A DNA stretch of 60,297 nucleotides, taken from assembly GCA_021201475.1 (NCBI GenBank), contig JAJQEV010000046.1, forward strand, positions 1 through 60,297, given 5' to 3'. The translations under genes and the position numbers were made by a program. Under the pieces are notes generated by a model. The model was not told the DNA's origin. It saw only the letters and a program-made list of their open reading frames with translations, and did not search any database. How positions within the stretch are numbered: the stretch's first letter is position 1; each line of letters starts with the position of its first letter. Below, in pieces: positions 1 to 60,297 of this stretch. Source of the stretch: Clostridiales bacterium (GTDB lineage: Bacteria > Bacillota > Clostridia > Oscillospirales > Oscillospiraceae).

Positions 1-60
1 CAGTGGGATAGGGGGAGGGTTCTTAGGGAGGGGCGAGGCCCCGAAGCCCCTCCCCCTTCG
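1..60 (+). repeat. Partial copy of dispersed repeat family R2
   Basis: The window opens inside a sequence that recurs at 47240-47400 (inverted), 47632-47755 and 59824-59946. The shared core is a GGGATA block followed about 10 bases later by TTCTTA(A)G and a G-run. In this copy the core is followed by GC-rich hairpins. The left part of the unit lies outside the window. The copies are all intergenic and carry no ORF, so this looks like a non-coding mobile or palindromic repeat. Confidence 0.6.
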
Positions 61-182
61 GGGGAGGCAATGAAACTGTGGGAATTGCCACGTCAATGGC
101 TCCGCCGTCAAGTCCAGACTGAGGAGTTTCTTTGGTACATTTGGCCAGAAACTTGATTTCCGTGCCTACCCCCCAACTTGCC

Positions 183-211
183 TTGACAGCCAGCACAAAC
201 TCCGATAAAAT
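183..211 (+). promoter_or_regulatory. Sigma-A promoter of the topoisomerase subunit gene
   Basis: TTGACA (183-188) and TAAAAT (206-211) are separated by 17 bases and lie 37 bases upstream of the start codon. The match to the housekeeping consensus is close. It implies that the gene has its own promoter rather than depending on an upstream partner gene. Confidence 0.8.
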
Positions 212-248
212 AGAACCGCAGTATCTGATACATGAAGGAAGCTGAATT

Positions 249-2249
249 ATGGCTGCACGAAAGCAAGCGAAGCAAAGCTATAACAACGAATCCATCTCCG
301 CCCTGAAGGGGGCCGACCGGGTGCGCAAGCGCCCCGGCGTGATTTTCGGTTCCGACGCCCTGGAGGGCTGCCAGCATGCGGTGTTCGAAATCCTCTCCAA
401 CGCCATCGACGAGGCCAGGGAGGGTCACGGCGACCTGATCATCGTCACCCGCTACGAGGATAAGTCGGTGGAGGTGGAGGACTTTGGCCGGGGCTGCCCT
501 GTGGACTGGAACAGCGCCGAGGGCCGCTACAACTGGGAGCTGGTGTTCTGCGAGCTGTACGCCGGCGGCAAGTACGACCAGGACAGCGGCGAGAACTACG
601 AGTACTCCCTTGGCCTGAACGGTCTGGGCAGCTGCGCCACCCAGTACGCCAGCGCCTACTTTGACGCCACCATCTACCGGGACCAGAAGAAGTACACCCT
701 TCACTTTGAGCGGGGGGAGAACGTCGGCGGCCTCCATGCGGAGGACGCCCCCCGGCACAAGACCGGCTCCAAGTTCCGCTGGCTCCCCGACCTGGACGTG
801 TTTACCGACATTGACATCCCCCTGTCCTACTACCAGGACGTGCTGAAACGCCAGGCTGTGGTGAACGCCGGCGTCACCTTCCGGCTGCGGAACCAGGTGG
901 GGGGGAAGTTTGAAGTCACCGACTTCCGCTATGAAAACGGCATTGTGGACTACGTCACCGAGCTGGCGGGGAACAACGCCCTGACCACCCCTGCCTTCTA
1001 CCAGGCGGAGCGGCGGGGCAAAGACCGGGAGGACAAGAAGGAGTACAAGGTGAAGCTCAGCGCCGCCTTCGTCTTTTCCAACACGGTGCAGCTGGTGGAG
1101 CACTATCACAACTCCTCCTGGCTGGAGCATGGCGGCTCCCCGGAGAAGGCCATGCGCTCTGCCTTCGTCTCCGTCTTTGACGGCTACCTGAAAAAGCAGG
1201 GGAAGTACAACAAGGGCGAGGCCAAGGTCACCTGGAATGACATTCAGGACTGCATCATCTTCGTCTCCAACAACTTCTCCACCCAGACCAGTTATGAGAA
1301 CCAGACGAAGAAAGCCATCAATAACCGCTTTGTCCAGGAGGCCATGACCGAGTTCCTCCGCTCCAGCCTGGAGGTCTACCTCATCGAGAACCCTATGGAC
1401 GCGGAGAAGGTGGCCGGTCAGATTTTGGTGAACAAGCGCAGCCGGGAGACGGCGGAGAAGGCCCGGCTGAACATCAAGAAGAAGCTGTCCGGCAACATGG
1501 ACATCTCCAACCGGGTGCAGAAGTTCGTAGACTGCCGCACCAAGGATGTCTCCCGCCGGGAGCTGTATATCGTGGAGGGCGACTCCGCCCTGGGAGCCTG
1601 CAAGCTGAGCCGGGACTCCGAGTTCCAGGGCATCATGCCCATTCGGGGCAAGATTTTGAACTGCCTGAAAGCGGACTACGCCCGCATCTTCAAGAGCGAC
1701 ATCATCACCGACCTGCTGCGGGTCATGGGCTGCGGCGTGGAGCTGACCGGCGGCAAGCAGCGGGCGAAGGACCTGGCGGAGTTCGACCTGGACAACCTGC
1801 GGTGGAACAAAATCATCCTCTGCACCGACGCCGACGTGGACGGCTACCAGATACGCACCCTGCTGCTGACCATGCTGTACCGCCTGACCCCCACCCTCAT
1901 CAAGGAGGGCTATGTGTACATTGCCGAATCCCCCCTGTTTGAAATCACCTATCAGGACAAGACTTGGTTCGCCTACTCCAACAAGGAGCGGGACGACATT
2001 CTGGAGCGGGATTTGAAGGGGAAGAAGTACACCATTCAGCGCTCCAAGGGCCTGGGCGAGAACGAGCCGGACATGATGTGGCTCACCACCATGAACCCGG
2101 AGACCCGGCGGCTCATCAAGGTCATGCCGGAGGACGTGGAGCCCACCACCCAGATGTTCGACCTGCTGCTGGGGGACAACCTGGCGGGGCGGAAGGAGCA
2201 TATCGCCGCCCACGGGCATGAGTTCCTGGATTTGGCGGACTTGTCGTGA
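249..2249 (+). CDS. Type IIA DNA topoisomerase subunit B, divergent GyrB/ParE-like
   Basis: This 666-residue protein has the layout of a type IIA topoisomerase ATPase subunit. The GHKL ATPase domain shows SNAIDEA, DFGRGCPVD and the glycine-rich GLNGLGS. A QTKK segment matches the lysine of the transducer domain. The TOPRIM domain shows VEGDSALG and the metal-binding DADVDG, and KGLGENEPDMMW resembles the usual KGLGEMNP motif. All catalytic elements appear present, so it should be active with an A subunit. It is more divergent than housekeeping GyrB (EGDSALG instead of EGDSAGG). No A subunit follows: a terminator comes 14 bases after the stop and the next gene is on the other strand. The start is ATG 249 with GAAGGA nine bases upstream. 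It may be a second, accessory topoisomerase; the partner could lie outside the window. Confidence 0.9.
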   Translation: MAARKQAKQSYNNESISALKGADRVRKRPGVIFGSDALEGCQHAVFEILSNAIDEAREGHGDLIIVTRYEDKSVEVEDFGRGCPVDWNSAEGRYNWELVFCELYAGGKYDQDSGENYEYSLGLNGLGSCATQYASAYFDATIYRDQKKYTLHFERGENVGGLHAEDAPRHKTGSKFRWLPDLDVFTDIDIPLSYYQDVLKRQAVVNAGVTFRLRNQVGGKFEVTDFRYENGIVDYVTELAGNNALTTPAFYQAERRGKDREDKKEYKVKLSAAFVFSNTVQLVEHYHNSSWLEHGGSPEKAMRSAFVSVFDGYLKKQGKYNKGEAKVTWNDIQDCIIFVSNNFSTQTSYENQTKKAINNRFVQEAMTEFLRSSLEVYLIENPMDAEKVAGQILVNKRSRETAEKARLNIKKKLSGNMDISNRVQKFVDCRTKDVSRRELYIVEGDSALGACKLSRDSEFQGIMPIRGKILNCLKADYARIFKSDIITDLLRVMGCGVELTGGKQRAKDLAEFDLDNLRWNKIILCTDADVDGYQIRTLLLTMLYRLTPTLIKEGYVYIAESPLFEITYQDKTWFAYSNKERDDILERDLKGKKYTIQRSKGLGENEPDMMWLTTMNPETRRLIKVMPEDVEPTTQMFDLLLGDNLAGRKEHIAAHGHEFLDLADLS

Positions 2250-2262
2250 CCGCAGCATAGCG

Positions 2263-2298
2263 TTGCCGCCCCACGGTTTCCGTGGGGCGGCAATTTTT
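2263..2298 (+). terminator. Rho-independent terminator after the topoisomerase gene
   Basis: A 14-bp perfect stem (2263-2276 with 2280-2293) has a three-base loop and is followed by five T residues. Confidence 0.9.
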
Positions 2299-2311
2299 CG
2301 GCGATAAATCG

Positions 2312-2818
2312 TCAGTTGACGAACAGGAAGCGCCGCTTCTCAAAGTAAATGCGGTTCAGGACGTACATCACCAGGCTCGTCACCAGGGAGACGATGGTGG
2401 AGAGACCCCCCGCAAAGCTCCCCAGCGCCAGGCTGGAGGCGAGTACATAGAGCAGAGACACGGCGACGCTGGCCAGCAGGAAGCAGAGGTACAGGGCCGG
2501 CCCCTTCTGCTTATAGCCGGACAGCTGGAAGCGGACGTAAATCGCCGCCACCGCCAGGGCCAGGCACAGCAGGCCCTCAAAGATGTTCAGTGGCCGTAGC
2601 AGGGGGAACATGGCGTACACGTCCGACGCATAGTCGCCATAGGCTGTGCCGGTAATCAGACCGAAACCCGTGGCCACGTTGAGCAGCGCAGTCAGGAACA
2701 GCTGCACCCAGATGACGAACTTGAACCACTTCATGGTGGGCTGCGGGACGGGCGGCTCCCAGCCGCTCTGAGGGGCGGCGTCCAGTTCTGTGCCGTAGCT
2801 TGTGTCACGATTTTCCAT
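2312..2818 (-). CDS. Small four-helix integral membrane protein, unknown function
   Basis: This is a 168-residue protein starting with MENRDTSYG. A soluble N-terminus of about 30 residues is followed by four hydrophobic segments (roughly residues 31-57, 68-98, 105-130 and 133-155) and a basic C-terminus. The frame stays open further upstream, but that extension runs into a dispersed repeat, and a good ribosome binding site (GAGAGGAACGGAG) precedes the start chosen here. A clear promoter lies at 2888-2916. I do not recognise a family. The topology would suit a small membrane-associated regulator or stress protein, but nothing shows this directly. Confidence 0.75.
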   Translation of the reverse strand: MENRDTSYGTELDAAPQSGWEPPVPQPTMKWFKFVIWVQLFLTALLNVATGFGLITGTAYGDYASDVYAMFPLLRPLNIFEGLLCLALAVAAIYVRFQLSGYKQKGPALYLCFLLASVAVSLLYVLASSLALGSFAGGLSTIVSLVTSLVMYVLNRIYFEKRRFLFVN

Positions 2819-2887
2819 AGCTTCATGCTCCGTTCCTCTCTTAATGCAGAACCGTGCGCCGGACAGATATGGCGATTCCTTATTTTT

Positions 2888-2916
2888 AGTATATTGAAAA
2901 AACAACGCTCCGTCAA
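2888..2916 (-). promoter_or_regulatory. Sigma-A promoter for the small membrane protein
   Basis: On the minus strand TTGACG (2916-2911) and TATACT (2893-2888) are separated by 17 bases, 70 bases upstream of the start codon. Confidence 0.75.
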
Positions 2917-2943
2917 TCGACCAGGCAGAAACTTCATAAAATC

Positions 2944-3147
2944 TTAAGGAACCTCTGAATAAATGGACGAGAGCGGATTGCGAGGAAATTTGCGTCAGAA
3001 AAAGGCGCAAAAGCGCAGGAATCCTGAGCCAGCTATGCTGGCGAAGCCACTTTGGACCGAAGTGATTTGTGCATCTTTTGCTCTGCTTATCCAATGGCAG
3101 AAATTTACCGTAAGACGCCGAAGTGCATTTGTTCAGAGGTTCCTTAA
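2944..3147. repeat. MITE-like element, copy A (204 bp)
   Basis: The 18-bp terminal inverted repeats GGAACCTCTGAATAAATG (2948-2965) and CATTTGTTCAGAGGTTCC (3126-3143) are flanked on both sides by TTAA. The first 70 bases are nearly identical to copy D at 44932-45088. The middle differs and is longer than in copies C and D. There is no credible ORF. Together with copies B, C and D this defines a short non-autonomous palindromic element. TTAA may be the target duplication or part of the inverted repeat. This copy lies upstream of the promoter of the neighbouring minus-strand gene. Confidence 0.8.
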
Positions 3148-3166
3148 GAATTGCCGCAAAAAACTG

Positions 3167-3207
3167 CGGAGCAGACAGCGCCTTCGGCGCTGCCTGCTCC
3201 GTTTTTT
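3167..3207 (-). terminator. Terminator for pyruvate:ferredoxin oxidoreductase
   Basis: A 16-bp stem with one mismatch (3167-3182 with 3186-3201) has T6 downstream on the plus strand and, three bases out, T-rich sequence on the minus strand. The nearest gene is the minus-strand oxidoreductase ending at 3251. The hairpin can act in both directions. Confidence 0.85.
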
Positions 3208-3250
3208 GGAAAGTTAACTTGTGCTTGCCGCTAGGCAGCTGCGGAGGGAC

Positions 3251-6200
3251 TTACACCTCGTACAGCTTGCCCAGACGGGTCAGATGCTCGTAGCGGGCCA
3301 GGGCGGTCTCCTCGCTCTTGGCGAACAGCTTCTCGGCGCGCTCCGGGAAGGAACGGGTCAGCGCGGAGTAACGGGCCTCGTTCAGCAGGAAGGACTTGTA
3401 ATCCTCCGCCTTGGGCGGCTTGGAGTCCAGCGTGAAGGGGTTCTTGCCCTGGGCCTTGTTGGTGGGATTGAAGCGGAACAGGTTCCAGTAGCCGCAGGCC
3501 ACGGCCTTCTTCATCTCGGCCTGGCAGTTGGTCATGCCGCCCTTGATGGAGTGCAGCTCGCAGGGGCTGTAGCCGATGATGAGGGACGGGCCGTGATAAG
3601 CCTCGGCCTCCACCATGGCCTTGATGCACTGAGCGGGGTTGGCGCCCATGGCGACCTGAGCCACATAGACGTAGCCGTACTGCATCTGGATCTCAGACAG
3701 GCTCTTCTTGGCGACCTCCTTACCGGCGGCAGCGAACTGGGCCACAGCGCCGATGTTGGTGGACTTGGAGGCCTGTCCGCCGGTGTTGGAGTAGATCTCG
3801 GTGTCAAAGACGAAGATGTTGATGTCCTCGCCGGTGGCCAGAACGTGATCCAGTCCGCCGTAGCCGATGTCATAGGCCCAGCCGTCGCCGCCGAACACCC
3901 AGCAGGACTTCTTGTTCAGGTAGTCCTTCTGCGCCAGGATGTCGTCAGCACCGGCCTTCTCCAGGGCGGCGATGAGGGTCTTGGTAGCGGCCTGGTTGGC
4001 GGCGGAGTCGTCGTAGGTGGCCAGCCACTCCTCGGCGGCGTCCTTCACGTCGGCGTTCTGCTCGGCCAAAGCCTCGACCTTGCCCTTCAGGGCGTCGCGG
4101 ATGGTCTTCTGGCCGTAGTACATACCCAGGCCATGCTCGGCGTTGTCCTCAAACAGGGAGTTGGCCCACGCGGGACCCTTGCCTTCCTTGTTGACGGTGT
4201 AGGGGGAGGTGGCGCCGGTGCCGCCCCAGATGGAGGAGCAGCCGGTGGCGTTGGAGATGAACATCCGGTCGCCAAACAGCTGAGTGATGACGCGGGCGTA
4301 GGTGCTCTCGGCGCAGCCAGCGCAGGAGCCGGAGAACTCAAGCAGCGGGGTCTTGAACTGGGAGCCCTTCACATCGGTGCCGGTCAGCTCTTCCTTGACG
4401 GAGACGCTGGCCACAGCGTAATCGAAGCAGGGCTGCTGATCCAGCTGGGACTCCTGGGGAACCATCTTCAGGCTGCCGGTGGGGCAGGCGCCGACGCAGA
4501 CGCCGCAGCCCATGCAGTCCAGCGGGGAGACGGCCAGGGCGAACTTGTACTTGCCCTTGCCCTTGCCGACCTTGAAATCGGCCATCTTCATGTTGGCGGG
4601 GGCGTTCTCCTGCTCGGCAGCGTCCAGCGCGTAGGCGCGGATGGTGGCATGGGGGCAGCAGAAGGTGCACTGGTTGCACTGCACGCACTTGTCAGGCGTC
4701 CACTCCACCACGTTGACGGCGACGCCGCGCTTCTCATAGGCGGATGCGCCGGAGGGGAAGGTGCCGTCGGCCATCGGCTCGAAGGCGGAGACGGGCAGGC
4801 TGTAGCCGTTCATCTGGTTGATGGGGTTCATGACCTCCTTGACCAGCTTCACGGTGTCGGGACGGCCGGTCAGCTCAGCAGGCTCGGCGTCGGGAGCGGG
4901 GTTGGCCCAGGACTCGGGAATCTCGCACTTGACGAAGGCGGTAGCACCGGCGTCGATGGCGTCCCAGTTCTTCTGGACAACGTCGCGGCCCTTCTTCAGG
5001 TAGGAGTGCTCGGCGGCGTCCTTCATGTACTTGATGGCGTCCTCAGCGGGCAGCACGTTGGCCAGGGCGAAGAAGGCGGACTGCAGCACGGTGTTGGTAC
5101 GCTTGCCCATGCCGACCTTCTCGGCCAGGTCAATGGCGTTGATCATGTACAGGTTGATCTTGTGGTCATACATATACTTCTTGGACTCGGCGGAGAGATG
5201 CTCCTCCAGCTCCTCAAAGGTCCACTGGCTGTTGACCAGGAAGGTGCCGCCGTCCTTGATGTCGTTGACGATCTTGAAGTGCTTGGTGATGTAAGCGGGG
5301 GTGTGGCAGGCCACGAAGTCCGCCTTGTTGATGTAGTAGGGGCTGCGGATGGGCTTGTCGCCAAAGCGCAGGTGGGAGACGGTCACGCCGCCGGTCTTCT
5401 TGGAGTCATACTGGAAGTACGCCTGAACATACTTGTCGGTATGGTCGCCGATGATTTTGATGGAGTTCTTGTTGGCGCCCACGGTGCCGTCGCCGCCCAG
5501 GCCCCAGAACTTGCACTCCACAGTGCCTTCCGCGGCGGTGTTGGGAGCGGGCTCTTCCGGCAGGGAGAGGTAGGTGACATCGTCGGTGATGCCGATGGTG
5601 AAGTGCTCCTTGGGTTCGTCCTTCTCCAGCTCCTTGTAAACGGCGAAGATGGAGGAGGGAGGCGTATCCTTGGAGCCGAGGCCGTAGCGGCCACCAATGA
5701 CGGTGATGTCGCTCTTTCCGGCCTTGGACAGGGCGGTGACCACGTCCAGATACAGCGGCTCGCCCAGAGCGCCGGGCTCCTTGGTGCGGTCCAGCACGGC
5801 GATTTTCTTGCAGGTGTCGGGGATGGCGGCCAGCAGACGCTCGGCGGAGAAGGGCCGATAGAGGTGGACGTTGATCATACCGACCTTCTCGCCCCGGGCG
5901 ACCTTGTAGTCCACGACCTCGCTCATCACGTCGTTGATGGAGCCGATGGCGATGATGATGTTCTCAGCGTCGGGCGCACCATAGTAGTTAAAGGCGGCGT
6001 AGTTGGTGCCCAGCTTCTCGTTAATCATGGCGAAATACTTGTCCACGATTTCGGGCAGGGCGTCATAGTACTTGTTGCAGGCCTCACGATGCTGGAAGAA
6101 GGTATCGTCATTCTCGTGGGAGCCGCGGACGATGCCGTGGTTGGGGTTCAGGGCATGGTTGCGGAACGCCTCGACCGCGTCCATATCCACCATGTCGGCC

Positions 6201-6775
6201 AAATCCTTATAGTCCCAGACGGACAGCTTCTGAATCTCATGGGAGGTACGGAAACCGTCGAAGAAGTTCAGGAAGGGCACGCGGCCTTCGATGGCGGCCA
6301 GGTGGGCCACAGGGGCCAGATCCATGACCTCCTGGGGGTTGGCCTCGGCCAGCATGGCGAAGCCGGTCTGACGGCAGGCCATAACGTCCTCGTGGTCGCC
6401 GAAGATGTTCAGGGCGTGGGTGGTCAGGGCGCGGGCGGCGACGTGCAGGACGCCGGGCAGCAGCTCGCCGGCGATCTTGTACATATTGGGGATCATCAGC
6501 AGCAGGCCCTGGGAAGCGGTGTAGGTGGTGGTCAGCGCGCCGGCGGCCAGGGAGCCGTGAACCGTGCCGGAGGCGCCAGCCTCGGACTGCATCTCAACGA
6601 CCTTCACAGGGTTGCCGAAGATATTCTTCTGGCCCTGGGCGGCCCATTGATCCACATAGTCCGCCATGGGGCTGGACGGCGTGATGGGGTAGATGCCCGC
6701 AACCTCGGTAAACGCATAGGATACCCATGCGGCCGCGTTGTTCGCATCCATGGATTTCTGTTTTCTTACTACCAT
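3251..6775 (-). CDS. nifJ: Pyruvate:ferredoxin (flavodoxin) oxidoreductase
   Basis: This 1174-residue single-chain enzyme oxidises pyruvate with CoA to acetyl-CoA and CO2, passing electrons to ferredoxin, a core step of clostridial fermentation. The N-terminal domain starts with VSYAFTEVAGIYPITPSSPM, typical of the family. The central ferredoxin domain has two 4Fe-4S motifs, CVQCNQCTFCCP and CMGCGVCVGACP. Further cluster-ligating cysteines lie in SGSCAGCAES. The C-terminal thiamine-diphosphate domain includes GDGWAYDIGYGG and YSNTGGQASKST. Length is as expected for the family. The start is ATG 6775 with AAGGAGG 12 bases upstream. The gene is monocistronic: a consensus-like promoter at 6924-6952, a MITE in the leader, and a terminator after the stop. 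The MITE hairpin in the 5' untranslated region is the unusual part. Confidence 0.97.
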   Translation of the reverse strand: MVVRKQKSMDANNAAAWVSYAFTEVAGIYPITPSSPMADYVDQWAAQGQKNIFGNPVKVVEMQSEAGASGTVHGSLAAGALTTTYTASQGLLLMIPNMYKIAGELLPGVLHVAARALTTHALNIFGDHEDVMACRQTGFAMLAEANPQEVMDLAPVAHLAAIEGRVPFLNFFDGFRTSHEIQKLSVWDYKDLADMVDMDAVEAFRNHALNPNHGIVRGSHENDDTFFQHREACNKYYDALPEIVDKYFAMINEKLGTNYAAFNYYGAPDAENIIIAIGSINDVMSEVVDYKVARGEKVGMINVHLYRPFSAERLLAAIPDTCKKIAVLDRTKEPGALGEPLYLDVVTALSKAGKSDITVIGGRYGLGSKDTPPSSIFAVYKELEKDEPKEHFTIGITDDVTYLSLPEEPAPNTAAEGTVECKFWGLGGDGTVGANKNSIKIIGDHTDKYVQAYFQYDSKKTGGVTVSHLRFGDKPIRSPYYINKADFVACHTPAYITKHFKIVNDIKDGGTFLVNSQWTFEELEEHLSAESKKYMYDHKINLYMINAIDLAEKVGMGKRTNTVLQSAFFALANVLPAEDAIKYMKDAAEHSYLKKGRDVVQKNWDAIDAGATAFVKCEIPESWANPAPDAEPAELTGRPDTVKLVKEVMNPINQMNGYSLPVSAFEPMADGTFPSGASAYEKRGVAVNVVEWTPDKCVQCNQCTFCCPHATIRAYALDAAEQENAPANMKMADFKVGKGKGKYKFALAVSPLDCMGCGVCVGACPTGSLKMVPQESQLDQQPCFDYAVASVSVKEELTGTDVKGSQFKTPLLEFSGSCAGCAESTYARVITQLFGDRMFISNATGCSSIWGGTGATSPYTVNKEGKGPAWANSLFEDNAEHGLGMYYGQKTIRDALKGKVEALAEQNADVKDAAEEWLATYDDSAANQAATKTLIAALEKAGADDILAQKDYLNKKSCWVFGGDGWAYDIGYGGLDHVLATGEDINIFVFDTEIYSNTGGQASKSTNIGAVAQFAAAGKEVAKKSLSEIQMQYGYVYVAQVAMGANPAQCIKAMVEAEAYHGPSLIIGYSPCELHSIKGGMTNCQAEMKKAVACGYWNLFRFNPTNKAQGKNPFTLDSKPPKAEDYKSFLLNEARYSALTRSFPERAEKLFAKSEETALARYEHLTRLGKLYEV

Positions 6776-6815
6776 GATAATTAGTTGCCTCCTTATATCC
6801 GTTAGAGTCCTCTGG

Positions 6816-6894
6816 GAACCCCTGAACAAATGAACCGAAGCGGATAGCGGGGAAACCCCGCAAAGCGCCGCAGCTGCATTTGTTCAGAGGTTCC
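6816..6894. repeat. MITE-like element, copy B (79 bp, short form)
   Basis: GGAACCCCTGAACAAATG (6816-6833) and CATTTGTTCAGAGGTTCC (6877-6894) are imperfect inverted repeats around a 43-base core containing a GGGGAAACCCC hairpin. The core is much shorter than in the other three copies. It lies wholly between the promoter at 6924-6952 and the start of the oxidoreductase gene, so it is transcribed as leader RNA. Confidence 0.8.
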
Positions 6895-6923
6895 CTCAGC
6901 AGGGGAAACCTTTTCACCCTCTT

Positions 6924-6952
6924 ATCATACCAGTTTCGGAGCCATTTGTAAA
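6924..6952 (-). promoter_or_regulatory. Promoter of pyruvate:ferredoxin oxidoreductase
   Basis: On the minus strand TTTACA (6952-6947), a 17-base spacer and TATGAT (6929-6924), with an extended -10 TGG. Transcription would start near 6917, giving a leader of about 140 bases that contains MITE copy B. Confidence 0.75.
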
Positions 6953-7061
6953 CCTTAATTTTTGCTTCCAGCCGGAAATTTGCAAGAATTTTTTTGAAAA
7001 CTATCCAGGAAAAGGGGCGTATTTGGTGATTTTCGACAGTTAATCGCCGCTAACTTTTTGA

Positions 7062-7184
7062 CGGGGCAGGACAACTGCACAGGAGTCCGGCCTCCTGCCC
7101 TGCAAAGTTTGGCCGGAAGCCGACCGCAGGGCAGGGTCTGGTGCAGGCCATGCGGTCGGAGGACAAATTTTGAGTGCTGCCCCG
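7062..7184. other. Structured inverted-repeat segment between divergent promoters
   Basis: An 8-bp closing stem, CGGGGCAG (7062-7069) with CTGCCCCG (7177-7184), encloses a CAGGAG/CTCCTG hairpin (7080-7097) and a 9-bp stem CCGACCGCA (7120-7128) with TGCGGTCGG (7151-7159). An alternative 10-bp pairing, 7094-7103 with 7126-7135, competes with both inner stems. No ORF is seen. It lies between the oxidoreductase promoter and the promoter at 7192-7220 and would not be in either transcript. It may be a small RNA, a decayed repeat element or an operator region. Confidence 0.3.
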
Positions 7185-7191
7185 CCGCCCC

Positions 7192-7220
7192 TTTACAAAT
7201 CGTATTCCCTATGCTAAAAT
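7192..7220 (+). promoter_or_regulatory. Promoter of the XRE regulator operon
   Basis: TTTACA (7192-7197) and TAAAAT (7215-7220) are 17 bases apart, with an extended -10 TGC. They lie 30 bases upstream of the regulator start codon. Confidence 0.75.
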
Positions 7221-7250
7221 AATACCAACTGTTAAAAAGAGGTGTCCCCT

Positions 7251-7958
7251 ATGCGCGCAGAACCTTGCAGCGATTTTCCCCGCACCCTGTCCGCTCTGCG
7301 GAAGGAGAAGGGGGTCAGCCAGCGCACCGCCGCCGCCGCCCTGGGCATCAGCCAGGCCCTCCTCTCCCACTATGAGAAGGGCGTCCGGGAGCCGGGGCTG
7401 GCTTTTGTGGTGCGGGCCTGCGACTATTATCACGTCTCCGCCGACTACCTGCTGGGCCGCACCCTGGACCGGGAAGGCTCCATCGTGGACGCAGAGGAGC
7501 TGTACGACGTCAGCCTCCACAAGGACAACACCCTGCGGGGCAGCGTTATGGCCCAGCTGAACAAGAAGCTCATCGTCAACTCCGTCACTGTCCTGTACGG
7601 CCTGCTGGGGCGGCTGGGCTGCCGGGAGCTGATTCTGGCGGTGTCCAATGCCTTCGGCTGCCAAATCTACGCCCTGTTCCGGGCGCTGCGCTCCATTGAC
7701 AGGGCCAACTCCGACAGCCTGTTCACCCTGCCGGAGAGCCACGGTCAGGACGGCGCGGCCACCGTCACCACCCTCCAGGCCATGGCGGAGAGCAGCGCCC
7801 TGGTGGAGGAGCTGCGGGAGCAGGACTTGTCCTTCCCCATCAACGATGAGAGCCTGAAGCGGGAGTATCCCGCCATGTGGCAGTCGCTGTATCAGGTGCT
7901 GCACCGCACCTCCGGCGTCATCACCCGCCGCCTGTCCAGCCACACCTACGATGAATAA
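7251..7958 (+). CDS. XRE-family helix-turn-helix transcriptional regulator
   Basis: This is a 235-residue protein. The N-terminal 65 residues form a Cro/C1-type helix-turn-helix: LSALRKEKGVSQRTAAAALG followed by ISQALLSHYEKGVREP and a DYYHVSADYLLGR segment typical of this family. The remaining 170 residues match no domain I recognise and are probably a ligand or oligomerisation domain. ATG 7251 is preferred over GTG 7242 because the AAAGAGG ribosome binding site overlaps the GTG. It is the first gene of an operon with a NUDIX hydrolase (14-base gap) and a GNAT acetyltransferase. Its target is unknown; it may regulate its own operon. Confidence 0.85.
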   Translation: MRAEPCSDFPRTLSALRKEKGVSQRTAAAALGISQALLSHYEKGVREPGLAFVVRACDYYHVSADYLLGRTLDREGSIVDAEELYDVSLHKDNTLRGSVMAQLNKKLIVNSVTVLYGLLGRLGCRELILAVSNAFGCQIYALFRALRSIDRANSDSLFTLPESHGQDGAATVTTLQAMAESSALVEELREQDLSFPINDESLKREYPAMWQSLYQVLHRTSGVITRRLSSHTYDE

Positions 7959-7972
7959 AGGAGCGTTGTTCC

Positions 7973-8521
7973 ATGGATATGAAAGAGACCTTTTTGCGCC
8001 GCACCCAAATCTTTGACGGCCACGTCGTCCACCTGTTTGTGGACGATGTCCGCCTGCCCAACGGCGGCACCGCCCAGCGGGAAATCGTCACCCACGCCGG
8101 AGGGGCCTGCGTAGCCGCGCTGACGGCCCGGAACGAACTGCTGCTGGTGCGCCAGTTCCGCTACGCCTTTGGGGAGGAACTGCTGGAAATTCCCGCCGGG
8201 AAGCTGGAGCGTGGGGAAGACCCCTTCGAGGCCATGAAGCGGGAGCAGCGGGAAGAGACGGGCACCCGCTCTGACCGCTACGTCTCCCTGGGCGTTACCT
8301 ACCCCACCGTGGGCTATGACGATGAGAAGATTTACATCTGGGCCTGCCGGGTGACGGAGCCTGCCGGGGACCAGGACCTGGACCCGGACGAGTTCCTGGA
8401 GGTGGAGAAGCTGGACCTGTGGGAGGCAGAGCGGATGGTGATGGCCGACCAGATCAGGGACGGAAAGACCCAAATCGCCATCCTGAAAACCGCTGCCCTG
8501 GTGCGGGCGGGGCAGCTGTGA
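7973..8521 (+). CDS. NUDIX hydrolase, ADP-ribose pyrophosphatase type
   Basis: This 182-residue protein contains a NUDIX box in GKLERGEDPFEAMKREQREE followed by TGT, matching G-x5-E-x7-R-E-x2-E-E-x-G. Preceding RQFRYAFGEELLEIPAGK is characteristic of the ADP-ribose/nucleotide-sugar pyrophosphatase branch. The enzyme would hydrolyse ADP-ribose or related nucleoside diphosphate derivatives to AMP and a sugar phosphate in the cytoplasm. A ribosome binding site, AAGGAG, precedes ATG 7973. Its last four bases overlap the GTG start of the next gene, indicating translational coupling. Confidence 0.92.
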   Translation: MDMKETFLRRTQIFDGHVVHLFVDDVRLPNGGTAQREIVTHAGGACVAALTARNELLLVRQFRYAFGEELLEIPAGKLERGEDPFEAMKREQREETGTRSDRYVSLGVTYPTVGYDDEKIYIWACRVTEPAGDQDLDPDEFLEVEKLDLWEAERMVMADQIRDGKTQIAILKTAALVRAGQL

Positions 8522-9054
8522 AGGAAACTGTCGCCATCCTGGAAACGCCCCGTCTGCTGCTGCGCAAGGCTGTCCCGGAGGACACGGAGAGCCTGTACCT
8601 CAGCCTGTGGAGCCGCCCGGAGGCGGCCCGGTATATGCTTTGGCAGCCCACCGCCACCTGGGAGGAAGCCCAGCGCCGCATGAGCCGTACCATCGCCTAT
8701 CAGCGGGAGCATCTGGCTTGGGCGGTTTGCGAGAAAGCCACTGGAAAGGCCATCGGCTTCGCGGGCATCACCCCCCTGTCCCCCGGTGTGTATGGGGACA
8801 CGGGGCTGGCCCTGTCCCCGGACTGCTGGCGGCAGGGCTACGGCAGGGAGGTGCTGGAGGCGCTGGCGGACTGCTGCTTTCACCGGCTGGGCGGAACCGC
8901 CCTGGTCTGCTCCTGCCGGAGGGAAAACGTGGCCTCCCGGCAGCTCCAGCTGTCCTGCGGCTTCCGCTACACCCACAGCGAGGCGCGCACCGACCCCAGG
9001 GACGGCGTGGCCTATGTGGTGGATTTTTACCAGCGGGAGAGGGAGCGTGGCTAG
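8518..9054 (+). CDS. GNAT-family N-acetyltransferase, RimJ/RimL type
   Basis: This is a 178-residue protein. TPRLLLRKAVPEDTESLY near the N-terminus is the usual opening of the RimJ/RimL-like GNAT family. The acetyl-CoA-binding segment is in LSPDCWRQGYGREVLEALAD, followed by ENVASRQLQLSCGF, the typical C-terminal signature. The start is GTG 8518, overlapping the TGA of the NUDIX gene (GTGA). Substrate unknown: members acetylate ribosomal proteins, antibiotics or small amines. It completes the regulator-NUDIX-GNAT operon. Confidence 0.88.
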   Translation: MKETVAILETPRLLLRKAVPEDTESLYLSLWSRPEAARYMLWQPTATWEEAQRRMSRTIAYQREHLAWAVCEKATGKAIGFAGITPLSPGVYGDTGLALSPDCWRQGYGREVLEALADCCFHRLGGTALVCSCRRENVASRQLQLSCGFRYTHSEARTDPRDGVAYVVDFYQRERERG

Positions 9055-9386
9055 ATGCCAGCTGTTAGCTGTTGGCTATTAGCTGTTAGTGGCCAGTTAC
9101 CCCTTGCGTTCCGCTTTTCCGCAGTAGAACGTGAAGTCTAAATCTTCATTTTTTGTAGGGGCGGCCCTCGGCCGCCCGCGGAAACCACCTGCTTATCCGA
9201 GGCGGCCAAGGGCCGCCCCTACACAGACAGTTGAAAAAACGGAACCTTTTCCTGCTTGAACAGCACTGCTGGCAGTTTGCGATAATTGAATAAAGTAAAG
9301 TTTTGTCTTTCACGCTCTAGCAGTAGAGGGTGAAAACTAAATCTTTACTTTCTTAAAAGAATGCGATATACTGAAAGAAAATCGGC
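9055..9386. other. Intergenic region with short repeats
   Basis: This 332-base stretch has no gene. It begins with a degenerate tandem AGCTGTTAG repeat (9060-9090), then a palindromic repeat at 9155-9222. Two similar blocks, GCAGTAGAACGTGAAGTCTA (from 9121) and a related block near 9319, form a direct repeat around the palindrome. The second block runs into the left end of the IS630-like element. Confidence 0.6.
9155..9222. repeat. Palindromic GC-rich repeat R3
   Basis: GTAGGGGCGGCCCTCGGCCG at the left is matched by CGGCCAAGGGCCGCCCCTAC at the right (9203-9222). The arms of about 22 bases flank a 24-base centre. This GTAGGGGCGGCC type of palindrome is, to my knowledge, a common dispersed intergenic repeat in GC-rich Clostridia. 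It would form a stable hairpin in RNA. Confidence 0.7.
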
Positions 9387-10376
9387 ATGGGGGTATATCG
9401 TATGAAAGCAAAGTATATCTATCTGACAGTAGAGCAGCAGGAATATCTGAAAGACATCGTGAGGAAAGGGGAACATAACGCTCACGAAATCATCCGTGCA
9501 AGAGTGCTTCTGATGTTAGACCGGACGGGAAAATCCGACCATGTCAGATACAAAAGAGTTGCAGAGGCTCTCGAAATTTCTGTACAGGCCGTGTATAATA
9601 TGCGGGATGATTACTTTGAAAAACAGGATATTCTCGCCTATCTTACCCGGAAAAAGAGAGAAACTCCGCCGGTACCGCCGAAGGTCACAGGTGAATTGGA
9701 AGCTCAGATTATCGCGCTGGCTTGCAGCGAACCTCCTGAGGGTCACGCCAGGTGGACTTTACGGCTGCTCAGTTCCAGAGCGGTAGAACTGGGCTATATA
9801 GACAGCATCTCCTACGGAACGGTTAGAAATGTCTTAAAAAAACGGAATATAAGCCTCATTTGAGGAAAATGTGGTGTATTCCATCCAAGCAAAATGCAGA
9901 GTTCGCTGCCCGCATGGAAGATGTGCTGGAGGTATATGCCAGACCTTATGATGCGCAGCGTCCTGTTGTGTGCATGGATGAAAAGCCGTTTCAACTGTTA
10001 GATGAGCGGCTGGAACCGATTCCCATGAGTGAAACAAATCATACTGAGAAATATGACTGTGAATATGAAAGAAAAGGTTCCTGTTCCATCTTTATGTTCA
10101 CGGAACCGCTGGGCGGTTGGCGGAATACTGTTGCATTGCCTTCCAGGGCGGCGGTTGATTGGGCAAACCAAATCAAGTGGCTGGTGGACGAACAATATCC
10201 GGATGTTGAGAAAATCGTTCTGGTTATGGATAATCTCAACACTCACACAGCAGCATCTTTGTACAAAACCTTTCCTCCGGAGGAAGCGTTCCGCATTATG
10301 CAAAAGCTGGAGATTCACTGCGTCTGACGCCAGAATTAAGTTCAAACACCTTTATCTAGAAATAAAGTTTTAGATT
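9333..10376 (+). mobile_element. IS630-family insertion element, internally deleted
   Basis: A transposase remnant is flanked by imperfect terminal inverted repeats beginning AAAACT on the left (about 9333) and ending AGTTTT on the right (about 10371). The arms are only about 70% alike, so the borders are approximate. The element lies after the GNAT operon and before a strong terminator at 10424, as if it had inserted between that operon and its terminator. Base composition is lower in GC than the neighbours, consistent with transfer. Confidence 0.6.
9387..10373 (+). pseudogene. IS630-family transposase, two frames and internal deletion
   Basis: The first frame (9387-9863) encodes the N-terminal DNA-binding half, 158 residues. 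The second (-1) frame continues as TEYKPHLRKMWCIPSKQNAE and carries the first catalytic aspartate in VVCMDEKP and the second in VLVMDNLNTH. The two frames meet at A7 (9836-9842), read as A-AAA-AAA in the first frame, a classic -1 slippery site, so fusion by programmed frameshifting is plausible. The second frame stops at 10327 after KLEIHCV. A third frame then resumes with SDARIKFKHLYLEIKF, which resembles the family C-terminus. The segment expected between them, with the catalytic glutamate (usually near WLNIAEIE), is missing. The gene is therefore inactive. Confidence 0.8.
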
Positions 10377-10712
10377 TAATAATCTGCTGCGGGCCTAATC
10401 AATTGCCCCGCAGCGGGCAAACGGAGGCCGCCTTGCAGATGCAAGGCGGCCTCTTCATTTTTATCTTTATCGGCTGAGCCCCTCCTGCAGCCATTGGCAG
10501 GCGGCGCATTTGTCATTGGCGTGAAACTGAAAAAGAAAAAAAGAACGCTGTAGATACCGCTTCCTCTGCACCTGTAAATCCCTGCAGCCGGAAAGGAGTA
10601 TGCAAGGCTGTTCACAGTTTATTTACAAAAAATGTGTCTTAAGTTAATTTCCGGTTGTTTAAGGTGAGTTATTATAAATACCAGTGAGAAGAGCAGAAGG
10701 AGCCTTAGAGGA
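10374..10712 (+). other. Intergenic region before the acyltransferase gene
   Basis: This 339-base gap holds a strong terminator (10424-10460) and, nearer the next gene, a possible promoter TTTACA (10622-10627), 17 bases, TAATTT (10645-10650). A TATAAA at 10673 has no good -35. I see no small gene. Confidence 0.5.
10424..10460 (+). terminator. Rho-independent terminator
   Basis: A 13-bp perfect stem GAGGCCGCCTTGC / GCAAGGCGGCCTC with an AGAT loop (10424-10453) is followed by TTCATTTTT. It probably ended the regulator-NUDIX-GNAT transcript before the insertion element arrived. Confidence 0.85.
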
Positions 10713-11903
10713 ATGAAGAGAGAGAAAAACAGACCTTCGCCGTCAGACAATGCAGCCCTGCCACTGTATCGCATTGCCCACCTGATTCTGCAGCCCATTC
10801 GCGTCCTGCTGTTTGGGATACCGGGAACTCAGAAAATCGATCTGCCCGATGGGCCATGCCTGGTCCTCGCCAATCACACGAGCTTTTTCGACCCCTTGAT
10901 TTTGATTGCGTTATCCTCCAAGCCGGTTGGATTTGTTGCGGGAGAGCATCTCTTCCGCAACCCCTTCCATGCGTGGGTTTTAACCAGGCTGATGGGGTGT
11001 ATCCCGTATACGAAGGGCAGACAGGATGCAAGGGCTACCTATGCGATTATAAAACGGATTCACAGGGGGCAGAGCGTGTGCCTGTTCGGCGAGGGGAACA
11101 TTACCTATGACGGCGCAACGGAGCCGCTGCACCCTACGATAGGGAAGTTGGTGAAGCGGCTGCATTGCACCGTCGTCACCGTACAGATCAAAGGTGCGTA
11201 CAGGATGAAACCGCGGTGGAGCAGCTGGTTTTGCAGAGGGCGGGTACAGTGCCGCGTGGCGGGCGTTTACACACCCGATTGGCTTGAGAAACAGACGGTA
11301 GATGGCTTACTTGGGGCTGTGAATCGGGACCTGTATACGGAGGAACCGGCGCCTCAGGAGGGGCCGGACAACGAATATCATTGCAGTGCGAAGGGAATCT
11401 GGCACATTCTGTATACCTGCCCCGTCTGCGGCGGGCTGGCAACCATCCGGTCGAAGCAGCGGCGCCTTATATGCGTCCGCTGCGGCGCGGTGGGCCGGTG
11501 GACGGAGCATGGGAAAATCAAGAGCGATGACTTTCGTTTTGAAACCCTGTATGGATGGAACCGTTGGCAGCAGGGGTATCTCCGCACAGTGGCGGAGGGG
11601 AATGACGCAATCTGTATCCGGTCGCCCGATGTCAGGCTGCTGCGGCTGATGCCAAACCACAAATGCCGGAAAATCACGCAAGGCACGCTTTCCCTGACGC
11701 GGGAGCATTTGACCTGTGGGACGCTCCAGTTCAGGCTGAGAGAAATCGCCCAGATGGATACCCGAAATAAGGGCGTCCTCCTCTTTTCCACCCAAAAGGG
11801 GGAGTATTACGAACTGGCCTCCGCCAGAGAATACCCCGGACTGTTGTATAAAACGATGTTTGAACAGCTCAAACTGGCAAAAACGCGCAGAAGCGCAGAA
11901 TAG
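10713..11903 (+). CDS. PlsC-like glycerolipid acyltransferase with C-terminal zinc ribbon
   Basis: This is a 396-residue protein. Residues about 25-215 form an acyltransferase domain of the 1-acylglycerol-3-phosphate acyltransferase superfamily: the catalytic NHTSFFD (H-x4-D), then IPYTKGR, then FGEGNITYDG in place of the usual EGTR block. Residues about 240-270 carry a zinc-ribbon signature, CPVCGG and CVRCGA, spaced 18 residues apart. The remaining C-terminus is unrecognised. PlsC proteins are usually about 200-250 residues, so the extra 170 residues are unusual. The likely role is acyl transfer to a lysolipid or related acceptor at the membrane, but the substrate is unknown. ATG 10713 has AGAAGGAG about 12 bases upstream. 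The gene is monocistronic. Confidence 0.85.
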   Translation: MKREKNRPSPSDNAALPLYRIAHLILQPIRVLLFGIPGTQKIDLPDGPCLVLANHTSFFDPLILIALSSKPVGFVAGEHLFRNPFHAWVLTRLMGCIPYTKGRQDARATYAIIKRIHRGQSVCLFGEGNITYDGATEPLHPTIGKLVKRLHCTVVTVQIKGAYRMKPRWSSWFCRGRVQCRVAGVYTPDWLEKQTVDGLLGAVNRDLYTEEPAPQEGPDNEYHCSAKGIWHILYTCPVCGGLATIRSKQRRLICVRCGAVGRWTEHGKIKSDDFRFETLYGWNRWQQGYLRTVAEGNDAICIRSPDVRLLRLMPNHKCRKITQGTLSLTREHLTCGTLQFRLREIAQMDTRNKGVLLFSTQKGEYYELASAREYPGLLYKTMFEQLKLAKTRRSAE

Positions 11904-11908
11904 CATTC

Positions 11909-11955
11909 GCCGGGCAGGCAGGATTGGTTCCATGTCGCCCGGCTTTTTCCTTTTC
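11909..11955 (+). terminator. Terminator of the acyltransferase gene
   Basis: GCCGGGC (11909-11915) pairs with GCCCGGC (11937-11943) and is followed by TTTTTCCTTTT. Confidence 0.75.
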
Positions 11956-12010
11956 GCGCCCGTCCTGCGGTTTATGTAAATAGGGAAAAGCGTTTTGAGA
12001 CAGCCCTGTG

Positions 12011-12721
12011 TTACTGCACCGCTAAAATACCGCCCCAGGTCTTAGGCCCGCAAATCCCGTCTACACTCAGCCCGTTGTCGGTCTGATACTGCTCCACGGC
12101 GGCCTCGGTCTTGCTCCCGAAGATGCCGTCCTCGCTGAGGCTGGCCCCCAGCTGATTCAGCAGCTTTTGCAAGACGGTGACCTGCTGGCCGGTGTCGCCA
12201 TTGCGTAACGTGTCCATGTCATGTCCCTCCTCTGTAGTAGTTGTGGTAGTGGTGGAGGTGGAGCCAGTCAGGAACAGCTCCCGCTCCGCCTTTCTCCGCC
12301 GGGTCAGGCCCGCGCTCTCCTGCTTGACCCCGCCCACCGTGATTTTGTTCCAGGTCAAAAACTGTTCAGCGGCCCCGGAGTAGTCCCAGGAGTTCAACTT
12401 TTTAAGCAAAGTGGAGCCTTTCAGGGCGCTCTTGCCGCAGTTGAAGGCGAAGCTCACCAGCGCGTCAAACTGGTTTTGCGTTAGATCTACAGTGACGTAG
12501 CTGTTGACCGCGCTCTCGTACCCCGTCAGGTCGCTGGCCAGCAGCGTCTCCGCCGCCGCCTTGGTGATGGTCATGCCGGAGCATACCGCCTTGCCGTTGT
12601 ACGTCCCGGTATGGCCGTAGCCGATGGTCCACACCCCTGCCGCGCACTTGGCGGCGGTCAGGCACAGCCCCTCAAAGCTCTTGATCAGGGCCAGGCCGGC
12701 GGAACTGGTGGTCTTACTCAT
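12011..12721 (-). CDS. Phage endolysin, GH24 lysozyme with peptidoglycan-binding domain
   Basis: This is a 236-residue protein. Residues about 8-150 form a GH24 (T4/lambdoid) muramidase: IKSFEG carries the catalytic glutamate, followed by TIGYGHTGTY and a QFDALVSFAFNCG segment typical of the family. A threonine-rich linker (STSTTTTTTTEEG) leads to a C-terminal peptidoglycan_binding_1 domain with LRNGDTGQQVTVLQKLLNQL and DGIFGSKTEAAVEQYQ. It would cut the glycan strands of the cell wall. There is no signal peptide, which fits export through the holin encoded upstream. The start at 12721 overlaps the last eight bases of the holin gene. Confidence 0.93.
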   Translation of the reverse strand: MSKTTSSAGLALIKSFEGLCLTAAKCAAGVWTIGYGHTGTYNGKAVCSGMTITKAAAETLLASDLTGYESAVNSYVTVDLTQNQFDALVSFAFNCGKSALKGSTLLKKLNSWDYSGAAEQFLTWNKITVGGVKQESAGLTRRRKAERELFLTGSTSTTTTTTTEEGHDMDTLRNGDTGQQVTVLQKLLNQLGASLSEDGIFGSKTEAAVEQYQTDNGLSVDGICGPKTWGGILAVQ

Positions 12722-13052
12722 CGTCCTCACTCCCTTTCGCGCCAAAGAGGGCGGTCAGCTTGTCCGGCATGAGGTCAGGGTTAATTTTGCAGATATTCTC
12801 CAGGCTGCTGCCAATCTCCATGATAACAATGTAGGCGCACACCGCCCCGGCCACGGGGACAGACATCCCCAGCTCCAGCCAGCCCTGTGCATAGTCCACC
12901 AGAACGCCCAGCAGGATGACAAGGAGCAGCCCGATCTTGTGGTACAGCCCCTCCCGCATGATGGAACTGGAAAAGGTTTGTGTCGCCAGGGACTGGATCA
13001 GTCCGGTGATGAAGTCCAGCGCGATAAATGCGCAGGTGATGAGATAGGTCGT
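12714..13052 (-). CDS. Phage holin, with ACG where the start codon is expected
   Basis: The frame encodes about 112 residues. YLITCAFIALDFITGLIQSL forms the first membrane segment, then SSSIMREGLYHKIGLLLVIL and a third segment, a pattern typical of the toxin-secretion/phage-lysis holins. An ideal ribosome binding site AAAGGAGTG (13068-13060) lies eight bases before ACG (13052-13050), exactly where family members start with ATG followed by TYLITC or similar. There is no ATG, GTG or TTG in frame until ATG 12959, which would remove the first membrane helix. Either ACG is used, or the gene has lost its start by a T-to-C change. The endolysin gene overlaps its 3' end. Confidence 0.75.
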   Translation of the reverse strand, partial: TTYLITCAFIALDFITGLIQSLATQTFSSSIMREGLYHKIGLLLVILLGVLVDYAQGWLELGMSVPVAGAVCAYIVIMEIGSSLENICKINPDLMPDKLTALFGAKGSEDDE

Positions 13053-13067
13053 AAAAAATCACTCCTT

Positions 13068-13805
13068 TCAATCGTTGGGCACAATGGCATACAGAATATA
13101 GCTGTTTTTGGTGTACCCGCTGGACAGCTTGACCTTGGTGTACTTGCCGTTGGACATTTGTTTGCTCCAATCATGGCAGGCATAGATGTCACCGTCCCCG
13201 GCGCAAACGGCAATATTGGAATCCTGGACGAAAAACACGCCCGCCTTTTTATACGCTGCGTCCATATCGGCGTACTTTTTGGCGATTCGCACGATGGTGC
13301 ATTTGCTCGTGTCCAGGTTGCTGTAGCCGGAGATAGCCTTTGCAATTGTGTTTTTACTGGTCAGGATATTGGAGCCTACGGCGGTGGTGTGGCTGATGAG
13401 CTTCCCGTCCGGCAGGATACCGGCCAGCGTTGCCGCCCGCGATGCGGGAATAGCGCAGTTGACCTGTTTGGCGGACATCGCTGTTGCCCAGGTGTAGGAG
13501 CCGGACTTGTGGGTGCATCCGATACAGGCGTTGTACACATCGGCCACGTTGGCAGCAGCCAGATTCAGCGGCGTTGCCTCCGAGAAGTTGCCGGAGGCCG
13601 CCCAGCGCCGGGTGCCGTCGATGACCACGGGCAGATACACCGTGGTGCTGCCCCCTCTGGTGTTGGTATAGGTGCCGGAGGCGTCTGCCTCCACAATGTC
13701 GCCCTGGTTGAGGGTGGTCACGATGGCGCCGCTGCTGCTGTCCGGGAACTTCCGGACATTGGCGGCTTTGCCGGTGACAATGTACTGCTTCGTTTCATAG
13801 CTCAT
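13068..13805 (-). CDS. Phage SH3-domain protein, probable cell-wall hydrolase
   Basis: This is a 245-residue protein. The N-terminus, about residues 6-50, resembles a bacterial SH3 domain (IVTGKAANVRKFPDSSSGAI and LNQGDIVEA), a cell-wall-binding module. The rest includes NACIGCTHKSGSYTWATAMS and KQVNCAIPASRAA, followed by CHDWSKQM. The conserved cysteine after VN and the later histidine suggest an NlpC/P60-like cysteine peptidase, but I cannot confirm the fold. The start ATG 13805 overlaps the upstream stop (ATGA) and has GGGAGG upstream. Its place between tail fibre and holin fits a tail-associated or lytic wall enzyme. Confidence 0.65.
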   Translation of the reverse strand: MSYETKQYIVTGKAANVRKFPDSSSGAIVTTLNQGDIVEADASGTYTNTRGGSTTVYLPVVIDGTRRWAASGNFSEATPLNLAAANVADVYNACIGCTHKSGSYTWATAMSAKQVNCAIPASRAATLAGILPDGKLISHTTAVGSNILTSKNTIAKAISGYSNLDTSKCTIVRIAKKYADMDAAYKKAGVFFVQDSNIAVCAGDGDIYACHDWSKQMSNGKYTKVKLSSGYTKNSYILYAIVPND

Positions 13806-13981
13806 GGGTTGACCTCCCGTTCCCGGTTGGCCCGCTCCTGTTCCATGGCCTTCTTTTCCAGCTCCACAAGCTGGAGCCGCACCACGTCCAGGGCCAGCCG
13901 GGCGTTCACCGGCGGCAGGCCGCTTTCCTGCACCAGCCGGGTAACTGCCGCTAAAAATTCATTTGTTTTCGTATTTAACAT
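13802..13981 (-). CDS. Small phage coiled-coil protein
   Basis: This is a 59-residue, charged helical protein starting MLNTKTNEFLAAVTRLVQES and ending in the glutamate/arginine-rich MEQERANREREVNP. Short proteins of this kind commonly sit between tail-fibre and lysis genes in phages of Clostridia; function unknown. AAAGGA lies upstream of ATG 13981, and the stop overlaps the next start by four bases. Confidence 0.65.
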   Translation of the reverse strand: MLNTKTNEFLAAVTRLVQESGLPPVNARLALDVVRLQLVELEKKAMEQERANREREVNP

Positions 13982-13998
13982 AAAGGATTCCTTTCTTT

Positions 13999-16900
13999 TT
14001 ATCCGTATACGGCCAACCATCGAACAACATGAGCGCCCCCGCCGGATGACCGGATGTAGCCGGTAAAGCCGGTTGCGCTTGCAGTTCTTGCCTTGCAATA
14101 CAGCGATGACACGCCGGAATCGTGCTGCACCGATAAAAAGACATCCGGCGTCCCGGGAAAAGTCCTGGGAAAGGTTACGCTGAAACTGGTGACAGTGTCG
14201 GCGTCCAGGCTGACCGATACATACCCATGTTGCATCCGGGGTATCGTGTATCCATAGGTCGACAACGACCCGCTGAACGCCCCGTTGCCGGTGCAGGTCA
14301 GGCTGGTGCAGCTCAATTTTCCGGTATAGTCCACATAAAACAGCCAGGTGGCTTCTGTCAGATTCTGAACACCGAATACAGTGAACTTGTCGATACTGTC
14401 CGCGGGCTGAATATAATATCTGAGCTCAGACTCGTCTATCGTTACAGTGTACGACAACAGGTCAGACTGGATGTCCCACCCGGCGATCGTGCCGCTGGTA
14501 GCTGCCACCTTGCCTGCCATGGTCACATTGCCGTCTTCATCAATCGTCAGGTTGTCCGACTCCACGGTAAACTTAACCGTCCCATCGGCGCCGCTGCCAA
14601 GCCGTAAATATCCGGTGCCCTCATCTGTAGTCACGCACAGGGCGATGCTGTCAGCAAGCTGCTTGTATTCACTGGATAGAGTAGTAATGTCAGACGCATT
14701 GTCCAAGATGCTGCTTTCCGCTGCTGTTACTCTGGAAGTAAGCCCTTCCGCCGTCTGCTCCACTGTGGTGATTTTGGTTTGCAGAGCTGTGTAGTTATCA
14801 CTCACCACTGTGGTGAGGTCGGCCACTTCAGTCGTAATGCCGCTGATGGTCTGTATCATGGAGCTATACTGGTCCTGTATGGCGGTATCGATATCTGTCT
14901 GCCATACCCTGGCCGCGATTTGACCCTGCACCACTTCAAGCTCTGTTTGCAAGGTGCTGATGCTGTCCCGCGCCGCGCTGTCGCTGAGGCAGGTGGGGGT
15001 CGTCCATTCCGCAGCGCCATTCGCGTAGGCCACAAAAAACGCTGTCCACAGATACAGCCCATCGCTGGCGGTCAGCCATTCGGTGGTCCAGTCTGCCTCC
15101 GTGGCAATGACACCCACGCGGGATTCATCGGCAACAGCAGTATCGGCCAACGCTGCCGCCCGGGACATGCCGTCTGCGGGCGCACTGGGTGGCTCCTCCG
15201 CCGAATCGCCGACGGCGTAGTATTGGGTCAGGCTGGCAACCGCTTCTGCCTCCAGCGAGGCGGCCACTTCCGCCGCTGCATCCGCCGCCGCCTGGGCCTC
15301 TGCCGTGGCGGTGGTCATGGTAGTCAGCTTATAGTCCAGTGTAATATCGTCAATCGTGATCTGCGCAGCATTGACCACCAGCTCCCCATACTCATTCAGG
15401 GCGCTGGTCATGGTGGCAGTGTCGATTTTGTAGCCGCTGATATTTGCGTCATCGGCCACGGCTACGTCCCTGATGATGCCGTCATGGATACCGGCGGCGT
15501 ACAGGCCCCCGGCGTCCCACAGCAGATTCCCCGCCGCGTCCCACAAATAGAGGTTGTAGTCCCCTGCTTCGTCCTCGCCGATTTGCACCCGTACAATGTC
15601 GTTGCCATCCTGTATCTGGATGGTGTTGTCCGTAATGTACAGGTTGCCGGATTCCGACTGGATGGTGACGTGATCCGTGTAAATCGTCCCCGCCGTCAGC
15701 TTGCTTGCGGACAGGTCGGCAATCATAGCGTCCGTGATGATTGCATCATCTATCACCACATTATCCGCCGTCAGGTGGACGGTCTGCACGGTGCCAGTGC
15801 CGATGTTGCCCGCCAACAAACTGTTGAGGCTGGCGAGGTCAGCGGTCAGAGCGTCGATGTTAGCCGTGGCAGCGGTCAGGTCGGATACCTCCGCCTTGCC
15901 GATGATGGCCGTCTCCATCTGGGCTGCAGCGGCCTGCAGGCTGGTGATATTGGCGTTGGTGACGCTGACGTTTTGCGCCACCATGCTTTTAAATTCCCCG
16001 TAATCCTGCTGGAGGGCGGAGATGGCCTGGGTGATGGTACCGCCGGCGCTACCTGTGTCCGTTGCGCCCAGGCTGGTGATGCCGGCTTTGCAGCCGCCGT
16101 CCAGGTTCAGGGTCAGGCTGGAAACGGCCACCGTCAGACCGTCAATCGTCACCAGGTCGCCCGGCTCCAGGAAGATGCCGCCCTGCACGCTGAACGACCC
16201 CGCCCGAAAGGTCAGGCCGGACAGCGCCGCATAAGCGCCGTCCACCAATGCCTGGGTGGCAAGATTGGAGCTATAGGTCAACCCCACGCCGGTGCCGGCG
16301 CCGGCCGTGTAATCGGTGGAGGTGTCGGCTTCCGTGGTGGTGCCGTCCTCGTTGGCGGTGGTCGTGGTGTCCGTCCGCTGGAAGGTCAGTCCGTCTACCG
16401 TGTAAGCGGTGTCCTCCGGTCGGCCCTCGCCGGAATAGCTCTCTGACGTCCAGCCGCAGTCAGTGAACTGCCGCACAGCCAGCGTACCCTCTCTGGTGAT
16501 GATGGCGTTGCCGCCCAGCAGCAGGGCAACACCGGCCGCTGCGCTGCTCAAGCTCAGCCCCTCCAGCGCTGCCACACCCTCCGTCAGGGCGGTGCCTGCC
16601 GCCAGTGTTTCGGTGTCGCTGTCCGGCTCCACGCCGATTTGTTCTGCGATATCGGCCAGGGCCTCCGCCGCCGTGCAGCTGCCCGTGAGCGTGGGTTCAT
16701 AGGGCGTGCCGGAGACGCCGTCCATGGCGTCATAGGCGGTGATGGTAGTCTGGCTTCCGTTGACGGTGGCCTTGCTGACCTTCCCCACAAACAGGGGATA
16801 TTCTGTTCCGGCCGCGTCCCAGGTGACCTGAATGGCCTGCCCACCGACCACAACCCCGGCATCTGCCAGGACAACGGACAGTTCCGCTGTGCAGGCATTT

Positions 16901-17058
16901 CCGATGGAGAAGCCGTCGCCTCCGCCCACACTGGCGGTGTAGGTCGCACTGACCACCTCCGTGGCCAGGGGGGCTTCGTCGGAGCCCAGGTACACCCGCA
17001 AGGTAATCAGGCCGAAGGCGTCCAGCGCCGTCTGTGTACTTGTATCGATTGCTTGTAT
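13999..17058 (-). CDS. Phage tail/baseplate fibre protein with ATA where the start is expected
   Basis: The frame encodes about 1019 residues. The N-terminal 330 residues resemble a phage tail or baseplate protein (QAIDTSTQTALDAFGLITLR leading into RVYLGSDEA). The middle is rich in alanine/threonine coiled coil and beta segments (LTADNVVIDDAIITDAMIAD), as in phage side-tail fibres. The C-terminus, SVTFPRTFPGTPDVFLSVQH to VRWLAVYG, resembles a receptor-binding tip. AAGGAG lies eight bases before ATA 17058-17056. No ATG, GTG or TTG occurs in this frame until TTG 17001, which lacks a ribosome binding site. Either ATA initiates weakly or the start has been lost by a G-to-A change. The gene is the first of the cassette. 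Confidence 0.75.
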   Translation of the reverse strand: MQAIDTSTQTALDAFGLITLRVYLGSDEAPLATEVVSATYTASVGGGDGFSIGNACTAELSVVLADAGVVVGGQAIQVTWDAAGTEYPLFVGKVSKATVNGSQTTITAYDAMDGVSGTPYEPTLTGSCTAAEALADIAEQIGVEPDSDTETLAAGTALTEGVAALEGLSLSSAAAGVALLLGGNAIITREGTLAVRQFTDCGWTSESYSGEGRPEDTAYTVDGLTFQRTDTTTTANEDGTTTEADTSTDYTAGAGTGVGLTYSSNLATQALVDGAYAALSGLTFRAGSFSVQGGIFLEPGDLVTIDGLTVAVSSLTLNLDGGCKAGITSLGATDTGSAGGTITQAISALQQDYGEFKSMVAQNVSVTNANITSLQAAAAQMETAIIGKAEVSDLTAATANIDALTADLASLNSLLAGNIGTGTVQTVHLTADNVVIDDAIITDAMIADLSASKLTAGTIYTDHVTIQSESGNLYITDNTIQIQDGNDIVRVQIGEDEAGDYNLYLWDAAGNLLWDAGGLYAAGIHDGIIRDVAVADDANISGYKIDTATMTSALNEYGELVVNAAQITIDDITLDYKLTTMTTATAEAQAAADAAAEVAASLEAEAVASLTQYYAVGDSAEEPPSAPADGMSRAAALADTAVADESRVGVIATEADWTTEWLTASDGLYLWTAFFVAYANGAAEWTTPTCLSDSAARDSISTLQTELEVVQGQIAARVWQTDIDTAIQDQYSSMIQTISGITTEVADLTTVVSDNYTALQTKITTVEQTAEGLTSRVTAAESSILDNASDITTLSSEYKQLADSIALCVTTDEGTGYLRLGSGADGTVKFTVESDNLTIDEDGNVTMAGKVAATSGTIAGWDIQSDLLSYTVTIDESELRYYIQPADSIDKFTVFGVQNLTEATWLFYVDYTGKLSCTSLTCTGNGAFSGSLSTYGYTIPRMQHGYVSVSLDADTVTSFSVTFPRTFPGTPDVFLSVQHDSGVSSLYCKARTASATGFTGYIRSSGGGAHVVRWLAVYG

Positions 17059-17087
17059 GGTTCATTCTCCTTCCTTCCGTTTTCTGC

Positions 17088-17116
17088 ATTATAACACAAA
17101 TTTCACCATTTGTCAA
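17088..17116 (-). promoter_or_regulatory. Perfect consensus sigma-A promoter of the phage cassette
   Basis: On the minus strand TTGACA (17116-17111), exactly 17 bases, TATAAT (17093-17088). Both hexamers match the consensus at all positions. It lies about 30 bases upstream of the expected start of the tail fibre gene, leaving a leader of only about 20 bases. Confidence 0.9.
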
Positions 17117-17293
17117 TTATATATCACCGAATGGAGAAAAAGGCTGCGCGCCCCTGCTAAACTTCAGAGGGTTCGCTGCTGCTCTACAGGTATTGGTACC
17201 AAAAAGAGGGGAAAAATAAGGATTCCACCCTGTGGTTCTTTATTTTGCTGAGAGAAACCGGGGCGATACAGCTTGTTTTTGGCGGCGAGGCGG

Positions 17294-17323
17294 TTGACAC
17301 ATCGTCCATTATTATGCTAAGAT
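17294..17323 (+). promoter_or_regulatory. Promoter of the polysaccharide operon
   Basis: TTGACA (17294-17299), an 18-base spacer, and TAAGAT (17318-17323) with an extended -10 TGC. The leader to ATG 17426 is about 95 bases. Confidence 0.75.
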
Positions 17324-17425
17324 GTATCCGTATGCAAAAAGCAGTTTTACAATTTGCAGGAGGCAACGGATATCCCGGTTATCAGCCTTCTGACACGATT
17401 AGAAATAGAAAGTGAGCACACTGAT

Positions 17426-20400
17426 ATGACGCCCAAACTGTCTGTTATCATTCCGGTTTACAATGCTGCGCACTACCTTCGCCAGACGCTGGACAGCGTT
17501 CTGAACCAGTCCCTGCGGGACATCGAGGTCATCTGCGTGGACGACGGCTCTACGGACGAGTCCCCCGCGATCCTCCAGGAATACGCGAAGAAGGACAGCC
17601 GCGTTCATCTGCTCCGGCAGGAAAACCTCCATGCGGGGGTGGCCCGCAATGCCGGTATGGCAGTGGCCAAAGGCGAGTATCTTCACTTTCTGGACGCGGA
17701 CGACTATATGCTGGACTATGCTCTTGAGGCTGTCTACAACAAGGCGGTCAAGTACGACCTGGATTGCCTGAAGTTTGGAGCCGTCGCCTATGATGAGGTG
17801 CGGCAGGTGCCTGTAGACCGCCCCTCCATCACCATGCGCCGCCTGCGCACCGGCGACTATCACAGGCTGCTGACCCTGGAGAAGGGCAGCCCGATTTACG
17901 AGGCCAACGTGGCGCCCTGGAGCGGTATTTATCGCCGCACCTTTCTGCTGGAAAAGGGCATCACCTTTAACGACCTGCTCTGCGTCAATGATTTGTCCTT
18001 CTTCTATCATGTCATCACCACCGCCCCCAGGGTGATGTTCTCCCGGGATGTGCTGGTGGTGCATCGCATTGCGTCGCACCGCCTGGAGGAAGGGGTTTCC
18101 CTGGTGGGTCAGCGGGATCAGCATTTCGCCTGCTTTTTCCGCTCTGTCGAACTGATTCAGGCGCAGCTGGCGGAGGATCAGGTGGATGACGTGGCATCGC
18201 GTATCGTCATGGAGCGGGTATTCCGGGACTGCCTGGACTGGTGCAAGACCTACTATCTCCAGTCCCCCCAGGGGGAATCCATTCTGGAGCAGACGGAGGA
18301 GTTTGTCAGAGGCTACTCCGGCCTCTACCCGGAGCTGCTTCAGCAGTGCTTCCGGGAGGAAAAGAAAAGGCTGAATCAGCCGAAGAAAGAGGAAGAATCC
18401 AAAGAAATCCTGTTTTGGCGGGATGCCTGCGAGAACCCCAAGGTATCCGTTGTCCTGCCTATTTATAATGTGGAGGACTATCTGAACGAGGCACTGTACA
18501 GCCTGTCCGTCCAGACCCTGAACGAGATGGAGTTCCTCTGCGTCAACGACGGCTCCACCGACGGTTCCATGGCCATCATACAGGAGTACGCCAATGTGGA
18601 TAAGCGGTTCCGCATTCTGGACGGCCCCAACGGCGGCTACGGCAAGGCCATGAACCGGGGCATTGACGCCGCCCGGGGCAAGTACCTGGGCATCCTGGAG
18701 CCGGATGATTTCGTTCCCCAGAAGATGTTCCAGGTGCTGTACCGCACGGCCAGCAAGAATCAACTGGACTTCGTCAAAGCCGATTTCTACCGGTTTGTGG
18801 TGAATAAGGACGGCTCGCTGAAAAAGACGCTGTTTCGCCTGACGAACGATAAGCGTTACTATAACCGCTTGGTCAATCCCAGCGAGGATATTCAAACCTT
18901 CAAGTTTGAAATGAACACCTGGAGCGGCATCTATAGCCTGGACTTCCTGAACCGCTGGCATATCCGCCACAATGAGACCCCCGGTGCCTCCTATCAGGAC
19001 AACGGTTTCTGGTTCCAGACCTTCTGCCGGGCCACCCGGGCCTGGTTCCTGGACAGGCCCTTCTATATGAACCGGCGGGACAACCCCAATTCCTCCATGT
19101 TTAACCGAAAAAAGCTGTACTGCGTCACCGATGAGTACCGGTATCTCTGGAACTGGATGAGCCAGGAGCCGGAGCTGCTGGAGAAGTTCACCCCCATCTT
19201 CTATGCCAAGAAGTTCTCCAACTTCATCGTCACCTACCGCCGCCTGGCGCCGGAGTATCAGCTGGAATATCTGCACCATATCTGTGACGAGTTCCGCCCG
19301 GCTCTGGAGGCTGGAGTGCTGGACGAGGAACTGCTGGGGAACACCTACTGGAAGCAGCTCCAGGAAATCCTGGCTGACCCGGACGCCTACCATGAGAAAA
19401 TCAAGGTATCGGTTATTATGCCGGTCTACAACGCGGAGCGGTATCTCCGCCAGACCCTGGACAGCCTGCTGGTGCGCAACGAGACCGAGTTTGAAGTCAT
19501 CTGCGTGGACGACGGCTCCACCGACGGCTCCCTGGACATTTTGCGGGAGTATGAGGCGAAGGACTTCCGGGTGCGGGTCATCACCCAGCCCAACGGCGGC
19601 GCCGGCGCCGCCCGGAACAACGGGATGCAGTACGCCCGGGGCGAGTATCTTTCCTTCCTGGATGCGGACGACTTTTTTGAGCCGGATATGCTCCGGTTGG
19701 CCTATGACCGGGCCCATACCCTGGGGACGGACATCACCGTGTTCCGCTGCGACCAGTATTTCGAGGCCACGGGAGAATACGCCGCCGCCCGCTACACCAT
19801 CAATGATAATCTCCTTCCCATGGAGCAGCCCTTCGCTGGGACGGACATTCGGCAAGACATCTTCAAGGCGTTTGTGGGCTGGGCCTGGGATAAAGTGTTC
19901 CGGACGGACTTCGTCCGGGAGAACCACCTCCGGTTCCAGGAGCAGCGCACCACCAACGATATGCTCTTTGTATTTTCCACCATCGTCAAGGCCCGGCGCA
20001 TCTCCACCATGAACGCCGTCCTGGCCCATCACCGCCGGGACAGCGGCTCCCTCTCCGTCACCCGAGAGAAGAGCTGGGACTGCTTCTATCATGCCCTGTG
20101 CGCCCTGCGCCAGCAGCTGAAGGACTGGAACCTCTACGACCGGTTTGAGCAGGACTTTGTGAACTACAGCGTCCACTTCGCCCTGTGGAACGTGACCACC
20201 CTCCGTGGCCCGTCCTATCATAAGCTCTATGAGAAGCTGACCGCCCAGTGGGCGGGCGACCTGGGCATCACCGCCCACGAGGAGGATTACTTCTATCACC
20301 CCGGCGAGTACCGGAAGATGCGGCTGCTCCTGTCCTCCACCTCTGAGGAGTTCCTGTTTGAGGAGCTGGACGCGGCGAAGGCGCAGAGCGCGGCGCTTCA

Positions 20401-20671
20401 GAAGGAAAAAGACCAGCTTCAGGGGGAGGTAGCCTATCTGGAGCGCAGGCGCGATAGCCTGGAGAACCGGGTCGAGCTGCTCCGGCAGGAGAGCCGGGAG
20501 CAGCGTGCCGACAAGAAGGCGCTGCGGGAGCGGAATCGAAGCCTGCAAAAGGAACTAAAGGCGCTGCAAGCGAAGAACAAAGCCATCAAGCAGTCCACTA
20601 TATGGAAGGTGGGGCGTGTCGTCACCTGGCTGCCCCGGAAGCTGAAGCGGCTGCTTGCCGGGAAGCGCTGA
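17426..20671 (+). CDS. Three-domain GT2 glycosyltransferase with C-terminal coiled coil
   Basis: This 1081-residue protein contains three GT-A family 2 domains, beginning near residues 4 (KLSVIIPVYN), 337 (KVSVVLPIYN) and 657 (KVSVIMPVYN). Domains one and three carry VDDGSTD and a DADD metal-binding motif. Domain two has NDGSTDGS and EPDD. Residues about 970-1055 form a coiled coil, followed by a basic tail KVGRVVTWLPRKLKRLL that is also found, diverged, at the end of the glycosyltransferase at 23289. The likely role is polymerising or decorating a surface polysaccharide at the inner face of the membrane, with the tail as a membrane or partner anchor (inference). ATG 17426 is the natural start by homology but has only a weak ribosome binding site; the strong AGGAGG at 17358-17363 faces ATC 17372 in the same frame. 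Confidence 0.9.
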   Translation: MTPKLSVIIPVYNAAHYLRQTLDSVLNQSLRDIEVICVDDGSTDESPAILQEYAKKDSRVHLLRQENLHAGVARNAGMAVAKGEYLHFLDADDYMLDYALEAVYNKAVKYDLDCLKFGAVAYDEVRQVPVDRPSITMRRLRTGDYHRLLTLEKGSPIYEANVAPWSGIYRRTFLLEKGITFNDLLCVNDLSFFYHVITTAPRVMFSRDVLVVHRIASHRLEEGVSLVGQRDQHFACFFRSVELIQAQLAEDQVDDVASRIVMERVFRDCLDWCKTYYLQSPQGESILEQTEEFVRGYSGLYPELLQQCFREEKKRLNQPKKEEESKEILFWRDACENPKVSVVLPIYNVEDYLNEALYSLSVQTLNEMEFLCVNDGSTDGSMAIIQEYANVDKRFRILDGPNGGYGKAMNRGIDAARGKYLGILEPDDFVPQKMFQVLYRTASKNQLDFVKADFYRFVVNKDGSLKKTLFRLTNDKRYYNRLVNPSEDIQTFKFEMNTWSGIYSLDFLNRWHIRHNETPGASYQDNGFWFQTFCRATRAWFLDRPFYMNRRDNPNSSMFNRKKLYCVTDEYRYLWNWMSQEPELLEKFTPIFYAKKFSNFIVTYRRLAPEYQLEYLHHICDEFRPALEAGVLDEELLGNTYWKQLQEILADPDAYHEKIKVSVIMPVYNAERYLRQTLDSLLVRNETEFEVICVDDGSTDGSLDILREYEAKDFRVRVITQPNGGAGAARNNGMQYARGEYLSFLDADDFFEPDMLRLAYDRAHTLGTDITVFRCDQYFEATGEYAAARYTINDNLLPMEQPFAGTDIRQDIFKAFVGWAWDKVFRTDFVRENHLRFQEQRTTNDMLFVFSTIVKARRISTMNAVLAHHRRDSGSLSVTREKSWDCFYHALCALRQQLKDWNLYDRFEQDFVNYSVHFALWNVTTLRGPSYHKLYEKLTAQWAGDLGITAHEEDYFYHPGEYRKMRLLLSSTSEEFLFEELDAAKAQSAALQKEKDQLQGEVAYLERRRDSLENRVELLRQESREQRADKKALRERNRSLQKELKALQAKNKAIKQSTIWKVGRVVTWLPRKLKRLLAGKR

Positions 20672-20700
20672 GGCATGACAAAAAAAGGAGCAAACGAGCT

Positions 20701-21999
20701 ATGAAAATTGCGATTGCCGGAACGGGTTATGTGGGTCTGGTCACAGGGGTCGTGCTGGCCCACCTGGGCCACAGCGTCACCTGTGTGGACGTGGACGAGA
20801 AAAAGGTGGAAACCATGCGTCAGGGCGTCTCCCCCATCTATGAGCCGGGGCTGGAGGAACTGATGGCCGCCAACATGGAGCGGCTGACCTTCACCACGGA
20901 TTACGCCTCCGCCTATCGGGACGCCGAGGTCATTTATATCGGCGTGGGCACCCCGGAGAAGCGGGACGGCTCTGCCAACCTGACCTATGTGCAGCAGGTC
21001 ATTGACCAGATCGCCGCCACCGTGGAGCGGGACTGCATCGTGGTGGTGAAGTCCACCGTTCCCATCGGCACCAACGACAAGCTGGAGCAGCGCCTGCGGG
21101 AGAAGCTGGCCCATCCTGTGGCGGTGGAACTGGCCTCCAACCCGGAGTTCCTCTCCCAGGGCACCGCGGTGAAGGACACCCTCCACGCCAGCCGCATCGT
21201 CATCGGCGTGGAGTCCAGCCACGCGGAGGAGGTGCTGCGGGCGGTCTACGCCGGGCTGGAGCAGCCCATCGTGGTGACCAACCGCCGCAGCGCAGAGATG
21301 ATCAAGTACGCCTCCAACGACTTCCTGGCACTGAAAATCTCCTATATCAATGAAATCGCCAACCTCTGCGAGCTGCTGGGGGCCAACATTCAGGACGTGG
21401 CCAGGGGCATGGGGCTGGACCCCCGCATTGGCAACAAGTTCCTGAACGCCGGTATCGGCTACGGCGGCTCCTGCTTCCCCAAGGACACCAAGGCGCTGCA
21501 CTGGGTCTCCAACTACTATGACCGGGAGATGCAGACCATCAAGGCGGCCATCGAGGTCAACGACCGGCAGAAGCTGCTGCTGGTGAAGAAGGCCCGGAAC
21601 TACTATGACTCCCTGGAGGGCAGGAAAATCGCCGTGCTGGGCCTGACCTTCAAGCCGGAGACGGACGACCTGCGGGAAGCACCCTCTCTGGTGAACATTC
21701 CCATTCTGCTGGACGACGGGGCGGAGATTTACGCCTGGGACCCGGTGGGTGTGAACAACTATAAGAAGTTTTACCCCGATGAGATCACTTACTGCGACAC
21801 CATCGAGGAAGCCCTTCAGGACGCCGACCTGTGCCTGATTTTCACCGAGTGGGCAGAAGTAAAGGCCCTCTCTCCGGACACCTTCCGCAGCCTGATGAAG
21901 ACTCCCATCGTGCTGGACGGGCGGAACTGCTTTGCGCTGGAGCAGTTTGAAGGCAGCGGCGTGATTTATAACTCCGTGGGGCGGCCGACGGTGGAGTAG
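20701..21999 (+). CDS. ugd: UDP-glucose 6-dehydrogenase
   Basis: This 432-residue enzyme oxidises UDP-glucose to UDP-glucuronate with NAD. The N-terminal Rossmann motif is GTGYVGLVTG. The catalytic cysteine is in GGSCFPKDTKAL, and the central helix shows EMIKYASNDFLALKIS. The C-terminal domain includes GLTFKPETDDLREAPS. A strong AAAGGAG precedes ATG 20701, 29 bases after the glycosyltransferase stop. Its place in the operon indicates that the surface polymer contains glucuronic acid or a derived sugar. A related UDP-sugar dehydrogenase acting on a different hexose is possible but less likely. Confidence 0.95.
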   Translation: MKIAIAGTGYVGLVTGVVLAHLGHSVTCVDVDEKKVETMRQGVSPIYEPGLEELMAANMERLTFTTDYASAYRDAEVIYIGVGTPEKRDGSANLTYVQQVIDQIAATVERDCIVVVKSTVPIGTNDKLEQRLREKLAHPVAVELASNPEFLSQGTAVKDTLHASRIVIGVESSHAEEVLRAVYAGLEQPIVVTNRRSAEMIKYASNDFLALKISYINEIANLCELLGANIQDVARGMGLDPRIGNKFLNAGIGYGGSCFPKDTKALHWVSNYYDREMQTIKAAIEVNDRQKLLLVKKARNYYDSLEGRKIAVLGLTFKPETDDLREAPSLVNIPILLDDGAEIYAWDPVGVNNYKKFYPDEITYCDTIEEALQDADLCLIFTEWAEVKALSPDTFRSLMKTPIVLDGRNCFALEQFEGSGVIYNSVGRPTVE

Positions 22000-22081
22000 C
22001 ACCAACTCTGAATGGCACAGCGCCATTGGACACAACGCAGGCAAGGCCAAAGCGGTATATGAGAACAGGAGGAGTGGCACT

Positions 22082-23245
22082 GTGAATCTGTTTTCAAGGT
22101 TAATTAGAAGGATTCCGCCTTTTCGGAATCTATACCGCCGAATCGACGCATTGAAAAAGGAAACTGCCGCTCTCAAAAAGACGGCGGCCGACATGGAAAA
22201 AGAATTGAATCGGCTCTCGAAACAGGTGAATAGTCTGCTTTCCACCCAGCATGAGATGACCGCAGCGATGGACGCACTGCAAAAACGCTGCCAGGCTGCT
22301 GTCGACAGGAATCAGCAAAACTACAGCAAACTGTCAAAACAAATGGGGACGAATCGATGGGAACTGTCCCGGGAGGATGAGTACTACTATTTCAAGGGAC
22401 TGGAGCCGTCGCGGTATCCTGACGCACTGAAAGAGTGGTATTACCATAATACAGGCCATGAGTTGAATCTGGAGCATCCCCGCACCTACACGGAAAAAAT
22501 TCAATGGCTCAAGCTGTACGACAGTACGCCGCTAAAGGGGGAGTTGTCGGACAAATATCTGGTACGGGACTATGTGCGGGAGAAAATCGGAAAGGAATAC
22601 CTGGTGCCTCTCCTGGGCGTTTGGGACAGGGCAGAGGATATTCCCTTTGACGACCTACCGGAGCGCTTCGCTCTCAAGGTTACCCATGGCAGCAGCTGGA
22701 ACATCATTGTTCACGATAAGAGTAAGCTGGATGTGGTGAACGCAAAGCGAAAGCTGAACAAGTGGCTCAAGACGGATTTCGCCTTTTATGACGGCCTGGA
22801 GATGCACTACCGATATACAAAGCCCCGCATTGTTGCAGAGGCGTACATGGAAAATACCGGTGGAGATATTGACGATTATAAGGTGTTCTGCTTTGATGGA
22901 AAGGCGCGGTATATTCTGTTTTTGACCGGGCGGCAAACCGCTCTAAAAAAAGCGGTTTACGATACGGACTGGAATCTCATGCCCTTTCTTGACGGAGGGA
23001 CTCGGCTGGAAGAAGATGTGCCAAGACCGGCGCATTTGACAGAACTGGTTTCCCTGGCGGAAAAGCTGGCAGAAGGATTCAACCATGTCCGAGTAGATTT
23101 TTACTGTCTGAACACTGGGGAAATCAAATTTGGAGAGATGACCTTTACCCCTACTTCCGGGCAAAGCCTGTGGGAGCCGGCGGAGTATAACCTCATGCTG
23201 GGCGACCTGATTCACCTCCCCTGTGATGAGGGCGAGGTGCAGTAA
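22082..23245 (+). CDS. TupA-like ATP-grasp polysaccharide protein with N-terminal coiled coil
   Basis: This is a 387-residue protein. Residues about 20-90 form a coiled coil. Residues about 105-385 match the TupA-like ATP-grasp family found in polysaccharide loci: YTEKIQWLKLYDSTPLKGEL, then DKYLVRDYV, KEYLVPLLGVWD, LKVTHGSSWNIIV, DDYKVFCFDGK and VDFYCLNTGEIKFGEM. The family is thought to attach amino acids or other carboxylates to a polymer, as TupA does in teichuronopeptide synthesis. A uronic acid acceptor would fit the dehydrogenase encoded immediately upstream (inference). GTG 22082 is chosen because AGGAGGAG lies seven bases before it. Confidence 0.85.
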   Translation: MNLFSRLIRRIPPFRNLYRRIDALKKETAALKKTAADMEKELNRLSKQVNSLLSTQHEMTAAMDALQKRCQAAVDRNQQNYSKLSKQMGTNRWELSREDEYYYFKGLEPSRYPDALKEWYYHNTGHELNLEHPRTYTEKIQWLKLYDSTPLKGELSDKYLVRDYVREKIGKEYLVPLLGVWDRAEDIPFDDLPERFALKVTHGSSWNIIVHDKSKLDVVNAKRKLNKWLKTDFAFYDGLEMHYRYTKPRIVAEAYMENTGGDIDDYKVFCFDGKARYILFLTGRQTALKKAVYDTDWNLMPFLDGGTRLEEDVPRPAHLTELVSLAEKLAEGFNHVRVDFYCLNTGEIKFGEMTFTPTSGQSLWEPAEYNLMLGDLIHLPCDEGEVQ

Positions 23246-23288
23246 CCGGAAAAGGATGCAGATTTAAGCGAAAAAGAGAGGTAAAAAG

Positions 23289-25607
23289 ATGGACGCACCG
23301 ACGGTTTCAGTCATTATCCCGGTCTACAACGTGGAGCGGTATTTGGCTCAGTGCCTGGACAGCGTTTTGAATCAGACATTGGAGAACATTGAGGTCATCT
23401 GCGTGGATGACGGCTCTACAGACAGTTCTCCCGCCATTTTGGAACAGTATGCCCGACAGGATGGTAGGGTGCGGTTGCTGTATCAGAAAAACCAGTATGC
23501 TGGCGTAGCCCGTAATCGTGGCCTGGCTGAAGCACAGGGCGACCATGTGATTTTCCTGGACAGCGACAATTTTTTCGACAAGGAGATGCTGGAGAAAACC
23601 TCTCAGGCCGCCCGGGAGCGGAATGCGGACATCGTCATTTTTGGCGGGATGCGCTACGACAATGCAGCGCAAAAAGTAACGAAAAAGGGCGATTTTTTGC
23701 GCCGTGACCTTCTGCCCAAGGAACCGGTGTTCTCCCCGGCCGATGTGCCGGACACGCTCTTTTCTCTTGCTACCCCTGCGCCATGGTGCAGACTTTACTC
23801 ACGCAGGTTCCTTTTAGAGACGGGACTGCAATTCCAGACATTGCCCAACTCCAACGATGTCTATTTTACCCTTGGTAGTATGGCTCTGGCGGAGCGAATC
23901 ACAGTGGTGGACGCTGATTTCGTTTATTATCGGATGAACCGCATCGGCAACCTCCAGCAGGATAAGCACACATCGCCGCTCTGTTTTTTATCTGCATTGG
24001 ATGCGCTCTATCAGGAGTTGATGCAGCGGAACCTGTTTGAACTGTTGCAAACCGCCTTCCGCCGGTATAGCCTCTCTACTGTTTTGTATAATTTGAGAAG
24101 TGTCCGATCCGATGAGGCACGGCTGCAAATTCTGGAGGCACTGGACAGCGAACCCTACTGTCGGCGTCCCCTCCAGGAGGTGCCGGAAACGGATAGTAGC
24201 AACGTCATAGTTCATAAGTATTCGCTCCAACTGTCTGCCGCCCGCGAATGGTACCGCCGCAGCAAGAAGATTTGCGTCCTGGCAGAGCAAGGCGGCGGCG
24301 TGTGGTATGGCGAAGCCCCTGGGACGGGTGAGGTTTCCGTTTCGGTTATTATCCCTGTTTACAATTCGGCACCCTATTTGGACGAGACATTAGAGTCCAT
24401 TGCCAATCAAACGCTGAAAACAATCGAAATCATCTGCATCAACGACGGCTCCACTGATGAATCGCTGGAGATTCTGGAACGATGGGCTTCCAGCGACAGC
24501 CGTATCGTGCTTTTTTCGCGGCCCAATGGGGGGCAGGGCAGTGCGCGTAATCTGGGCGTTGCCCAGGCTAGAGGCAAGTTTCTCTATTTTATGGACAGCG
24601 ACGACATTCTGGAGCAGGATGCCCTGGAGCAGCTGGCGGCTGTGATGGAGGAGAAAGCATTGGATGCCCTCTATTTTGACGGGGCGACCTTTTATGATAA
24701 TGATGAACTGGCGGCAGAGTTTTCCAGTTATCAAACCACCTTCACTCGCAGCCACGCCTATGATGATGTCTACGACGGGGTCACTCTGCTGCGCAAATTC
24801 AGTGAAGAAGACAAATATACTGTAAGTGCTTGTCTACAAATTCTGCGCACGGACTTTGTCCGGGAAAACGCTATCTCTTTCTTGCCAGGGATTATTTATG
24901 AGGACAATCCCTTTACCTTTGAGGTTCTTCTGAAGGCAAAACGCGCTTCCCATCTCAATCGGGCGTATTTCCATCGCCGGATTCGGGAAGGCTCCACAGT
25001 GACAAAACCAGTCACTTTCCTCAACGTCTACAGCTACTACCGATGTTTCCTTGCCATGCTGCAAATCTATTATGAGGCAGCGCCTGACCTGACGCCGGAG
25101 AACCGCAACATCGCACTAAAGCGAGTCACGATTATTTTACGAAACGCGCAAAGCGACCACGCAAAAATGGCGCCGGAATACGTGGGCAGCGAATTGGGAC
25201 TGCGAGAGAGTCTGCTTACATTTCAGACCTTCATTTGCAATGGCGGAAAGCGTCAAATCAGAGAGTTAGATGACAAACTCCGGCGGACCTATGCGGAGAA
25301 GTCTGAACTCAACCGCAAACTGCAAATCACCTACGGCGAGAAGTTTGACCGGGGCGTGCAAATCAAGGAATTGAAAAAGCGGCAGAACGAACTGAAGCAG
25401 GGTGAAGACAAGCTGAAGAAGCAGCAAAAAGCGCTGGAAAAGCAAATCTCTGCGCTGAAGAAGGAAAACGCTGACCTGAAGAAGAAAAATAAGGCGCAGA
25501 TGAAAAAGCTGAACGCGTTGCGCAGCTCCAGCTCTTTCCGGATTGGACGAATCATCACCTGGCCCGTGCGGAAGCTGAAAAGTCTGCTGAAAAAGCACAG
25601 GGAATAG
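23289..25607 (+). CDS. Two-domain GT2 glycosyltransferase with C-terminal coiled coil
   Basis: This 772-residue protein has two GT-A family 2 domains. The first begins near residue 4 (TVSVIIPVYN, VDDGSTDSS, DSDN), the second near residue 347 (SVSVIIPVYN, NDGSTDES, DSDD). A lysine/glutamate-rich coiled coil spans about residues 657-743 and is followed by the tail FRIGRIITWPVRKLKSLL, related to the tail of the glycosyltransferase at 17426. ATG 23289 has AGAGAGG at a good distance. It probably elongates the same surface polymer. The first domain has DSDN rather than DxD, which may affect metal binding. Confidence 0.9.
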   Translation: MDAPTVSVIIPVYNVERYLAQCLDSVLNQTLENIEVICVDDGSTDSSPAILEQYARQDGRVRLLYQKNQYAGVARNRGLAEAQGDHVIFLDSDNFFDKEMLEKTSQAARERNADIVIFGGMRYDNAAQKVTKKGDFLRRDLLPKEPVFSPADVPDTLFSLATPAPWCRLYSRRFLLETGLQFQTLPNSNDVYFTLGSMALAERITVVDADFVYYRMNRIGNLQQDKHTSPLCFLSALDALYQELMQRNLFELLQTAFRRYSLSTVLYNLRSVRSDEARLQILEALDSEPYCRRPLQEVPETDSSNVIVHKYSLQLSAAREWYRRSKKICVLAEQGGGVWYGEAPGTGEVSVSVIIPVYNSAPYLDETLESIANQTLKTIEIICINDGSTDESLEILERWASSDSRIVLFSRPNGGQGSARNLGVAQARGKFLYFMDSDDILEQDALEQLAAVMEEKALDALYFDGATFYDNDELAAEFSSYQTTFTRSHAYDDVYDGVTLLRKFSEEDKYTVSACLQILRTDFVRENAISFLPGIIYEDNPFTFEVLLKAKRASHLNRAYFHRRIREGSTVTKPVTFLNVYSYYRCFLAMLQIYYEAAPDLTPENRNIALKRVTIILRNAQSDHAKMAPEYVGSELGLRESLLTFQTFICNGGKRQIRELDDKLRRTYAEKSELNRKLQITYGEKFDRGVQIKELKKRQNELKQGEDKLKKQQKALEKQISALKKENADLKKKNKAQMKKLNALRSSSSFRIGRIITWPVRKLKSLLKKHRE

Positions 25608-25685
25608 GACCCTATACGTCGGAAGTCTCCTGTCGGTTTGATACAGGGAGCAAGCGCAGTGCGCGTCGGGAAAGGAAAGATTACT

Positions 25686-26795
25686 GTGAACCGTCAAAAC
25701 AGCCTATCATCCGTCCGTCAGGGCGATGAAAATCGTATTCTTTACTACGACTATCTGGAGAGCATCGCCATCTTCTTTGTGGTGAGCATTCACCGCCTCT
25801 GGCTGGATGAAACGGTTTTGAGCAATTTGTCCTATTTTCTGTGGCGGTCTGCGGTACCCCTGTTCTTCATGGTACACGGCGCGCTGCTGCTGGGGCGCGA
25901 CCTCACCATGAGGCAAATCGGGCGGCGGTTCCTACGTGCGCTTTGTCAGCTGATTGTTTGGGAGACGGTCTACCTTCCGATTTCTCTGGTAGCGGGGCGC
26001 ATCACGTTGGAGGACGTTACCCTGGGAGCGCTGTATCATTACTTTGTTGACGCAACGGATTTTGGCGGTATTTCCATCTATCATCTCTGGTTCACCTATG
26101 CTCTACTTTTTGTCTACCTCTGCCTGCCCATTGTCCAGGTTTGCCAGAAGCAGAACCCGAAGCTGCTATGGTATATCGCCGGGGTCTGCCTGGTCTTTTC
26201 TATTGGAAAGATAGAACTGAATACGCTTGGCACCTATTTGGGAGAATTGTGGTTTGGCTCCGCTGTCACGGTGAGTACTCTTTTCGATAAGCTGACCGTG
26301 TTCGGTCAGTACAGAATTTATCTGTTTTATTTTATCGTGGGCTATCTGCTGGCGCAGTGGGCGGCGAAGCAGCCCAAGGGGCAGACCCGCTATTTATTGC
26401 CGTCGTCGGCGGCCATCTGTGGTGGGCTAGCCCTCATGCTGCTGGAGTACCGGATGAGCTATGGTACCATCGCATATACCGGCAGCACACTGTCAGATGA
26501 ATATGCACGCCTCGGTACAGCGCTGCTGTCCATAGGGCTTTTTGTCCTGTTTTCGCAGATTGATTTTCAGCATTGTCCATTGAACCGGGCGGCGATAGCC
26601 CTCTCCAAGCGGACGCTGGATATCTATTATCTGCACATGATTTTCCTGGTTCTGCTGGAGCCGTTTTACAAAGGCAGCCACTCGGAATGGGCTAGCGTCC
26701 CTGCCAACTATTTAAAAGCGGCGGTCATCCTGGTGATTTCCTACGGGGTAGGCTGTCTGCTGCGGAAGGTTCCAGGTGTAAGGAAGATCCTCTAG
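25686..26795 (+). CDS. Membrane acyltransferase, acyltransferase 3 family
   Basis: This is a 369-residue polytopic membrane protein with about ten hydrophobic segments. RILYYDYLESIAIFFVVSIH resembles the opening helix of OafA/WecH-type O-acyltransferases, with the conserved histidine in SIHRLW and an arginine in LRALCQ. Such enzymes acetylate or succinylate surface polysaccharides. GTG 25686 is preferred to upstream TTG because GGAAAGGAAAG lies just before it. It is the last gene of the polysaccharide operon, 78 bases after the glycosyltransferase stop. Confidence 0.85.
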   Translation: MNRQNSLSSVRQGDENRILYYDYLESIAIFFVVSIHRLWLDETVLSNLSYFLWRSAVPLFFMVHGALLLGRDLTMRQIGRRFLRALCQLIVWETVYLPISLVAGRITLEDVTLGALYHYFVDATDFGGISIYHLWFTYALLFVYLCLPIVQVCQKQNPKLLWYIAGVCLVFSIGKIELNTLGTYLGELWFGSAVTVSTLFDKLTVFGQYRIYLFYFIVGYLLAQWAAKQPKGQTRYLLPSSAAICGGLALMLLEYRMSYGTIAYTGSTLSDEYARLGTALLSIGLFVLFSQIDFQHCPLNRAAIALSKRTLDIYYLHMIFLVLLEPFYKGSHSEWASVPANYLKAAVILVISYGVGCLLRKVPGVRKIL

Positions 26796-26889
26796 CGTGC
26801 TGGATGGCGGAGCAGGGATAGACGCAAAAGCATCTGCGGGCGTTCTTCATTCAAACGTTAATTATTATGCGAATAATGCTGAAAACTGG

Positions 26890-26918
26890 TTGACTTCTTG
26901 CATGAAAAGGGGTATAAT
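26890..26918 (+). promoter_or_regulatory. Sigma-A promoter of the repeat-rich wall protein
   Basis: TTGACT (26890-26895), 17 bases, TATAAT (26913-26918). The leader then contains a tandem CAGTGTTCATC motif (26921-26945) of unknown role. Confidence 0.85.
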
Positions 26919-26967
26919 CACAGTGTTCATCTACAGTGTTCATCAACTTATTCCAAGGAGGCATTAC

Positions 26968-29275
26968 ATGAAACGATACATACCCAGACGGGTGCTAGCC
27001 ATGTTGGTTTCTGTTGCAATGGTGCTGTCCATGTTGTGCAGCGCTTTTGCAGTGGAAACGGATACGACCAGCACAGACCCCCTTCGATTTTTCTGATGTA
27101 AGCTCCACATCCGAAGAAGCGGAAGCAACAGAAGAGGAAGATGCGGAAGCTGGTTCAGAGGATGAACTGGAAGCGGAATCAAGTGAAGCGGCTTCTGAGA
27201 GTTTAACTGTTTCTTCTATGGAAGCAGAGGCAGAGGTTGAATCTTCTGAGGAAACAGATTCCAATGCAATCAGCTTGGAAGAGTCGGAGACGAGTACGGA
27301 AGAAACGGAAGAAGCTGTCTCCGTGGCATCGGATGAAGCCGAAAGCACCCTCATCTATGTGAACGGCGCATTGTACACCGGGTACTACATGGATGCTGAT
27401 GGGATTCTGTACAGCGTGAAAAATGGTGTAGCCACTACTACCAGTGGCTATATGAGCGCTGGTAAGGAATATTACGATGCCAGCAGTGGCAGCTATATGA
27501 CCATCTCCTCTGATGTGGTTTACATGAACGGCGTCCTGCTCACCGGCTATTACTACAACACCACCTGGAGCCGGATGTACACCTGCAAGAACGGCGCGTT
27601 TGAGACCACCAGTGACTACCTGTCCTCCGGCACTGTCTACTATATGTCGGACGGCACCAGTGCCAAGCTCAGCAGCGGCACTGTGTATGTGAATGGTAGC
27701 CTCTACACCGGCTACTTCATGAATAAGGGCAACGGCAAGCTGTATAAGTGTACCAATGGCACCAGCAGCGTGCTGGTTTCCGGAGTGCTGTCCTCCGGAA
27801 CGAAGTATTACAAGGCCAGCAGTGGCAGCTATGTGACCATTTCCACTGATGTGGTTTACATGAATGGCGTTCTGTTCACGGGTTATTATTACAACACCAC
27901 CTGGAGCCGGATGTACACCTGCAAGAACGGCGCGTTTGAGACCACCAGTGACTACCTGTCCTCCGGCACTGTCTACTATATGTCGGACGGCACCAGTGCC
28001 AAGCTCAGCAGCGGCACTGTGTATGTGAATGGTAGCCTCTACACCGGCTACTTCATGAATAAGGGCAACGGCAAGCTGTATAAGTGTACCAATGGCACCA
28101 GCAGCGTGCTGGTTTCCGGAGTGCTGTCCTCCGGAACGAAGTATTACAAGGCCAGCAGTGGCAGCTATGTGACCATTTCCACTGATGTGGTTTACATGAA
28201 TGGCGTTCTGTTCACGGGTTATTATTACAACACCACTTGGAGCCGGATGTATACCTGCAAAAACGGCACCTTTACGACAACGGGTGATTATCTGCCCTCC
28301 GGTACAACATATTATATGGCGAGTGGTTCCAGTGCAAAGCTCAGCTGTGGTACGGTATATGTGGATGGTTACCTTTACACCGGCTACTTTATGAACAGCG
28401 GGAACGGTAAAATGTACACTTGTACAAATGGCACCACGATTGCATTGTATACCGGTACCCTCTCCTCCGGCACGAAATATTACAAAGCCGGCACCGGTTA
28501 CATCACGTTGAGCGTAGATTCGGAATATGAGGACGGCATCTGCCTCACTGGCACCTGGAAGTTCAGCAACAACTACGCTTACTACTATGTGGGCGGCAAA
28601 AAGGTCACCGGCTGGTACTATATCGAACGCAACGGAAGTACCTATAAGTATTATTTCGCCTCGGACGGCCACTTGGTCACCAATCTGTACGCCTACTTCG
28701 GCTCCTCCTATAAGTACAAGCAGTGCAAGCTGGTAATCAACCTGAATACCCGCAATGCTTCGCTTTTGGGGTATGACAGCTCCACCAATTCCTACTGCAT
28801 CCCCTTCTATAGCTTCATCATTGGCACCTCGAAGACAGGCGAGGGCCCTCAGGCCGGGAAAACCTATGTCCTCAGTCCCACCGTGCAGACGAAGTGGTTC
28901 ACCTTTGCGGATAACGGCACGGATTATTACTATGCCTATGCCACGCTGATCACCAATTCAGGTGCGTACCTGCATTCGGAGCGCTATTCGACGAAATACA
29001 ATCTGAACACCCTGGTTGCCTCCACTTACAACGGCCTGGGCACCAAGCAATCCTCGAAGTGCATCCGCGCGCAGCTCTATGTGGCAAAGCTGGTGTATGA
29101 TGTACGGCAGTCTTACTCCGGCTCCATCAAGGTACAGGTGGTCAGCAACTCCACCTATGGACCCTTCGGCAAGATTACCCTGAGCAGTACGACCGGCAAG
29201 ATTTCCAGCAGCACAAAGACTGATCCCACAGGCTCCGATAGCTATACGGGCTATATCAAGCAGACCGCAGAATAA
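26968..29275 (+). CDS. Secreted repeat protein with L,D-transpeptidase-like domain, frameshifted
   Basis: The start ATG 26968 has AAGGAGG and encodes a signal peptide, MKRYIPRRVLAMLVSVAMVL then SMLCSAFA. The frame runs only to a stop at 27094-27096. The mature protein continues in the +1 frame from a C5 run (27078-27082); with four Cs the reading frame would be intact at about 768 residues. After the signal come an acidic Ser/Glu-rich segment (to about 27340), then tyrosine/glycine-rich repeats of the YVNGxLYTGY type resembling choline-binding-like wall repeats. The C-terminal domain (28690-29200) resembles a YkuD L,D-transpeptidase: LHSERY, and SSKCIRAQLYVAKLVYD in place of the usual SHGCIR. 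The catalytic cysteine and arginine are kept, but H and G are replaced. It is either phase-variable, a pseudogene or a sequencing artefact. Confidence 0.75.
27521..28192 (+). repeat. 336-bp near-perfect tandem duplication inside the wall protein
   Basis: TACATGAA begins a unit at 27521, at 27857 and again at 28193, giving an exact period of 336 bases (112 codons). From about 27551 to 27856 and from 27887 to 28192 the two units are essentially identical, including third codon positions. The third unit has diverged. The identity shows a recent duplication or gene conversion. Confidence 0.9.
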
Positions 29276-29354
29276 GGCAGTCGGCTGAGGAAGCCCCTGA
29301 ATCCTGTTGAAGCAGACCTTTCAAACAGCAATGCCTTAGGGCAAAGCCCGCAAT

Positions 29355-29420
29355 ACCCTCCCAAGCGTTCGGAGTCAAACCTTCCTGAGGTTTGATCTGG
29401 AGTTTGGGAGGGTTATTTTT
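29355..29420 (+). terminator. Rho-independent terminator
   Basis: ACCCTCCCAA (29355-29364) pairs with TTGGGAGGGT (29404-29413). An inner stem TCAAACCT/AGGTTTGA lies within, and TATTTTT follows. Confidence 0.85.
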
Positions 29421-29452
29421 ATCGGCGAGGTGATGGGAAAATATTCCATTGT

Positions 29453-29481
29453 GTGACATTCCCTTGATTTTTCAGTATAAT
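29453..29481 (+). promoter_or_regulatory. Promoter P1 of the GH25 lysozyme gene
   Basis: GTGACA (29453-29458), 17 bases, TATAAT (29476-29481). Confidence 0.6.
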
Positions 29482-29526
29482 GGGCGATTTTTCTTCTATT
29501 TTATCTCAGATATTCCGAATAACCGG

Positions 29527-29555
29527 TTGCGTTCCGCCGGTTTTCCCTATATAAT
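29527..29555 (+). promoter_or_regulatory. Promoter P2 of the GH25 lysozyme gene, abutting a MITE
   Basis: TTGCGT (29527-29532), 17 bases, TATAAT (29550-29555). The transcript would begin near 29562, at the first base of the MITE inverted repeat. Confidence 0.6.
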
Positions 29556-29558
29556 GAA

Positions 29559-29723
29559 TTAAGGAACCTCTGAACAAATGCAACTGCGGTGCCTTACGGC
29601 AAATTTCCGCCATAAATGCGTTGTAAAATCTTGAAATCCGTCAGGATTCCTGCGCTTTTGCGCCTTTTATGACGCAAATTTCCTCGCAATTCGCTCTTGT
29701 TCATTTATTCAGAGGTCCCTTAA
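29559..29723. repeat. MITE-like element, copy C (165 bp, inverted orientation)
   Basis: TTAA-flanked inverted repeats GGAACCTCTGAACAAATG (29563-29580) and CATTTATTCAGAGGTCCC (29702-29719). The core is the reverse complement of that in copy D. It forms most of the leader of the lysozyme gene that begins at 29761. Confidence 0.85.
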
Positions 29724-29760
29724 GAATCACCGTACTGCCCGTAGAAAAGGAGCTTCAGTT

Positions 29761-32484
29761 ATGAATCGATGGAAACAAACCCTGGCCGGATTGCTGGCCG
29801 TAGCTATCCTGTGCGGCAGCCTGCCCTGTCAGACGCTGGCTGCGGATGTGGATGCCGCCGACCAATCCACAACGGAGGAGGACGCCGTTTCAGCATCTGC
29901 AGCGGAAGCGGAAGAAAGCGGCGCGGCTGCCTCGGAATCCGAAACGGTATCGGAGGACGCCAGTGCAATTGAGGCGGAACTCTCTGAGGAGGCAGAAGCC
30001 GACCAGGAAACAGAGAGTGCTGACGAAGCTGTGACGGTTAGTGAAGAAGATGCGGAGGCTTCCGATGATGCGGACGCCGAGGCCGAGGTCGAGGAAGAGC
30101 TGGTCTATGACCTGGACGGCTTGCTGGTATCCGACAACGGCGAGGAGGATATGAACAGCTGGCGCTATGAGGACGGCGAGCTGATTGAAGCGGAATCAGA
30201 GGACAGCAACGACGGCATTATGATCGTCTCCTCCGGTGTCACCGCCGACGACTCCGTTGCCTTTGGCATAGATGTGTCCAAGTGGCAGGGAGACATCGAC
30301 TGGGACAGCGCCCGGGGCAGCATTTCCTTTGCTATCATCCGCTGCGGCTATGGCAGCAACCTGACCTCCAACGACGACAGTTACTTTGAACAAAACGTGG
30401 CGGCCTGCGAGGAGCTGGGCATTCCCTACGGCGTTTACCTCTATTCCTATGCCACAACCACCACCGAGGCAAAGAGCGAGGCAAACCACGTCCTACGGCT
30501 GCTGGATGGGCACACGCCCAGCCTGCCGGTCTATCTGGACCTGGAGGACTCCTCCATCACTTCCGCCTGCAGCAATTCACAGATTCTGGCCATGGCCAAG
30601 GTCTTTTGCAATGCCATCGAGGATGCAGGCTATGAGGCGGGAGTCTACGCCAATAAGAACTGGTGGACGAACTACCTGACCAGTTCTACTTATGATCAAT
30701 GGGACCGCTGGGTGGCGCAATATAACACGTCCTGCACCTATACAGGCGGGGACTTCTCCTATTGGCAGTACAGCAGCACCGGCTCTGTCAGCGGCATTTC
30801 CGGTAATGTGGACTGCAACTATGCCATGAGCGGCTCACCCTTCTACAGTTCCTCTACGCCGAAGATTGCAAACGCAGACCTGCCCTCCGGCAGCATTGCG
30901 GCAACTGCTTACGCCATTTCCGGCATCGTGTCCAGCAGCAAAAAAATTACCAAAATCACGGTCAGCGTGCTGGATTCCAGCGGAACGACAGTGAAGACCG
31001 CAACGGTAAATCCCAACGGAAAGAGCTATGAACTGGCGGCCATGAACTTCTCTGTATCTACGGCGGGGCTGACTGCCGGAAAGACCTATACTTGTCAAGT
31101 CAAGGCCACCACCTCCAGCGGCACCAGCACTGTGACGGAGACAACCTTCAAGGTTGTAGCACCGCAGCTGTTCAGCGTGAGCAATGAGGCCACCGGTGTG
31201 AAGGTGGCTTGGAATGCCTATTCTGGTGCAGTGAAGTACCGGGTGTTCCGCAAGATTTCCGGCGGCTCCTGGGAGAAGGTGGGTGACACCACCTCCACCA
31301 GTTACACGGATACCACTGCTGTCAGCGGCACCACCTATACCTACACCGTCCGGTGCATCAATTCCGCCGGAACCGGCTACACCAGCGCCTATAATTCCGG
31401 CAAATCTATCACCTATGTTGATACGCCGGTGATCTCCAGTCTGTCCAACACCACCGATGGCGTGACGGTGGCCTGGGGAGCAGTCACTGGGGCGGAGAAG
31501 TACCGGGTCTATCGCAAGACCTCCAGCACAAGCTGGGTCGCCGTTGTCAGCACTACCGCCACCAGCTACACGGACACCACTGCCGTCAGCGGCACCGCCT
31601 ACACTTACACTGTCCGCTGTATCAGCTCAGATGGGACGACCAAGACCAGCGGCTATAACTCTGGCAAAAGCATCACCTATCTTGCTGCCCCAACCATTTC
31701 CAGTCTGGAGGGTACCTCCTCCGGCGTGAAGGTGACGTGGGGGGCAGTGAACGGCGCAACCAAGTATCGCGTGTTCCGCAAGGTCTCCGGCGGCTCCTGG
31801 GAGAAGGTGGGTGACACCACCTCCACCAGTTACACGGATACCACTGCTGTCAGCGGCACCACCTATACCTACACCGTCCGGTGCATCAATTCCGCCGGAA
31901 CCGGCTACACCAGCGCCTATAATTCCGGCAAATCTATCACCTATGTTGATACGCCGGTGATCTCCAGTCTGTCCAACACCACCGATGGCGTGACGGTGGC
32001 CTGGGGAGCAGTCACTGGGGCGGAGAAGTACCGGGTCTATCGCAAGACCTCCAGCACAAGCTGGGTCGCCGTTGTCAGCACTACCGCCACCAGCTACACG
32101 GACACCACTGCCGTCAGCGGCACCGCCTACACTTACACTGTCCGCTGTATCAGCTCAGATGGGGCGACTAAAACCAGCGGCTACACCTCCGGAAAGAGTA
32201 TTACCTATATCGCCGCCCCCACCATTTCCAGTCTGGAGGGTACCTCCTCCGGCGTGAAGGTGACCTGGGGAGCAGTGAACGGTGCGGCCAAGTATCGCGT
32301 GTTCCGCAAGGTCTCCGGCGGCTCCTGGCAGCAGGTAGGGGACACTACCGCTACCAGTTACACAGACACCACCGCTGTCAGCGGCACCACCTACACCTAT
32401 ACCGTCCGCTGCATCAATTCCGCCGGAACCGGCTACACCAGCGCTTATCGCGCTGGCAAAACCATCGCCTACACCCTGAATTGA
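29761..32484 (+). CDS. Secreted GH25 lysozyme with fibronectin type III repeats
   Basis: This is a 907-residue protein. A signal peptide (RWKQTLAGLLAVAILCGSLP, cleavage near residue 28) is followed by an acidic Ser/Glu/Ala segment to about residue 160, similar in style to the wall protein upstream. Residues about 164-361 are a GH25 muramidase: FGIDVSKWQGDIDW, then the catalytic PVYLDLED, and FSYWQYSSTG. Next comes one Ig-like domain, then five 88-residue fibronectin type III-like repeats to the end. It would cut peptidoglycan between MurNAc and GlcNAc outside the cell, either in wall remodelling or against competitors. The last repeats contain a recent 528-bp duplication. ATG 29761 has AAAGGAG upstream. 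No LPxTG or membrane anchor is seen. Confidence 0.93.
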   Translation: MNRWKQTLAGLLAVAILCGSLPCQTLAADVDAADQSTTEEDAVSASAAEAEESGAAASESETVSEDASAIEAELSEEAEADQETESADEAVTVSEEDAEASDDADAEAEVEEELVYDLDGLLVSDNGEEDMNSWRYEDGELIEAESEDSNDGIMIVSSGVTADDSVAFGIDVSKWQGDIDWDSARGSISFAIIRCGYGSNLTSNDDSYFEQNVAACEELGIPYGVYLYSYATTTTEAKSEANHVLRLLDGHTPSLPVYLDLEDSSITSACSNSQILAMAKVFCNAIEDAGYEAGVYANKNWWTNYLTSSTYDQWDRWVAQYNTSCTYTGGDFSYWQYSSTGSVSGISGNVDCNYAMSGSPFYSSSTPKIANADLPSGSIAATAYAISGIVSSSKKITKITVSVLDSSGTTVKTATVNPNGKSYELAAMNFSVSTAGLTAGKTYTCQVKATTSSGTSTVTETTFKVVAPQLFSVSNEATGVKVAWNAYSGAVKYRVFRKISGGSWEKVGDTTSTSYTDTTAVSGTTYTYTVRCINSAGTGYTSAYNSGKSITYVDTPVISSLSNTTDGVTVAWGAVTGAEKYRVYRKTSSTSWVAVVSTTATSYTDTTAVSGTAYTYTVRCISSDGTTKTSGYNSGKSITYLAAPTISSLEGTSSGVKVTWGAVNGATKYRVFRKVSGGSWEKVGDTTSTSYTDTTAVSGTTYTYTVRCINSAGTGYTSAYNSGKSITYVDTPVISSLSNTTDGVTVAWGAVTGAEKYRVYRKTSSTSWVAVVSTTATSYTDTTAVSGTAYTYTVRCISSDGATKTSGYTSGKSITYIAAPTISSLEGTSSGVKVTWGAVNGAAKYRVFRKVSGGSWQQVGDTTATSYTDTTAVSGTTYTYTVRCINSAGTGYTSAYRAGKTIAYTLN
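31264..32319 (+). repeat. 528-bp near-perfect tandem duplication of two Fn3 repeats
   Basis: The block beginning GGCTCCTGGGAGAAGGTGGG occurs at 31264 and, similarly, at 31792, a period of 528 bases (176 codons, two Fn3 domains). The copies are almost identical until about 32160, where scattered changes begin. The pattern indicates recent copy-number change by recombination. Confidence 0.85.
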
Positions 32485-32487
32485 CAG

Positions 32488-32516
32488 TTGATTGCCAGCA
32501 CGAGACGTGCTAAAAT
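32488..32516 (+). promoter_or_regulatory. Promoter of the ABC exporter operon
   Basis: TTGATT (32488-32493), 17 bases, TAAAAT (32511-32516) with an extended -10 TGC. It starts four bases after the lysozyme stop codon. Confidence 0.65.
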
Positions 32517-32530
32517 AAGCGGGTATGTGG

Positions 32531-32554
32531 CGCCGCCGTCTTTCGACGGCGGCG
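32531..32554 (+). other. GC-rich leader hairpin
   Basis: CGCCGCCGTC (32531-32540) pairs with GACGGCGGCG (32545-32554) around TTTC. It has no T-run, so it is a leader hairpin of the exporter mRNA rather than a terminator. It ends 27 bases before the start codon. Confidence 0.5.
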
Positions 32555-32581
32555 TCGCACAGGAAAGAGGAGGTATCCGCG

Positions 32582-34363
32582 ATGATATTTGGAAAGCACG
32601 TCAACCGGTACTACATCCGCAATGCAGGCTTTTTGCTTGTGGGGGTGCTGGCGCTGGTGCTGGTGGACTACTTCCAGCTCGAAATCCCGGAGCTGTACCG
32701 GATGGTCATCAACGGCATGAACACCGGCTACGTGGACGCAGGCGGGGGCCAGGTGGCCTTTGACCTGGATTTTCTGCTGGACGAAATCTGTCTGCCCATG
32801 ATTTTCATCATCCTGGCCATGGTGGTGGGCCGCTTCCTGTGGCGGGTCTGCTTTTTTGGCTCGGCGGTGCGGGTGGAGACGGATTTGCGCAACCGGATGT
32901 TTGACCACTGCAAGGACCTGTCTCAGGAGTACTACCAGGTAAACAAGGTGGGCAACCTGATGAGCCTGTTCACCAACGACCTGGAGACCATTCAGGAGTG
33001 CTTTGGCGACGGCGTTTTGATGTTCTTTGACGCGCTGCTGCTGGGCGTCCTAGCCATTTACAAAATGTGGCGTATGAACGCGGTTCTGACCTGCCTCTCC
33101 ATGATTCCCATGGCGCTGCTGCTGGTCATCGGCACCATCGTGGGCAAGACTATGGAAAAGCGCTGGGAAGTGCGGCAGCAGGCGTTTTCTGACCTGTCCG
33201 ACTTCTCCCAGGAGGCGTTCTCCGGCATTGCCGTGGTCAAAGCCTTTGTGAAGGAGTTAAAGGAGCTGCTGGCCTTCCGGAAGCTGAACCAGCAGAACGA
33301 GGACACCAATGTGGACTACACCAGGGTATCCACCCTCCTGCAAATCCTGGTGACGCTGCTGACGGAATCCGTGGTCTGCGTGATTCTGGGCTACGGCGGC
33401 TACCTGGCCTACCGGGGTCGCTTTGACGCCGGGCAGCTGGTGGAGTTCATCGGCTACTTCACCTCGGTGGTGTGGCCCATCATGGCGGTGTCCATGCTGA
33501 TTGAGAAGTCCTCCCGGGGGCAGGCGTCCCTGAAGCGCATCTCCCAGCTGCTGGACACCCGGCAGGACGTGGTGGACGGCCCGAACGTGACCCCCGCCGG
33601 TGAACTGCGGGGGGACATCGCCTTCCGGCACCTGACCTTCACCCACCCCGGCGGGGAGTACCCGGCCCTCCGGGATGTCTCCTTCACCATCCAGGCCGGA
33701 GAGAGCGTGGGCATCGTGGGCAAGACCGGCACGGGCAAGACCACCCTGGTGGATTTGATTCTGCGCAGCTACAACGTGCCGGACGGCACCGTTTTTCTGG
33801 ACGGGAAAGATGTCAACACCATCCCCATCCGGGACGTGCGGGCGGCCTGCGCCTATGTGCCCCAGGATAACTTCCTGTTCTCCGACACCATCGCCCGGAA
33901 CATCGCCTTCTCCCAGGACGAGGCAGCCCCGGAACTGGTGGCCCAGGCGGCCAAACTGGCGGGGGTCCATGAGGACATCTCCGCCTTTCCGGGCGGCTAT
34001 CAGACCGTGCTGGGGGAGCGGGGCGTCACCGTGTCCGGCGGGCAGAAGCAGCGGATTTCCATCGCCCGGGCCCTGCTGAAGGAGGCTCCCATCCTGATTT
34101 TGGACGACTCCGTTTCCGCCGTGGACACCCAGACGGAGCAGGAGATTTTAGAGCATCTGCACACCAGCCGGGCAGGCCGCACCACCATCCTGATTGCCCA
34201 CCGCATCTCCACGGTGGAGAAGCTGGACAAGCTCATCCTGCTGGAGGACGGCCAGGTGCTGGCGGTGGGCTCCCACGAGGAGCTGTACGCCGGGTGCGCC
34301 GCCTACCGGAAAATGGTGGATTTGCAGCGGCTGGAGGAGGAAGGAGGGGACAACCATGCGTGA
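32582..34363 (+). CDS. ABC exporter subunit, fused membrane and ATPase domains (first of pair)
   Basis: This is a 593-residue protein. Six membrane segments in residues about 15-310 are followed by an ATPase domain with Walker A GKTGTGKTT (about residue 379), signature VSGGQKQR, and Walker B ILILDDSVSAVD with an H-loop in IAHRIS. The residue after Walker B is D rather than the catalytic E (LDDS), so this half has a degenerate site, as in heterodimeric exporters. ATG 32582 has AGAGGAGG upstream. It overlaps the second subunit by eight bases, so the two are coupled. Substrate unknown; such pairs often export drugs, lipids or peptides. Confidence 0.92.
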   Translation: MIFGKHVNRYYIRNAGFLLVGVLALVLVDYFQLEIPELYRMVINGMNTGYVDAGGGQVAFDLDFLLDEICLPMIFIILAMVVGRFLWRVCFFGSAVRVETDLRNRMFDHCKDLSQEYYQVNKVGNLMSLFTNDLETIQECFGDGVLMFFDALLLGVLAIYKMWRMNAVLTCLSMIPMALLLVIGTIVGKTMEKRWEVRQQAFSDLSDFSQEAFSGIAVVKAFVKELKELLAFRKLNQQNEDTNVDYTRVSTLLQILVTLLTESVVCVILGYGGYLAYRGRFDAGQLVEFIGYFTSVVWPIMAVSMLIEKSSRGQASLKRISQLLDTRQDVVDGPNVTPAGELRGDIAFRHLTFTHPGGEYPALRDVSFTIQAGESVGIVGKTGTGKTTLVDLILRSYNVPDGTVFLDGKDVNTIPIRDVRAACAYVPQDNFLFSDTIARNIAFSQDEAAPELVAQAAKLAGVHEDISAFPGGYQTVLGERGVTVSGGQKQRISIARALLKEAPILILDDSVSAVDTQTEQEILEHLHTSRAGRTTILIAHRISTVEKLDKLILLEDGQVLAVGSHEELYAGCAAYRKMVDLQRLEEEGGDNHA

Positions 34364-36257
34364 ATACTATCCCCTGCTGGTGGTGGGGGCCATCATCGGC
34401 CTGTTCTCCATCGTCCTCAGCGTAGCCTACGCCCTGATGAAGGACAAGCAGTCCGCCGTGGGCTTTGACCGCAACATGAAGGACGGCGAAATCGTCCGCC
34501 GCCTGCTGGTCTACGCCAAGCCCTACTGGAAGCAGTTCCTGCTGGTGGGCTTTGTCATGCTGTTCTCCATCGCCTATGACATCGCCTCCCCGCTGATCAT
34601 CGGCTGGATCGAGGAGTTGATCGTGGGGGACTTTGCCCTGGGGCAGCTGTTTTCCGCCGTGGCCCTCTACGCCAGCATCCTGGTGGTATCCATGGTGTGC
34701 AGCTATGTTCAGGCCATCGTCCTGCAAAAGACCGGGCAGCGCATCATCTCCCACGTCCGGGAGGATTTGTTTGTCCACATCGAGTCCCTGTCCCACGAGC
34801 AGCTGAATGAGATTCCTGTAGGGAAGCTGGTGACCCGCATCACCAATGACACCAACGCCATCTCCCTGATGTTCACGAACCTCCTGGCCAACCTGGTGAA
34901 GAACCTGTTCGTCATCGTGGGGGTGTTGGCGGCCATGCTGTGGGTCAACTACGAGCTGACGCTGATGGTGCTGTGCTTTGTGCCCTTCATCCTGCTGTTC
35001 ACCGTGATTTTTCGGAAGTTCTCCCGCCAGGCCTACCGCCGGGTGAAGGACTGCACCACTGACATCAACACCTACCTCTCCGAGAACCTGTCCGGCATCA
35101 AAATCACCCAGGTGTTCAACCGGGAGGCGGAGAAGATGGCGGAGTTTCGGGAGAAGAGCAACCGGCTGGGCCGGGCGAAGCAGCAGCAAATCTTCGTGTT
35201 CGGCATTTTCCGGCCCCTGGTCTATATGCTCTATATCAGCTCTATCCTGTGCCTGCTGTACCTGGGGGGCAAGGGGTATCTGGACGGGGCCTCCTTCTTG
35301 GGCCAGACCATCACCAGCAGCACCTGCGTCACCTTCTATATGTACATCTCCAAGTTCTACAACCCCATCCAGAACCTGGCGGAGCAGTTCAACTGGCTCC
35401 AGTCCGCCTTCGCTTCGGCGGAGAAGGTCTTTTCCGTCATGGACCTCCAGTCCGCCATTGTGGACGCGCCGGACGCCGTCGAGCTGACGGAGGTGCGGGG
35501 GGAAATCGAGTTCCGGGACGTATGGTTCGCCTACGTCCCCGGCGAGTGGGTGCTGAAAGGGGTCTCCTTCCATGTGAACGCCAGGGACACGGTGGCCTTT
35601 GTGGGCTCCACCGGCTCCGGCAAGACCACCATCCTGTCCCTCCTCTGCCGGAACTACGAGGTGCAGAAGGGGCAGATACTCCTGGACGGCGTGGACATCC
35701 GCACCATCAAACTCTCCTCCCTCCGCCGCCACTTCGGGCAGATGCTCCAGGACGTGTTCCTGTTCTCCGGCACCATCCGCAGCAACATCCTCCTGCGGGA
35801 GGAGGGCATCTCCGATGAGGAGGTCATGGAGGTCTGCCGCTATGTGAACGCCGACCACTTCATTGACCGGCTGGAGGACGGCCTGGACGAGCCTGTGCGG
35901 GAGCGGGGCAACAACTTCTCCGCAGGTCAGCGGCAGCTTTTGAGCTTCGCCCGCACCATCATCCACAAGCCGGACATTATGATTTTGGACGAGGCCACCG
36001 CCAACATCGACACGGAGACCGAGCTGCTGATTCAGGACTCCCTGGAGAAGATGCGCAGCGTGGGCACCATGCTCATCGTGGCCCACCGTCTGTCCACCAT
36101 TCAGCACGCGGACAATATCATCGTCCTGTCCCACGGCGAGATTCTGGAGCAGGGCACTCATCAGGAGCTGCTGGCCCGGCATGGCCGGTACTACCAGCTG
36201 TACACCCTGCAATATCACCAGGAGCAGCTGCGCCGGGAGGGCGTGCAGGCAGGGTAG
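34356..36257 (+). CDS. ABC exporter subunit, fused membrane and ATPase domains (second of pair)
   Basis: This is a 633-residue protein. An extra N-terminal membrane helix (YPLLVVGAIIGLFSIVLSVA) precedes six exporter helices. The ATPase domain has Walker A GSTGSGKTT (about residue 416), signature FSAGQRQLLSFAR, Walker B IMILDEATANID with the catalytic glutamate, and IVAHRLST. With the degenerate first subunit it would form a heterodimeric exporter with one full catalytic site. GGAAGGAGGGG precedes ATG 34356. The alanine racemase gene follows after 42 bases and may be co-transcribed. Confidence 0.92.
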   Translation: MREYYPLLVVGAIIGLFSIVLSVAYALMKDKQSAVGFDRNMKDGEIVRRLLVYAKPYWKQFLLVGFVMLFSIAYDIASPLIIGWIEELIVGDFALGQLFSAVALYASILVVSMVCSYVQAIVLQKTGQRIISHVREDLFVHIESLSHEQLNEIPVGKLVTRITNDTNAISLMFTNLLANLVKNLFVIVGVLAAMLWVNYELTLMVLCFVPFILLFTVIFRKFSRQAYRRVKDCTTDINTYLSENLSGIKITQVFNREAEKMAEFREKSNRLGRAKQQQIFVFGIFRPLVYMLYISSILCLLYLGGKGYLDGASFLGQTITSSTCVTFYMYISKFYNPIQNLAEQFNWLQSAFASAEKVFSVMDLQSAIVDAPDAVELTEVRGEIEFRDVWFAYVPGEWVLKGVSFHVNARDTVAFVGSTGSGKTTILSLLCRNYEVQKGQILLDGVDIRTIKLSSLRRHFGQMLQDVFLFSGTIRSNILLREEGISDEEVMEVCRYVNADHFIDRLEDGLDEPVRERGNNFSAGQRQLLSFARTIIHKPDIMILDEATANIDTETELLIQDSLEKMRSVGTMLIVAHRLSTIQHADNIIVLSHGEILEQGTHQELLARHGRYYQLYTLQYHQEQLRREGVQAG

Positions 36258-36299
36258 GCATTTGGCGGCGCAGAACGCCGAAGGAAAGAGGGATTTGCC

Positions 36300-37421
36300 A
36301 TGACAAATGAGACAAAACGCACCTGGGCGGAGATTCATCTGGATCGCCTGGCGGGAAACTATCACTCCCTCCGGGCGCTGGCCCCTCACAGCCGGTTCGC
36401 CGGGCTGGTGAAGGCCAACGCCTACGGCCACGGAGCCGTGGCCGTAGGGCGGAAGCTGGAGGAACTGGGGGCGGACTACCTGCTGGTGGCCTGCCTGGAC
36501 GAGGCCGTCCAGCTGCGGGAGGCGGGGCTGACCCGGCCCATCCTGATTCTGGGCTACACCCCCACCACCTACACCGCCGAGCTGCTCCGGTACGACCTGA
36601 CCCAGGCGGTGTACGATGTGGCCCTGGCAAAGGAACACTCTGCCGCAGCCCTGGCCGCAGGCGGACGGCTGAACTGCTTTATCCAGTGCGACACCGGCAT
36701 GGGCCGCTTGGGCCTCCTGTGCCAGGAGGGCACCATTGACCGGGCGGCGGAGGAGGTGGAGGAGATTTGCAGCCTCCCCGGCTTGGAGCCGGTGGGGCTG
36801 ATGCAGCACTTCTCCGACGCGGACACCTGCCCCGCCTATTCCCGGCTGCAAATCGACCGGTACAACGCCCTCCTGGCAAAGCTGGCCGCCATGGGCCGCA
36901 CCTTCCCCATCCGCACCTGCTGCGCCGGGGCCGCCACCCTGAACTACCCGGAGGTACACTATGACATGGTGCGCCCCGGCATCCTCCTCTTCGGCTACTC
37001 CCCCGACCACGCCTGTGACGGCATGGTGGACGTGCGCCCGGTGATGGAGCTGAAAAGCCGCATCGCCTCGGTGAAGGCCATGCCAGCGGGCAGTTGCATC
37101 TCCTATGGCCGCACCTACACCCTGGCGCGGGACAGCCTGGTGGCGGTGGTTCCCGTTGGCTATGGGGACGGGCTGTTCCGGCTGCTGTCCTCCCGGCAGG
37201 AGTTTTTGCTCCACGGCCAGCGGGTGCGACAAATCGGGCGGGTGTGCATGGATATGTGCATGATTGATGTCACCGACCTGCCAGAGACGAGTGTTGGAGA
37301 CGAGGTCACTGTCTTTGGGGAGGAACTGCCCCTGACGGAAAAATCCGACGCCGTCGGCACCATCTCCTATGAAATGCTGTGCGACATCGCCCCCCGCGTC
37401 CCCCGGGTCTATGTGGAGTGA
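36300..37421 (+). CDS. alr: Alanine racemase
   Basis: This 373-residue PLP enzyme interconverts L- and D-alanine for peptidoglycan. The PLP lysine is K38 in LVKANAYGHG, and the catalytic tyrosine is Y269 in CISYGRTY. RVCMDMCMIDVTD and the GYGDG motif are also typical. Length is normal. AAAGAGGGA lies before ATG 36300. It is followed by a terminator and then mazF; in many Firmicutes alr lies next to the mazE-mazF toxin-antitoxin pair, but here no antitoxin gene is visible. Confidence 0.95.
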   Translation: MTNETKRTWAEIHLDRLAGNYHSLRALAPHSRFAGLVKANAYGHGAVAVGRKLEELGADYLLVACLDEAVQLREAGLTRPILILGYTPTTYTAELLRYDLTQAVYDVALAKEHSAAALAAGGRLNCFIQCDTGMGRLGLLCQEGTIDRAAEEVEEICSLPGLEPVGLMQHFSDADTCPAYSRLQIDRYNALLAKLAAMGRTFPIRTCCAGAATLNYPEVHYDMVRPGILLFGYSPDHACDGMVDVRPVMELKSRIASVKAMPAGSCISYGRTYTLARDSLVAVVPVGYGDGLFRLLSSRQEFLLHGQRVRQIGRVCMDMCMIDVTDLPETSVGDEVTVFGEELPLTEKSDAVGTISYEMLCDIAPRVPRVYVE

Positions 37422-37442
37422 ATACAACTGAATCACGCTGCC

Positions 37443-37478
37443 CCGCCGCCGGATGCCTTATGTGTCCGGCGGCGGTTT
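37443..37478 (+). terminator. Terminator after alanine racemase
   Basis: CCGCCGCCGGA (37443-37453) pairs with TCCGGCGGCGG (37465-37475), followed by TTTCTCT. Confidence 0.75.
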
Positions 37479-37659
37479 CTCTGTCGAAAGTTGCGGCATA
37501 GAATGTGGCAGTTCCGCCCGTCCAGACCGGTATATTTCCGGCCAAAGGGTGGGACAATTTAAGTACCCCCTGTTACATAAAGCGCTGCGCCCATGTGACG
37601 GGGGGAACAGGAATCTGCGGACGGCCAGCCGTCCGCCTGTACCACGGAGCGTGAACAAA

Positions 37660-38028
37660 TTGGACAGCAGTGTAAGACGAGGAGATATTTTCTATGCCGA
37701 CCTGAGCCCTGTTGTGGGCAGCGAGCAGGGCGGCGTGCGACCGGTGCTCATCATTCAGAACGACATGGGGAACCGGCACAGCCCCACGGTGATTGCGGCA
37801 GCCATCACCAGCCAGATGAACAAGGCGAAGCTGCCCACCCACATCGAGCTGATCGACCAGGACTGCGGCCTGACCAGGGATTCCGTTGTCCTGCTGGAGC
37901 AGGTGCGCACCCTGGATAAGCGCCGCCTGCGGGAGCGGATGGGCCGCCTGGGGGAGGAGCAGATGAAACTGGTGGACACCGCCATCGAGGTGTCCTTCGG
38001 CCTGAAGCCCCGGAAGAAGCTGGTGTAG
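37660..38028 (+). CDS. mazF: MazF/PemK-type endoribonuclease toxin
   Basis: This 122-residue protein carries the highly conserved [20 protein letters not shown] start of Firmicutes MazF, then RPVLIIQND and AAITSQ. MazF cuts mRNA at short sequence motifs and is normally held by MazE. TTG 37660 is chosen because GGAG (37646-37649) lies ten bases upstream; GTG 37651 is too close to it. The 238 bases between alr and mazF contain a terminator but no recognisable mazE. The toxin therefore appears solitary or uses an antitoxin elsewhere. It ends before a strong terminator. Confidence 0.92.
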
Positions 38029-38061
38029 CCAGCCGTTCATAAGGCCCCCAAAACGGCAGAA

Positions 38062-38100
38062 GGGCTGCCCGCCGAAGCCCCGGCGGGCAGCCCGTTTTGT
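38062..38100 (+). terminator. Terminator after mazF
   Basis: A 13-bp perfect stem (38062-38074 with 38081-38093) is followed by GTTTTGT. Confidence 0.8.
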
Positions 38101-38129
38101 CGGCGCGTCAGCGCCGCCGTGCCAGGAAA

Positions 38130-38609
38130 TCAGCCGTTGGCGGGGGTGCTAGAGCTGACAGTCCCCTGCTCCCCGCTGCCGACGGCGTTCTCCACCGCGT
38201 CGGCGGCATCCTGCGCCGCGTCACCGATGGCGTCCCCGGCGTCGTCTACGATGTCACCCGCGCCACGGGCCACGTCGCCTACGGCGTCCCCGGCCTCGTC
38301 CAGGGCGTCCCCGGCATCCTGGGCCATGTCCCCGGCTGCGTCATCGGCAGCGTTGTCGGCCCGGTCTGTACCCGATGCGGTGCCCTCGTCCACCTGGCCC
38401 TCCGCGTCTGCGGCGTAGGAGCCGCTGTTTGCGGTGTCGGCGTCCTCAGCGTCGCTGCCGGTCTGGGTGTCGTTTTGGGCGGTGTCGTCCCCGCTGTCCG
38501 TCACGGCGGCGGACGTGTCGCCGGTGGTATTCCGGTCATTGCTCCTGCTGCCGCAGCCGGTGAGGGCCAGCGCCAGCATCAGAGCCAGCGCCAGAATGGT
38601 TGCTCTCAT
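38130..38609 (-). CDS. Lipoprotein with alanine/aspartate/glycine amphipathic repeats
   Basis: This is a 159-residue protein. The signal MRATILALALMLALALTGC ends in a lipobox (LTGC), so it should be lipidated and membrane anchored. A polar Asp/Thr/Ser linker follows, then residues about 85-150 consist of imperfect 11-residue units such as GDALDEAGDAV, GDVARGAGDIV and DDAGDAIGDAA, which predict amphipathic helices like those of LEA or YtxH-like proteins. ATG 38609 has GGGAGGAACGAG upstream. No enzyme domain is visible. It may be a stress or envelope-stabilising protein, but this is inference from composition only. Confidence 0.75.
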   Translation of the reverse strand: MRATILALALMLALALTGCGSRSNDRNTTGDTSAAVTDSGDDTAQNDTQTGSDAEDADTANSGSYAADAEGQVDEGTASGTDRADNAADDAAGDMAQDAGDALDEAGDAVGDVARGAGDIVDDAGDAIGDAAQDAADAVENAVGSGEQGTVSSSTPANG

Positions 38610-38707
38610 ACTCGTTCCTCCCAAAGTGAAGTGCGTCCTTTGCAGACTGTGTTAGTCTGTGCGCAGGCTGGAGGAATAAACCTGACAAAGCTTTCCTCAG
38701 GAGCGGA

Positions 38708-39106
38708 CTACTCGTGCAGATAGATGTCAATAGATATCTTGACCCACTTTCCCCGCAGTTCCTTTGCGTTGACCGTTCCAAACAGCAGCTTACCGGCGTC
38801 CATCAGCCTGGAAAACACAATATTGTCCTTTTGGGGTACATATCCAATTTTCTCGTTTGCTGCGGTTTTGATGACGATGGCGTTTGCATCGTATTCATTT
38901 TCCGTTTCCCTGAAAAAGTTTAACCTGTCCCCCACCTTGATACCCGGCTCCAGGGCTGCGATGTTCTCGATGTGAGAGGTGCCTGCGATGTAAGTGTCAA
39001 ACAGGAGGATGTCTCTTTGAAAAGGCTTAAACTCTTGCAGCTCATTTTTCGCCCCATATTTCAGGGCGATGAGGCCCCCCGCCGATGTAGTCGTTAATTC
39101 GTTCAT
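38708..39106 (-). CDS. HIRAN-domain protein
   Basis: This is a 132-residue protein. Residues about 35-115 match a HIRAN domain: LLFDTYIAGTSHIENIAALE, VGDRLNFFRETENEYDANAI and KIGYVPQKDNIVFSRLMDAG. HIRAN domains bind DNA ends or stalled-fork-like structures in eukaryotic HLTF/Rad5 and occur alone in bacteria with unknown roles. GGGAGGAGC lies directly before ATG 39106. It is the last gene of a three-gene minus-strand operon, 32 bases after the previous stop. No helicase or nuclease domain is fused to it. Confidence 0.85.
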   Translation of the reverse strand: MNELTTTSAGGLIALKYGAKNELQEFKPFQRDILLFDTYIAGTSHIENIAALEPGIKVGDRLNFFRETENEYDANAIVIKTAANEKIGYVPQKDNIVFSRLMDAGKLLFGTVNAKELRGKWVKISIDIYLHE

Positions 39107-39138
39107 CTTGCTCCTCCCATGATATGTATATGATGCGG

Positions 39139-39939
39139 CTACTCCAGCCAGTGCCGGAGTGCCTGCTGGCACAGCGTTCCGTCAAGCCCTTCCGACTTGA
39201 GCCATGCCGCCTTCAACCAAATTTGATGGACATCCTTTCGCTTTATCCGAATCAAAAATCCATTCCCGTCCGGCGCATAGCGCACCTCATAGGAATCACA
39301 GAACTGCGGGTCGAACCTGGCATTGTACGCGCTGATGCCAAAAGACCAGTTTCCCAGTGCGCCGGTCAGAACCAGGGACTGGTCGGTTGTGTATTTATGG
39401 GGAAATCCCCGCCACTGTGCTTCGTTCTCGCTGTCACTCTGAAAGTAAAGTTCGTACCAACTGCCAGCATCTAGTCGTTCCGTCGGCAGGCAGATGTCAA
39501 ACACCGTCTTTGTGGAAACGCGGCGTCCGGCATTGTCTCGATAGGTTACGCCATATCCTGCGGATTCGACGTTAAAAGGCTGCACTTCTTTGCCCATCCA
39601 GTTTGTTATATGAATGAAACCCACCGGAAGGTCAAGGCCAGAAAGCCGTTCTCCGGTGAAACACTCCGGCATCTCGAACCATTTGTCCGACCTCATACGA
39701 GCGTTGAGCAGAGAAAGCAGTTCTTCATCACTGCATCCTGCATCCAAATATTCCGATGTGATACTTCGTTTGCAGCTGATGTCCTGGTAGTATTCCAGCT
39801 TGATTTGGGGCGCTCCATCGCGATTTTCGATGAAAAGCGGCTTCAAGACCGGCCTGAGCCGATCTCTGTTCGTGTATACTTCAAAGTTCCAGCAAAGGTA
39901 GTTCTCATACAATAGAGTATGTAATCTTCCAGGTGTCAT
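39139..39939 (-). CDS. Unknown protein in the J-domain/HIRAN operon
   Basis: This 266-residue soluble protein belongs to no family I recognise. It is rich in aromatic residues and beta-prone segments (IKLEYYQDISCKRSITSEYL, FGISAYNARFDPQFCDSYEV) and ends in a basic helix, KRKDVHQIWLKAAWLKSEG. There is no signal peptide, membrane helix or obvious nucleotide-binding motif. The start is nine bases after the upstream gene, so it is translated from the same mRNA. Its conserved context, if it proves conserved, would be the main clue to function. Confidence 0.7.
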   Translation of the reverse strand: MTPGRLHTLLYENYLCWNFEVYTNRDRLRPVLKPLFIENRDGAPQIKLEYYQDISCKRSITSEYLDAGCSDEELLSLLNARMRSDKWFEMPECFTGERLSGLDLPVGFIHITNWMGKEVQPFNVESAGYGVTYRDNAGRRVSTKTVFDICLPTERLDAGSWYELYFQSDSENEAQWRGFPHKYTTDQSLVLTGALGNWSFGISAYNARFDPQFCDSYEVRYAPDGNGFLIRIKRKDVHQIWLKAAWLKSEGLDGTLCQQALRHWLE

Positions 39940-39948
39940 GCCGTTCTC

Positions 39949-40752
39949 CTATGGCAGATAGTCCTTTATCCGCGCCTTATACTCCTCCGCCTGCGCCTGA
40001 TACCGTTCACACAGGGTCTCCAGCTCTTCCTTCCGCTGGAGCGCCTTGGCCTCATCGTCCAGAAACTCTTTCAGGGTATAAGGATAGGTCGTCTGTATCT
40101 CCGCCGTCCTTGCCCGAACCTGCTGGAGCTTTTGGACGAGCTGTTCCTTTTCCTTTTGATAGGAGAGCAGGGAAGCGTCCTCCTCGTGCAAATCGTCCTG
40201 CCTGACCAGTTCAAAAATAGCCTGCATCAGCTCCAGATTGCCATCCTGATAGGCTGTGACGGCTCTGGAAAACAGCCCCGCCTTCGCATCGGAGAACTCC
40301 GGGTGCAGGTCTGGGTGCAGGGCTTTGACGATTTTCCGATACATGGATTTCAGGGAGGCTGCATCCTCCTCCGTCAGCGTTTCCGCCTGGCTGCGGTCTA
40401 AAGCCTCGTTCATGCTCTGAATCAGCGCGTCAAGCTGCCGCTGATAGTCCTGGAACTCCTGGTCGAGAATCTTCTCCAACGCCTGGATGTCTACCGGCTC
40501 CTGCCGGTTCCGCTTCATAATCACAAGCTCCAGCTTGCGTTTATACCTCAGATATTGGCACTCCGCTTCGTAGGCTGCATATTCCAGCCCGCCGAACCGC
40601 AGCAGATAGGCCGCTTCGATATTTTTACACTGTTGCAGCCGCAAATCATCCTGCTCCAAAATGGCGGCGGACAGTTCTTCCCGCAGCTGTTGAATCTCCG
40701 CTTTCAGCGCATCATACTGCGGAAACGGTATCAATTTCTTTTCATCACACAT
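39949..40752 (-). CDS. Coiled-coil protein with a J-domain-like HPD segment
   Basis: This protein of about 267 residues has long helical segments at both ends (ALKAEIQQLREELSAAILEQ near the start; EKEQLVQKLQQVRARTAEIQ near the end). In the middle, SMYRKIVKALHPDLHPEFSD followed by AVTAYQDGNLELMQAIFEL has the HPD loop and helix III/IV pattern of a J domain, suggesting that it recruits DnaK. The start is uncertain: ATG 40752 has AGGG nine bases upstream, but in-frame ATGs at 40770 and 40797 are possible. It is the first gene of the operon with the unknown protein and the HIRAN protein. Confidence 0.7.
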   Translation of the reverse strand: MCDEKKLIPFPQYDALKAEIQQLREELSAAILEQDDLRLQQCKNIEAAYLLRFGGLEYAAYEAECQYLRYKRKLELVIMKRNRQEPVDIQALEKILDQEFQDYQRQLDALIQSMNEALDRSQAETLTEEDAASLKSMYRKIVKALHPDLHPEFSDAKAGLFSRAVTAYQDGNLELMQAIFELVRQDDLHEEDASLLSYQKEKEQLVQKLQQVRARTAEIQTTYPYTLKEFLDDEAKALQRKEELETLCERYQAQAEEYKARIKDYLP

Positions 40753-40939
40753 AACTCTGAACCCTGTCATTCTTCCATACATGCTGTCAAAGCCCACAGC
40801 GCTCTGTCGGAACGGAATCTTGCGAAAAACGAGCGTCCGCCAAAGCCGATGCGCCCCCTGTCTTATCTACCAGTGTATAACAAATCCTGTCATTTATCAA
40901 CATTTAGTTTTACTTTTGTACATTTATACAGCGCCTCCC

Positions 40940-40968
40940 TTGCAATTTATCCAAAAAGATGGTATGAT
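40940..40968 (+). promoter_or_regulatory. Promoter of the Fur-family regulator gene
   Basis: TTGCAA (40940-40945), 17 bases, TATGAT (40963-40968), with an extended -10 TGG. It lies 40 bases upstream of the start codon. Confidence 0.75.
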
Positions 40969-40972
40969 ACCA
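40960..40972 (+). promoter_or_regulatory. Candidate operator palindrome over the -10 element
   Basis: TGGTATGATACCA is a perfect 6-1-6 palindrome covering the -10 hexamer. Its position would block RNA polymerase, and autoregulation by the Fur-family product of the next gene is the simplest reading. It does not match the classical Fur or PerR box. Confidence 0.45.
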
Positions 40973-41008
40973 CTAAGACAGTACAAGTAGGAGCGTGTAA
41001 GGGAACCC

Positions 41009-41479
41009 ATGAATGCCAGGCGCTATTCCAGACAGCGGGAGTTGATTTACGAATACCTGTGCGGGACGACGGAGCATCCCACGGCGGAGATGATTTACGC
41101 CGGCTTGAAGCCGCAGTCGCCCCACCTGGGCCTTGGCACGGTCTACCGCAACCTGAGCCTCCTCTGTGAGGACGGGCGGGTGCGGCGGCTGCCCTTCCCG
41201 GTGGAGCGGTATGACGGGAACCTGTCGGAGCACGCCCACTTCTGCTGTCAGCAGTGCGGCAAGGTGTCCGACCTGTTTTTAAACGAAACCGCAGTCAGTG
41301 AAACGGAGGAAGCGGTGGCCCGGCACTATGGCCACCAGGTACATCACCACGAGCTGATTTATTACGGTGTCTGCGCCCAGTGCCTCAGCGCTCAGGCCGA
41401 CACCTCGGAAGGGCAGGTGAAGCAGCATGAAAATCAGTTATCAGCCCAAGGGCGTTTGCTCCCGCCTGATGAACATTGA
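41009..41479 (+). CDS. Fur-family metal- or peroxide-responsive repressor
   Basis: This is a 156-residue protein. The winged helix includes RQRELIYEYL, HPTAEMIYAGL and the recognition helix LGLGTVYRNLSLL. The dimerisation domain has two CxxC pairs (C80/C83 in CQQC and C122/C125 in CAQC) for structural zinc, and histidine-rich HAHF and HHHE segments for the regulatory metal. RYDGN before SEHAHF resembles PerR more than Fur, but I do not assign it. AAGGGAA precedes ATG 41009. Its 3' end overlaps the TSCPD gene by 53 bases. Confidence 0.9.
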   Translation: MNARRYSRQRELIYEYLCGTTEHPTAEMIYAGLKPQSPHLGLGTVYRNLSLLCEDGRVRRLPFPVERYDGNLSEHAHFCCQQCGKVSDLFLNETAVSETEEAVARHYGHQVHHHELIYYGVCAQCLSAQADTSEGQVKQHENQLSAQGRLLPPDEH

Positions 41480-41669
41480 GGTGGAGGATGGCGTCATCCA
41501 AAATCTGGAGGTCATCGGCGGCTGCAACGGCAACCTGAAGGGCATTTCCGCCCTGGTGAAGGGGATGAAGGTGGAGGACGCTATCTCCCGGATGGAAGGC
41601 ATCCACTGTGGCATGAAGTCTACCTCCTGCCCCGACCAGATCGCCCAGGCGCTGAAGCAGGCGCTGTAA
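41427..41669 (+). CDS. TSCPD domain protein (TIGR03905 type)
   Basis: This 80-residue protein has the TIGR03905 pattern: KISYQPKGVCSRLMNIEVED, GGCNGNLKGISALVKGM and HCGMKSTSCPDQIAQAL. It is named after its TSCPD motif. Conserved cysteines suggest metal or cluster binding; its function is not established. It starts inside the regulator gene in another frame, so the two are translationally linked. A bidirectional terminator follows. Confidence 0.88.
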   Translation: MKISYQPKGVCSRLMNIEVEDGVIQNLEVIGGCNGNLKGISALVKGMKVEDAISRMEGIHCGMKSTSCPDQIAQALKQAL

Positions 41670-41689
41670 TGCGTGGACACACAAAACGC

Positions 41690-41731
41690 AACGCTCCCCT
41701 TATGAGATTTCTCATAAGGGGAGCGTTTTTT
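41690..41731. terminator. Bidirectional terminator between TSCPD and copA genes
   Basis: A 17-bp perfect stem (41690-41706 with 41711-41727) with loop ATTT has T6 on the plus side and A4 on the other, and lies between two convergent genes. Confidence 0.92.
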
Positions 41732-41743
41732 GCGGCGATATGC

Positions 41744-41953
41744 TTACTGCACGCCCTTGACCTCATAGCCCGCGTCGGTGACGGCGGCAGTCAACACCTC
41801 ATCCGCCACTGGGGCAGCCAGGGTGACGGTGGCGGTCTTGGCCTCCAGGTCGACTGCGGCGGAGGTCACGCCTGCCACGGCGGACAGGGCCTTCTCCACA
41901 TTGGCCTTGCAGTGGGCGCACATCATGCCCTCTACGGTCAGTACCTTTGTCAT
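41744..41953 (-). CDS. copZ: Possible internally initiated CopZ copper chaperone
   Basis: Within the 3' end of copA and in the same frame, GAGGTG lies six bases before ATG 41953. Initiation there would give a 69-residue protein, [20 protein letters not shown] and onward, the same size as free CopZ chaperones. It would deliver Cu(I) to CopA or CsoR. The frame could equally be read only as the last domain of CopA. A second in-frame ATG lies eight codons upstream. Direct evidence for independent translation is lacking. Confidence 0.4.
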
Positions 41954-44581
41954 TGTGTTCACCTCGTTTTCGTTCATATCTGCTTCACTCCTGGGAGTGG
42001 GGACAGCACATTCGCCCGGCTCATAGCCGGCCTCCGTCACGGCGGCGGCCAGAACCTCGTCCGCTACGGCCGCGTTCAGGGTGATGGTGACGCTGTGGGC
42101 CTCCAGGTCGGCTTTGGCGGAGCGCACCTCCGGAAGGGCGGTCAGCGCCTCCTCCACCCGGCGGGTGCAGTGCTGGCACATCATGCCGTTGACGGCAAGC
42201 ACACGGGTCTCCCCGTCATTCTGGGGCGCGGACAGGGGACAGGCCGGGGCTTCCTCCGGTGCTGTGGGGGAGGAGGTCGGAACGGCGGGGGCGCTGTGCT
42301 TCGGCTTGAAGAACCGCAGCCGCAGGGCGTTGGACGCCACGGAGACGGAGCTAAGGCTCATAGCCGCCGCCCCAAAGATGGGGCTGAGCTGCCAGCCCAG
42401 AAGGGGGTAAAACACACCGGCGGCCAGGGGGATACCCACGCAGTTGTAGCAGAAGGCCCAGAACAGGTCCTGCTTGATGTTGCGGATGGTGGCCCGGCTC
42501 AACTCCATGGCGGTGACGGCGTCAAACAGGCTGCTCTTCATCAGCACTACGTCGGCGGATTCCAGGGCCACATCGGTGCCCGCGCCGATGGCGATGCCCA
42601 CGTCCGCCCGGGTCAGGGCGGGTGCGTCGTTGATGCCGTCCCCCACCATAGCCACCTTGCGGCCCTCCTGCTGGAGGGCGGAGATTTTCGCTTCCTTCTC
42701 AGTGGGCAGCACTCCGGCGATGAAGGAGGAGATGCCCAGGGTTTTCGCCACGGCGGCGGCGGTGCGCTGGTTGTCGCCAGTGAGCATGACCACCTCCACC
42801 CCCAGGTCACGGAAGGCGTCCACGGCGGCCTTGCTGTCGCTGCGGGGGACATCCGCCACGGCGATGATGCCCAGAAGCTGGCCGTCGTCGGCGAAGTACA
42901 GCGGAGTCTTTCCGGCCTCTGCCAGGGCGTCCCCCGCTCCGGCGGGAACGGCAACCCCCTCCGCCTCCATCAGGGCCTGATTGCCCGCAAGATACTGTTT
43001 CCCCTCCAGGGTGGCCCGCAGGCCCCGGCCCGGCTGGGCGGAGAAGTCCTCCACCGGCGCGGTGGCAACGCCCCGCTCTTTGGCGGCCCGGACGATGGCC
43101 TCTGCCAGGGGATGCTCCGAGGGGGCCTCCAGGGAGGCGGCCAGCCGGAGCAGCTCCTCCTGGGAAACGCCCGCTGCCGGAACCAGGTCTGTGACCACCG
43201 GCCTGCCCTCAGTCAGGGTGCCGGTCTTATCCACCACCACGGTGTTGACGTTGTGGAGGGATTCCAGGGCCTCGGCGGACTTGAACAGCACGCCCAGCTC
43301 CGCCCCTTTGCCGGTGCCAACCATGATGGCCACCGGGGTGGCCAGCCCCAGGGCGCAGGGGCAGGAAATCACCAGCACCGCCACGGCGGAGGTCAGGGCG
43401 CTGGAGACACTGCCGGACACCAGCATCCACACCACAAAGGTGACCAGGGAGATGCACAACACCACCGGCACGAACACCCCCGCCACCTTGTCGGCCAGCT
43501 TGGCGATGGGAGCCTTGCTGGCGGAGGCGTCCTCCACCAGATGAATGATTTGGGACAGGGTGGTGTCCTCCCCCACCCGGGTGGCCCGGAAGGTGAAGGA
43601 GCCGTTTTTGTTGATGGTGGCGGCGGAGACGCTGTCGCCAATCACCTTCTCCACGGGGATGGATTCCCCGGTCAGGGCGCTCTCGTCCACGGCGGAGGCG
43701 CCGGTCAGCACCACGCCATCTACCGGGATGGCCTCGCCGGGGCGCACCAGCAGGATGTCCCCCGGCTGCACCTCCTCCACCGGGACGGTGGATTCCGCCC
43801 CGTCCTCCAGACGGGTGGCGGTCTTGGGGGCCAAGTCCATCAGCCGCTCCATGGCCTGGCTGGTCTTGCCCTTGCTGCGGGTCTCCAGGAACTTGCCCAC
43901 CGTCACCAGGGTCAGAATCATGCCCACGCTCTCCAGATAGAGGTGGTTCATGTGGTACTCCTCCGCCAGCTCCAGATCACCGTGCCCCAGCGCCCAGGCG
44001 ACGACGAACATGGCGTAAAGGGAATACAGCAGGGAGGCGGCAGCCCCCAGGGCCACCAGCGAGTCCATGTTGGGGGCGCGGCGGAACAGGGCAGGGAAGC
44101 CCACCTTAAAATACTTATCGTTGACGTACAGAATGGGCAGCACCAGCACGAACTGGAGCAGGGCGTAGGTCATGCTGTTCTCCACCCCGGTGAGGAAGGC
44201 GGGCAGCGGCACGCCGAACATGTGTCCCATGCAGACGTAAAACAGGGGAACCAGGAAGCAGACGGAGATGATGAGCCGGGTCTTCATCCACCGCAGCTCC
44301 TTGTTCATCTCCTCCTTCCTGGCCTGTGCCTCCGCCTGGGCGGAGGAGACGGCCTTGCCCTTCTGCTCCTGCCCGGCTACGGTGGCACGATAGCCCGCCT
44401 TCTCCACGGCGGTGCAGATGTCCTGGGGGGAGAGGGCGTCCGGGTCGTAGGTCACTACCATCGTCCCGGCCAGCAGGTTCACCGCCGCGTCCTCCACGCC
44501 CTCCAGGCCGCCTGCCGCCTTCTCCACATGAGCCTGGCAGGCGGCGCAGCTCATGCCGAATACATTGAACTTTTGCTTCAT
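41744..44581 (-). CDS. copA: Copper-exporting P1B-type ATPase with C-terminal metal-binding domains
   Basis: This is a 945-residue protein. An N-terminal heavy-metal domain has GMSCAAC. Then come eight membrane helices with the transport motif CPC, phosphorylation motif DKTGTLTEG (near residue 450), SEHPLAE and [10 protein letters not shown] (near residue 650). Unusually, two more metal-binding domains follow the last helices, with GMMCQHC and GMMCAHC. Typical CopA has metal-binding domains only at the N-terminus and is about 750-800 residues long. The last domain has the length of a CopZ chaperone and has its own ribosome binding site (see the entry at 41744-41953). It pumps Cu(I) out of the cytoplasm. 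It follows csoR by 27 bases; GAAAGGAAC precedes ATG 44581. Confidence 0.95.
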
Positions 44582-44608
44582 AATAGTTCCTTTCTAGTCT
44601 GTGCTGCC

Positions 44609-44908
44609 CTATTTCAGCAGCTTTTGCAGGGTCTTTACCAGCTCCTCCACCTTCTCATCGTTCCCGGCGCGGATGTCCTCCGCCACACAGGTGCGGATGT
44701 GGGTGGACAGCAGCTCCTTGGTGAAGCTGTTCAGGGCGGCGGTGGTGGCGCTGACCTGGGTCAGGATGTCCACGCAGTAGCAGTCCTCATCCACCATCCG
44801 TTTCAGCCCCCGCACCTGGCCCTCGATGCGGCTCAGGCGGTTGATGAGATCCCGATGCTCGGCCTCGGAGCGCTCTTTTTTGCGGGTGCAGCAGCACTGC
44901 TCCTCCAT
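44609..44908 (-). CDS. csoR: CsoR-family copper-sensing repressor
   Basis: This is a 99-residue protein. HRDLINRLSRIEGQVRGLKR is the DUF156/CsoR signature. The Cu(I) ligands are the cysteine in DEDCYCVDIL and the H and C of STHIRTCV. An N-terminal CCC motif is an addition. In this family Cu(I) binding releases the repressor from a GC-rich palindrome, and two such palindromes lie at the promoter (45093-45147). GAAAGGAG precedes ATG 44908. The leader between promoter and gene contains MITE copy D. It is co-transcribed with copA. Confidence 0.95.
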   Translation of the reverse strand: MEEQCCCTRKKERSEAEHRDLINRLSRIEGQVRGLKRMVDEDCYCVDILTQVSATTAALNSFTKELLSTHIRTCVAEDIRAGNDEKVEELVKTLQKLLK

Positions 44909-44931
44909 GTGGGTCAACTCCTTTCTGTCAA

Positions 44932-45088
44932 GGGACCTCTGAATAAATGGACAAGAGCGGATTGCGAGGAAATTTGCGTCAGAAAAAGGCGCAAAGGCGC
45001 AGGAATCCTGACGGATTTCAAGACTTTGCAACGCATTTATGGCGGAAATTTACTGCAAGACGCCGAAGTGCATTTGTTCAGAGGTTCC
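44932..45088. repeat. MITE-like element, copy D (157 bp)
   Basis: GGGACCTCTGAATAAATG (44932-44949) and CATTTGTTCAGAGGTTCC (45071-45088). The core matches copy C in reverse complement and the first half of copy A. No TTAA duplication is evident on the left. It lies in the csoR leader, between the operator at 45093-45109 and the start codon. Confidence 0.85.
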
Positions 45089-45092
45089 TTAT

Positions 45093-45147
45093 ATACCCCT
45101 TGGGGGTATCTCTTGATACAACAGCAGTATATACCCGCCGGGGGTAT
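45093..45147 (-). promoter_or_regulatory. Two CsoR operators at the csoR-copA promoter
   Basis: ATACCCCTTGGGGGTAT (45093-45109) and ATACCCGCCGGGGGTAT (45131-45147) match the known CsoR operator, a G-tract palindrome with ATAC ends. The second fills the spacer between -35 and -10; the first lies in the early transcribed region. The centres are 38 bases apart. Repression in low copper is the expected mode. Confidence 0.88.
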
Positions 45148-45154
45148 TTGTCAA
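45126..45154 (-). promoter_or_regulatory. csoR-copA promoter
   Basis: On the minus strand TTGACA (45154-45149), 17 bases, TATACT (45131-45126). The spacer is the upstream CsoR operator. Confidence 0.88.
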
Positions 45155-45165
45155 GGGGGGAAGCG

Positions 45166-45198
45166 CAAAAAAACTGCGCGTCAGCAAAGACGCGCAGT
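45166..45198 (-). terminator. Terminator of the DUF378 gene
   Basis: On the minus strand ACTGCGCGTC / GACGCGCAGT (45173-45182 with 45189-45198) is followed by T7. It separates the DUF378 gene from the csoR promoter. Confidence 0.85.
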
Positions 45199-45226
45199 CG
45201 CTGGCCGGATGCCTCCGGCGATCACA

Positions 45227-45442
45227 TCAGGTGGCGTGTTCCTGCCGAACGGTATCGTTGTCCCGGAAGAGCAGCGAGATGCACCAGATCGCGGCCAGCC
45301 CCACCAGCCCATAGACCAGGCGGCTGAGTACAGTCCCGGAGCCGCCGAACAGCCAGGCCACCAGGTCGAACCGGAACAGGCCGATCAGCCCCCAGTTCAG
45401 CCCGCCGATAATGGCCAGGGTCAAAGCGGTTTTATCCAACAT
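45227..45442 (-). CDS. DUF378 small membrane protein
   Basis: This is a 71-residue protein with two membrane helices, LTLAIIGGLNWGLIGLFRFD and LVYGLVGLAAIWCISLLF. GGLNWGL and FDLVAWLFG are the DUF378 pattern. Function unknown. GGGAGG lies seven bases before ATG 45442; the frame extends upstream but without a better start. Confidence 0.85.
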   Translation of the reverse strand: MLDKTALTLAIIGGLNWGLIGLFRFDLVAWLFGGSGTVLSRLVYGLVGLAAIWCISLLFRDNDTVRQEHAT

Positions 45443-45528
45443 GGCAAATCCTCCCTCGTTTCCGCGCAATGGCACGGTTGGTACGCCGTTACTTTGCCCA
45501 GTTCTGCGGGAAAAATGCCTGTGGAGGC

Positions 45529-45738
45529 TCAGAGGGTGAAATCTTCGTCGGAAAATTTGGAAAAATCAGGAACTGCCGGTTGAGGCGGCACCCGCTTCAG
45601 CGGGTCGTACTGAAAGCGGAAGCAGTGATAGCCGGGGGAGACGACCCCCTTCTTGGGGCAGGCGATTTGCCCGTCCTTCAACGGCTCCCCCTTGGCGCAG
45701 TATTGGCAGCGCGGTTCAATGTCCTTGCGAAACAGCAT
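45529..45738 (-). CDS. Small cysteine-rich protein, probable zinc ribbon
   Basis: This 69-residue protein has CQYC near the N-terminus, a further cysteine in IACPKKG and another in YHCFRFQYDP, consistent with a four-ligand zinc ribbon. AGAGAGG lies upstream of ATG 45738. It lies 39 bases after the ylbJ stop, on the same strand, and may be co-transcribed with it. I recognise no family function. Confidence 0.65.
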   Translation of the reverse strand: MLFRKDIEPRCQYCAKGEPLKDGQIACPKKGVVSPGYHCFRFQYDPLKRVPPQPAVPDFSKFSDEDFTL

Positions 45739-45777
45739 GGCAAAGGGCCTCTCTTTCTCTGAAACTGGCTGTCTCTA

Positions 45778-46923
45778 TCATACCGCTTTTCCCCGAAAAA
45801 AGCTACCTTTTTTCCGAAAAAGAACGGCGATCCCCAAAACGCCGCACCAGGCCCCCAGTCCCAGAAGGGGCGGCAGGAGGGCGGCGGAGTATCCTCCAGT
45901 CACAGCGGCAGCGGAAGTCATCGTGCCGACCGCCCAGGGGAACCACCGCACCGCCGCCGCAGCCAGCACGAAGGAGAGGCAGCCGTGGAGCAGTTGGCCC
46001 TTCAAACACCACATCGGCGACAGCCCGCTGGCGGCCAACATAGAGGCGGTCTGGCAGAATATGGACAGCCCGCCGAAGCCCAGCAGAAAGGCAGTTACCG
46101 GCACGGCGTAATAGATAGAGGCCCCCTCCAGCAGGGCCACCCCGTTGGTCAACTCCACCACGCCGGACAGCAGCGCCTCGGCGCAGACCGCGTTCATCCC
46201 CAGCCCCTCCAACAGCCGGATTTCCGGCCGGAGCAGCCCGAACAGCCGCACCAGCCGCAAAATCACCGCGAACAGCACCACACAGGCGCAGACGTTCAGC
46301 GCAGACTGCACCGCGCTGCCGATGGCGTTGGTAAACGCCTGGGAGAATCGAACGCTGCGCACCGCTGGGGCGCTGCCTGGGGATTGGCGCACAGGCTCCG
46401 TTCCCGGCCTCAGCCAGCGCCCCAGCAGGCCGCAGCACAGGGCGCTGACGATGTGGACGCCCAGCAGCAGCCACCCCGCCTGCACGCTGCCCAATACGCT
46501 GGCCCCCGCCACGCTGAGGATGAAGGCGGGGCCGCCGTTGTTGCAGAAGAGCAGCAGCCGCTCCCCGTCCTGCCGGGAGAGCTGCCCCTGCTCATAGAGC
46601 TGGGCCACCGTCCTGGCCCCCAGGGGGTATCCCCCGATAAGCCCCAGCAGCAGCGCCGCTGCGCCGCCGCCGCTGACGCCGAAGACGGCCTCCATCGCCG
46701 GGCCGCACCAGCGCCCCAGGGCGCTGCCCAGCCCCAGCTCCGTCACCAGCGCCGACAGCACGAAGAAGGGGAACAGGGAGGGCAGCACCACCTGGGCGCA
46801 GAGGTTCAGACCGGTTTTCGCCCCCGCCGCCGCATCCGCCGGGCGCAGCACCAGCGCCAGGGCGAAGCCAACCAGGCAGAGGGCTACCGTCAGCGTGCGG
46901 AGCACCGGACGGCGTGCAGACAT
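45778..46923 (-). CDS. ylbJ: YlbJ-like sporulation membrane protein
   Basis: This 381-residue protein has about nine membrane segments. LCAQVVLPSLFPFFVLSALV, GLIGGYPLGARTVAQLYEQG and LLLFCNNGGPAFILSVAGAS are the pattern of YlbJ and related nucleoside-recognition-domain proteins. YlbJ is needed for spore cortex formation in Bacillus subtilis. ATG 46923 (SARRPVLR) has GAGGTG at ideal spacing, but that site lies in a 14-bp perfect hairpin (46930-46962). In-frame ATG 46941 would place the start inside the hairpin and is less likely. Confidence 0.88.
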   Translation of the reverse strand: MSARRPVLRTLTVALCLVGFALALVLRPADAAAGAKTGLNLCAQVVLPSLFPFFVLSALVTELGLGSALGRWCGPAMEAVFGVSGGGAAALLLGLIGGYPLGARTVAQLYEQGQLSRQDGERLLLFCNNGGPAFILSVAGASVLGSVQAGWLLLGVHIVSALCCGLLGRWLRPGTEPVRQSPGSAPAVRSVRFSQAFTNAIGSAVQSALNVCACVVLFAVILRLVRLFGLLRPEIRLLEGLGMNAVCAEALLSGVVELTNGVALLEGASIYYAVPVTAFLLGFGGLSIFCQTASMLAASGLSPMWCLKGQLLHGCLSFVLAAAAVRWFPWAVGTMTSAAAVTGGYSAALLPPLLGLGAWCGVLGIAVLFRKKGSFFRGKAV

Positions 46924-46929
46924 AAAAAT

Positions 46930-46962
46930 CACCTCACGCAAAGGTATGCTTTGCGTGAGGTG
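46930..46962 (-). promoter_or_regulatory. Hairpin that sequesters the ylbJ ribosome binding site
   Basis: CACCTCACGCAAAG (46930-46943) and CTTTGCGTGAGGTG (46949-46962) form a 14-bp perfect stem with a five-base loop. In the ylbJ mRNA the GAGGUG Shine-Dalgarno is fully paired. The minus strand then reads ATTTTTATG, so the structure could also act as an intrinsic terminator just before the start codon. Confidence 0.7.
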
Positions 46963-47177
46963 AAAATACCTATCTTGTCCCTGGGAGCTTCCTTAGACAG
47001 GGATATTAAAGGGAAACAGGGCGTTTGCCTTTGCTAGGGCATGACCTCCTTAGATATGTGTCTTTCAATGTACAACGTTTTGCCCTCCGGGCGGGCCTGA
47101 CTACCGCCCACTGACCCTTTACGGTATCCTCCTCGGACAGTGACCCTCGCCAGCATAGCTGGCATCGGTTTCCGGCT

Positions 47178-47202
47178 AAAAATGTGCCGCTGGCACATTT
47201 TT
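47178..47202. terminator. Symmetrical terminator-like hairpin
   Basis: AAAAATGTGCC / GGCACATTTTT is an 11-bp perfect stem around GCT, with A and T runs inside the stem, so it can act in both directions. Confidence 0.7.
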
Positions 47203-47239
47203 GGACGCCGTAAATTGCTCCGCCAAGAAATGGGGGAAA

Positions 47240-47400
47240 GAAGGCGGCTTAAGGGGAAACTCGGGGCCTCGCTCCCCCTTAAGAATCCCTCTCCTATCCC
47301 GCTGGGGCTTCGCGCTGTCCAACCCATTAAGTGGTCTGTCAGGCAACAAACGATGTGACTTGTTACGCACCAAAGTTGCCGCCGATGGCGGCTGGGTACG
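47240..47400 (-). repeat. R2 repeat, inverted copy
   Basis: Read on the minus strand it contains the R2 sequence blocks: GCCGCCATCGGCGGCA, TTTGGTGCGTAACAAGTC, then GGGATAGG and ATTCTTAAGGGGG. Positions 47341-47375 are a perfect 35-base inverted match to 47653-47687. Confidence 0.75.
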
Positions 47401-47631
47401 ATTGCCGTTCCGCCCTGCCGGAGGCGGGCGGAACGAGCAATTTTATCATCCAACGGTAGATAACATCTGCCTGAACCGCAGGGTACAACTTCTAATCAAA
47501 AAGCGTAGTTATCTATCGCTTTTTATATTAGGAGCTGTAGCTTATACCCTCACAGTCAGATTTTAACGACCAAAGGGCAACAAAATTGCCGCCCGTTCCG
47601 CCGTAAGGCAGGAACGTGGGCGGCAATCCCC

Positions 47632-47755
47632 GCCAGCCGCCATGGGCGGCAGCTTTGGTGCGTAACAAGTCACATCGTTTGTTGCCTACGGAACCACTGA
47701 ACAATAGAGACAAGGCGCAAGCCGCCAGTGGGATACAGGGAGATTCTTAAGAGGG
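47632..47755 (+). repeat. R2 repeat, direct copy
   Basis: It contains GCCGCCATGGGCGGCAG, TTTGGTGCGTAACAAGTC, GGCGCAAGCCGCCAGTGGG and AGATTCTTAAGAGGG. It forms an inverted pair with 47240-47400. Confidence 0.75.
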
Positions 47756-47836
47756 ACGCACGGCGGCCCTCTTAAAAGCCCGCCCTCTTTCCCCTATTTC
47801 TCGGCGGAGCGAGAAATAGGGCCCGCCGGGAGGGCA

Positions 47837-47883
47837 AGAACGTTGTTCCTTTATCAATCCTTATCTAAGGAATCCAACGTTCT
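47837..47883. repeat. Inverted repeat downstream of nrdG
   Basis: AGAACGTTG (47837-47845) pairs with CAACGTTCT (47875-47883), with an inner TTCCTT/AAGGAA pairing. There is no T-run, so it is not an obvious terminator. Confidence 0.55.
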
Positions 47884-47904
47884 GAACCAAATCCCCCTGT
47901 CCCC

Positions 47905-48438
47905 TCAGGGCGTGGCCGTCCCGTCCCACAGGACGACAGTCCCTTGGGCCAGGCTCTGGGGTACGTCGATGATGCGCTGATTCTCGCTGCCCCGGAACCG
48001 GAGGCGGATATTCTTCTCCGCCAGGCGGAAGTCCCCGTCCACCAGCACGTCCAGGCAGCTCAGCAGCTCCCGGGTGACGGCGGGGTCCCCCACATGGCCG
48101 GGGAGGAGGTCGGTCTCATAGTTGTAGCCGGTGTAGCACCAGACGGTCTTGTCCGGCAGCTCCCGGCGCACCCGGCGCAGCAGGGGGAGCAGGGCCGACT
48201 GGTTGGCGGGCTCGAAGGGTTCGCCTCCCAGCAGGCTCAGGCCGCGGATGTGGCCGGGGCGGAGGCTCTCGATGATTTCCTCCTCCACAGCGGGGGTGAA
48301 GGGCTGACCGTAGTGGAAGTCCCAGGCCTCCTGGTTGAAGCAGCCCTCGCAGTGGCGGGTGCAGCCGGAGACGAACAGGGCGGTGCGGCAGCCGGGGCCG
48401 TTGGAGATGTTGCACTTTTTGATGGCGGCATAATTCAT
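47905..48438 (-). CDS. nrdG: Anaerobic ribonucleotide reductase activating protein
   Basis: This 177-residue radical SAM enzyme uses S-adenosylmethionine to generate the glycyl radical on NrdD. The 4Fe-4S motif is CTRHCEGCFN, followed by LSLLGGEPFEP and WCYTGYNYE typical of NrdG. ATG 48438 is chosen because GGGAG is seven bases before it; ATG 48444 is too close. It follows nrdD by 22 bases in one operon. Confidence 0.95.
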   Translation of the reverse strand: MNYAAIKKCNISNGPGCRTALFVSGCTRHCEGCFNQEAWDFHYGQPFTPAVEEEIIESLRPGHIRGLSLLGGEPFEPANQSALLPLLRRVRRELPDKTVWCYTGYNYETDLLPGHVGDPAVTRELLSCLDVLVDGDFRLAEKNIRLRFRGSENQRIIDVPQSLAQGTVVLWDGTATP

Positions 48439-48460
48439 AGTCATTCTCCCATCGGTCGGC

Positions 48461-50611
48461 TCAGGTCAAGTGCAGCACCCGGCTGTTGATTTCCTTGGTT
48501 TTGCCCACGTTCCAGAAGTTCTCCCCCAGATAACCGCAGGTGCGGCGCACCACGTTCATCTTGTTGTGGTCCCGGTTGCCGCAGCAGGGGCACTCCCAGA
48601 CCAGTTCGCCGCTGTGGGCGTCCTCCACGATTTGAATCTCGCCGCTATAGCCGCAGCACTGGCAATAGTCGCTCTTGGTGTTGAACTCGGCGTACTGAAT
48701 GTTGTCGTAAATGAACTTCACCAGGTCGGTCAGGGCGGTCAGGTTGTCCGCCATGTTGGGGATCTCCGCATAGCTGATGCAGCCGCCGCTGGACAGGGCC
48801 TGGAACTTGGCCTCCAGCTGGAACTTGCTGAAGGCGTCGATTTCCTCCCGGACATCCACATGGTAGGAGTTGGTGTAATAGCCCTTATCGGTGACGTTGG
48901 CCACGCTGCCGTACTTCTCCTGGTCGATGCGGGCGAAGCGGTAGCACAGGCTCTCCGCCGGGGTGCCATACAGGGCGAAGCCGATGTTGGTCTCCGCCCG
49001 CCAGCGCATGACGGAGTCCTTCAAATGCTGCATGACCTGGAGGGCGAAGTCCTGCCCCTCCGAGGTGGTCTGGCTCTGGCCGGTCATCAGGTAGGTCAGC
49101 TCATACAGGCCGATATAGCCCAGGGAGATGGAGGAGTAACCGCCATAGAGCAGCTTGTCAATGCTCTCCCCCTTGTCCAGCCGGGCGATGGCGCCGTACT
49201 GCCAGTGAATGGGGCTGGCATCGGAGGTGACGCCCTTCAAAGCGTTGTGGCGGCACATCAGTGCCTCCTTGCACAGCTCCAGCCGCCGGTCGAACTCTGG
49301 CCAGAACTTGTCCATATTGCCGTGGACGGCCAGGCCGATTTGGGGCAGGTTGATGGAGACGACGCCCTGATTGAACCGGCCCTCGAACTGGTACTCGCCC
49401 TGTTCGTTCTTCCAGGGGGCCAGGAAGGAGCGGCAGCCCATGGGGGAGAACACGTTGCCCTCATAGTTCTCCCGCATCTTCTTGGCGGAGATGTAGTCAG
49501 GGTACATCCGCTTGGCGGAGCAGCGGATGGCCAGCTCGGTCAGGTAGTCATAGGCCCCGCCATTCAGGTTGTTGTTTTCGTCCAGCACATACACCAGCTT
49601 GGGGAAGGCGGGGGTGACGTAGACGCCGCTCTCATTCTTGATGCCCAGCAGGCGCTGACGCAAAATCTCCTCGATGATGAGGGCGTTCTCCTCAATATAG
49701 GGGTCGTCCTCCCGCAGGTACAGGAACAGGGTGACGAAGGGGCTCTGGCCGTTGGTGGTCATCAGGGTGTTGATTTGGTACTGAATGGTCTGGACACCGT
49801 TGGACAGCTCGGTGCGCAGCCGCTCCTCCACCAGGTTGTTCAGCAGCGTCTCGTCCATCTCGCCCCCGGCGGCGGCGAGGATCTTTTTGCGGAACTTGTC
49901 CCGGCTGCGGCGGAGGTACTTGCCCAGATGGCTGATGTCCACGCTCTGGCCGCCGTACTGGTTGGAGGCCACGCAGGCGATGATTTGGGTGGTGACGGTG
50001 CAGGCCACCTGGAAACTCTTGGGGCTTTCGATGAGCTTGCCGTTCATCATGGTGCCGTTGTCCAGCATATCGCCAATGTTGATGAGGCAGCAGTTGAAGA
50101 TGGGCTGGACGAAGTAATCTGCGTCGTGGAAGTGGAGGATGCCCTCGTCGTGGGCCTTGGCGATTTTCTCCGGCAGGAGGACGCGGCGGGTCAGGTCGCG
50201 GCTGACGATGCCGGCGATATAGTCCCGCTGGGTGGAGGCCACGGTGGTGTCCTTATTGGAGTTCTCCTCCGCCATCTCCTTGTTCTGGTTGTGGATGAGT
50301 TCCAGGATGGAGTCGTCGGTGGTGTTCTGCTTCCGGGCCAGGGAGCGCTTGTAGCGATAAATCATGTAGGCCTTGGCCAGGTGGTAGTTGGCTTTCTTGG
50401 TCAGCTCTTCCTCCACCATGTCCTGAATGTCCTCCACCAGGATACGCTCCCGGCGGAAGCACTCCTCACAGACGGCATCAGTGATATAGTCCACCATTTC
50501 CCTGGGGATGCGGTAGACAGGGGCCACGTCCTCATTGGCATTCTGGATGGCCTGCGCGATTTTTGTGCGGTCAAAGGGCACAAAGGTGCCGTCCCTCTTG
50601 ATTACTTGCAT
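48461..50611 (-). CDS. nrdD: Anaerobic (class III) ribonucleoside-triphosphate reductase
   Basis: This 716-residue enzyme reduces ribonucleoside triphosphates to deoxyribonucleotides without oxygen. The N-terminus (QVIKRDGTFVPFDRTKIAQA) is an ATP-cone allosteric domain. The C-terminal zinc site has CQCCG and CPCCG. The glycyl radical residue is G693 in RTCGYLGENFW. Length is normal. AGAAGGCG lies before ATG 50611. The upstream region holds a promoter and two candidate NrdR boxes. Confidence 0.97.
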   Translation of the reverse strand: MQVIKRDGTFVPFDRTKIAQAIQNANEDVAPVYRIPREMVDYITDAVCEECFRRERILVEDIQDMVEEELTKKANYHLAKAYMIYRYKRSLARKQNTTDDSILELIHNQNKEMAEENSNKDTTVASTQRDYIAGIVSRDLTRRVLLPEKIAKAHDEGILHFHDADYFVQPIFNCCLINIGDMLDNGTMMNGKLIESPKSFQVACTVTTQIIACVASNQYGGQSVDISHLGKYLRRSRDKFRKKILAAAGGEMDETLLNNLVEERLRTELSNGVQTIQYQINTLMTTNGQSPFVTLFLYLREDDPYIEENALIIEEILRQRLLGIKNESGVYVTPAFPKLVYVLDENNNLNGGAYDYLTELAIRCSAKRMYPDYISAKKMRENYEGNVFSPMGCRSFLAPWKNEQGEYQFEGRFNQGVVSINLPQIGLAVHGNMDKFWPEFDRRLELCKEALMCRHNALKGVTSDASPIHWQYGAIARLDKGESIDKLLYGGYSSISLGYIGLYELTYLMTGQSQTTSEGQDFALQVMQHLKDSVMRWRAETNIGFALYGTPAESLCYRFARIDQEKYGSVANVTDKGYYTNSYHVDVREEIDAFSKFQLEAKFQALSSGGCISYAEIPNMADNLTALTDLVKFIYDNIQYAEFNTKSDYCQCCGYSGEIQIVEDAHSGELVWECPCCGNRDHNKMNVVRRTCGYLGENFWNVGKTKEINSRVLHLT

Positions 50612-50799
50612 AGTAAACGCCTTCTTTTCCTTTTTTCTGAGTTCTGAGTTGATATCCGGGTTGCTGCCGTCGTGGGGTGGAGTGGCGCAAGAGGAGGCGC
50701 TTGGTCAAAAGGGCAGCCTTTGCGGGGGATGCATCCCACACGAAAACAGTTTTCATCTGCGCCGCCTTCAGAGGGGCCGCGTCTCGAAAGAACACCATT

Positions 50800-50828
50800 A
50801 TCATAGCAGGTTTCCGCGGAAAAATCAA
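50800..50828 (-). promoter_or_regulatory. nrdD promoter
   Basis: On the minus strand TTGATT (50828-50823), 17 bases, TATGAT (50805-50800), with an extended -10 TGC. The -35 overlaps the promoter-proximal NrdR-like box. Confidence 0.7.
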
Positions 50829-50870
50829 TATCTAGTAGGTGACAAAAATGACAAACACAAGAAGTTGTGT
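50823..50870 (-). promoter_or_regulatory. Two candidate NrdR boxes
   Basis: ACACAAGAAGTTGTGT (50855-50870) and AATCAATATCTAGTAG (50823-50838) resemble the NrdR box ACACWATATATWGTGT. Their spacing is exactly 32 bases, three helical turns, as expected for NrdR pairs. The first is a perfect palindrome but lacks the AT centre; the second matches 9 of the 10 central positions. NrdR would repress nrdDG when dATP is high. Confidence 0.6.
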
Positions 50871-50941
50871 GTGAGAATCCGGCGAATTGCACAAAGGCGC
50901 GAAAAAGGTATCACGATAAACCGGTTTTCCCGCAGAGTGAC

Positions 50942-50968
50942 AACATTTCCGCCCCAGGCGCATAGGAT
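50942..50968 (+). promoter_or_regulatory. Possible sigma-E promoter of yqfC
   Basis: CATAGGAT (50961-50968) resembles the sigma-E -10 (CATACAAT), with AACATTT upstream as a weak -35. yqfC is sigma-E dependent in Bacillus subtilis. The match is partial. Confidence 0.3.
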
Positions 50969-50988
50969 GGCAGAAAGGGGGCGGTTTT

Positions 50989-51267
50989 ATGGCACGCGGG
51001 GAGCGGTGGAAAATTTTAGAGCAAACTGCGGACGCGCTTTCCCTGCCGCCGGAGCTGGCGCCGGGAACGCCAGTGCTGGAGCTGTACGGTAGCGGCCAGC
51101 TGCGGATGGAGAACCACCGGGGCATCATCGCCTATGGCAGTGAGGAAATCAGCGTCAGCGGCGGGAAGCTCCTGGTGCGCATCCAGGGGGAGGGGCTGGA
51201 GCTGCGCTCCATGAGCGCGGACGCCCTGTTCATCACCGGCAGCATCAAAAGCATCCAATTAGAATAA
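50989..51267 (+). CDS. yqfC: Sporulation protein YqfC (YabP family)
   Basis: This 92-residue protein has the YabP/YqfC pattern: PVLELYGSGQLRMENHRGII followed by EEISVSGGKLLVRIQGEGLE. It is a sporulation protein expressed in the mother cell, and yqfC is always next to yqfD. AGAAAGGGGGCGG precedes ATG 50989. Confidence 0.92.
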   Translation: MARGERWKILEQTADALSLPPELAPGTPVLELYGSGQLRMENHRGIIAYGSEEISVSGGKLLVRIQGEGLELRSMSADALFITGSIKSIQLE

Positions 51268-51298
51268 TCAAACTGCGAATCAAGACGGTGGGTGACGT

Positions 51299-52525
51299 AT
51301 GCAAAAGTGGGTCAATTTCCTGCGGGGGAGCGCACGATTGGAGATTTCCGGGCCGTTCCCGGAGCGATTTTTGAACCTGTGCAGTGTGGAGGGGTTAGGA
51401 TTTTGGAAGGTCGAAGTCTGCTCCCAGACGGCGCTGCATCTGACGGTGGCCCTGTGGGATGTACGCCGGGCCGGACGGCTGGCGGAAAGGGCGGGCTGCA
51501 CCGTCCGACGGGTCGGGGGCGGGGGGCTGCCGGTTTTCCTTTTCTCCTTCCGCCGGAGGTATGCCCTGCTGGCCGGGCTGGCCCTCAGCGTCCTGACGGC
51601 GGTAGTTCTGTCCCGATTCATTTTGGTGGTAAAGGTGACGGGAAATGACACTGTGCCGGATTCCGTCATTTTGACCGAACTGGAGGAGCTGGGCTTCGGA
51701 TTTGGCACCTATGGGCCGACAGTGGATGAGCGGGATTTATCCAACCGAATGCTGGAGGCACTGCCGGAACTGAGCTTCCTGGCCGTCAACATCTCCGGGG
51801 TGTACGCCGAGGTGGTGGTGCGGGAGGCGGTGGAGTCGCCGGAGCTGCGGGACGAAGACACTCTCACCGATGTGGTGGCCGCCCGGGACGGGGTGGTGGT
51901 GGACGTGAACGCCTTCTCCGGCAGCGTCTCCGTGGCGGAGGGGGACGCGGTGCTGGCGGGGGAGGTGCTGATCTCCCATCTGTCGGTGTACGAACCGGCG
52001 GAGTGGAGCGACGGGCAGACCTTCACCAGCACCACCCACGCCCGGGGGGAGGTCTGGGCGCTGACGGAGCGCACTCTGACGGCGAAAACGCCCCTCCAGG
52101 CGGCCACCATCGACGCCGCAGCGGGCAGCAACACCGTTTACAGCCTGCGGCTCGGGAAAAAAGTCATTAAATTTCGTCAAAACAGTAGCAATTCCATGGG
52201 GAACTGTGATAAAATAAAAAGGACGTGGCCCCTGACCCTGCCCGGCGGCATCGTCCTCCCCCTGGCCTGGGAGGCGGAGACGGTGACACCCTACAGCGAG
52301 ACAGAGACAGCCGTCTCCGCAGCCTCCGCCGAAGCCTACCTGAAGGCCCGGCTGGAAACCCGGCTGACCGCCATCCTGGGGGAGGGCCAGGTGCTGGGCA
52401 GGAACTGGACGGTGACGGAGGCAGAGGATACCCTGACGGTGACGCTGGCGGCGTCCTGCCTGGAGGACATTGCAAAGGAAGCGCCTGTGGCGGAAGAGAC
52501 AGAGCCGCAGGAGGAAACGGAGTGA
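51299..52525 (+). CDS. yqfD: Sporulation protein YqfD
   Basis: This is a 408-residue protein. An N-terminal domain (WVNFLRGSARLEISGPFPER) is followed by a single membrane helix, YALLAGLALSVLTAVVLSRF, near residue 100, and an extracytoplasmic domain containing VKVTGNDTVPDS and a lipoyl-like segment, VVAARDGVVVDVNAFSGSVS. This is the YqfD/stage IV sporulation-like layout. The C-terminus is glutamate-rich. ATG 51299 has GGTGGGTG upstream. Confidence 0.92.
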   Translation: MQKWVNFLRGSARLEISGPFPERFLNLCSVEGLGFWKVEVCSQTALHLTVALWDVRRAGRLAERAGCTVRRVGGGGLPVFLFSFRRRYALLAGLALSVLTAVVLSRFILVVKVTGNDTVPDSVILTELEELGFGFGTYGPTVDERDLSNRMLEALPELSFLAVNISGVYAEVVVREAVESPELRDEDTLTDVVAARDGVVVDVNAFSGSVSVAEGDAVLAGEVLISHLSVYEPAEWSDGQTFTSTTHARGEVWALTERTLTAKTPLQAATIDAAAGSNTVYSLRLGKKVIKFRQNSSNSMGNCDKIKRTWPLTLPGGIVLPLAWEAETVTPYSETETAVSAASAEAYLKARLETRLTAILGEGQVLGRNWTVTEAEDTLTVTLAASCLEDIAKEAPVAEETEPQEETE

Positions 52526-52531
52526 ACCCAT

Positions 52532-53518
52532 TTGATAGAACAACGGGTCAGCCTGGAGCGGATGGAGTATGCCGCCGGTTTGTTTGGCAGCTTTGACGAG
52601 AATATCCGGCTCATTGAGCGGGAGCTTTCCGTCCAAATCACCATCCGGGAGGAAGAGTTAAAGGTCAGCGGCGAGGGGGAGCAGGTGCTGCTGGCGGTCA
52701 AAACCCTGGAGGGCCTTTTGAACCTGCTCCAGCGGGGGGAGCCGCTGAACGAGCAGACCATCCGTTATGTCATCTCCCTGGCCCGGTCGGGCCAGGAGGA
52801 CAAGGTGAACGAGCTGGCCAAGGACGTGATTTGCGTCACCGCCTCCGGCAAGCCCATCAAGGCCAAGACCGCCGGGCAGAGCGCCTATGTGAAGGCGGTG
52901 CAGAAGCACACCGTCACCCTGGGGGTAGGCCCCGCCGGTACCGGCAAGACCTATCTGGCAGTGGCGGCGGCGGTGGCCGCCTTTAAGAGCAGGCAGGTGA
53001 ACCGCATCATCCTGACCCGCCCGGCGGTGGAGGCTGGGGAGCGGCTGGGCTTCCTCCCCGGCGACCTCCAGAGCAAGGTCGACCCCTACCTCCGGCCCCT
53101 GTATGACGCCCTGTTTGAAATGCTGGGCAGCGAGACCTTTGAGAAGTACCAGGAGCGGGGGAACATCGAGGTGGCCCCCCTGGCCTATATGCGGGGCCGG
53201 ACGCTGGACGACAGCTTCATCATCCTGGACGAGGCCCAGAACACCTCCAAGGAGCAGATGAAGATGTTCCTGACCCGGCTGGGCTTCGGCTCCAAAATCG
53301 TCATCACCGGCGACATCACCCAAATCGACCTGCCCAGGGAGACGGCCTCCGGCCTGAAGGAGGCCATGCGGGTGCTGCGGGGGGTGGAGGACATCGCCAT
53401 CTGCCGCCTGACCGGCGAGGACGTGGTGCGCCACGCCCTGGTGCAGCGCATCATCAAGGCCTACGAACTGGACGAGAAGCGGGCCAGCACGGAACGAAAA
53501 AAACATCAGGAGCGGTGA
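52532..53518 (+). CDS. phoH: PhoH-like ATPase
   Basis: This 328-residue P-loop ATPase has an N-terminal KH-like region, then Walker A GPAGTGKT (about residue 133) and Walker B SFIILDEAQN. LTRPAVEAGERLGFLPGDLQ and TGDITQIDLP are typical of PhoH/YbeZ. It acts with YbeY, probably in ribosome or RNA metabolism. TTG 52532 is used, with GGAG eight bases upstream; the gap after yqfD is six bases. Confidence 0.95.
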   Translation: MIEQRVSLERMEYAAGLFGSFDENIRLIERELSVQITIREEELKVSGEGEQVLLAVKTLEGLLNLLQRGEPLNEQTIRYVISLARSGQEDKVNELAKDVICVTASGKPIKAKTAGQSAYVKAVQKHTVTLGVGPAGTGKTYLAVAAAVAAFKSRQVNRIILTRPAVEAGERLGFLPGDLQSKVDPYLRPLYDALFEMLGSETFEKYQERGNIEVAPLAYMRGRTLDDSFIILDEAQNTSKEQMKMFLTRLGFGSKIVITGDITQIDLPRETASGLKEAMRVLRGVEDIAICRLTGEDVVRHALVQRIIKAYELDEKRASTERKKHQER

Positions 53519-53524
53519 GACGGG

Positions 53525-54019
53525 ATGGAACATGAAATTTTGCTGTCCTCCGATGTGGAGGGCTTCCCCTATGAGGGGCTGCTGAAACGGTGCATCACCA
53601 CGGCGCTGGAGGCGGAGGGCGTGGCCGTCCCCTGTGAGGTGGACGTGCTCATTACCGATGACGCGGGCATCCACCAAATCAACCTGGAGCAACGGGAGGT
53701 AGACGCCCCCACCGATGTGCTGTCCTTCCCCATGTTCTACTTCACCCCCGGCACCCCGCCCACGGAGGAGGACGCGGAGACAGACCCGGAGACGGAGCTG
53801 CTGCCCCTGGGGGACATGGTGATCTCCTATGAACGGGCGGTGGCCCAGGCGGAGGAGTACGGTCACAGCGTGGAGCGGGAGCTGGGGTATCTCAGCGTTC
53901 ATTCCGTGCTGCACCTGCTGGGCTATGACCATATAGACGGGGAGGACGGCCCCATGAAGCGCCAGATGAGAGAGAGAGAAGAGACAATTATGGCAAGCAT
54001 CGGCATCCCGCGGGCATAA
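53525..54019 (+). CDS. ybeY: Endoribonuclease YbeY, rRNA maturation factor
   Basis: This 164-residue protein has the zinc motif H126-x3-H130-x5-H136 in HSVLHLLGYDHIDGED and the preceding LGDMVISYERA. YbeY is a metal-dependent RNase involved in 16S rRNA 3'-end processing and ribosome quality control. It starts six bases after phoH. An insert rich in Glu/Thr (TPPTEEDAETDPETE) occurs between strands. Confidence 0.95.
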   Translation: MEHEILLSSDVEGFPYEGLLKRCITTALEAEGVAVPCEVDVLITDDAGIHQINLEQREVDAPTDVLSFPMFYFTPGTPPTEEDAETDPETELLPLGDMVISYERAVAQAEEYGHSVERELGYLSVHSVLHLLGYDHIDGEDGPMKRQMREREETIMASIGIPRA

Positions 54020-54061
54020 GCGGGGCATCCGTGCATAATCTCACACGAAAGGATTACTATC

Positions 54062-54766
54062 ATGGACAAGGAAACAATGCAGAAGGACGAAGCCCAGCTG
54101 GAACAGACCGCGCTGGAGGCAGAGGAAGACGCGCTGACCGAGGAGGATGCGCCGGAAGAGGCCGAGCAGGCCCTGACGGAGACCGGAGCCGAGGAAGCGC
54201 TGACAGACGACGGGGACGACGAGTACGACGAAGATGACGAGGACGAGGACGAATATGAGGATGACGAACCCGCCCCCCTGGCCGTCACCACCAAGACCAC
54301 CATTGACGGCGAGCTGCTGGACTTCATCCTCAAGGTGCAGCTGCGCCAGGCGAAGAAGAGTACCCGTCGGAATCTGCTGCTCGGGATGATTGCAGCGGCG
54401 GTGGCAGGCGTCGGTTGCCTGTTGTATGGTCGGGATATTGTCGGTATCGTGCTGGTGTTCGTGGCTTTGGTGCTGTTCCAGTCCTATTGGAACAGCAGTG
54501 AGCGCAGCGCCCGGAAGCGGCTGGAGCGGTCCGAGGGGCAGGTGTGGGATTACACCTTTGCTGAGGACGGCATCCATGTGGGCCCCAGCGTCTCCGCTCC
54601 CTGCATCACCTGGGACACAGTGGCCAAGGCGTGGCTGGAGGACGGTTACTATATCCTTGAGGTGAAGAACAGCGATGTGGTGGTGAAGGCGGCCAACCTG
54701 ACGGACAGCGAGCGCAACACCGTGGAGCTGCTGATGCTGGAGCACGTCTCCAACTGCCAGCTGTAA
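54062..54766 (+). CDS. Membrane protein with acidic N-terminus and YcxB-like domain
   Basis: This is a 234-residue protein. Residues 1-70 are highly acidic, with long Asp/Glu runs (DDGDDEYDEDDEDEDEYEDD). Two membrane helices (LLLGMIAAAVAGVGCLLYG and IVGIVLVFVALVLFQSYW) follow at about 105-145, then a C-terminal domain (TFAEDGIHVGPSVSAPCITW, YYILEVKNSDVVVKA) resembling the YcxB family. It is paralogous to the next gene. GAAAGGATTAC precedes ATG 54062. These two genes occupy the position held by dgkA and cdd in Bacillus subtilis. Confidence 0.75.
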   Translation: MDKETMQKDEAQLEQTALEAEEDALTEEDAPEEAEQALTETGAEEALTDDGDDEYDEDDEDEDEYEDDEPAPLAVTTKTTIDGELLDFILKVQLRQAKKSTRRNLLLGMIAAAVAGVGCLLYGRDIVGIVLVFVALVLFQSYWNSSERSARKRLERSEGQVWDYTFAEDGIHVGPSVSAPCITWDTVAKAWLEDGYYILEVKNSDVVVKAANLTDSERNTVELLMLEHVSNCQL

Positions 54767-54779
54767 AAGGAGCGGAGCC

Positions 54780-55370
54780 ATGACCATACATTCGGAAACC
54801 GTCATTGACGAGGCGGTGGTAAAGAAGCTGGCGGAGATTTCCGTGGAGCGGGAGAACGGCAAGTATCCCCACCGCCGCCTGCTGCTGAACCTGCTGGCTG
54901 TGGTGCTGCTGGGGATGGCGGTCTGGTATCTCTGGTCCTGGATCGACAGCGGGATGTCGGACGATTTGAACGGCAACCCCCTGGTAGGGGTGATGCTGGT
55001 GGTGATGAGCGGTACGGTGCTGTTCTATGCCAACACCGACCCCATGAAGAACGCCACCGTCAAGCTGCGCAAGAGTCTGGGCACCCACTGGTACTATGAC
55101 TTCTCCGAGGACGGCGTCCACGCCGCCTACGATGGGGAGGACGGCGTCTTCGAGTGGGACACCGTCACCAACTGGTGGGAGGAGAACGACTTCTTCTGCC
55201 TGGATGTCACCGGCAACCCCATCGTGGTGCCGAAGAAGCAATTCAACATGAAGCAGCGCAAGGCGCTGCGGGAGCTGCTGGACGCCAACGTGCGCATCCG
55301 CACCGACGATGAGGTGAAGGCGGAGCGCAGGGCGGCAAAGCGGAACAAACGAAAGAACAGGGAATCATAA
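54780..55370 (+). CDS. YcxB-like membrane protein, paralogue of the preceding gene
   Basis: This is a 196-residue protein. Two membrane helices (LLLNLLAVVLLGMAVWYLWS and LVGVMLVVMSGTVLFYA) are followed by a cytoplasmic domain (YDFSEDGVHAAYDGEDGVFE, NDFFCLDVTGNPIVVPKKQF) alignable with the preceding protein but without its acidic N-terminus. It ends in a basic tail, KAERRAAKRNKRKNRES. AAAAGGAGC precedes ATG 54780. Opposite charge on the tails of the two paralogues suggests that they may pair (inference). Confidence 0.75.
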   Translation: MTIHSETVIDEAVVKKLAEISVERENGKYPHRRLLLNLLAVVLLGMAVWYLWSWIDSGMSDDLNGNPLVGVMLVVMSGTVLFYANTDPMKNATVKLRKSLGTHWYYDFSEDGVHAAYDGEDGVFEWDTVTNWWEENDFFCLDVTGNPIVVPKKQFNMKQRKALRELLDANVRIRTDDEVKAERRAAKRNKRKNRES

Positions 55371-55374
55371 CGCT

Positions 55375-56271
<897 letters not shown>

Positions 56272-56350
56272 GCCCGTCGGCTGCCACAAAAGTTTCCAGC
56301 CATAGACCGCCGCCCTCCTGCACATCCTAACCGCAGCGGGAGGGGTTACT

Positions 56351-56527
56351 ATGCTGGATGCGCAGCGGAGCTGGCGGCTGTTCCTGGCCACCGGCTTGCC
56401 GGAGGCCTATCTGTATGCCAAGCGGACGGAAAGGGTGGAAGGGTATGCGGCAGGTCGTACACGGAATCGTCCTGAGAGAGGTTGCATACAAGGAGTCGGA
56501 CAAGATACTGACTGTTTTGACCGATAA
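56351..56527 (+). CDS. yqzL: YqzL-like small protein
   Basis: This 58-residue ORF starts MLDAQRSWRLFLATGLPEAY and continues LYAKRTERVEG. The pattern of an MLD start, W-x2-F-x2-TG and a following tyrosine/lysine matches YqzL, a short protein normally encoded between era and recO. GGGAGGGG lies five bases before ATG. The last 83 bases overlap recO in another frame, and the residues there may be nonconserved extension. Confidence 0.7.
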   Translation: MLDAQRSWRLFLATGLPEAYLYAKRTERVEGYAAGRTRNRPERGCIQGVGQDTDCFDR

Positions 56528-57212
56528 AAACGGTCAAATGACGGTATCTGCCCGCGGGAGCCGGAAAAAGGGCGGCGGCGTCTCCGCCGCCGCTCAGCTG
56601 CTGATTTGGTCGGAGATGACCCTCAGCGAGTACCGGGGCCGCTGGACGCTGACCGAGGCCGCCACGGAGCGGGAGTTCCGCCGGGTGCGCAGCGACCTGG
56701 AGCGGCTGGCCCTGGGCAGCTATTTTGCGGAGCTGACGGAGCTTCTGACGGAGGAGGGCCTCCCCAATGAGGAAATGCTGGCCCTCCTGCTGAACAGCCT
56801 CTACGTCATGGAGGCCACAGAGCGGCCCCTGGCGCTGGTGAAGGCCACCTTTGAGCTGCGGGCCATGTGTATTTCCGGCTACCGGCCCAGGCTGGAGCGG
56901 TGCGCGGTCTGCGGACGGGAGGCGCCGGAGGAACCGGCCCTCCAGCTTCGCTCCGGCCTGCTCCATTGCAGGCACTGCCCCCTCCCCACGGAGGACGGGG
57001 TCTCTGCGGCACTGGATGGGGCCTCCCTGGCCGCCATGCGCCATGTGGCAGGCTGCGAGAAGAAAAAGCTGTTCTCCTACCGCCTCAGCCCGGAGGCCCA
57101 GGCCCGGATGAGCCGGGCCTGTGAGACCTTCCTGCTGACCCAGATGGAGCGCAGCTTCCGTACATTAGAATTTTATCGGCAGGTCGCCCCGGAGGATGGA
57201 GCAATATCATAA
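56445..57212 (+). CDS. recO: DNA repair protein RecO
   Basis: This 255-residue protein has an N-terminal OB fold (VHGIVLREVAYKESDKILTV, GSRKKGGGVSAAAQLLI), a helical middle, and a zinc motif with CAVCG and CRHC. RecO anneals single-stranded DNA and helps load RecA in gap repair. ATG 56445 has GGTGGAAGGG upstream and lies inside yqzL. Confidence 0.95.
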   Translation: MRQVVHGIVLREVAYKESDKILTVLTDKNGQMTVSARGSRKKGGGVSAAAQLLIWSEMTLSEYRGRWTLTEAATEREFRRVRSDLERLALGSYFAELTELLTEEGLPNEEMLALLLNSLYVMEATERPLALVKATFELRAMCISGYRPRLERCAVCGREAPEEPALQLRSGLLHCRHCPLPTEDGVSAALDGASLAAMRHVAGCEKKKLFSYRLSPEAQARMSRACETFLLTQMERSFRTLEFYRQVAPEDGAIS

Positions 57213-57264
57213 AGGAATCGAACGCTATATTATACATTCTGGGCGCACACGAGGAAAAAGAGGT

Positions 57265-59640
57265 ATGACAGACTTATTTGAAAAATCTATCCGCACCCTG
57301 GAGCTGCCCCGGGTGCTGGATCTGCTGGCGGCCCAGGCGGTCAGCGCAGACGGCAAGGAGCAGTGCCGCGCCCTGCGCCCCTCGGTGGAGGAGGCGGAGG
57401 TGCTGCGCCTCCAGGCGGAGACCACCGCCGCCCGGAACATGATGGACTTAAGCGGCCCTCCGGCCCTGGCCAACGTGAAGCCGGTGGCGGCTTCCTTGCA
57501 GCGGGCAGACCTGGGGGGCAGCCTGAACCCCAGGGAACTGTTGGACATTGCGGCGGTGCTGCGCACCGCCCGGGAGGTGGCCGCCTATGACGGCGTGGGG
57601 GAGAACCCCACCGTGCTGGACGGTATGTTCCGCTCCCTCCGGGTGAACCGCTACCTGGAGGACAAGATTTACGGCGCTATCCTCTCCGAGGAGGAAATTG
57701 CCGACAACGCCAGCCCGGAGCTGGCGGACATCCGCCGCCACATCCGCCTCAGCACCGGCAAGGCCCGGGAGGTGTTGCAAAAGCTGATTTCCTCCAGCGC
57801 GGCGAAGTATTTGCAGGAGCCCATCATTACCATTCGGCAGGACCGGTTCGTGGTGCCGGTGAAGGCGGAGTTTAAGGGCAGCGTGCCGGGGCTGGTGCAT
57901 GACGTGTCCGCCACCGGCTCCACCTATTTCATCGAACCAATGGCGGCGGTGCAGGCCAACAACGAGCTGCGGGAGCTGCTGACCAAGGAGGAGGTGGAGA
58001 TTGCCCACATCCTGGCGGCCCTCTCCGCCGAAGCCGCCTCCTTCCAGGGGGATATTCTGCTGGACTACCAGCTTCTGGTGGAGCTGGACGTGATTTTCGC
58101 CCGGGCCAAACTCAGCACCCGGATGTGGGGCATGGAGCCGACCCTCAGCGGGGACGGCAGCTTCTCCTTCCAGAAGGCCCGCCACCCCCTGCTGGACCCC
58201 AAGACGGCGGTACCCATCGACCTGCGGCTGGGCAGCGACTTTGACACCTTAGTCATTACCGGCCCCAACACCGGCGGCAAGACGGTGACGCTGAAAACGG
58301 CGGGGCTGCTGACCCTGATGGCCCAGTGCGGCCTCCACCTGCCGGTGTCCGACGGCAGCACCTTCGCCGTGTTCCGGGAGGTGCTGGCCGACATCGGGGA
58401 CGAGCAGTCCATCGAGCAGTCCCTCTCCACCTTCTCCTCCCACATCACCAACGTGGTAAAGATTTTGGAGGAGGCGGACGACCGGACGCTGCTCCTCTAC
58501 GACGAACTGGGGGCGGGCACCGACCCCGTGGAGGGCGCGGCCCTGGCCGTGGCCATCATCGAGGAGTCCCGGGCCATGGGGGCGAAGCTGATTGCCACTA
58601 CCCATTACGCGGAGTTGAAACAGTACGCCATGACAACGCCCGGTGTTCAAAACGCCTCCTGCGAGTTCGATGTGGAGACCCTCCAGCCCACCTACCGCCT
58701 GCTCATCGGCCTGCCGGGGAAGTCCAACGCCTTCGCCATCTCCCGGCGGCTGGGGCTGCCGGAGCACGTCATTGACCACGCCATGGAGCGGATGGACAGC
58801 CAGAACATCCAGTTTGAGGACATTCTCTCCCAGCTGGAGGGGCAGCGCCAGAAGATGGAGGCGGAGCGCCGGGAGAGCGAACGTCTGCGCCGCCAGATGG
58901 AGGCGGACGCCGCCGCCTCCGCTCAGTACCGGGAGAAAATCGAGCAGGAGCGGGCCAAGGTGGTGGACAAGGCCAACGCCGAGGCCCGGCAGATTCTGGC
59001 CGACGCCCGGGCTGCCTCCAATGTGGTGTTCCACGAGCTGGACAACCTGAAAAAGCGCCAGCGCCAGGGTCAGCAGGACTGGCAGAATGACAATGAGGAG
59101 CGTGCCGCCCTCCGCCATAAGCTGAACGAGGCGGAGGCTGCCCTGGGTCAGGGGGCGGCGCTGCCGGAGCAGCCTGCCGGTCGCCCGGCTGTCCAGGGGG
59201 ACACGGTGGAACTGGTCAAGACCCACACCAGAGCCGAGGTGCTGGCCGTGAATAAGGACGGCACCCTCCAGCTCCAGGCCGGCATCCTGAACATCACCGC
59301 CAAGCAGGAGGACGTTCGGGTAGTGGAGCAGCAGAAGCAGACGGGGAAGCCCAAGCGCCCCGCCGGTCAGGTCCACGCCAACGTCCACGCCGCCCCCAGC
59401 CGCCAGGAACTGGACATCCGGGGCATGACGGCGGACGAGGCCCTGGCCGTGGTGGAGCAGTACCTGGACAATGCGGTGATGGCCCATCTAACCACAGTGA
59501 CCATCATTCACGGCAAGGGCACCGGGGCGCTGCGCGCCGCCGTCCAGCAGTATTTAAAGACCTGCAAGTATGTGAAGCGCTACCGCCTGGGCCGCTACGG
59601 CGAGGGAGAGACCGGCGTGACGGTGGTAGAGCTGAAATAA
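57265..59640 (+). CDS. mutS2: MutS2 endonuclease/ATPase
   Basis: This 791-residue protein has the MutS-type ATPase with Walker A GPNTGGKTV (about residue 333), DELGAGTDPVEGAAL and TTHYAELK. A long coiled coil (about 510-640) and a C-terminal Smr nuclease domain follow, with LDIRGMTADEAL and HGKGTGALR. MutS2 limits recombination and rescues collided ribosomes. ATG 57265 is chosen: it has AAAGAGG and gives the standard length. The frame is open to 57196. Confidence 0.96.
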   Translation: MTDLFEKSIRTLELPRVLDLLAAQAVSADGKEQCRALRPSVEEAEVLRLQAETTAARNMMDLSGPPALANVKPVAASLQRADLGGSLNPRELLDIAAVLRTAREVAAYDGVGENPTVLDGMFRSLRVNRYLEDKIYGAILSEEEIADNASPELADIRRHIRLSTGKAREVLQKLISSSAAKYLQEPIITIRQDRFVVPVKAEFKGSVPGLVHDVSATGSTYFIEPMAAVQANNELRELLTKEEVEIAHILAALSAEAASFQGDILLDYQLLVELDVIFARAKLSTRMWGMEPTLSGDGSFSFQKARHPLLDPKTAVPIDLRLGSDFDTLVITGPNTGGKTVTLKTAGLLTLMAQCGLHLPVSDGSTFAVFREVLADIGDEQSIEQSLSTFSSHITNVVKILEEADDRTLLLYDELGAGTDPVEGAALAVAIIEESRAMGAKLIATTHYAELKQYAMTTPGVQNASCEFDVETLQPTYRLLIGLPGKSNAFAISRRLGLPEHVIDHAMERMDSQNIQFEDILSQLEGQRQKMEAERRESERLRRQMEADAAASAQYREKIEQERAKVVDKANAEARQILADARAASNVVFHELDNLKKRQRQGQQDWQNDNEERAALRHKLNEAEAALGQGAALPEQPAGRPAVQGDTVELVKTHTRAEVLAVNKDGTLQLQAGILNITAKQEDVRVVEQQKQTGKPKRPAGQVHANVHAAPSRQELDIRGMTADEALAVVEQYLDNAVMAHLTTVTIIHGKGTGALRAAVQQYLKTCKYVKRYRLGRYGEGETGVTVVELK

Positions 59641-59661
59641 ATCATTTTCCATCCCAGATAA

Positions 59662-59708
59662 AACCGGACTGTGCAGCAGAATTGAGGTTGCACAGTCCGG
59701 TTGTTTTT
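59662..59708 (+). terminator. Terminator of the yqfC-mutS2 cluster
   Basis: AACCGGACTGTGCA (59662-59675) pairs with TGCACAGTCCGGTT (59689-59702), followed by GTTTTT. Confidence 0.9.
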
Positions 59709-59823
59709 ACGACCTCCGATGGATAGAAATGGCGTCAACTTGGAATGAAATCCATCCTTCCGTTGAATGGAAAGCGTGGCGGGACAGTCAGATTTGCAAG
59801 ACCGAATGGTACCATTAAAGTTT

Positions 59824-59946
59824 CCCAGCCGCCATCGGCGGCAGTTTTGGTGCGTAGGGATTACATCATTTCTAACGGAATAGACCACCTGATTGAGGGA
59901 TAAGGCGCAAGCCGCTGACGGGATACAGTGAGATTCTTAAGAGGGG
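59824..59946 (+). repeat. R2 repeat, copy near the right edge
   Basis: Blocks GCCGCCATCGGCGGCAG, TTTTGGTGCGTA, GGCGCAAGCCGCT and GATTCTTAAGAGGGG match the copies at 47240-47755. The middle has diverged. Confidence 0.75.
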
Positions 59947-60213
59947 TGAGTGATAAACTAAAACTGGACATGGGGGTGCAAAAATTGGACACGGTGATAT
60001 AATCTATGTACAAAGGAAATATCATTCTTGGACAGGCATCAGCATCCAGTGGACAGTCCAATGGTATGAAGTCAAGTAGGTAATTCAGGAAAAAACTGAT
60101 TAAAATTTCGAAAAAAAGGCTTTGCACAAGGCAAAAAGGCAACACAAACCCAAGCCCTGCCCCTCAAATTTTTTTGAAACAGGGCTATTTCGTCAGAGCG
60201 GCAGGCGATGTGC

Positions 60214-60297
60214 TTAGCCCTCCGGCGCGATATACAGGCGGTTGTCCTTCAGCAGACGAAAGACTAACCGAACCAGCTTTCTGGCAGTGAGAGCGAG
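60214..60297 (-). CDS. IS110-family transposase, C-terminal end (partial)
   Basis: The last 27 codons are visible: LALTARKLVRLVFRLLKDNR then LYIAPEG and a stop. Alternation of ARKL(V)RL and a final K/R-N/D-x-LY is the usual C-terminus of IS110/IS1111 (transposase_20) proteins. The catalytic domains lie outside the window. IS110 elements are recombinases guided by a structured RNA from the non-coding end of the element. Confidence 0.7.
   Translation of the reverse strand, partial: LALTARKLVRLVFRLLKDNRLYIAPEG

Follow-up and report, generated by a model that had tools for sequence, protein, structure and literature searches.

The elements described here probably carry a mobile hairpin core that is under selection on one strand and rides on several IS5-type ends, their positions in gene leaders being a tolerated by-product; we put the probability of this reading at roughly two in three. 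In the window, i.e. the whole stretch of 60,297 nt that was analysed, an earlier note had reported four palindromes with common 18-bp ends, and all of them were recovered at the places given there, with 8 end matches. A search for GGAACCTCTGAAYAAATG, the sequence of the ends, with at most 3 mismatches allowed gave 9 matches in the window compared with 0.07 expected; 8 are the ends of the four copies and the ninth, with 3 mismatches, is located at 47690. The coordinates 2944-3147 and 29559-29723 of the earlier note take in the flanking TTAA on each side, which represents the target duplication. Copy 1 (2948..3143, plus strand, 196 bp, TTAA on both sides) is located outside any leader, between a terminator-like hairpin of the pyruvate:ferredoxin oxidoreductase (PFOR) gene and a promoter-like site on the minus strand (2916-2888). 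Its core retains the 5' half and has an insert module in place of the 3' half, and genome G028 (L147) holds an element copy at the matching place. Copy 2 (6815..6894, 80 bp, no strand assigned) is devoid of the core and lies within the PFOR 5' leader. Copy 3 (29563..29719, 157 bp, TTAA on both sides) has a minus-strand core that runs antisense to a GH25 gene; the core of copy 4 (44932..45088, 157 bp, without an intact duplication) is a plus-strand one and runs antisense to csoR. The conserved structured core was located with covariance model R1 at 29595..29688 (minus strand, 75 bits) and at 44963..45057 (plus strand, 79 bits; this copy is itself part of the model). RNA folding, a check that the earlier note had proposed for the leaders, resulted in fold z-scores of -5.6 to -8.9 for the four copies.

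Three of the four copies lie between a promoter and a start codon, as had been observed before, the exception being the copy at 2948. Pfam bears out the identities of the three genes, namely, PFOR (3251..6775, minus strand), GH25 lysozyme (29761..32484, plus strand) and the metal-sensitive repressor family gene csoR (44609..44908, minus strand); PFOR and csoR are also gene calls. The PFOR promoter TTTACA/17/TATGAT (6952-6924, minus strand) is also present in other species of the genus, the GH25 promoter TTGCGT/17/TATAAT (29527-29555, plus strand) is kept in the element-free ortholog of G017, and the csoR promoter TTGACA/17/TATACT (45154-45126, minus strand) is conserved in related leaders, the last two promoters having been read directly from the sequence. 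The three leader promoters are probably real, because those of PFOR and csoR recur in related species and that of GH25 in one ortholog. The element starts 29 nt past the -10 box in the PFOR leader, 7 nt past it in the GH25 leader (the first element base being 8 nt after the -10 end) and 37 nt past it in the csoR leader. Two boxes at the csoR promoter, which we take to be CsoR-like, are located at 45131-45147, overlapping the promoter spacer, and at 45093..45109 (ATACCCCTTGGGGGTAT); the insertion lies immediately past the second box, which is present in most of the related leaders compared and missing in L427.

The label "MITE-like" of the earlier note is right, since the elements share inverted ends, have target duplications and occur in many copies. 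The whole genome contains 49 and 54 matches to GGAACCTCTGAAYAAATG (at most 3 mismatches) and the reversed control none. Within the genus the elements, with 18-bp inverted ends of the GGAACCTCTGAA type, are 72-419 bp long and free of a transposase gene, and 23 of 31 same-genus genomes harbor the element. The contigs of draft genomes often break off within a copy. The flanks match 4/4 in 42 of 102 elements and 3/4 in another 24, and the duplicated site reads YTAR. Elements of the IS5 subgroup duplicate YTAR, and the combination of YTAR duplication with GG-type ends is that of non-autonomous IS5-family elements in this genus. Other end types exhibit 4/4 duplications in 28 of 78 motif-found copies (among the matches listed) and in 11 of 44 model-found copies; their support is less clear because the end-finder favours duplications and finds 4/4 at 18 of 180 random places, 13 of 180 being accepted as ends. 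Mobility is documented by element-free sites in orthologous csoR and GH25 leaders. Our own-genome set comprised 37 end pairs, from which 3 weak ones were dropped, and all 34 remaining elements lie outside called genes. A later set based on another pairing rule comprised 102 elements, of which 6 with shared flanks were dropped; of the remaining 96, 83 have a called gene on either side, 10 are located at edges and 3 are inside called genes, yet called genes span 242,613 of the 306,453 bases in the own loci. Genes were called with a purpose-built codon-model finder, promoter scores were likewise home-made, and in six relatives mainly places with long matches rather than all copies were sampled.

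The core shows strong covariation. Double changes occur in 20 of 29 pairs (among the motif matches listed), a value that none of 500 shuffles attained, and in 13 of 14 core pairs among 69 model-found copies. The divergent copies compared go back to a motif-selected set of at least 120 stretches: of 125 motif hits (among the matches listed), 21 had no testable ends and 78 reached 12/16 or more in their ends, and 75 of the latter, which were suitable in length, were clustered together with the window copy to 33 divergent copies. Because an exact motif served to select this set, from which R1 was then derived, the lack of variation within the motif is in part an outcome of the selection. The core strand is more stable than its complement in all 33 divergent copies and still in 32 of 33 after a composition control (both among the matches listed), in 31 of 32 copies that the model detected although the exact motif is missing from them, and at fixed span in 64 of 69 model-found copies and not in the other 5; related copies do not represent independent trials. 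At base 13 of the ends, 75 of 92 own-genus copies have a T on the 5' side and a C on the 3' side, which on the core strand pairs as U-G, and the reverse is found in 0 of 92. Covariation and strand-specific stability are thus both present, as in a structured RNA, and the strand-specific fold includes conserved unpaired bases. The strand asymmetry would equally fit a single-stranded DNA hairpin, or unlike left and right ends that are needed by a transposase.

The core is distributed far beyond the genus. A covariance model search detected R1 matches in at least 48 of 147 genomes and at least 29 of 86 genera of the order, which is probably Oscillospirales; these counts are lower bounds because stricter filters apply to searches over 40 genomes. 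Among cultured carriers, Flintibacter muris DSM 110149 has 7 matches to the model. Genome G360 harbors three end classes, two of which (GGCGATACCGCATAAA and GGAAGNACTGNTTAAA) have 4/4 duplications and one (GAACCTGTATGCACAA) none, and G358 also harbors three, one with a 4/4 duplication; two of the five genomes examined, G357 and G359, show a single class among the copies sampled. End classes share 6-10 of 16 bases, compared with an average of 6.5 and a 95th percentile of 9 for shuffled ends. Mean identity is 0.71 in the centre, 0.61 in the ends and 0.54 in shuffled ends, the value of the centre being inflated since part of the set was selected by its central motif. A copy in the gammaproteobacterium Saccharospirillum has the ends TGGGCCAAGCGGTAAA with CTAG on both sides, and plasmid and phage records yielded no match to it at E 1e-5. 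One viral contig bears the core motif at its end. A comparison with Rfam detected no family in the window at the gathering score, six further loci likewise gave no match within their elements when E values up to 1 were considered, and a search of open papers by title and abstract retrieved no description of the element or its core.

A partner transposase was sought among PF01609 genes. The own genome has a single such gene, and it lacks these ends. In G020 (L099), a C-terminal fragment of a PF01609 transposase, presumably IS5-type, is followed by an end that is identical to the first 14 bases of the element (14/14). Automatic end-finding around transposases mostly returned chance repeats; only the 16/16 ends of L394/L401 were used, and these proved to be degraded fragments. 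Applied to 55 PF01609 loci, R1 found the core as part of no IS, its presence in two of them reflecting overlapping views of one place with a separate element. An origin of the core as the interior of an IS left by deletion, which not all authors require, was rejected on the basis of these 55 loci.

The location of three copies just behind promoters invites two explanations, both of which the earlier note had raised. One is targeted insertion, for which we considered a preference of the transposase, or of the complex that it forms, for DNA that is melted or supercoiled at transcription starts. Junctions do cluster just past the -10 box: 11 of 45 intergenic regions have one within 0-15 nt, compared with 3.9 expected over the allowed positions (z 3.9), and a -10 box ends 0-15 nt from the element in 10 of 192 flanks versus 0.5 in column-shuffled flanks (12 versus 2.2 at a looser promoter threshold). 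The promoters scored are those in the element flanks. This part of the proposal is partly right, but most of the clustering follows from the distribution of YTAR sites: with insertion limited to such sites the observed values approach expectation (8 of 38 junctions versus 6.1, z 1.2; at a stricter promoter threshold 7 of 36 versus 4.1, z 2.0). A window of 0-40 nt shows no clear enrichment (13 versus 8.6, z 1.7; YTAR-only 9 versus 8.9), and survivorship in short leaders would look alike, which leaves targeted insertion as a rather unlikely explanation. The other is that host genes keep the hairpins in their leaders for mRNA stability or control. Besides the enrichment past -10 boxes, it can draw on the PFOR element, which occupies the same leader place in four species including this one and folds there at -36.6 to -53.0 kcal/mol; retention at one place could reflect use by the host. 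Yet this insertion, the sole old one among the three in leaders, is without the core, and pairing between its arms is poorest in G004. The 25 PFOR leaders comprise 4 with the element, 5 alignable ones without it, 15 more diverged ones, in which no such end pair was seen on inspection by eye, and 1 that is cut off (L467). The csoR insertion is absent from all 14 nearest orthologous leaders (the 15 most similar of 30 CsoR loci, own included, were compared), and the only GH25 ortholog with a readable leader (L472) likewise has no insertion there. The core has no preferred orientation near start codons (15 sense, 15 antisense) and farther away it is 22 sense and 26 antisense. Co-directional copies of the order set number 12 sense versus 23 antisense (9 and 19 within 75 nt of a stop, 15 and 11 within 75 nt of a start), and pooling gives 33 versus 48 without significant bias (p 0.12). 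The consistent orientation and conservation in orthologs that typify a regulatory 5' UTR are hence lacking, apart from PFOR in its four species. Leader regulation as the main role was rejected on account of the 15/15 orientation and the missing orthologous insertions; hairpins retained for their host genes are a very improbable general explanation.

Two further readings concern the nature of the element. It could be an ordinary IS5-family MITE, with an inherited interior as core, ends that drifted together with their transposases, and a hairpin that matters only as DNA. The elements conform to such a MITE in size, ends, duplications and copy number, and the 13 of 18 bases common to end types A and B would allow for stepwise drift of some ends. 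However, the centre is the most conserved part (0.71 versus 0.61, the former being inflated), strand asymmetry is unexpected for a DNA palindrome, and among the 55 PF01609 loci the core was not recovered as an integral part of any, which makes this reading unlikely. REP and attC hairpins are recognised as single-stranded DNA on one strand, and by analogy the core might be recognised in the same way. The strand-specific fold with its conserved unpaired bases would suit this, and G-T pairs are tolerated in single-stranded DNA as well, but the 4-bp duplications, together with the inverted ends, point to transposition of double-stranded DNA, and we regard a single-stranded DNA hairpin as distinctly unlikely.

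The preferred reading is that of a mobile hairpin core selected on one strand. The elements are non-autonomous and of a kind that IS5-type transposases move, as shown by their common inverted ends, 4-bp YTAR duplications, high copy number and lineage-specific insertions, and in contrast to an ordinary MITE derived by deletion they are built round a conserved core, which folds on one specific strand and occurs throughout the order on different end sequences. Judged from its sequence, the core strand would be selected as a folded single strand, most likely RNA, and in analogy to CORE-SINEs the ends may have been exchanged or re-evolved to suit the resident transposases. Leader positions would arise because insertion occurs at YTAR, selection purges coding copies and the AT-rich stretch past the -10 box often contains a YTAR; once in a leader, the hairpin seems to be tolerated in either orientation. 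The core likely serves the element rather than the neighbouring gene, speculatively via a stable or protein-bound transcript that aids mobilisation or persistence. Somewhat short of an even chance, we would extend this to a superfamily of mobile structured RNAs, a strand-specific hairpin of ~100 nt with interchangeable IS5-like ends whose RNA is needed for mobilisation or persistence, ranging over the order of gut Clostridia and one gammaproteobacterium.

The assumption of the earlier note that mobile repeats usually avoid such positions does not hold in general, since Correia elements of Neisseria are located directly upstream of genes (PMC10969869). These palindromic mobile repeats resemble the present elements in this respect, one of them lying just downstream of the mtrCDE promoter (PMC10969869). 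They differ in ends and host and carry promoters; the promoters scored here lie in the flanks. The excerpts of PMC10969869 describe no order-wide core. QMITE of Coxiella burnetii combines a core with inverted ends and a predicted long hairpin transcript (PMC5896051, PMC10969869) and is linked by title to small RNA evolution (PMC5896051); neither an order-wide core nor multiple end classes is described in the excerpts of these two sources.

The usual view of bacterial MITEs is that they are insertion sequences in decay, the interior of which carries no meaning. In the present case the core covaries on one strand only, occurs order-wide and is found on several kinds of ends within a single genome, which suggests that some MITE interiors are under selection and makes a possible role of a small RNA in the transposition of bacterial DNA directly accessible to experiment. 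The covariance model allows the annotation of such copies in gut genomes, and the leader copies illustrate that a repeat at such a place does not have to regulate the gene. The elements are like MITEs of the IS5 subgroup of the IS5 family in their GG...CC inverted ends, 4-bp YTAR duplications, small size, lack of genes and intergenic location, and differ from them in the single interior on several end types and the strand-specific fold. BOX and RUP repeats of pneumococcus are likewise modular and mobile, predicted to be moved in trans and form RNA stem-loops; to our knowledge they are confined to one species group and do not combine one core with several different ends. The constant core with changing ends is most reminiscent of eukaryotic CORE-SINEs, which have a conserved central core and swapped ends matched to different helper elements. 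CORE-SINEs are RNA retroposons with LINE tails, whereas the elements described here are DNA with inverted ends; if the superfamily is real, they would represent a bacterial DNA-transposon counterpart.

The earlier note had described four palindromes in the window with common terminal inverted repeats, and these are present (2948-3143, 6815-6894, 29563-29719 and 44932-45088), their ends all being retrieved by the pattern GGAACCTCTGAAYAAATG. This pattern has 9 matches in the window versus 0.07 expected and 49+54 in the own genome versus none for its reversed form, which excludes chance for the element ends. TTAA stands on either side of the copies at 2948-3143 and 29563-29719, and an intact duplication is absent at the other two. 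In the own genome and six relatives, identical 4-base flanks accompany 42 of 102 paired elements, with YTAR as the target site, and the commonest length is 157 bp (63/102). The copy of the pyruvate:ferredoxin oxidoreductase gene (PFOR) has 80 bp and lacks the conserved central hairpin (core); copies of 196-419 bp hold inserted modules that are palindromic by eye. Three distinct modules (about 113, 40 and 110 bp) were seen within the hairpin of such copies (loci L015, L019, L049, L011 and others), combined differently from copy to copy as if hairpins had been added to hairpins.

The claimed location between promoter and start codon holds for the PFOR, GH25 lysozyme and csoR elements, and the promoters are probably genuine because related species share those of PFOR and csoR, as the single ortholog read does for GH25. 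Genome-wide, 83 of 96 elements lie between two called genes, three inside called genes and ten at contig edges. Promoters aimed at an element gather at 3-12 nt (12 of the 35 within 225 nt, looser threshold), and promoter-adjacent flanks number 10 at the stricter threshold and 12 at the looser one, where flanks shuffled by column yield 0.5 and 2.2, respectively. The proposal of promoter-proximal insertion stood in part: within the same intergenic regions 11 of 45 lie 0-15 nt past a promoter versus 3.6-3.9 expected, but the excess is mostly gone when positions are restricted to YTAR sites (8/38 versus 6.1), and the 0-40 nt window has no clear enrichment. The clustering at starts is thus real and largely tracks target-site availability; targeting beyond it is possible but unproved.

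The alternative that the hairpins are kept for gene regulation or stability was not supported. Leader positions are blind to orientation, with 15 sense and 15 antisense cores close to starts, and element-free sites exist. The csoR element occurs in none of the 14 nearest orthologous leaders; the CsoR protein of the related genome G017 is identical to the own one, yet its csoR leader is without the element. For GH25, the one ortholog leader read (G017) likewise has no element. The PFOR element is common to four species, its hairpin folding at -36.6 (G004) to -53.0 kcal/mol across carriers, and is missing from five other alignable leaders (L448-L451, L459). In the own csoR leader the element lies just past a second CsoR-like box. 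The csoR leaders of the two nearest relatives (L414, L416) carry TATATAAGGA ahead of the ribosome site; the own leader has the same letters, made up there of the left flank and the first bases of the element. The stretch might be an excision footprint.

In a set of 174 elements drawn from own-genus loci and from L187-L306, the element comes within 6 nt of the stop codon of a called gene at 27 junctions, and this codon lies within or overlaps the duplicated target in nine of ten such junctions with a 4/4 duplication. Since YTAR includes TAA or TAG, insertion at a stop codon would be harmless. Same-place insertions are common to different species (L113/L129, L142/L175, L158/L165, L027/L120; flank identity 88-96%), so some insertions are old.

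The fold is conserved on one strand. Across 33 divergent copies, paired cells make up 89.7%, double changes occur in 20 of 29 pairs, and the covariation score of 0.439 (0.149 shuffled) was matched in none of 500 shuffles, with slid controls at or below 0.136. In 69 copies found by a covariance model, double changes affect 13 of 14 core pairs and the score is 0.614 versus 0.152, in an alignment that was fitted to the model's structure and therefore favours it. The strand on which the core is read is more stable than its complement in 33/33 divergent copies (mean -80.1 versus -57.3 kcal/mol), equally after core removal (33/33), and in 32/33 after dinucleotide control. The same advantage is found in 72/72 own-genus copies of 150-165 bp, in 31/32 of the model-found copies that lack the exact motif and, at fixed span, in 64 of 69 model-found copies, with five against. 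At end base 13, 75 of 92 copies combine a 5'-end T with a 3'-end C, giving U-G pairing on the core strand; the others are 15 T/T and two C/C, with none in reverse (C-A). Such a one-sided fold and base 13 are expected from selection on RNA (or single-stranded DNA), not from a DNA palindrome. Base 13 could reflect an end asymmetry that the transposase requires, which would hardly account for the arms. We infer that the selected molecule is RNA serving the element itself, and likewise how it would do so.

The same interior occurs beneath other ends in relatives. A core motif scan with one genome per species gave at least 120 stretches, and 80 titles among the matches listed cover Oscillospiraceae, Ruminococcaceae, other Clostridia, unclassified bacterial assemblies and Saccharospirillum salsuginis, a gammaproteobacterium. 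Its lone 156-bp copy (L196:7302-7457) has its own ends matching 16/16 and CTAG on both sides, reflecting either horizontal transfer or deep ancestry. The covariance model, built on the central 96 positions, matches 48 of the 147 genomes searched within the order, probably Oscillospirales to judge by these titles, and 4 of 299 across the phylum (one the own genome, one of the same family); one genome holds 40 matches. The viral contig L307 (IMGVR_UViG_3300029305_006423) bears a core at its extreme end (10050-10078).

Among sampled copies, three classes of ends occur in genome G360 and three in G358, and different classes have 6-10 of 16 bases in common (shuffled ends: mean 6.5, 95th percentile 9). 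Perfect duplications accompany two of the G360 classes and one of those in G358; in G357 and G359 the sampled copies all belong to a single class. A PF01609 transposase fragment in G020 finishes in the element's same 14 end bases, another bears the second-type ends, and the core was not found as part of an IS among 55 PF01609 loci. As far as tested, element and ISs therefore share the ends and not the interior. The simplest account would be a conserved hairpin that repeatedly gains or adapts ends to suit resident transposases. In four loci (L361, L362, L367, L376) a weaker core match (22-32 bits) lies in opposite orientation about 118 bp from the main one, an arrangement that somewhat resembles paired REP/BIME units.
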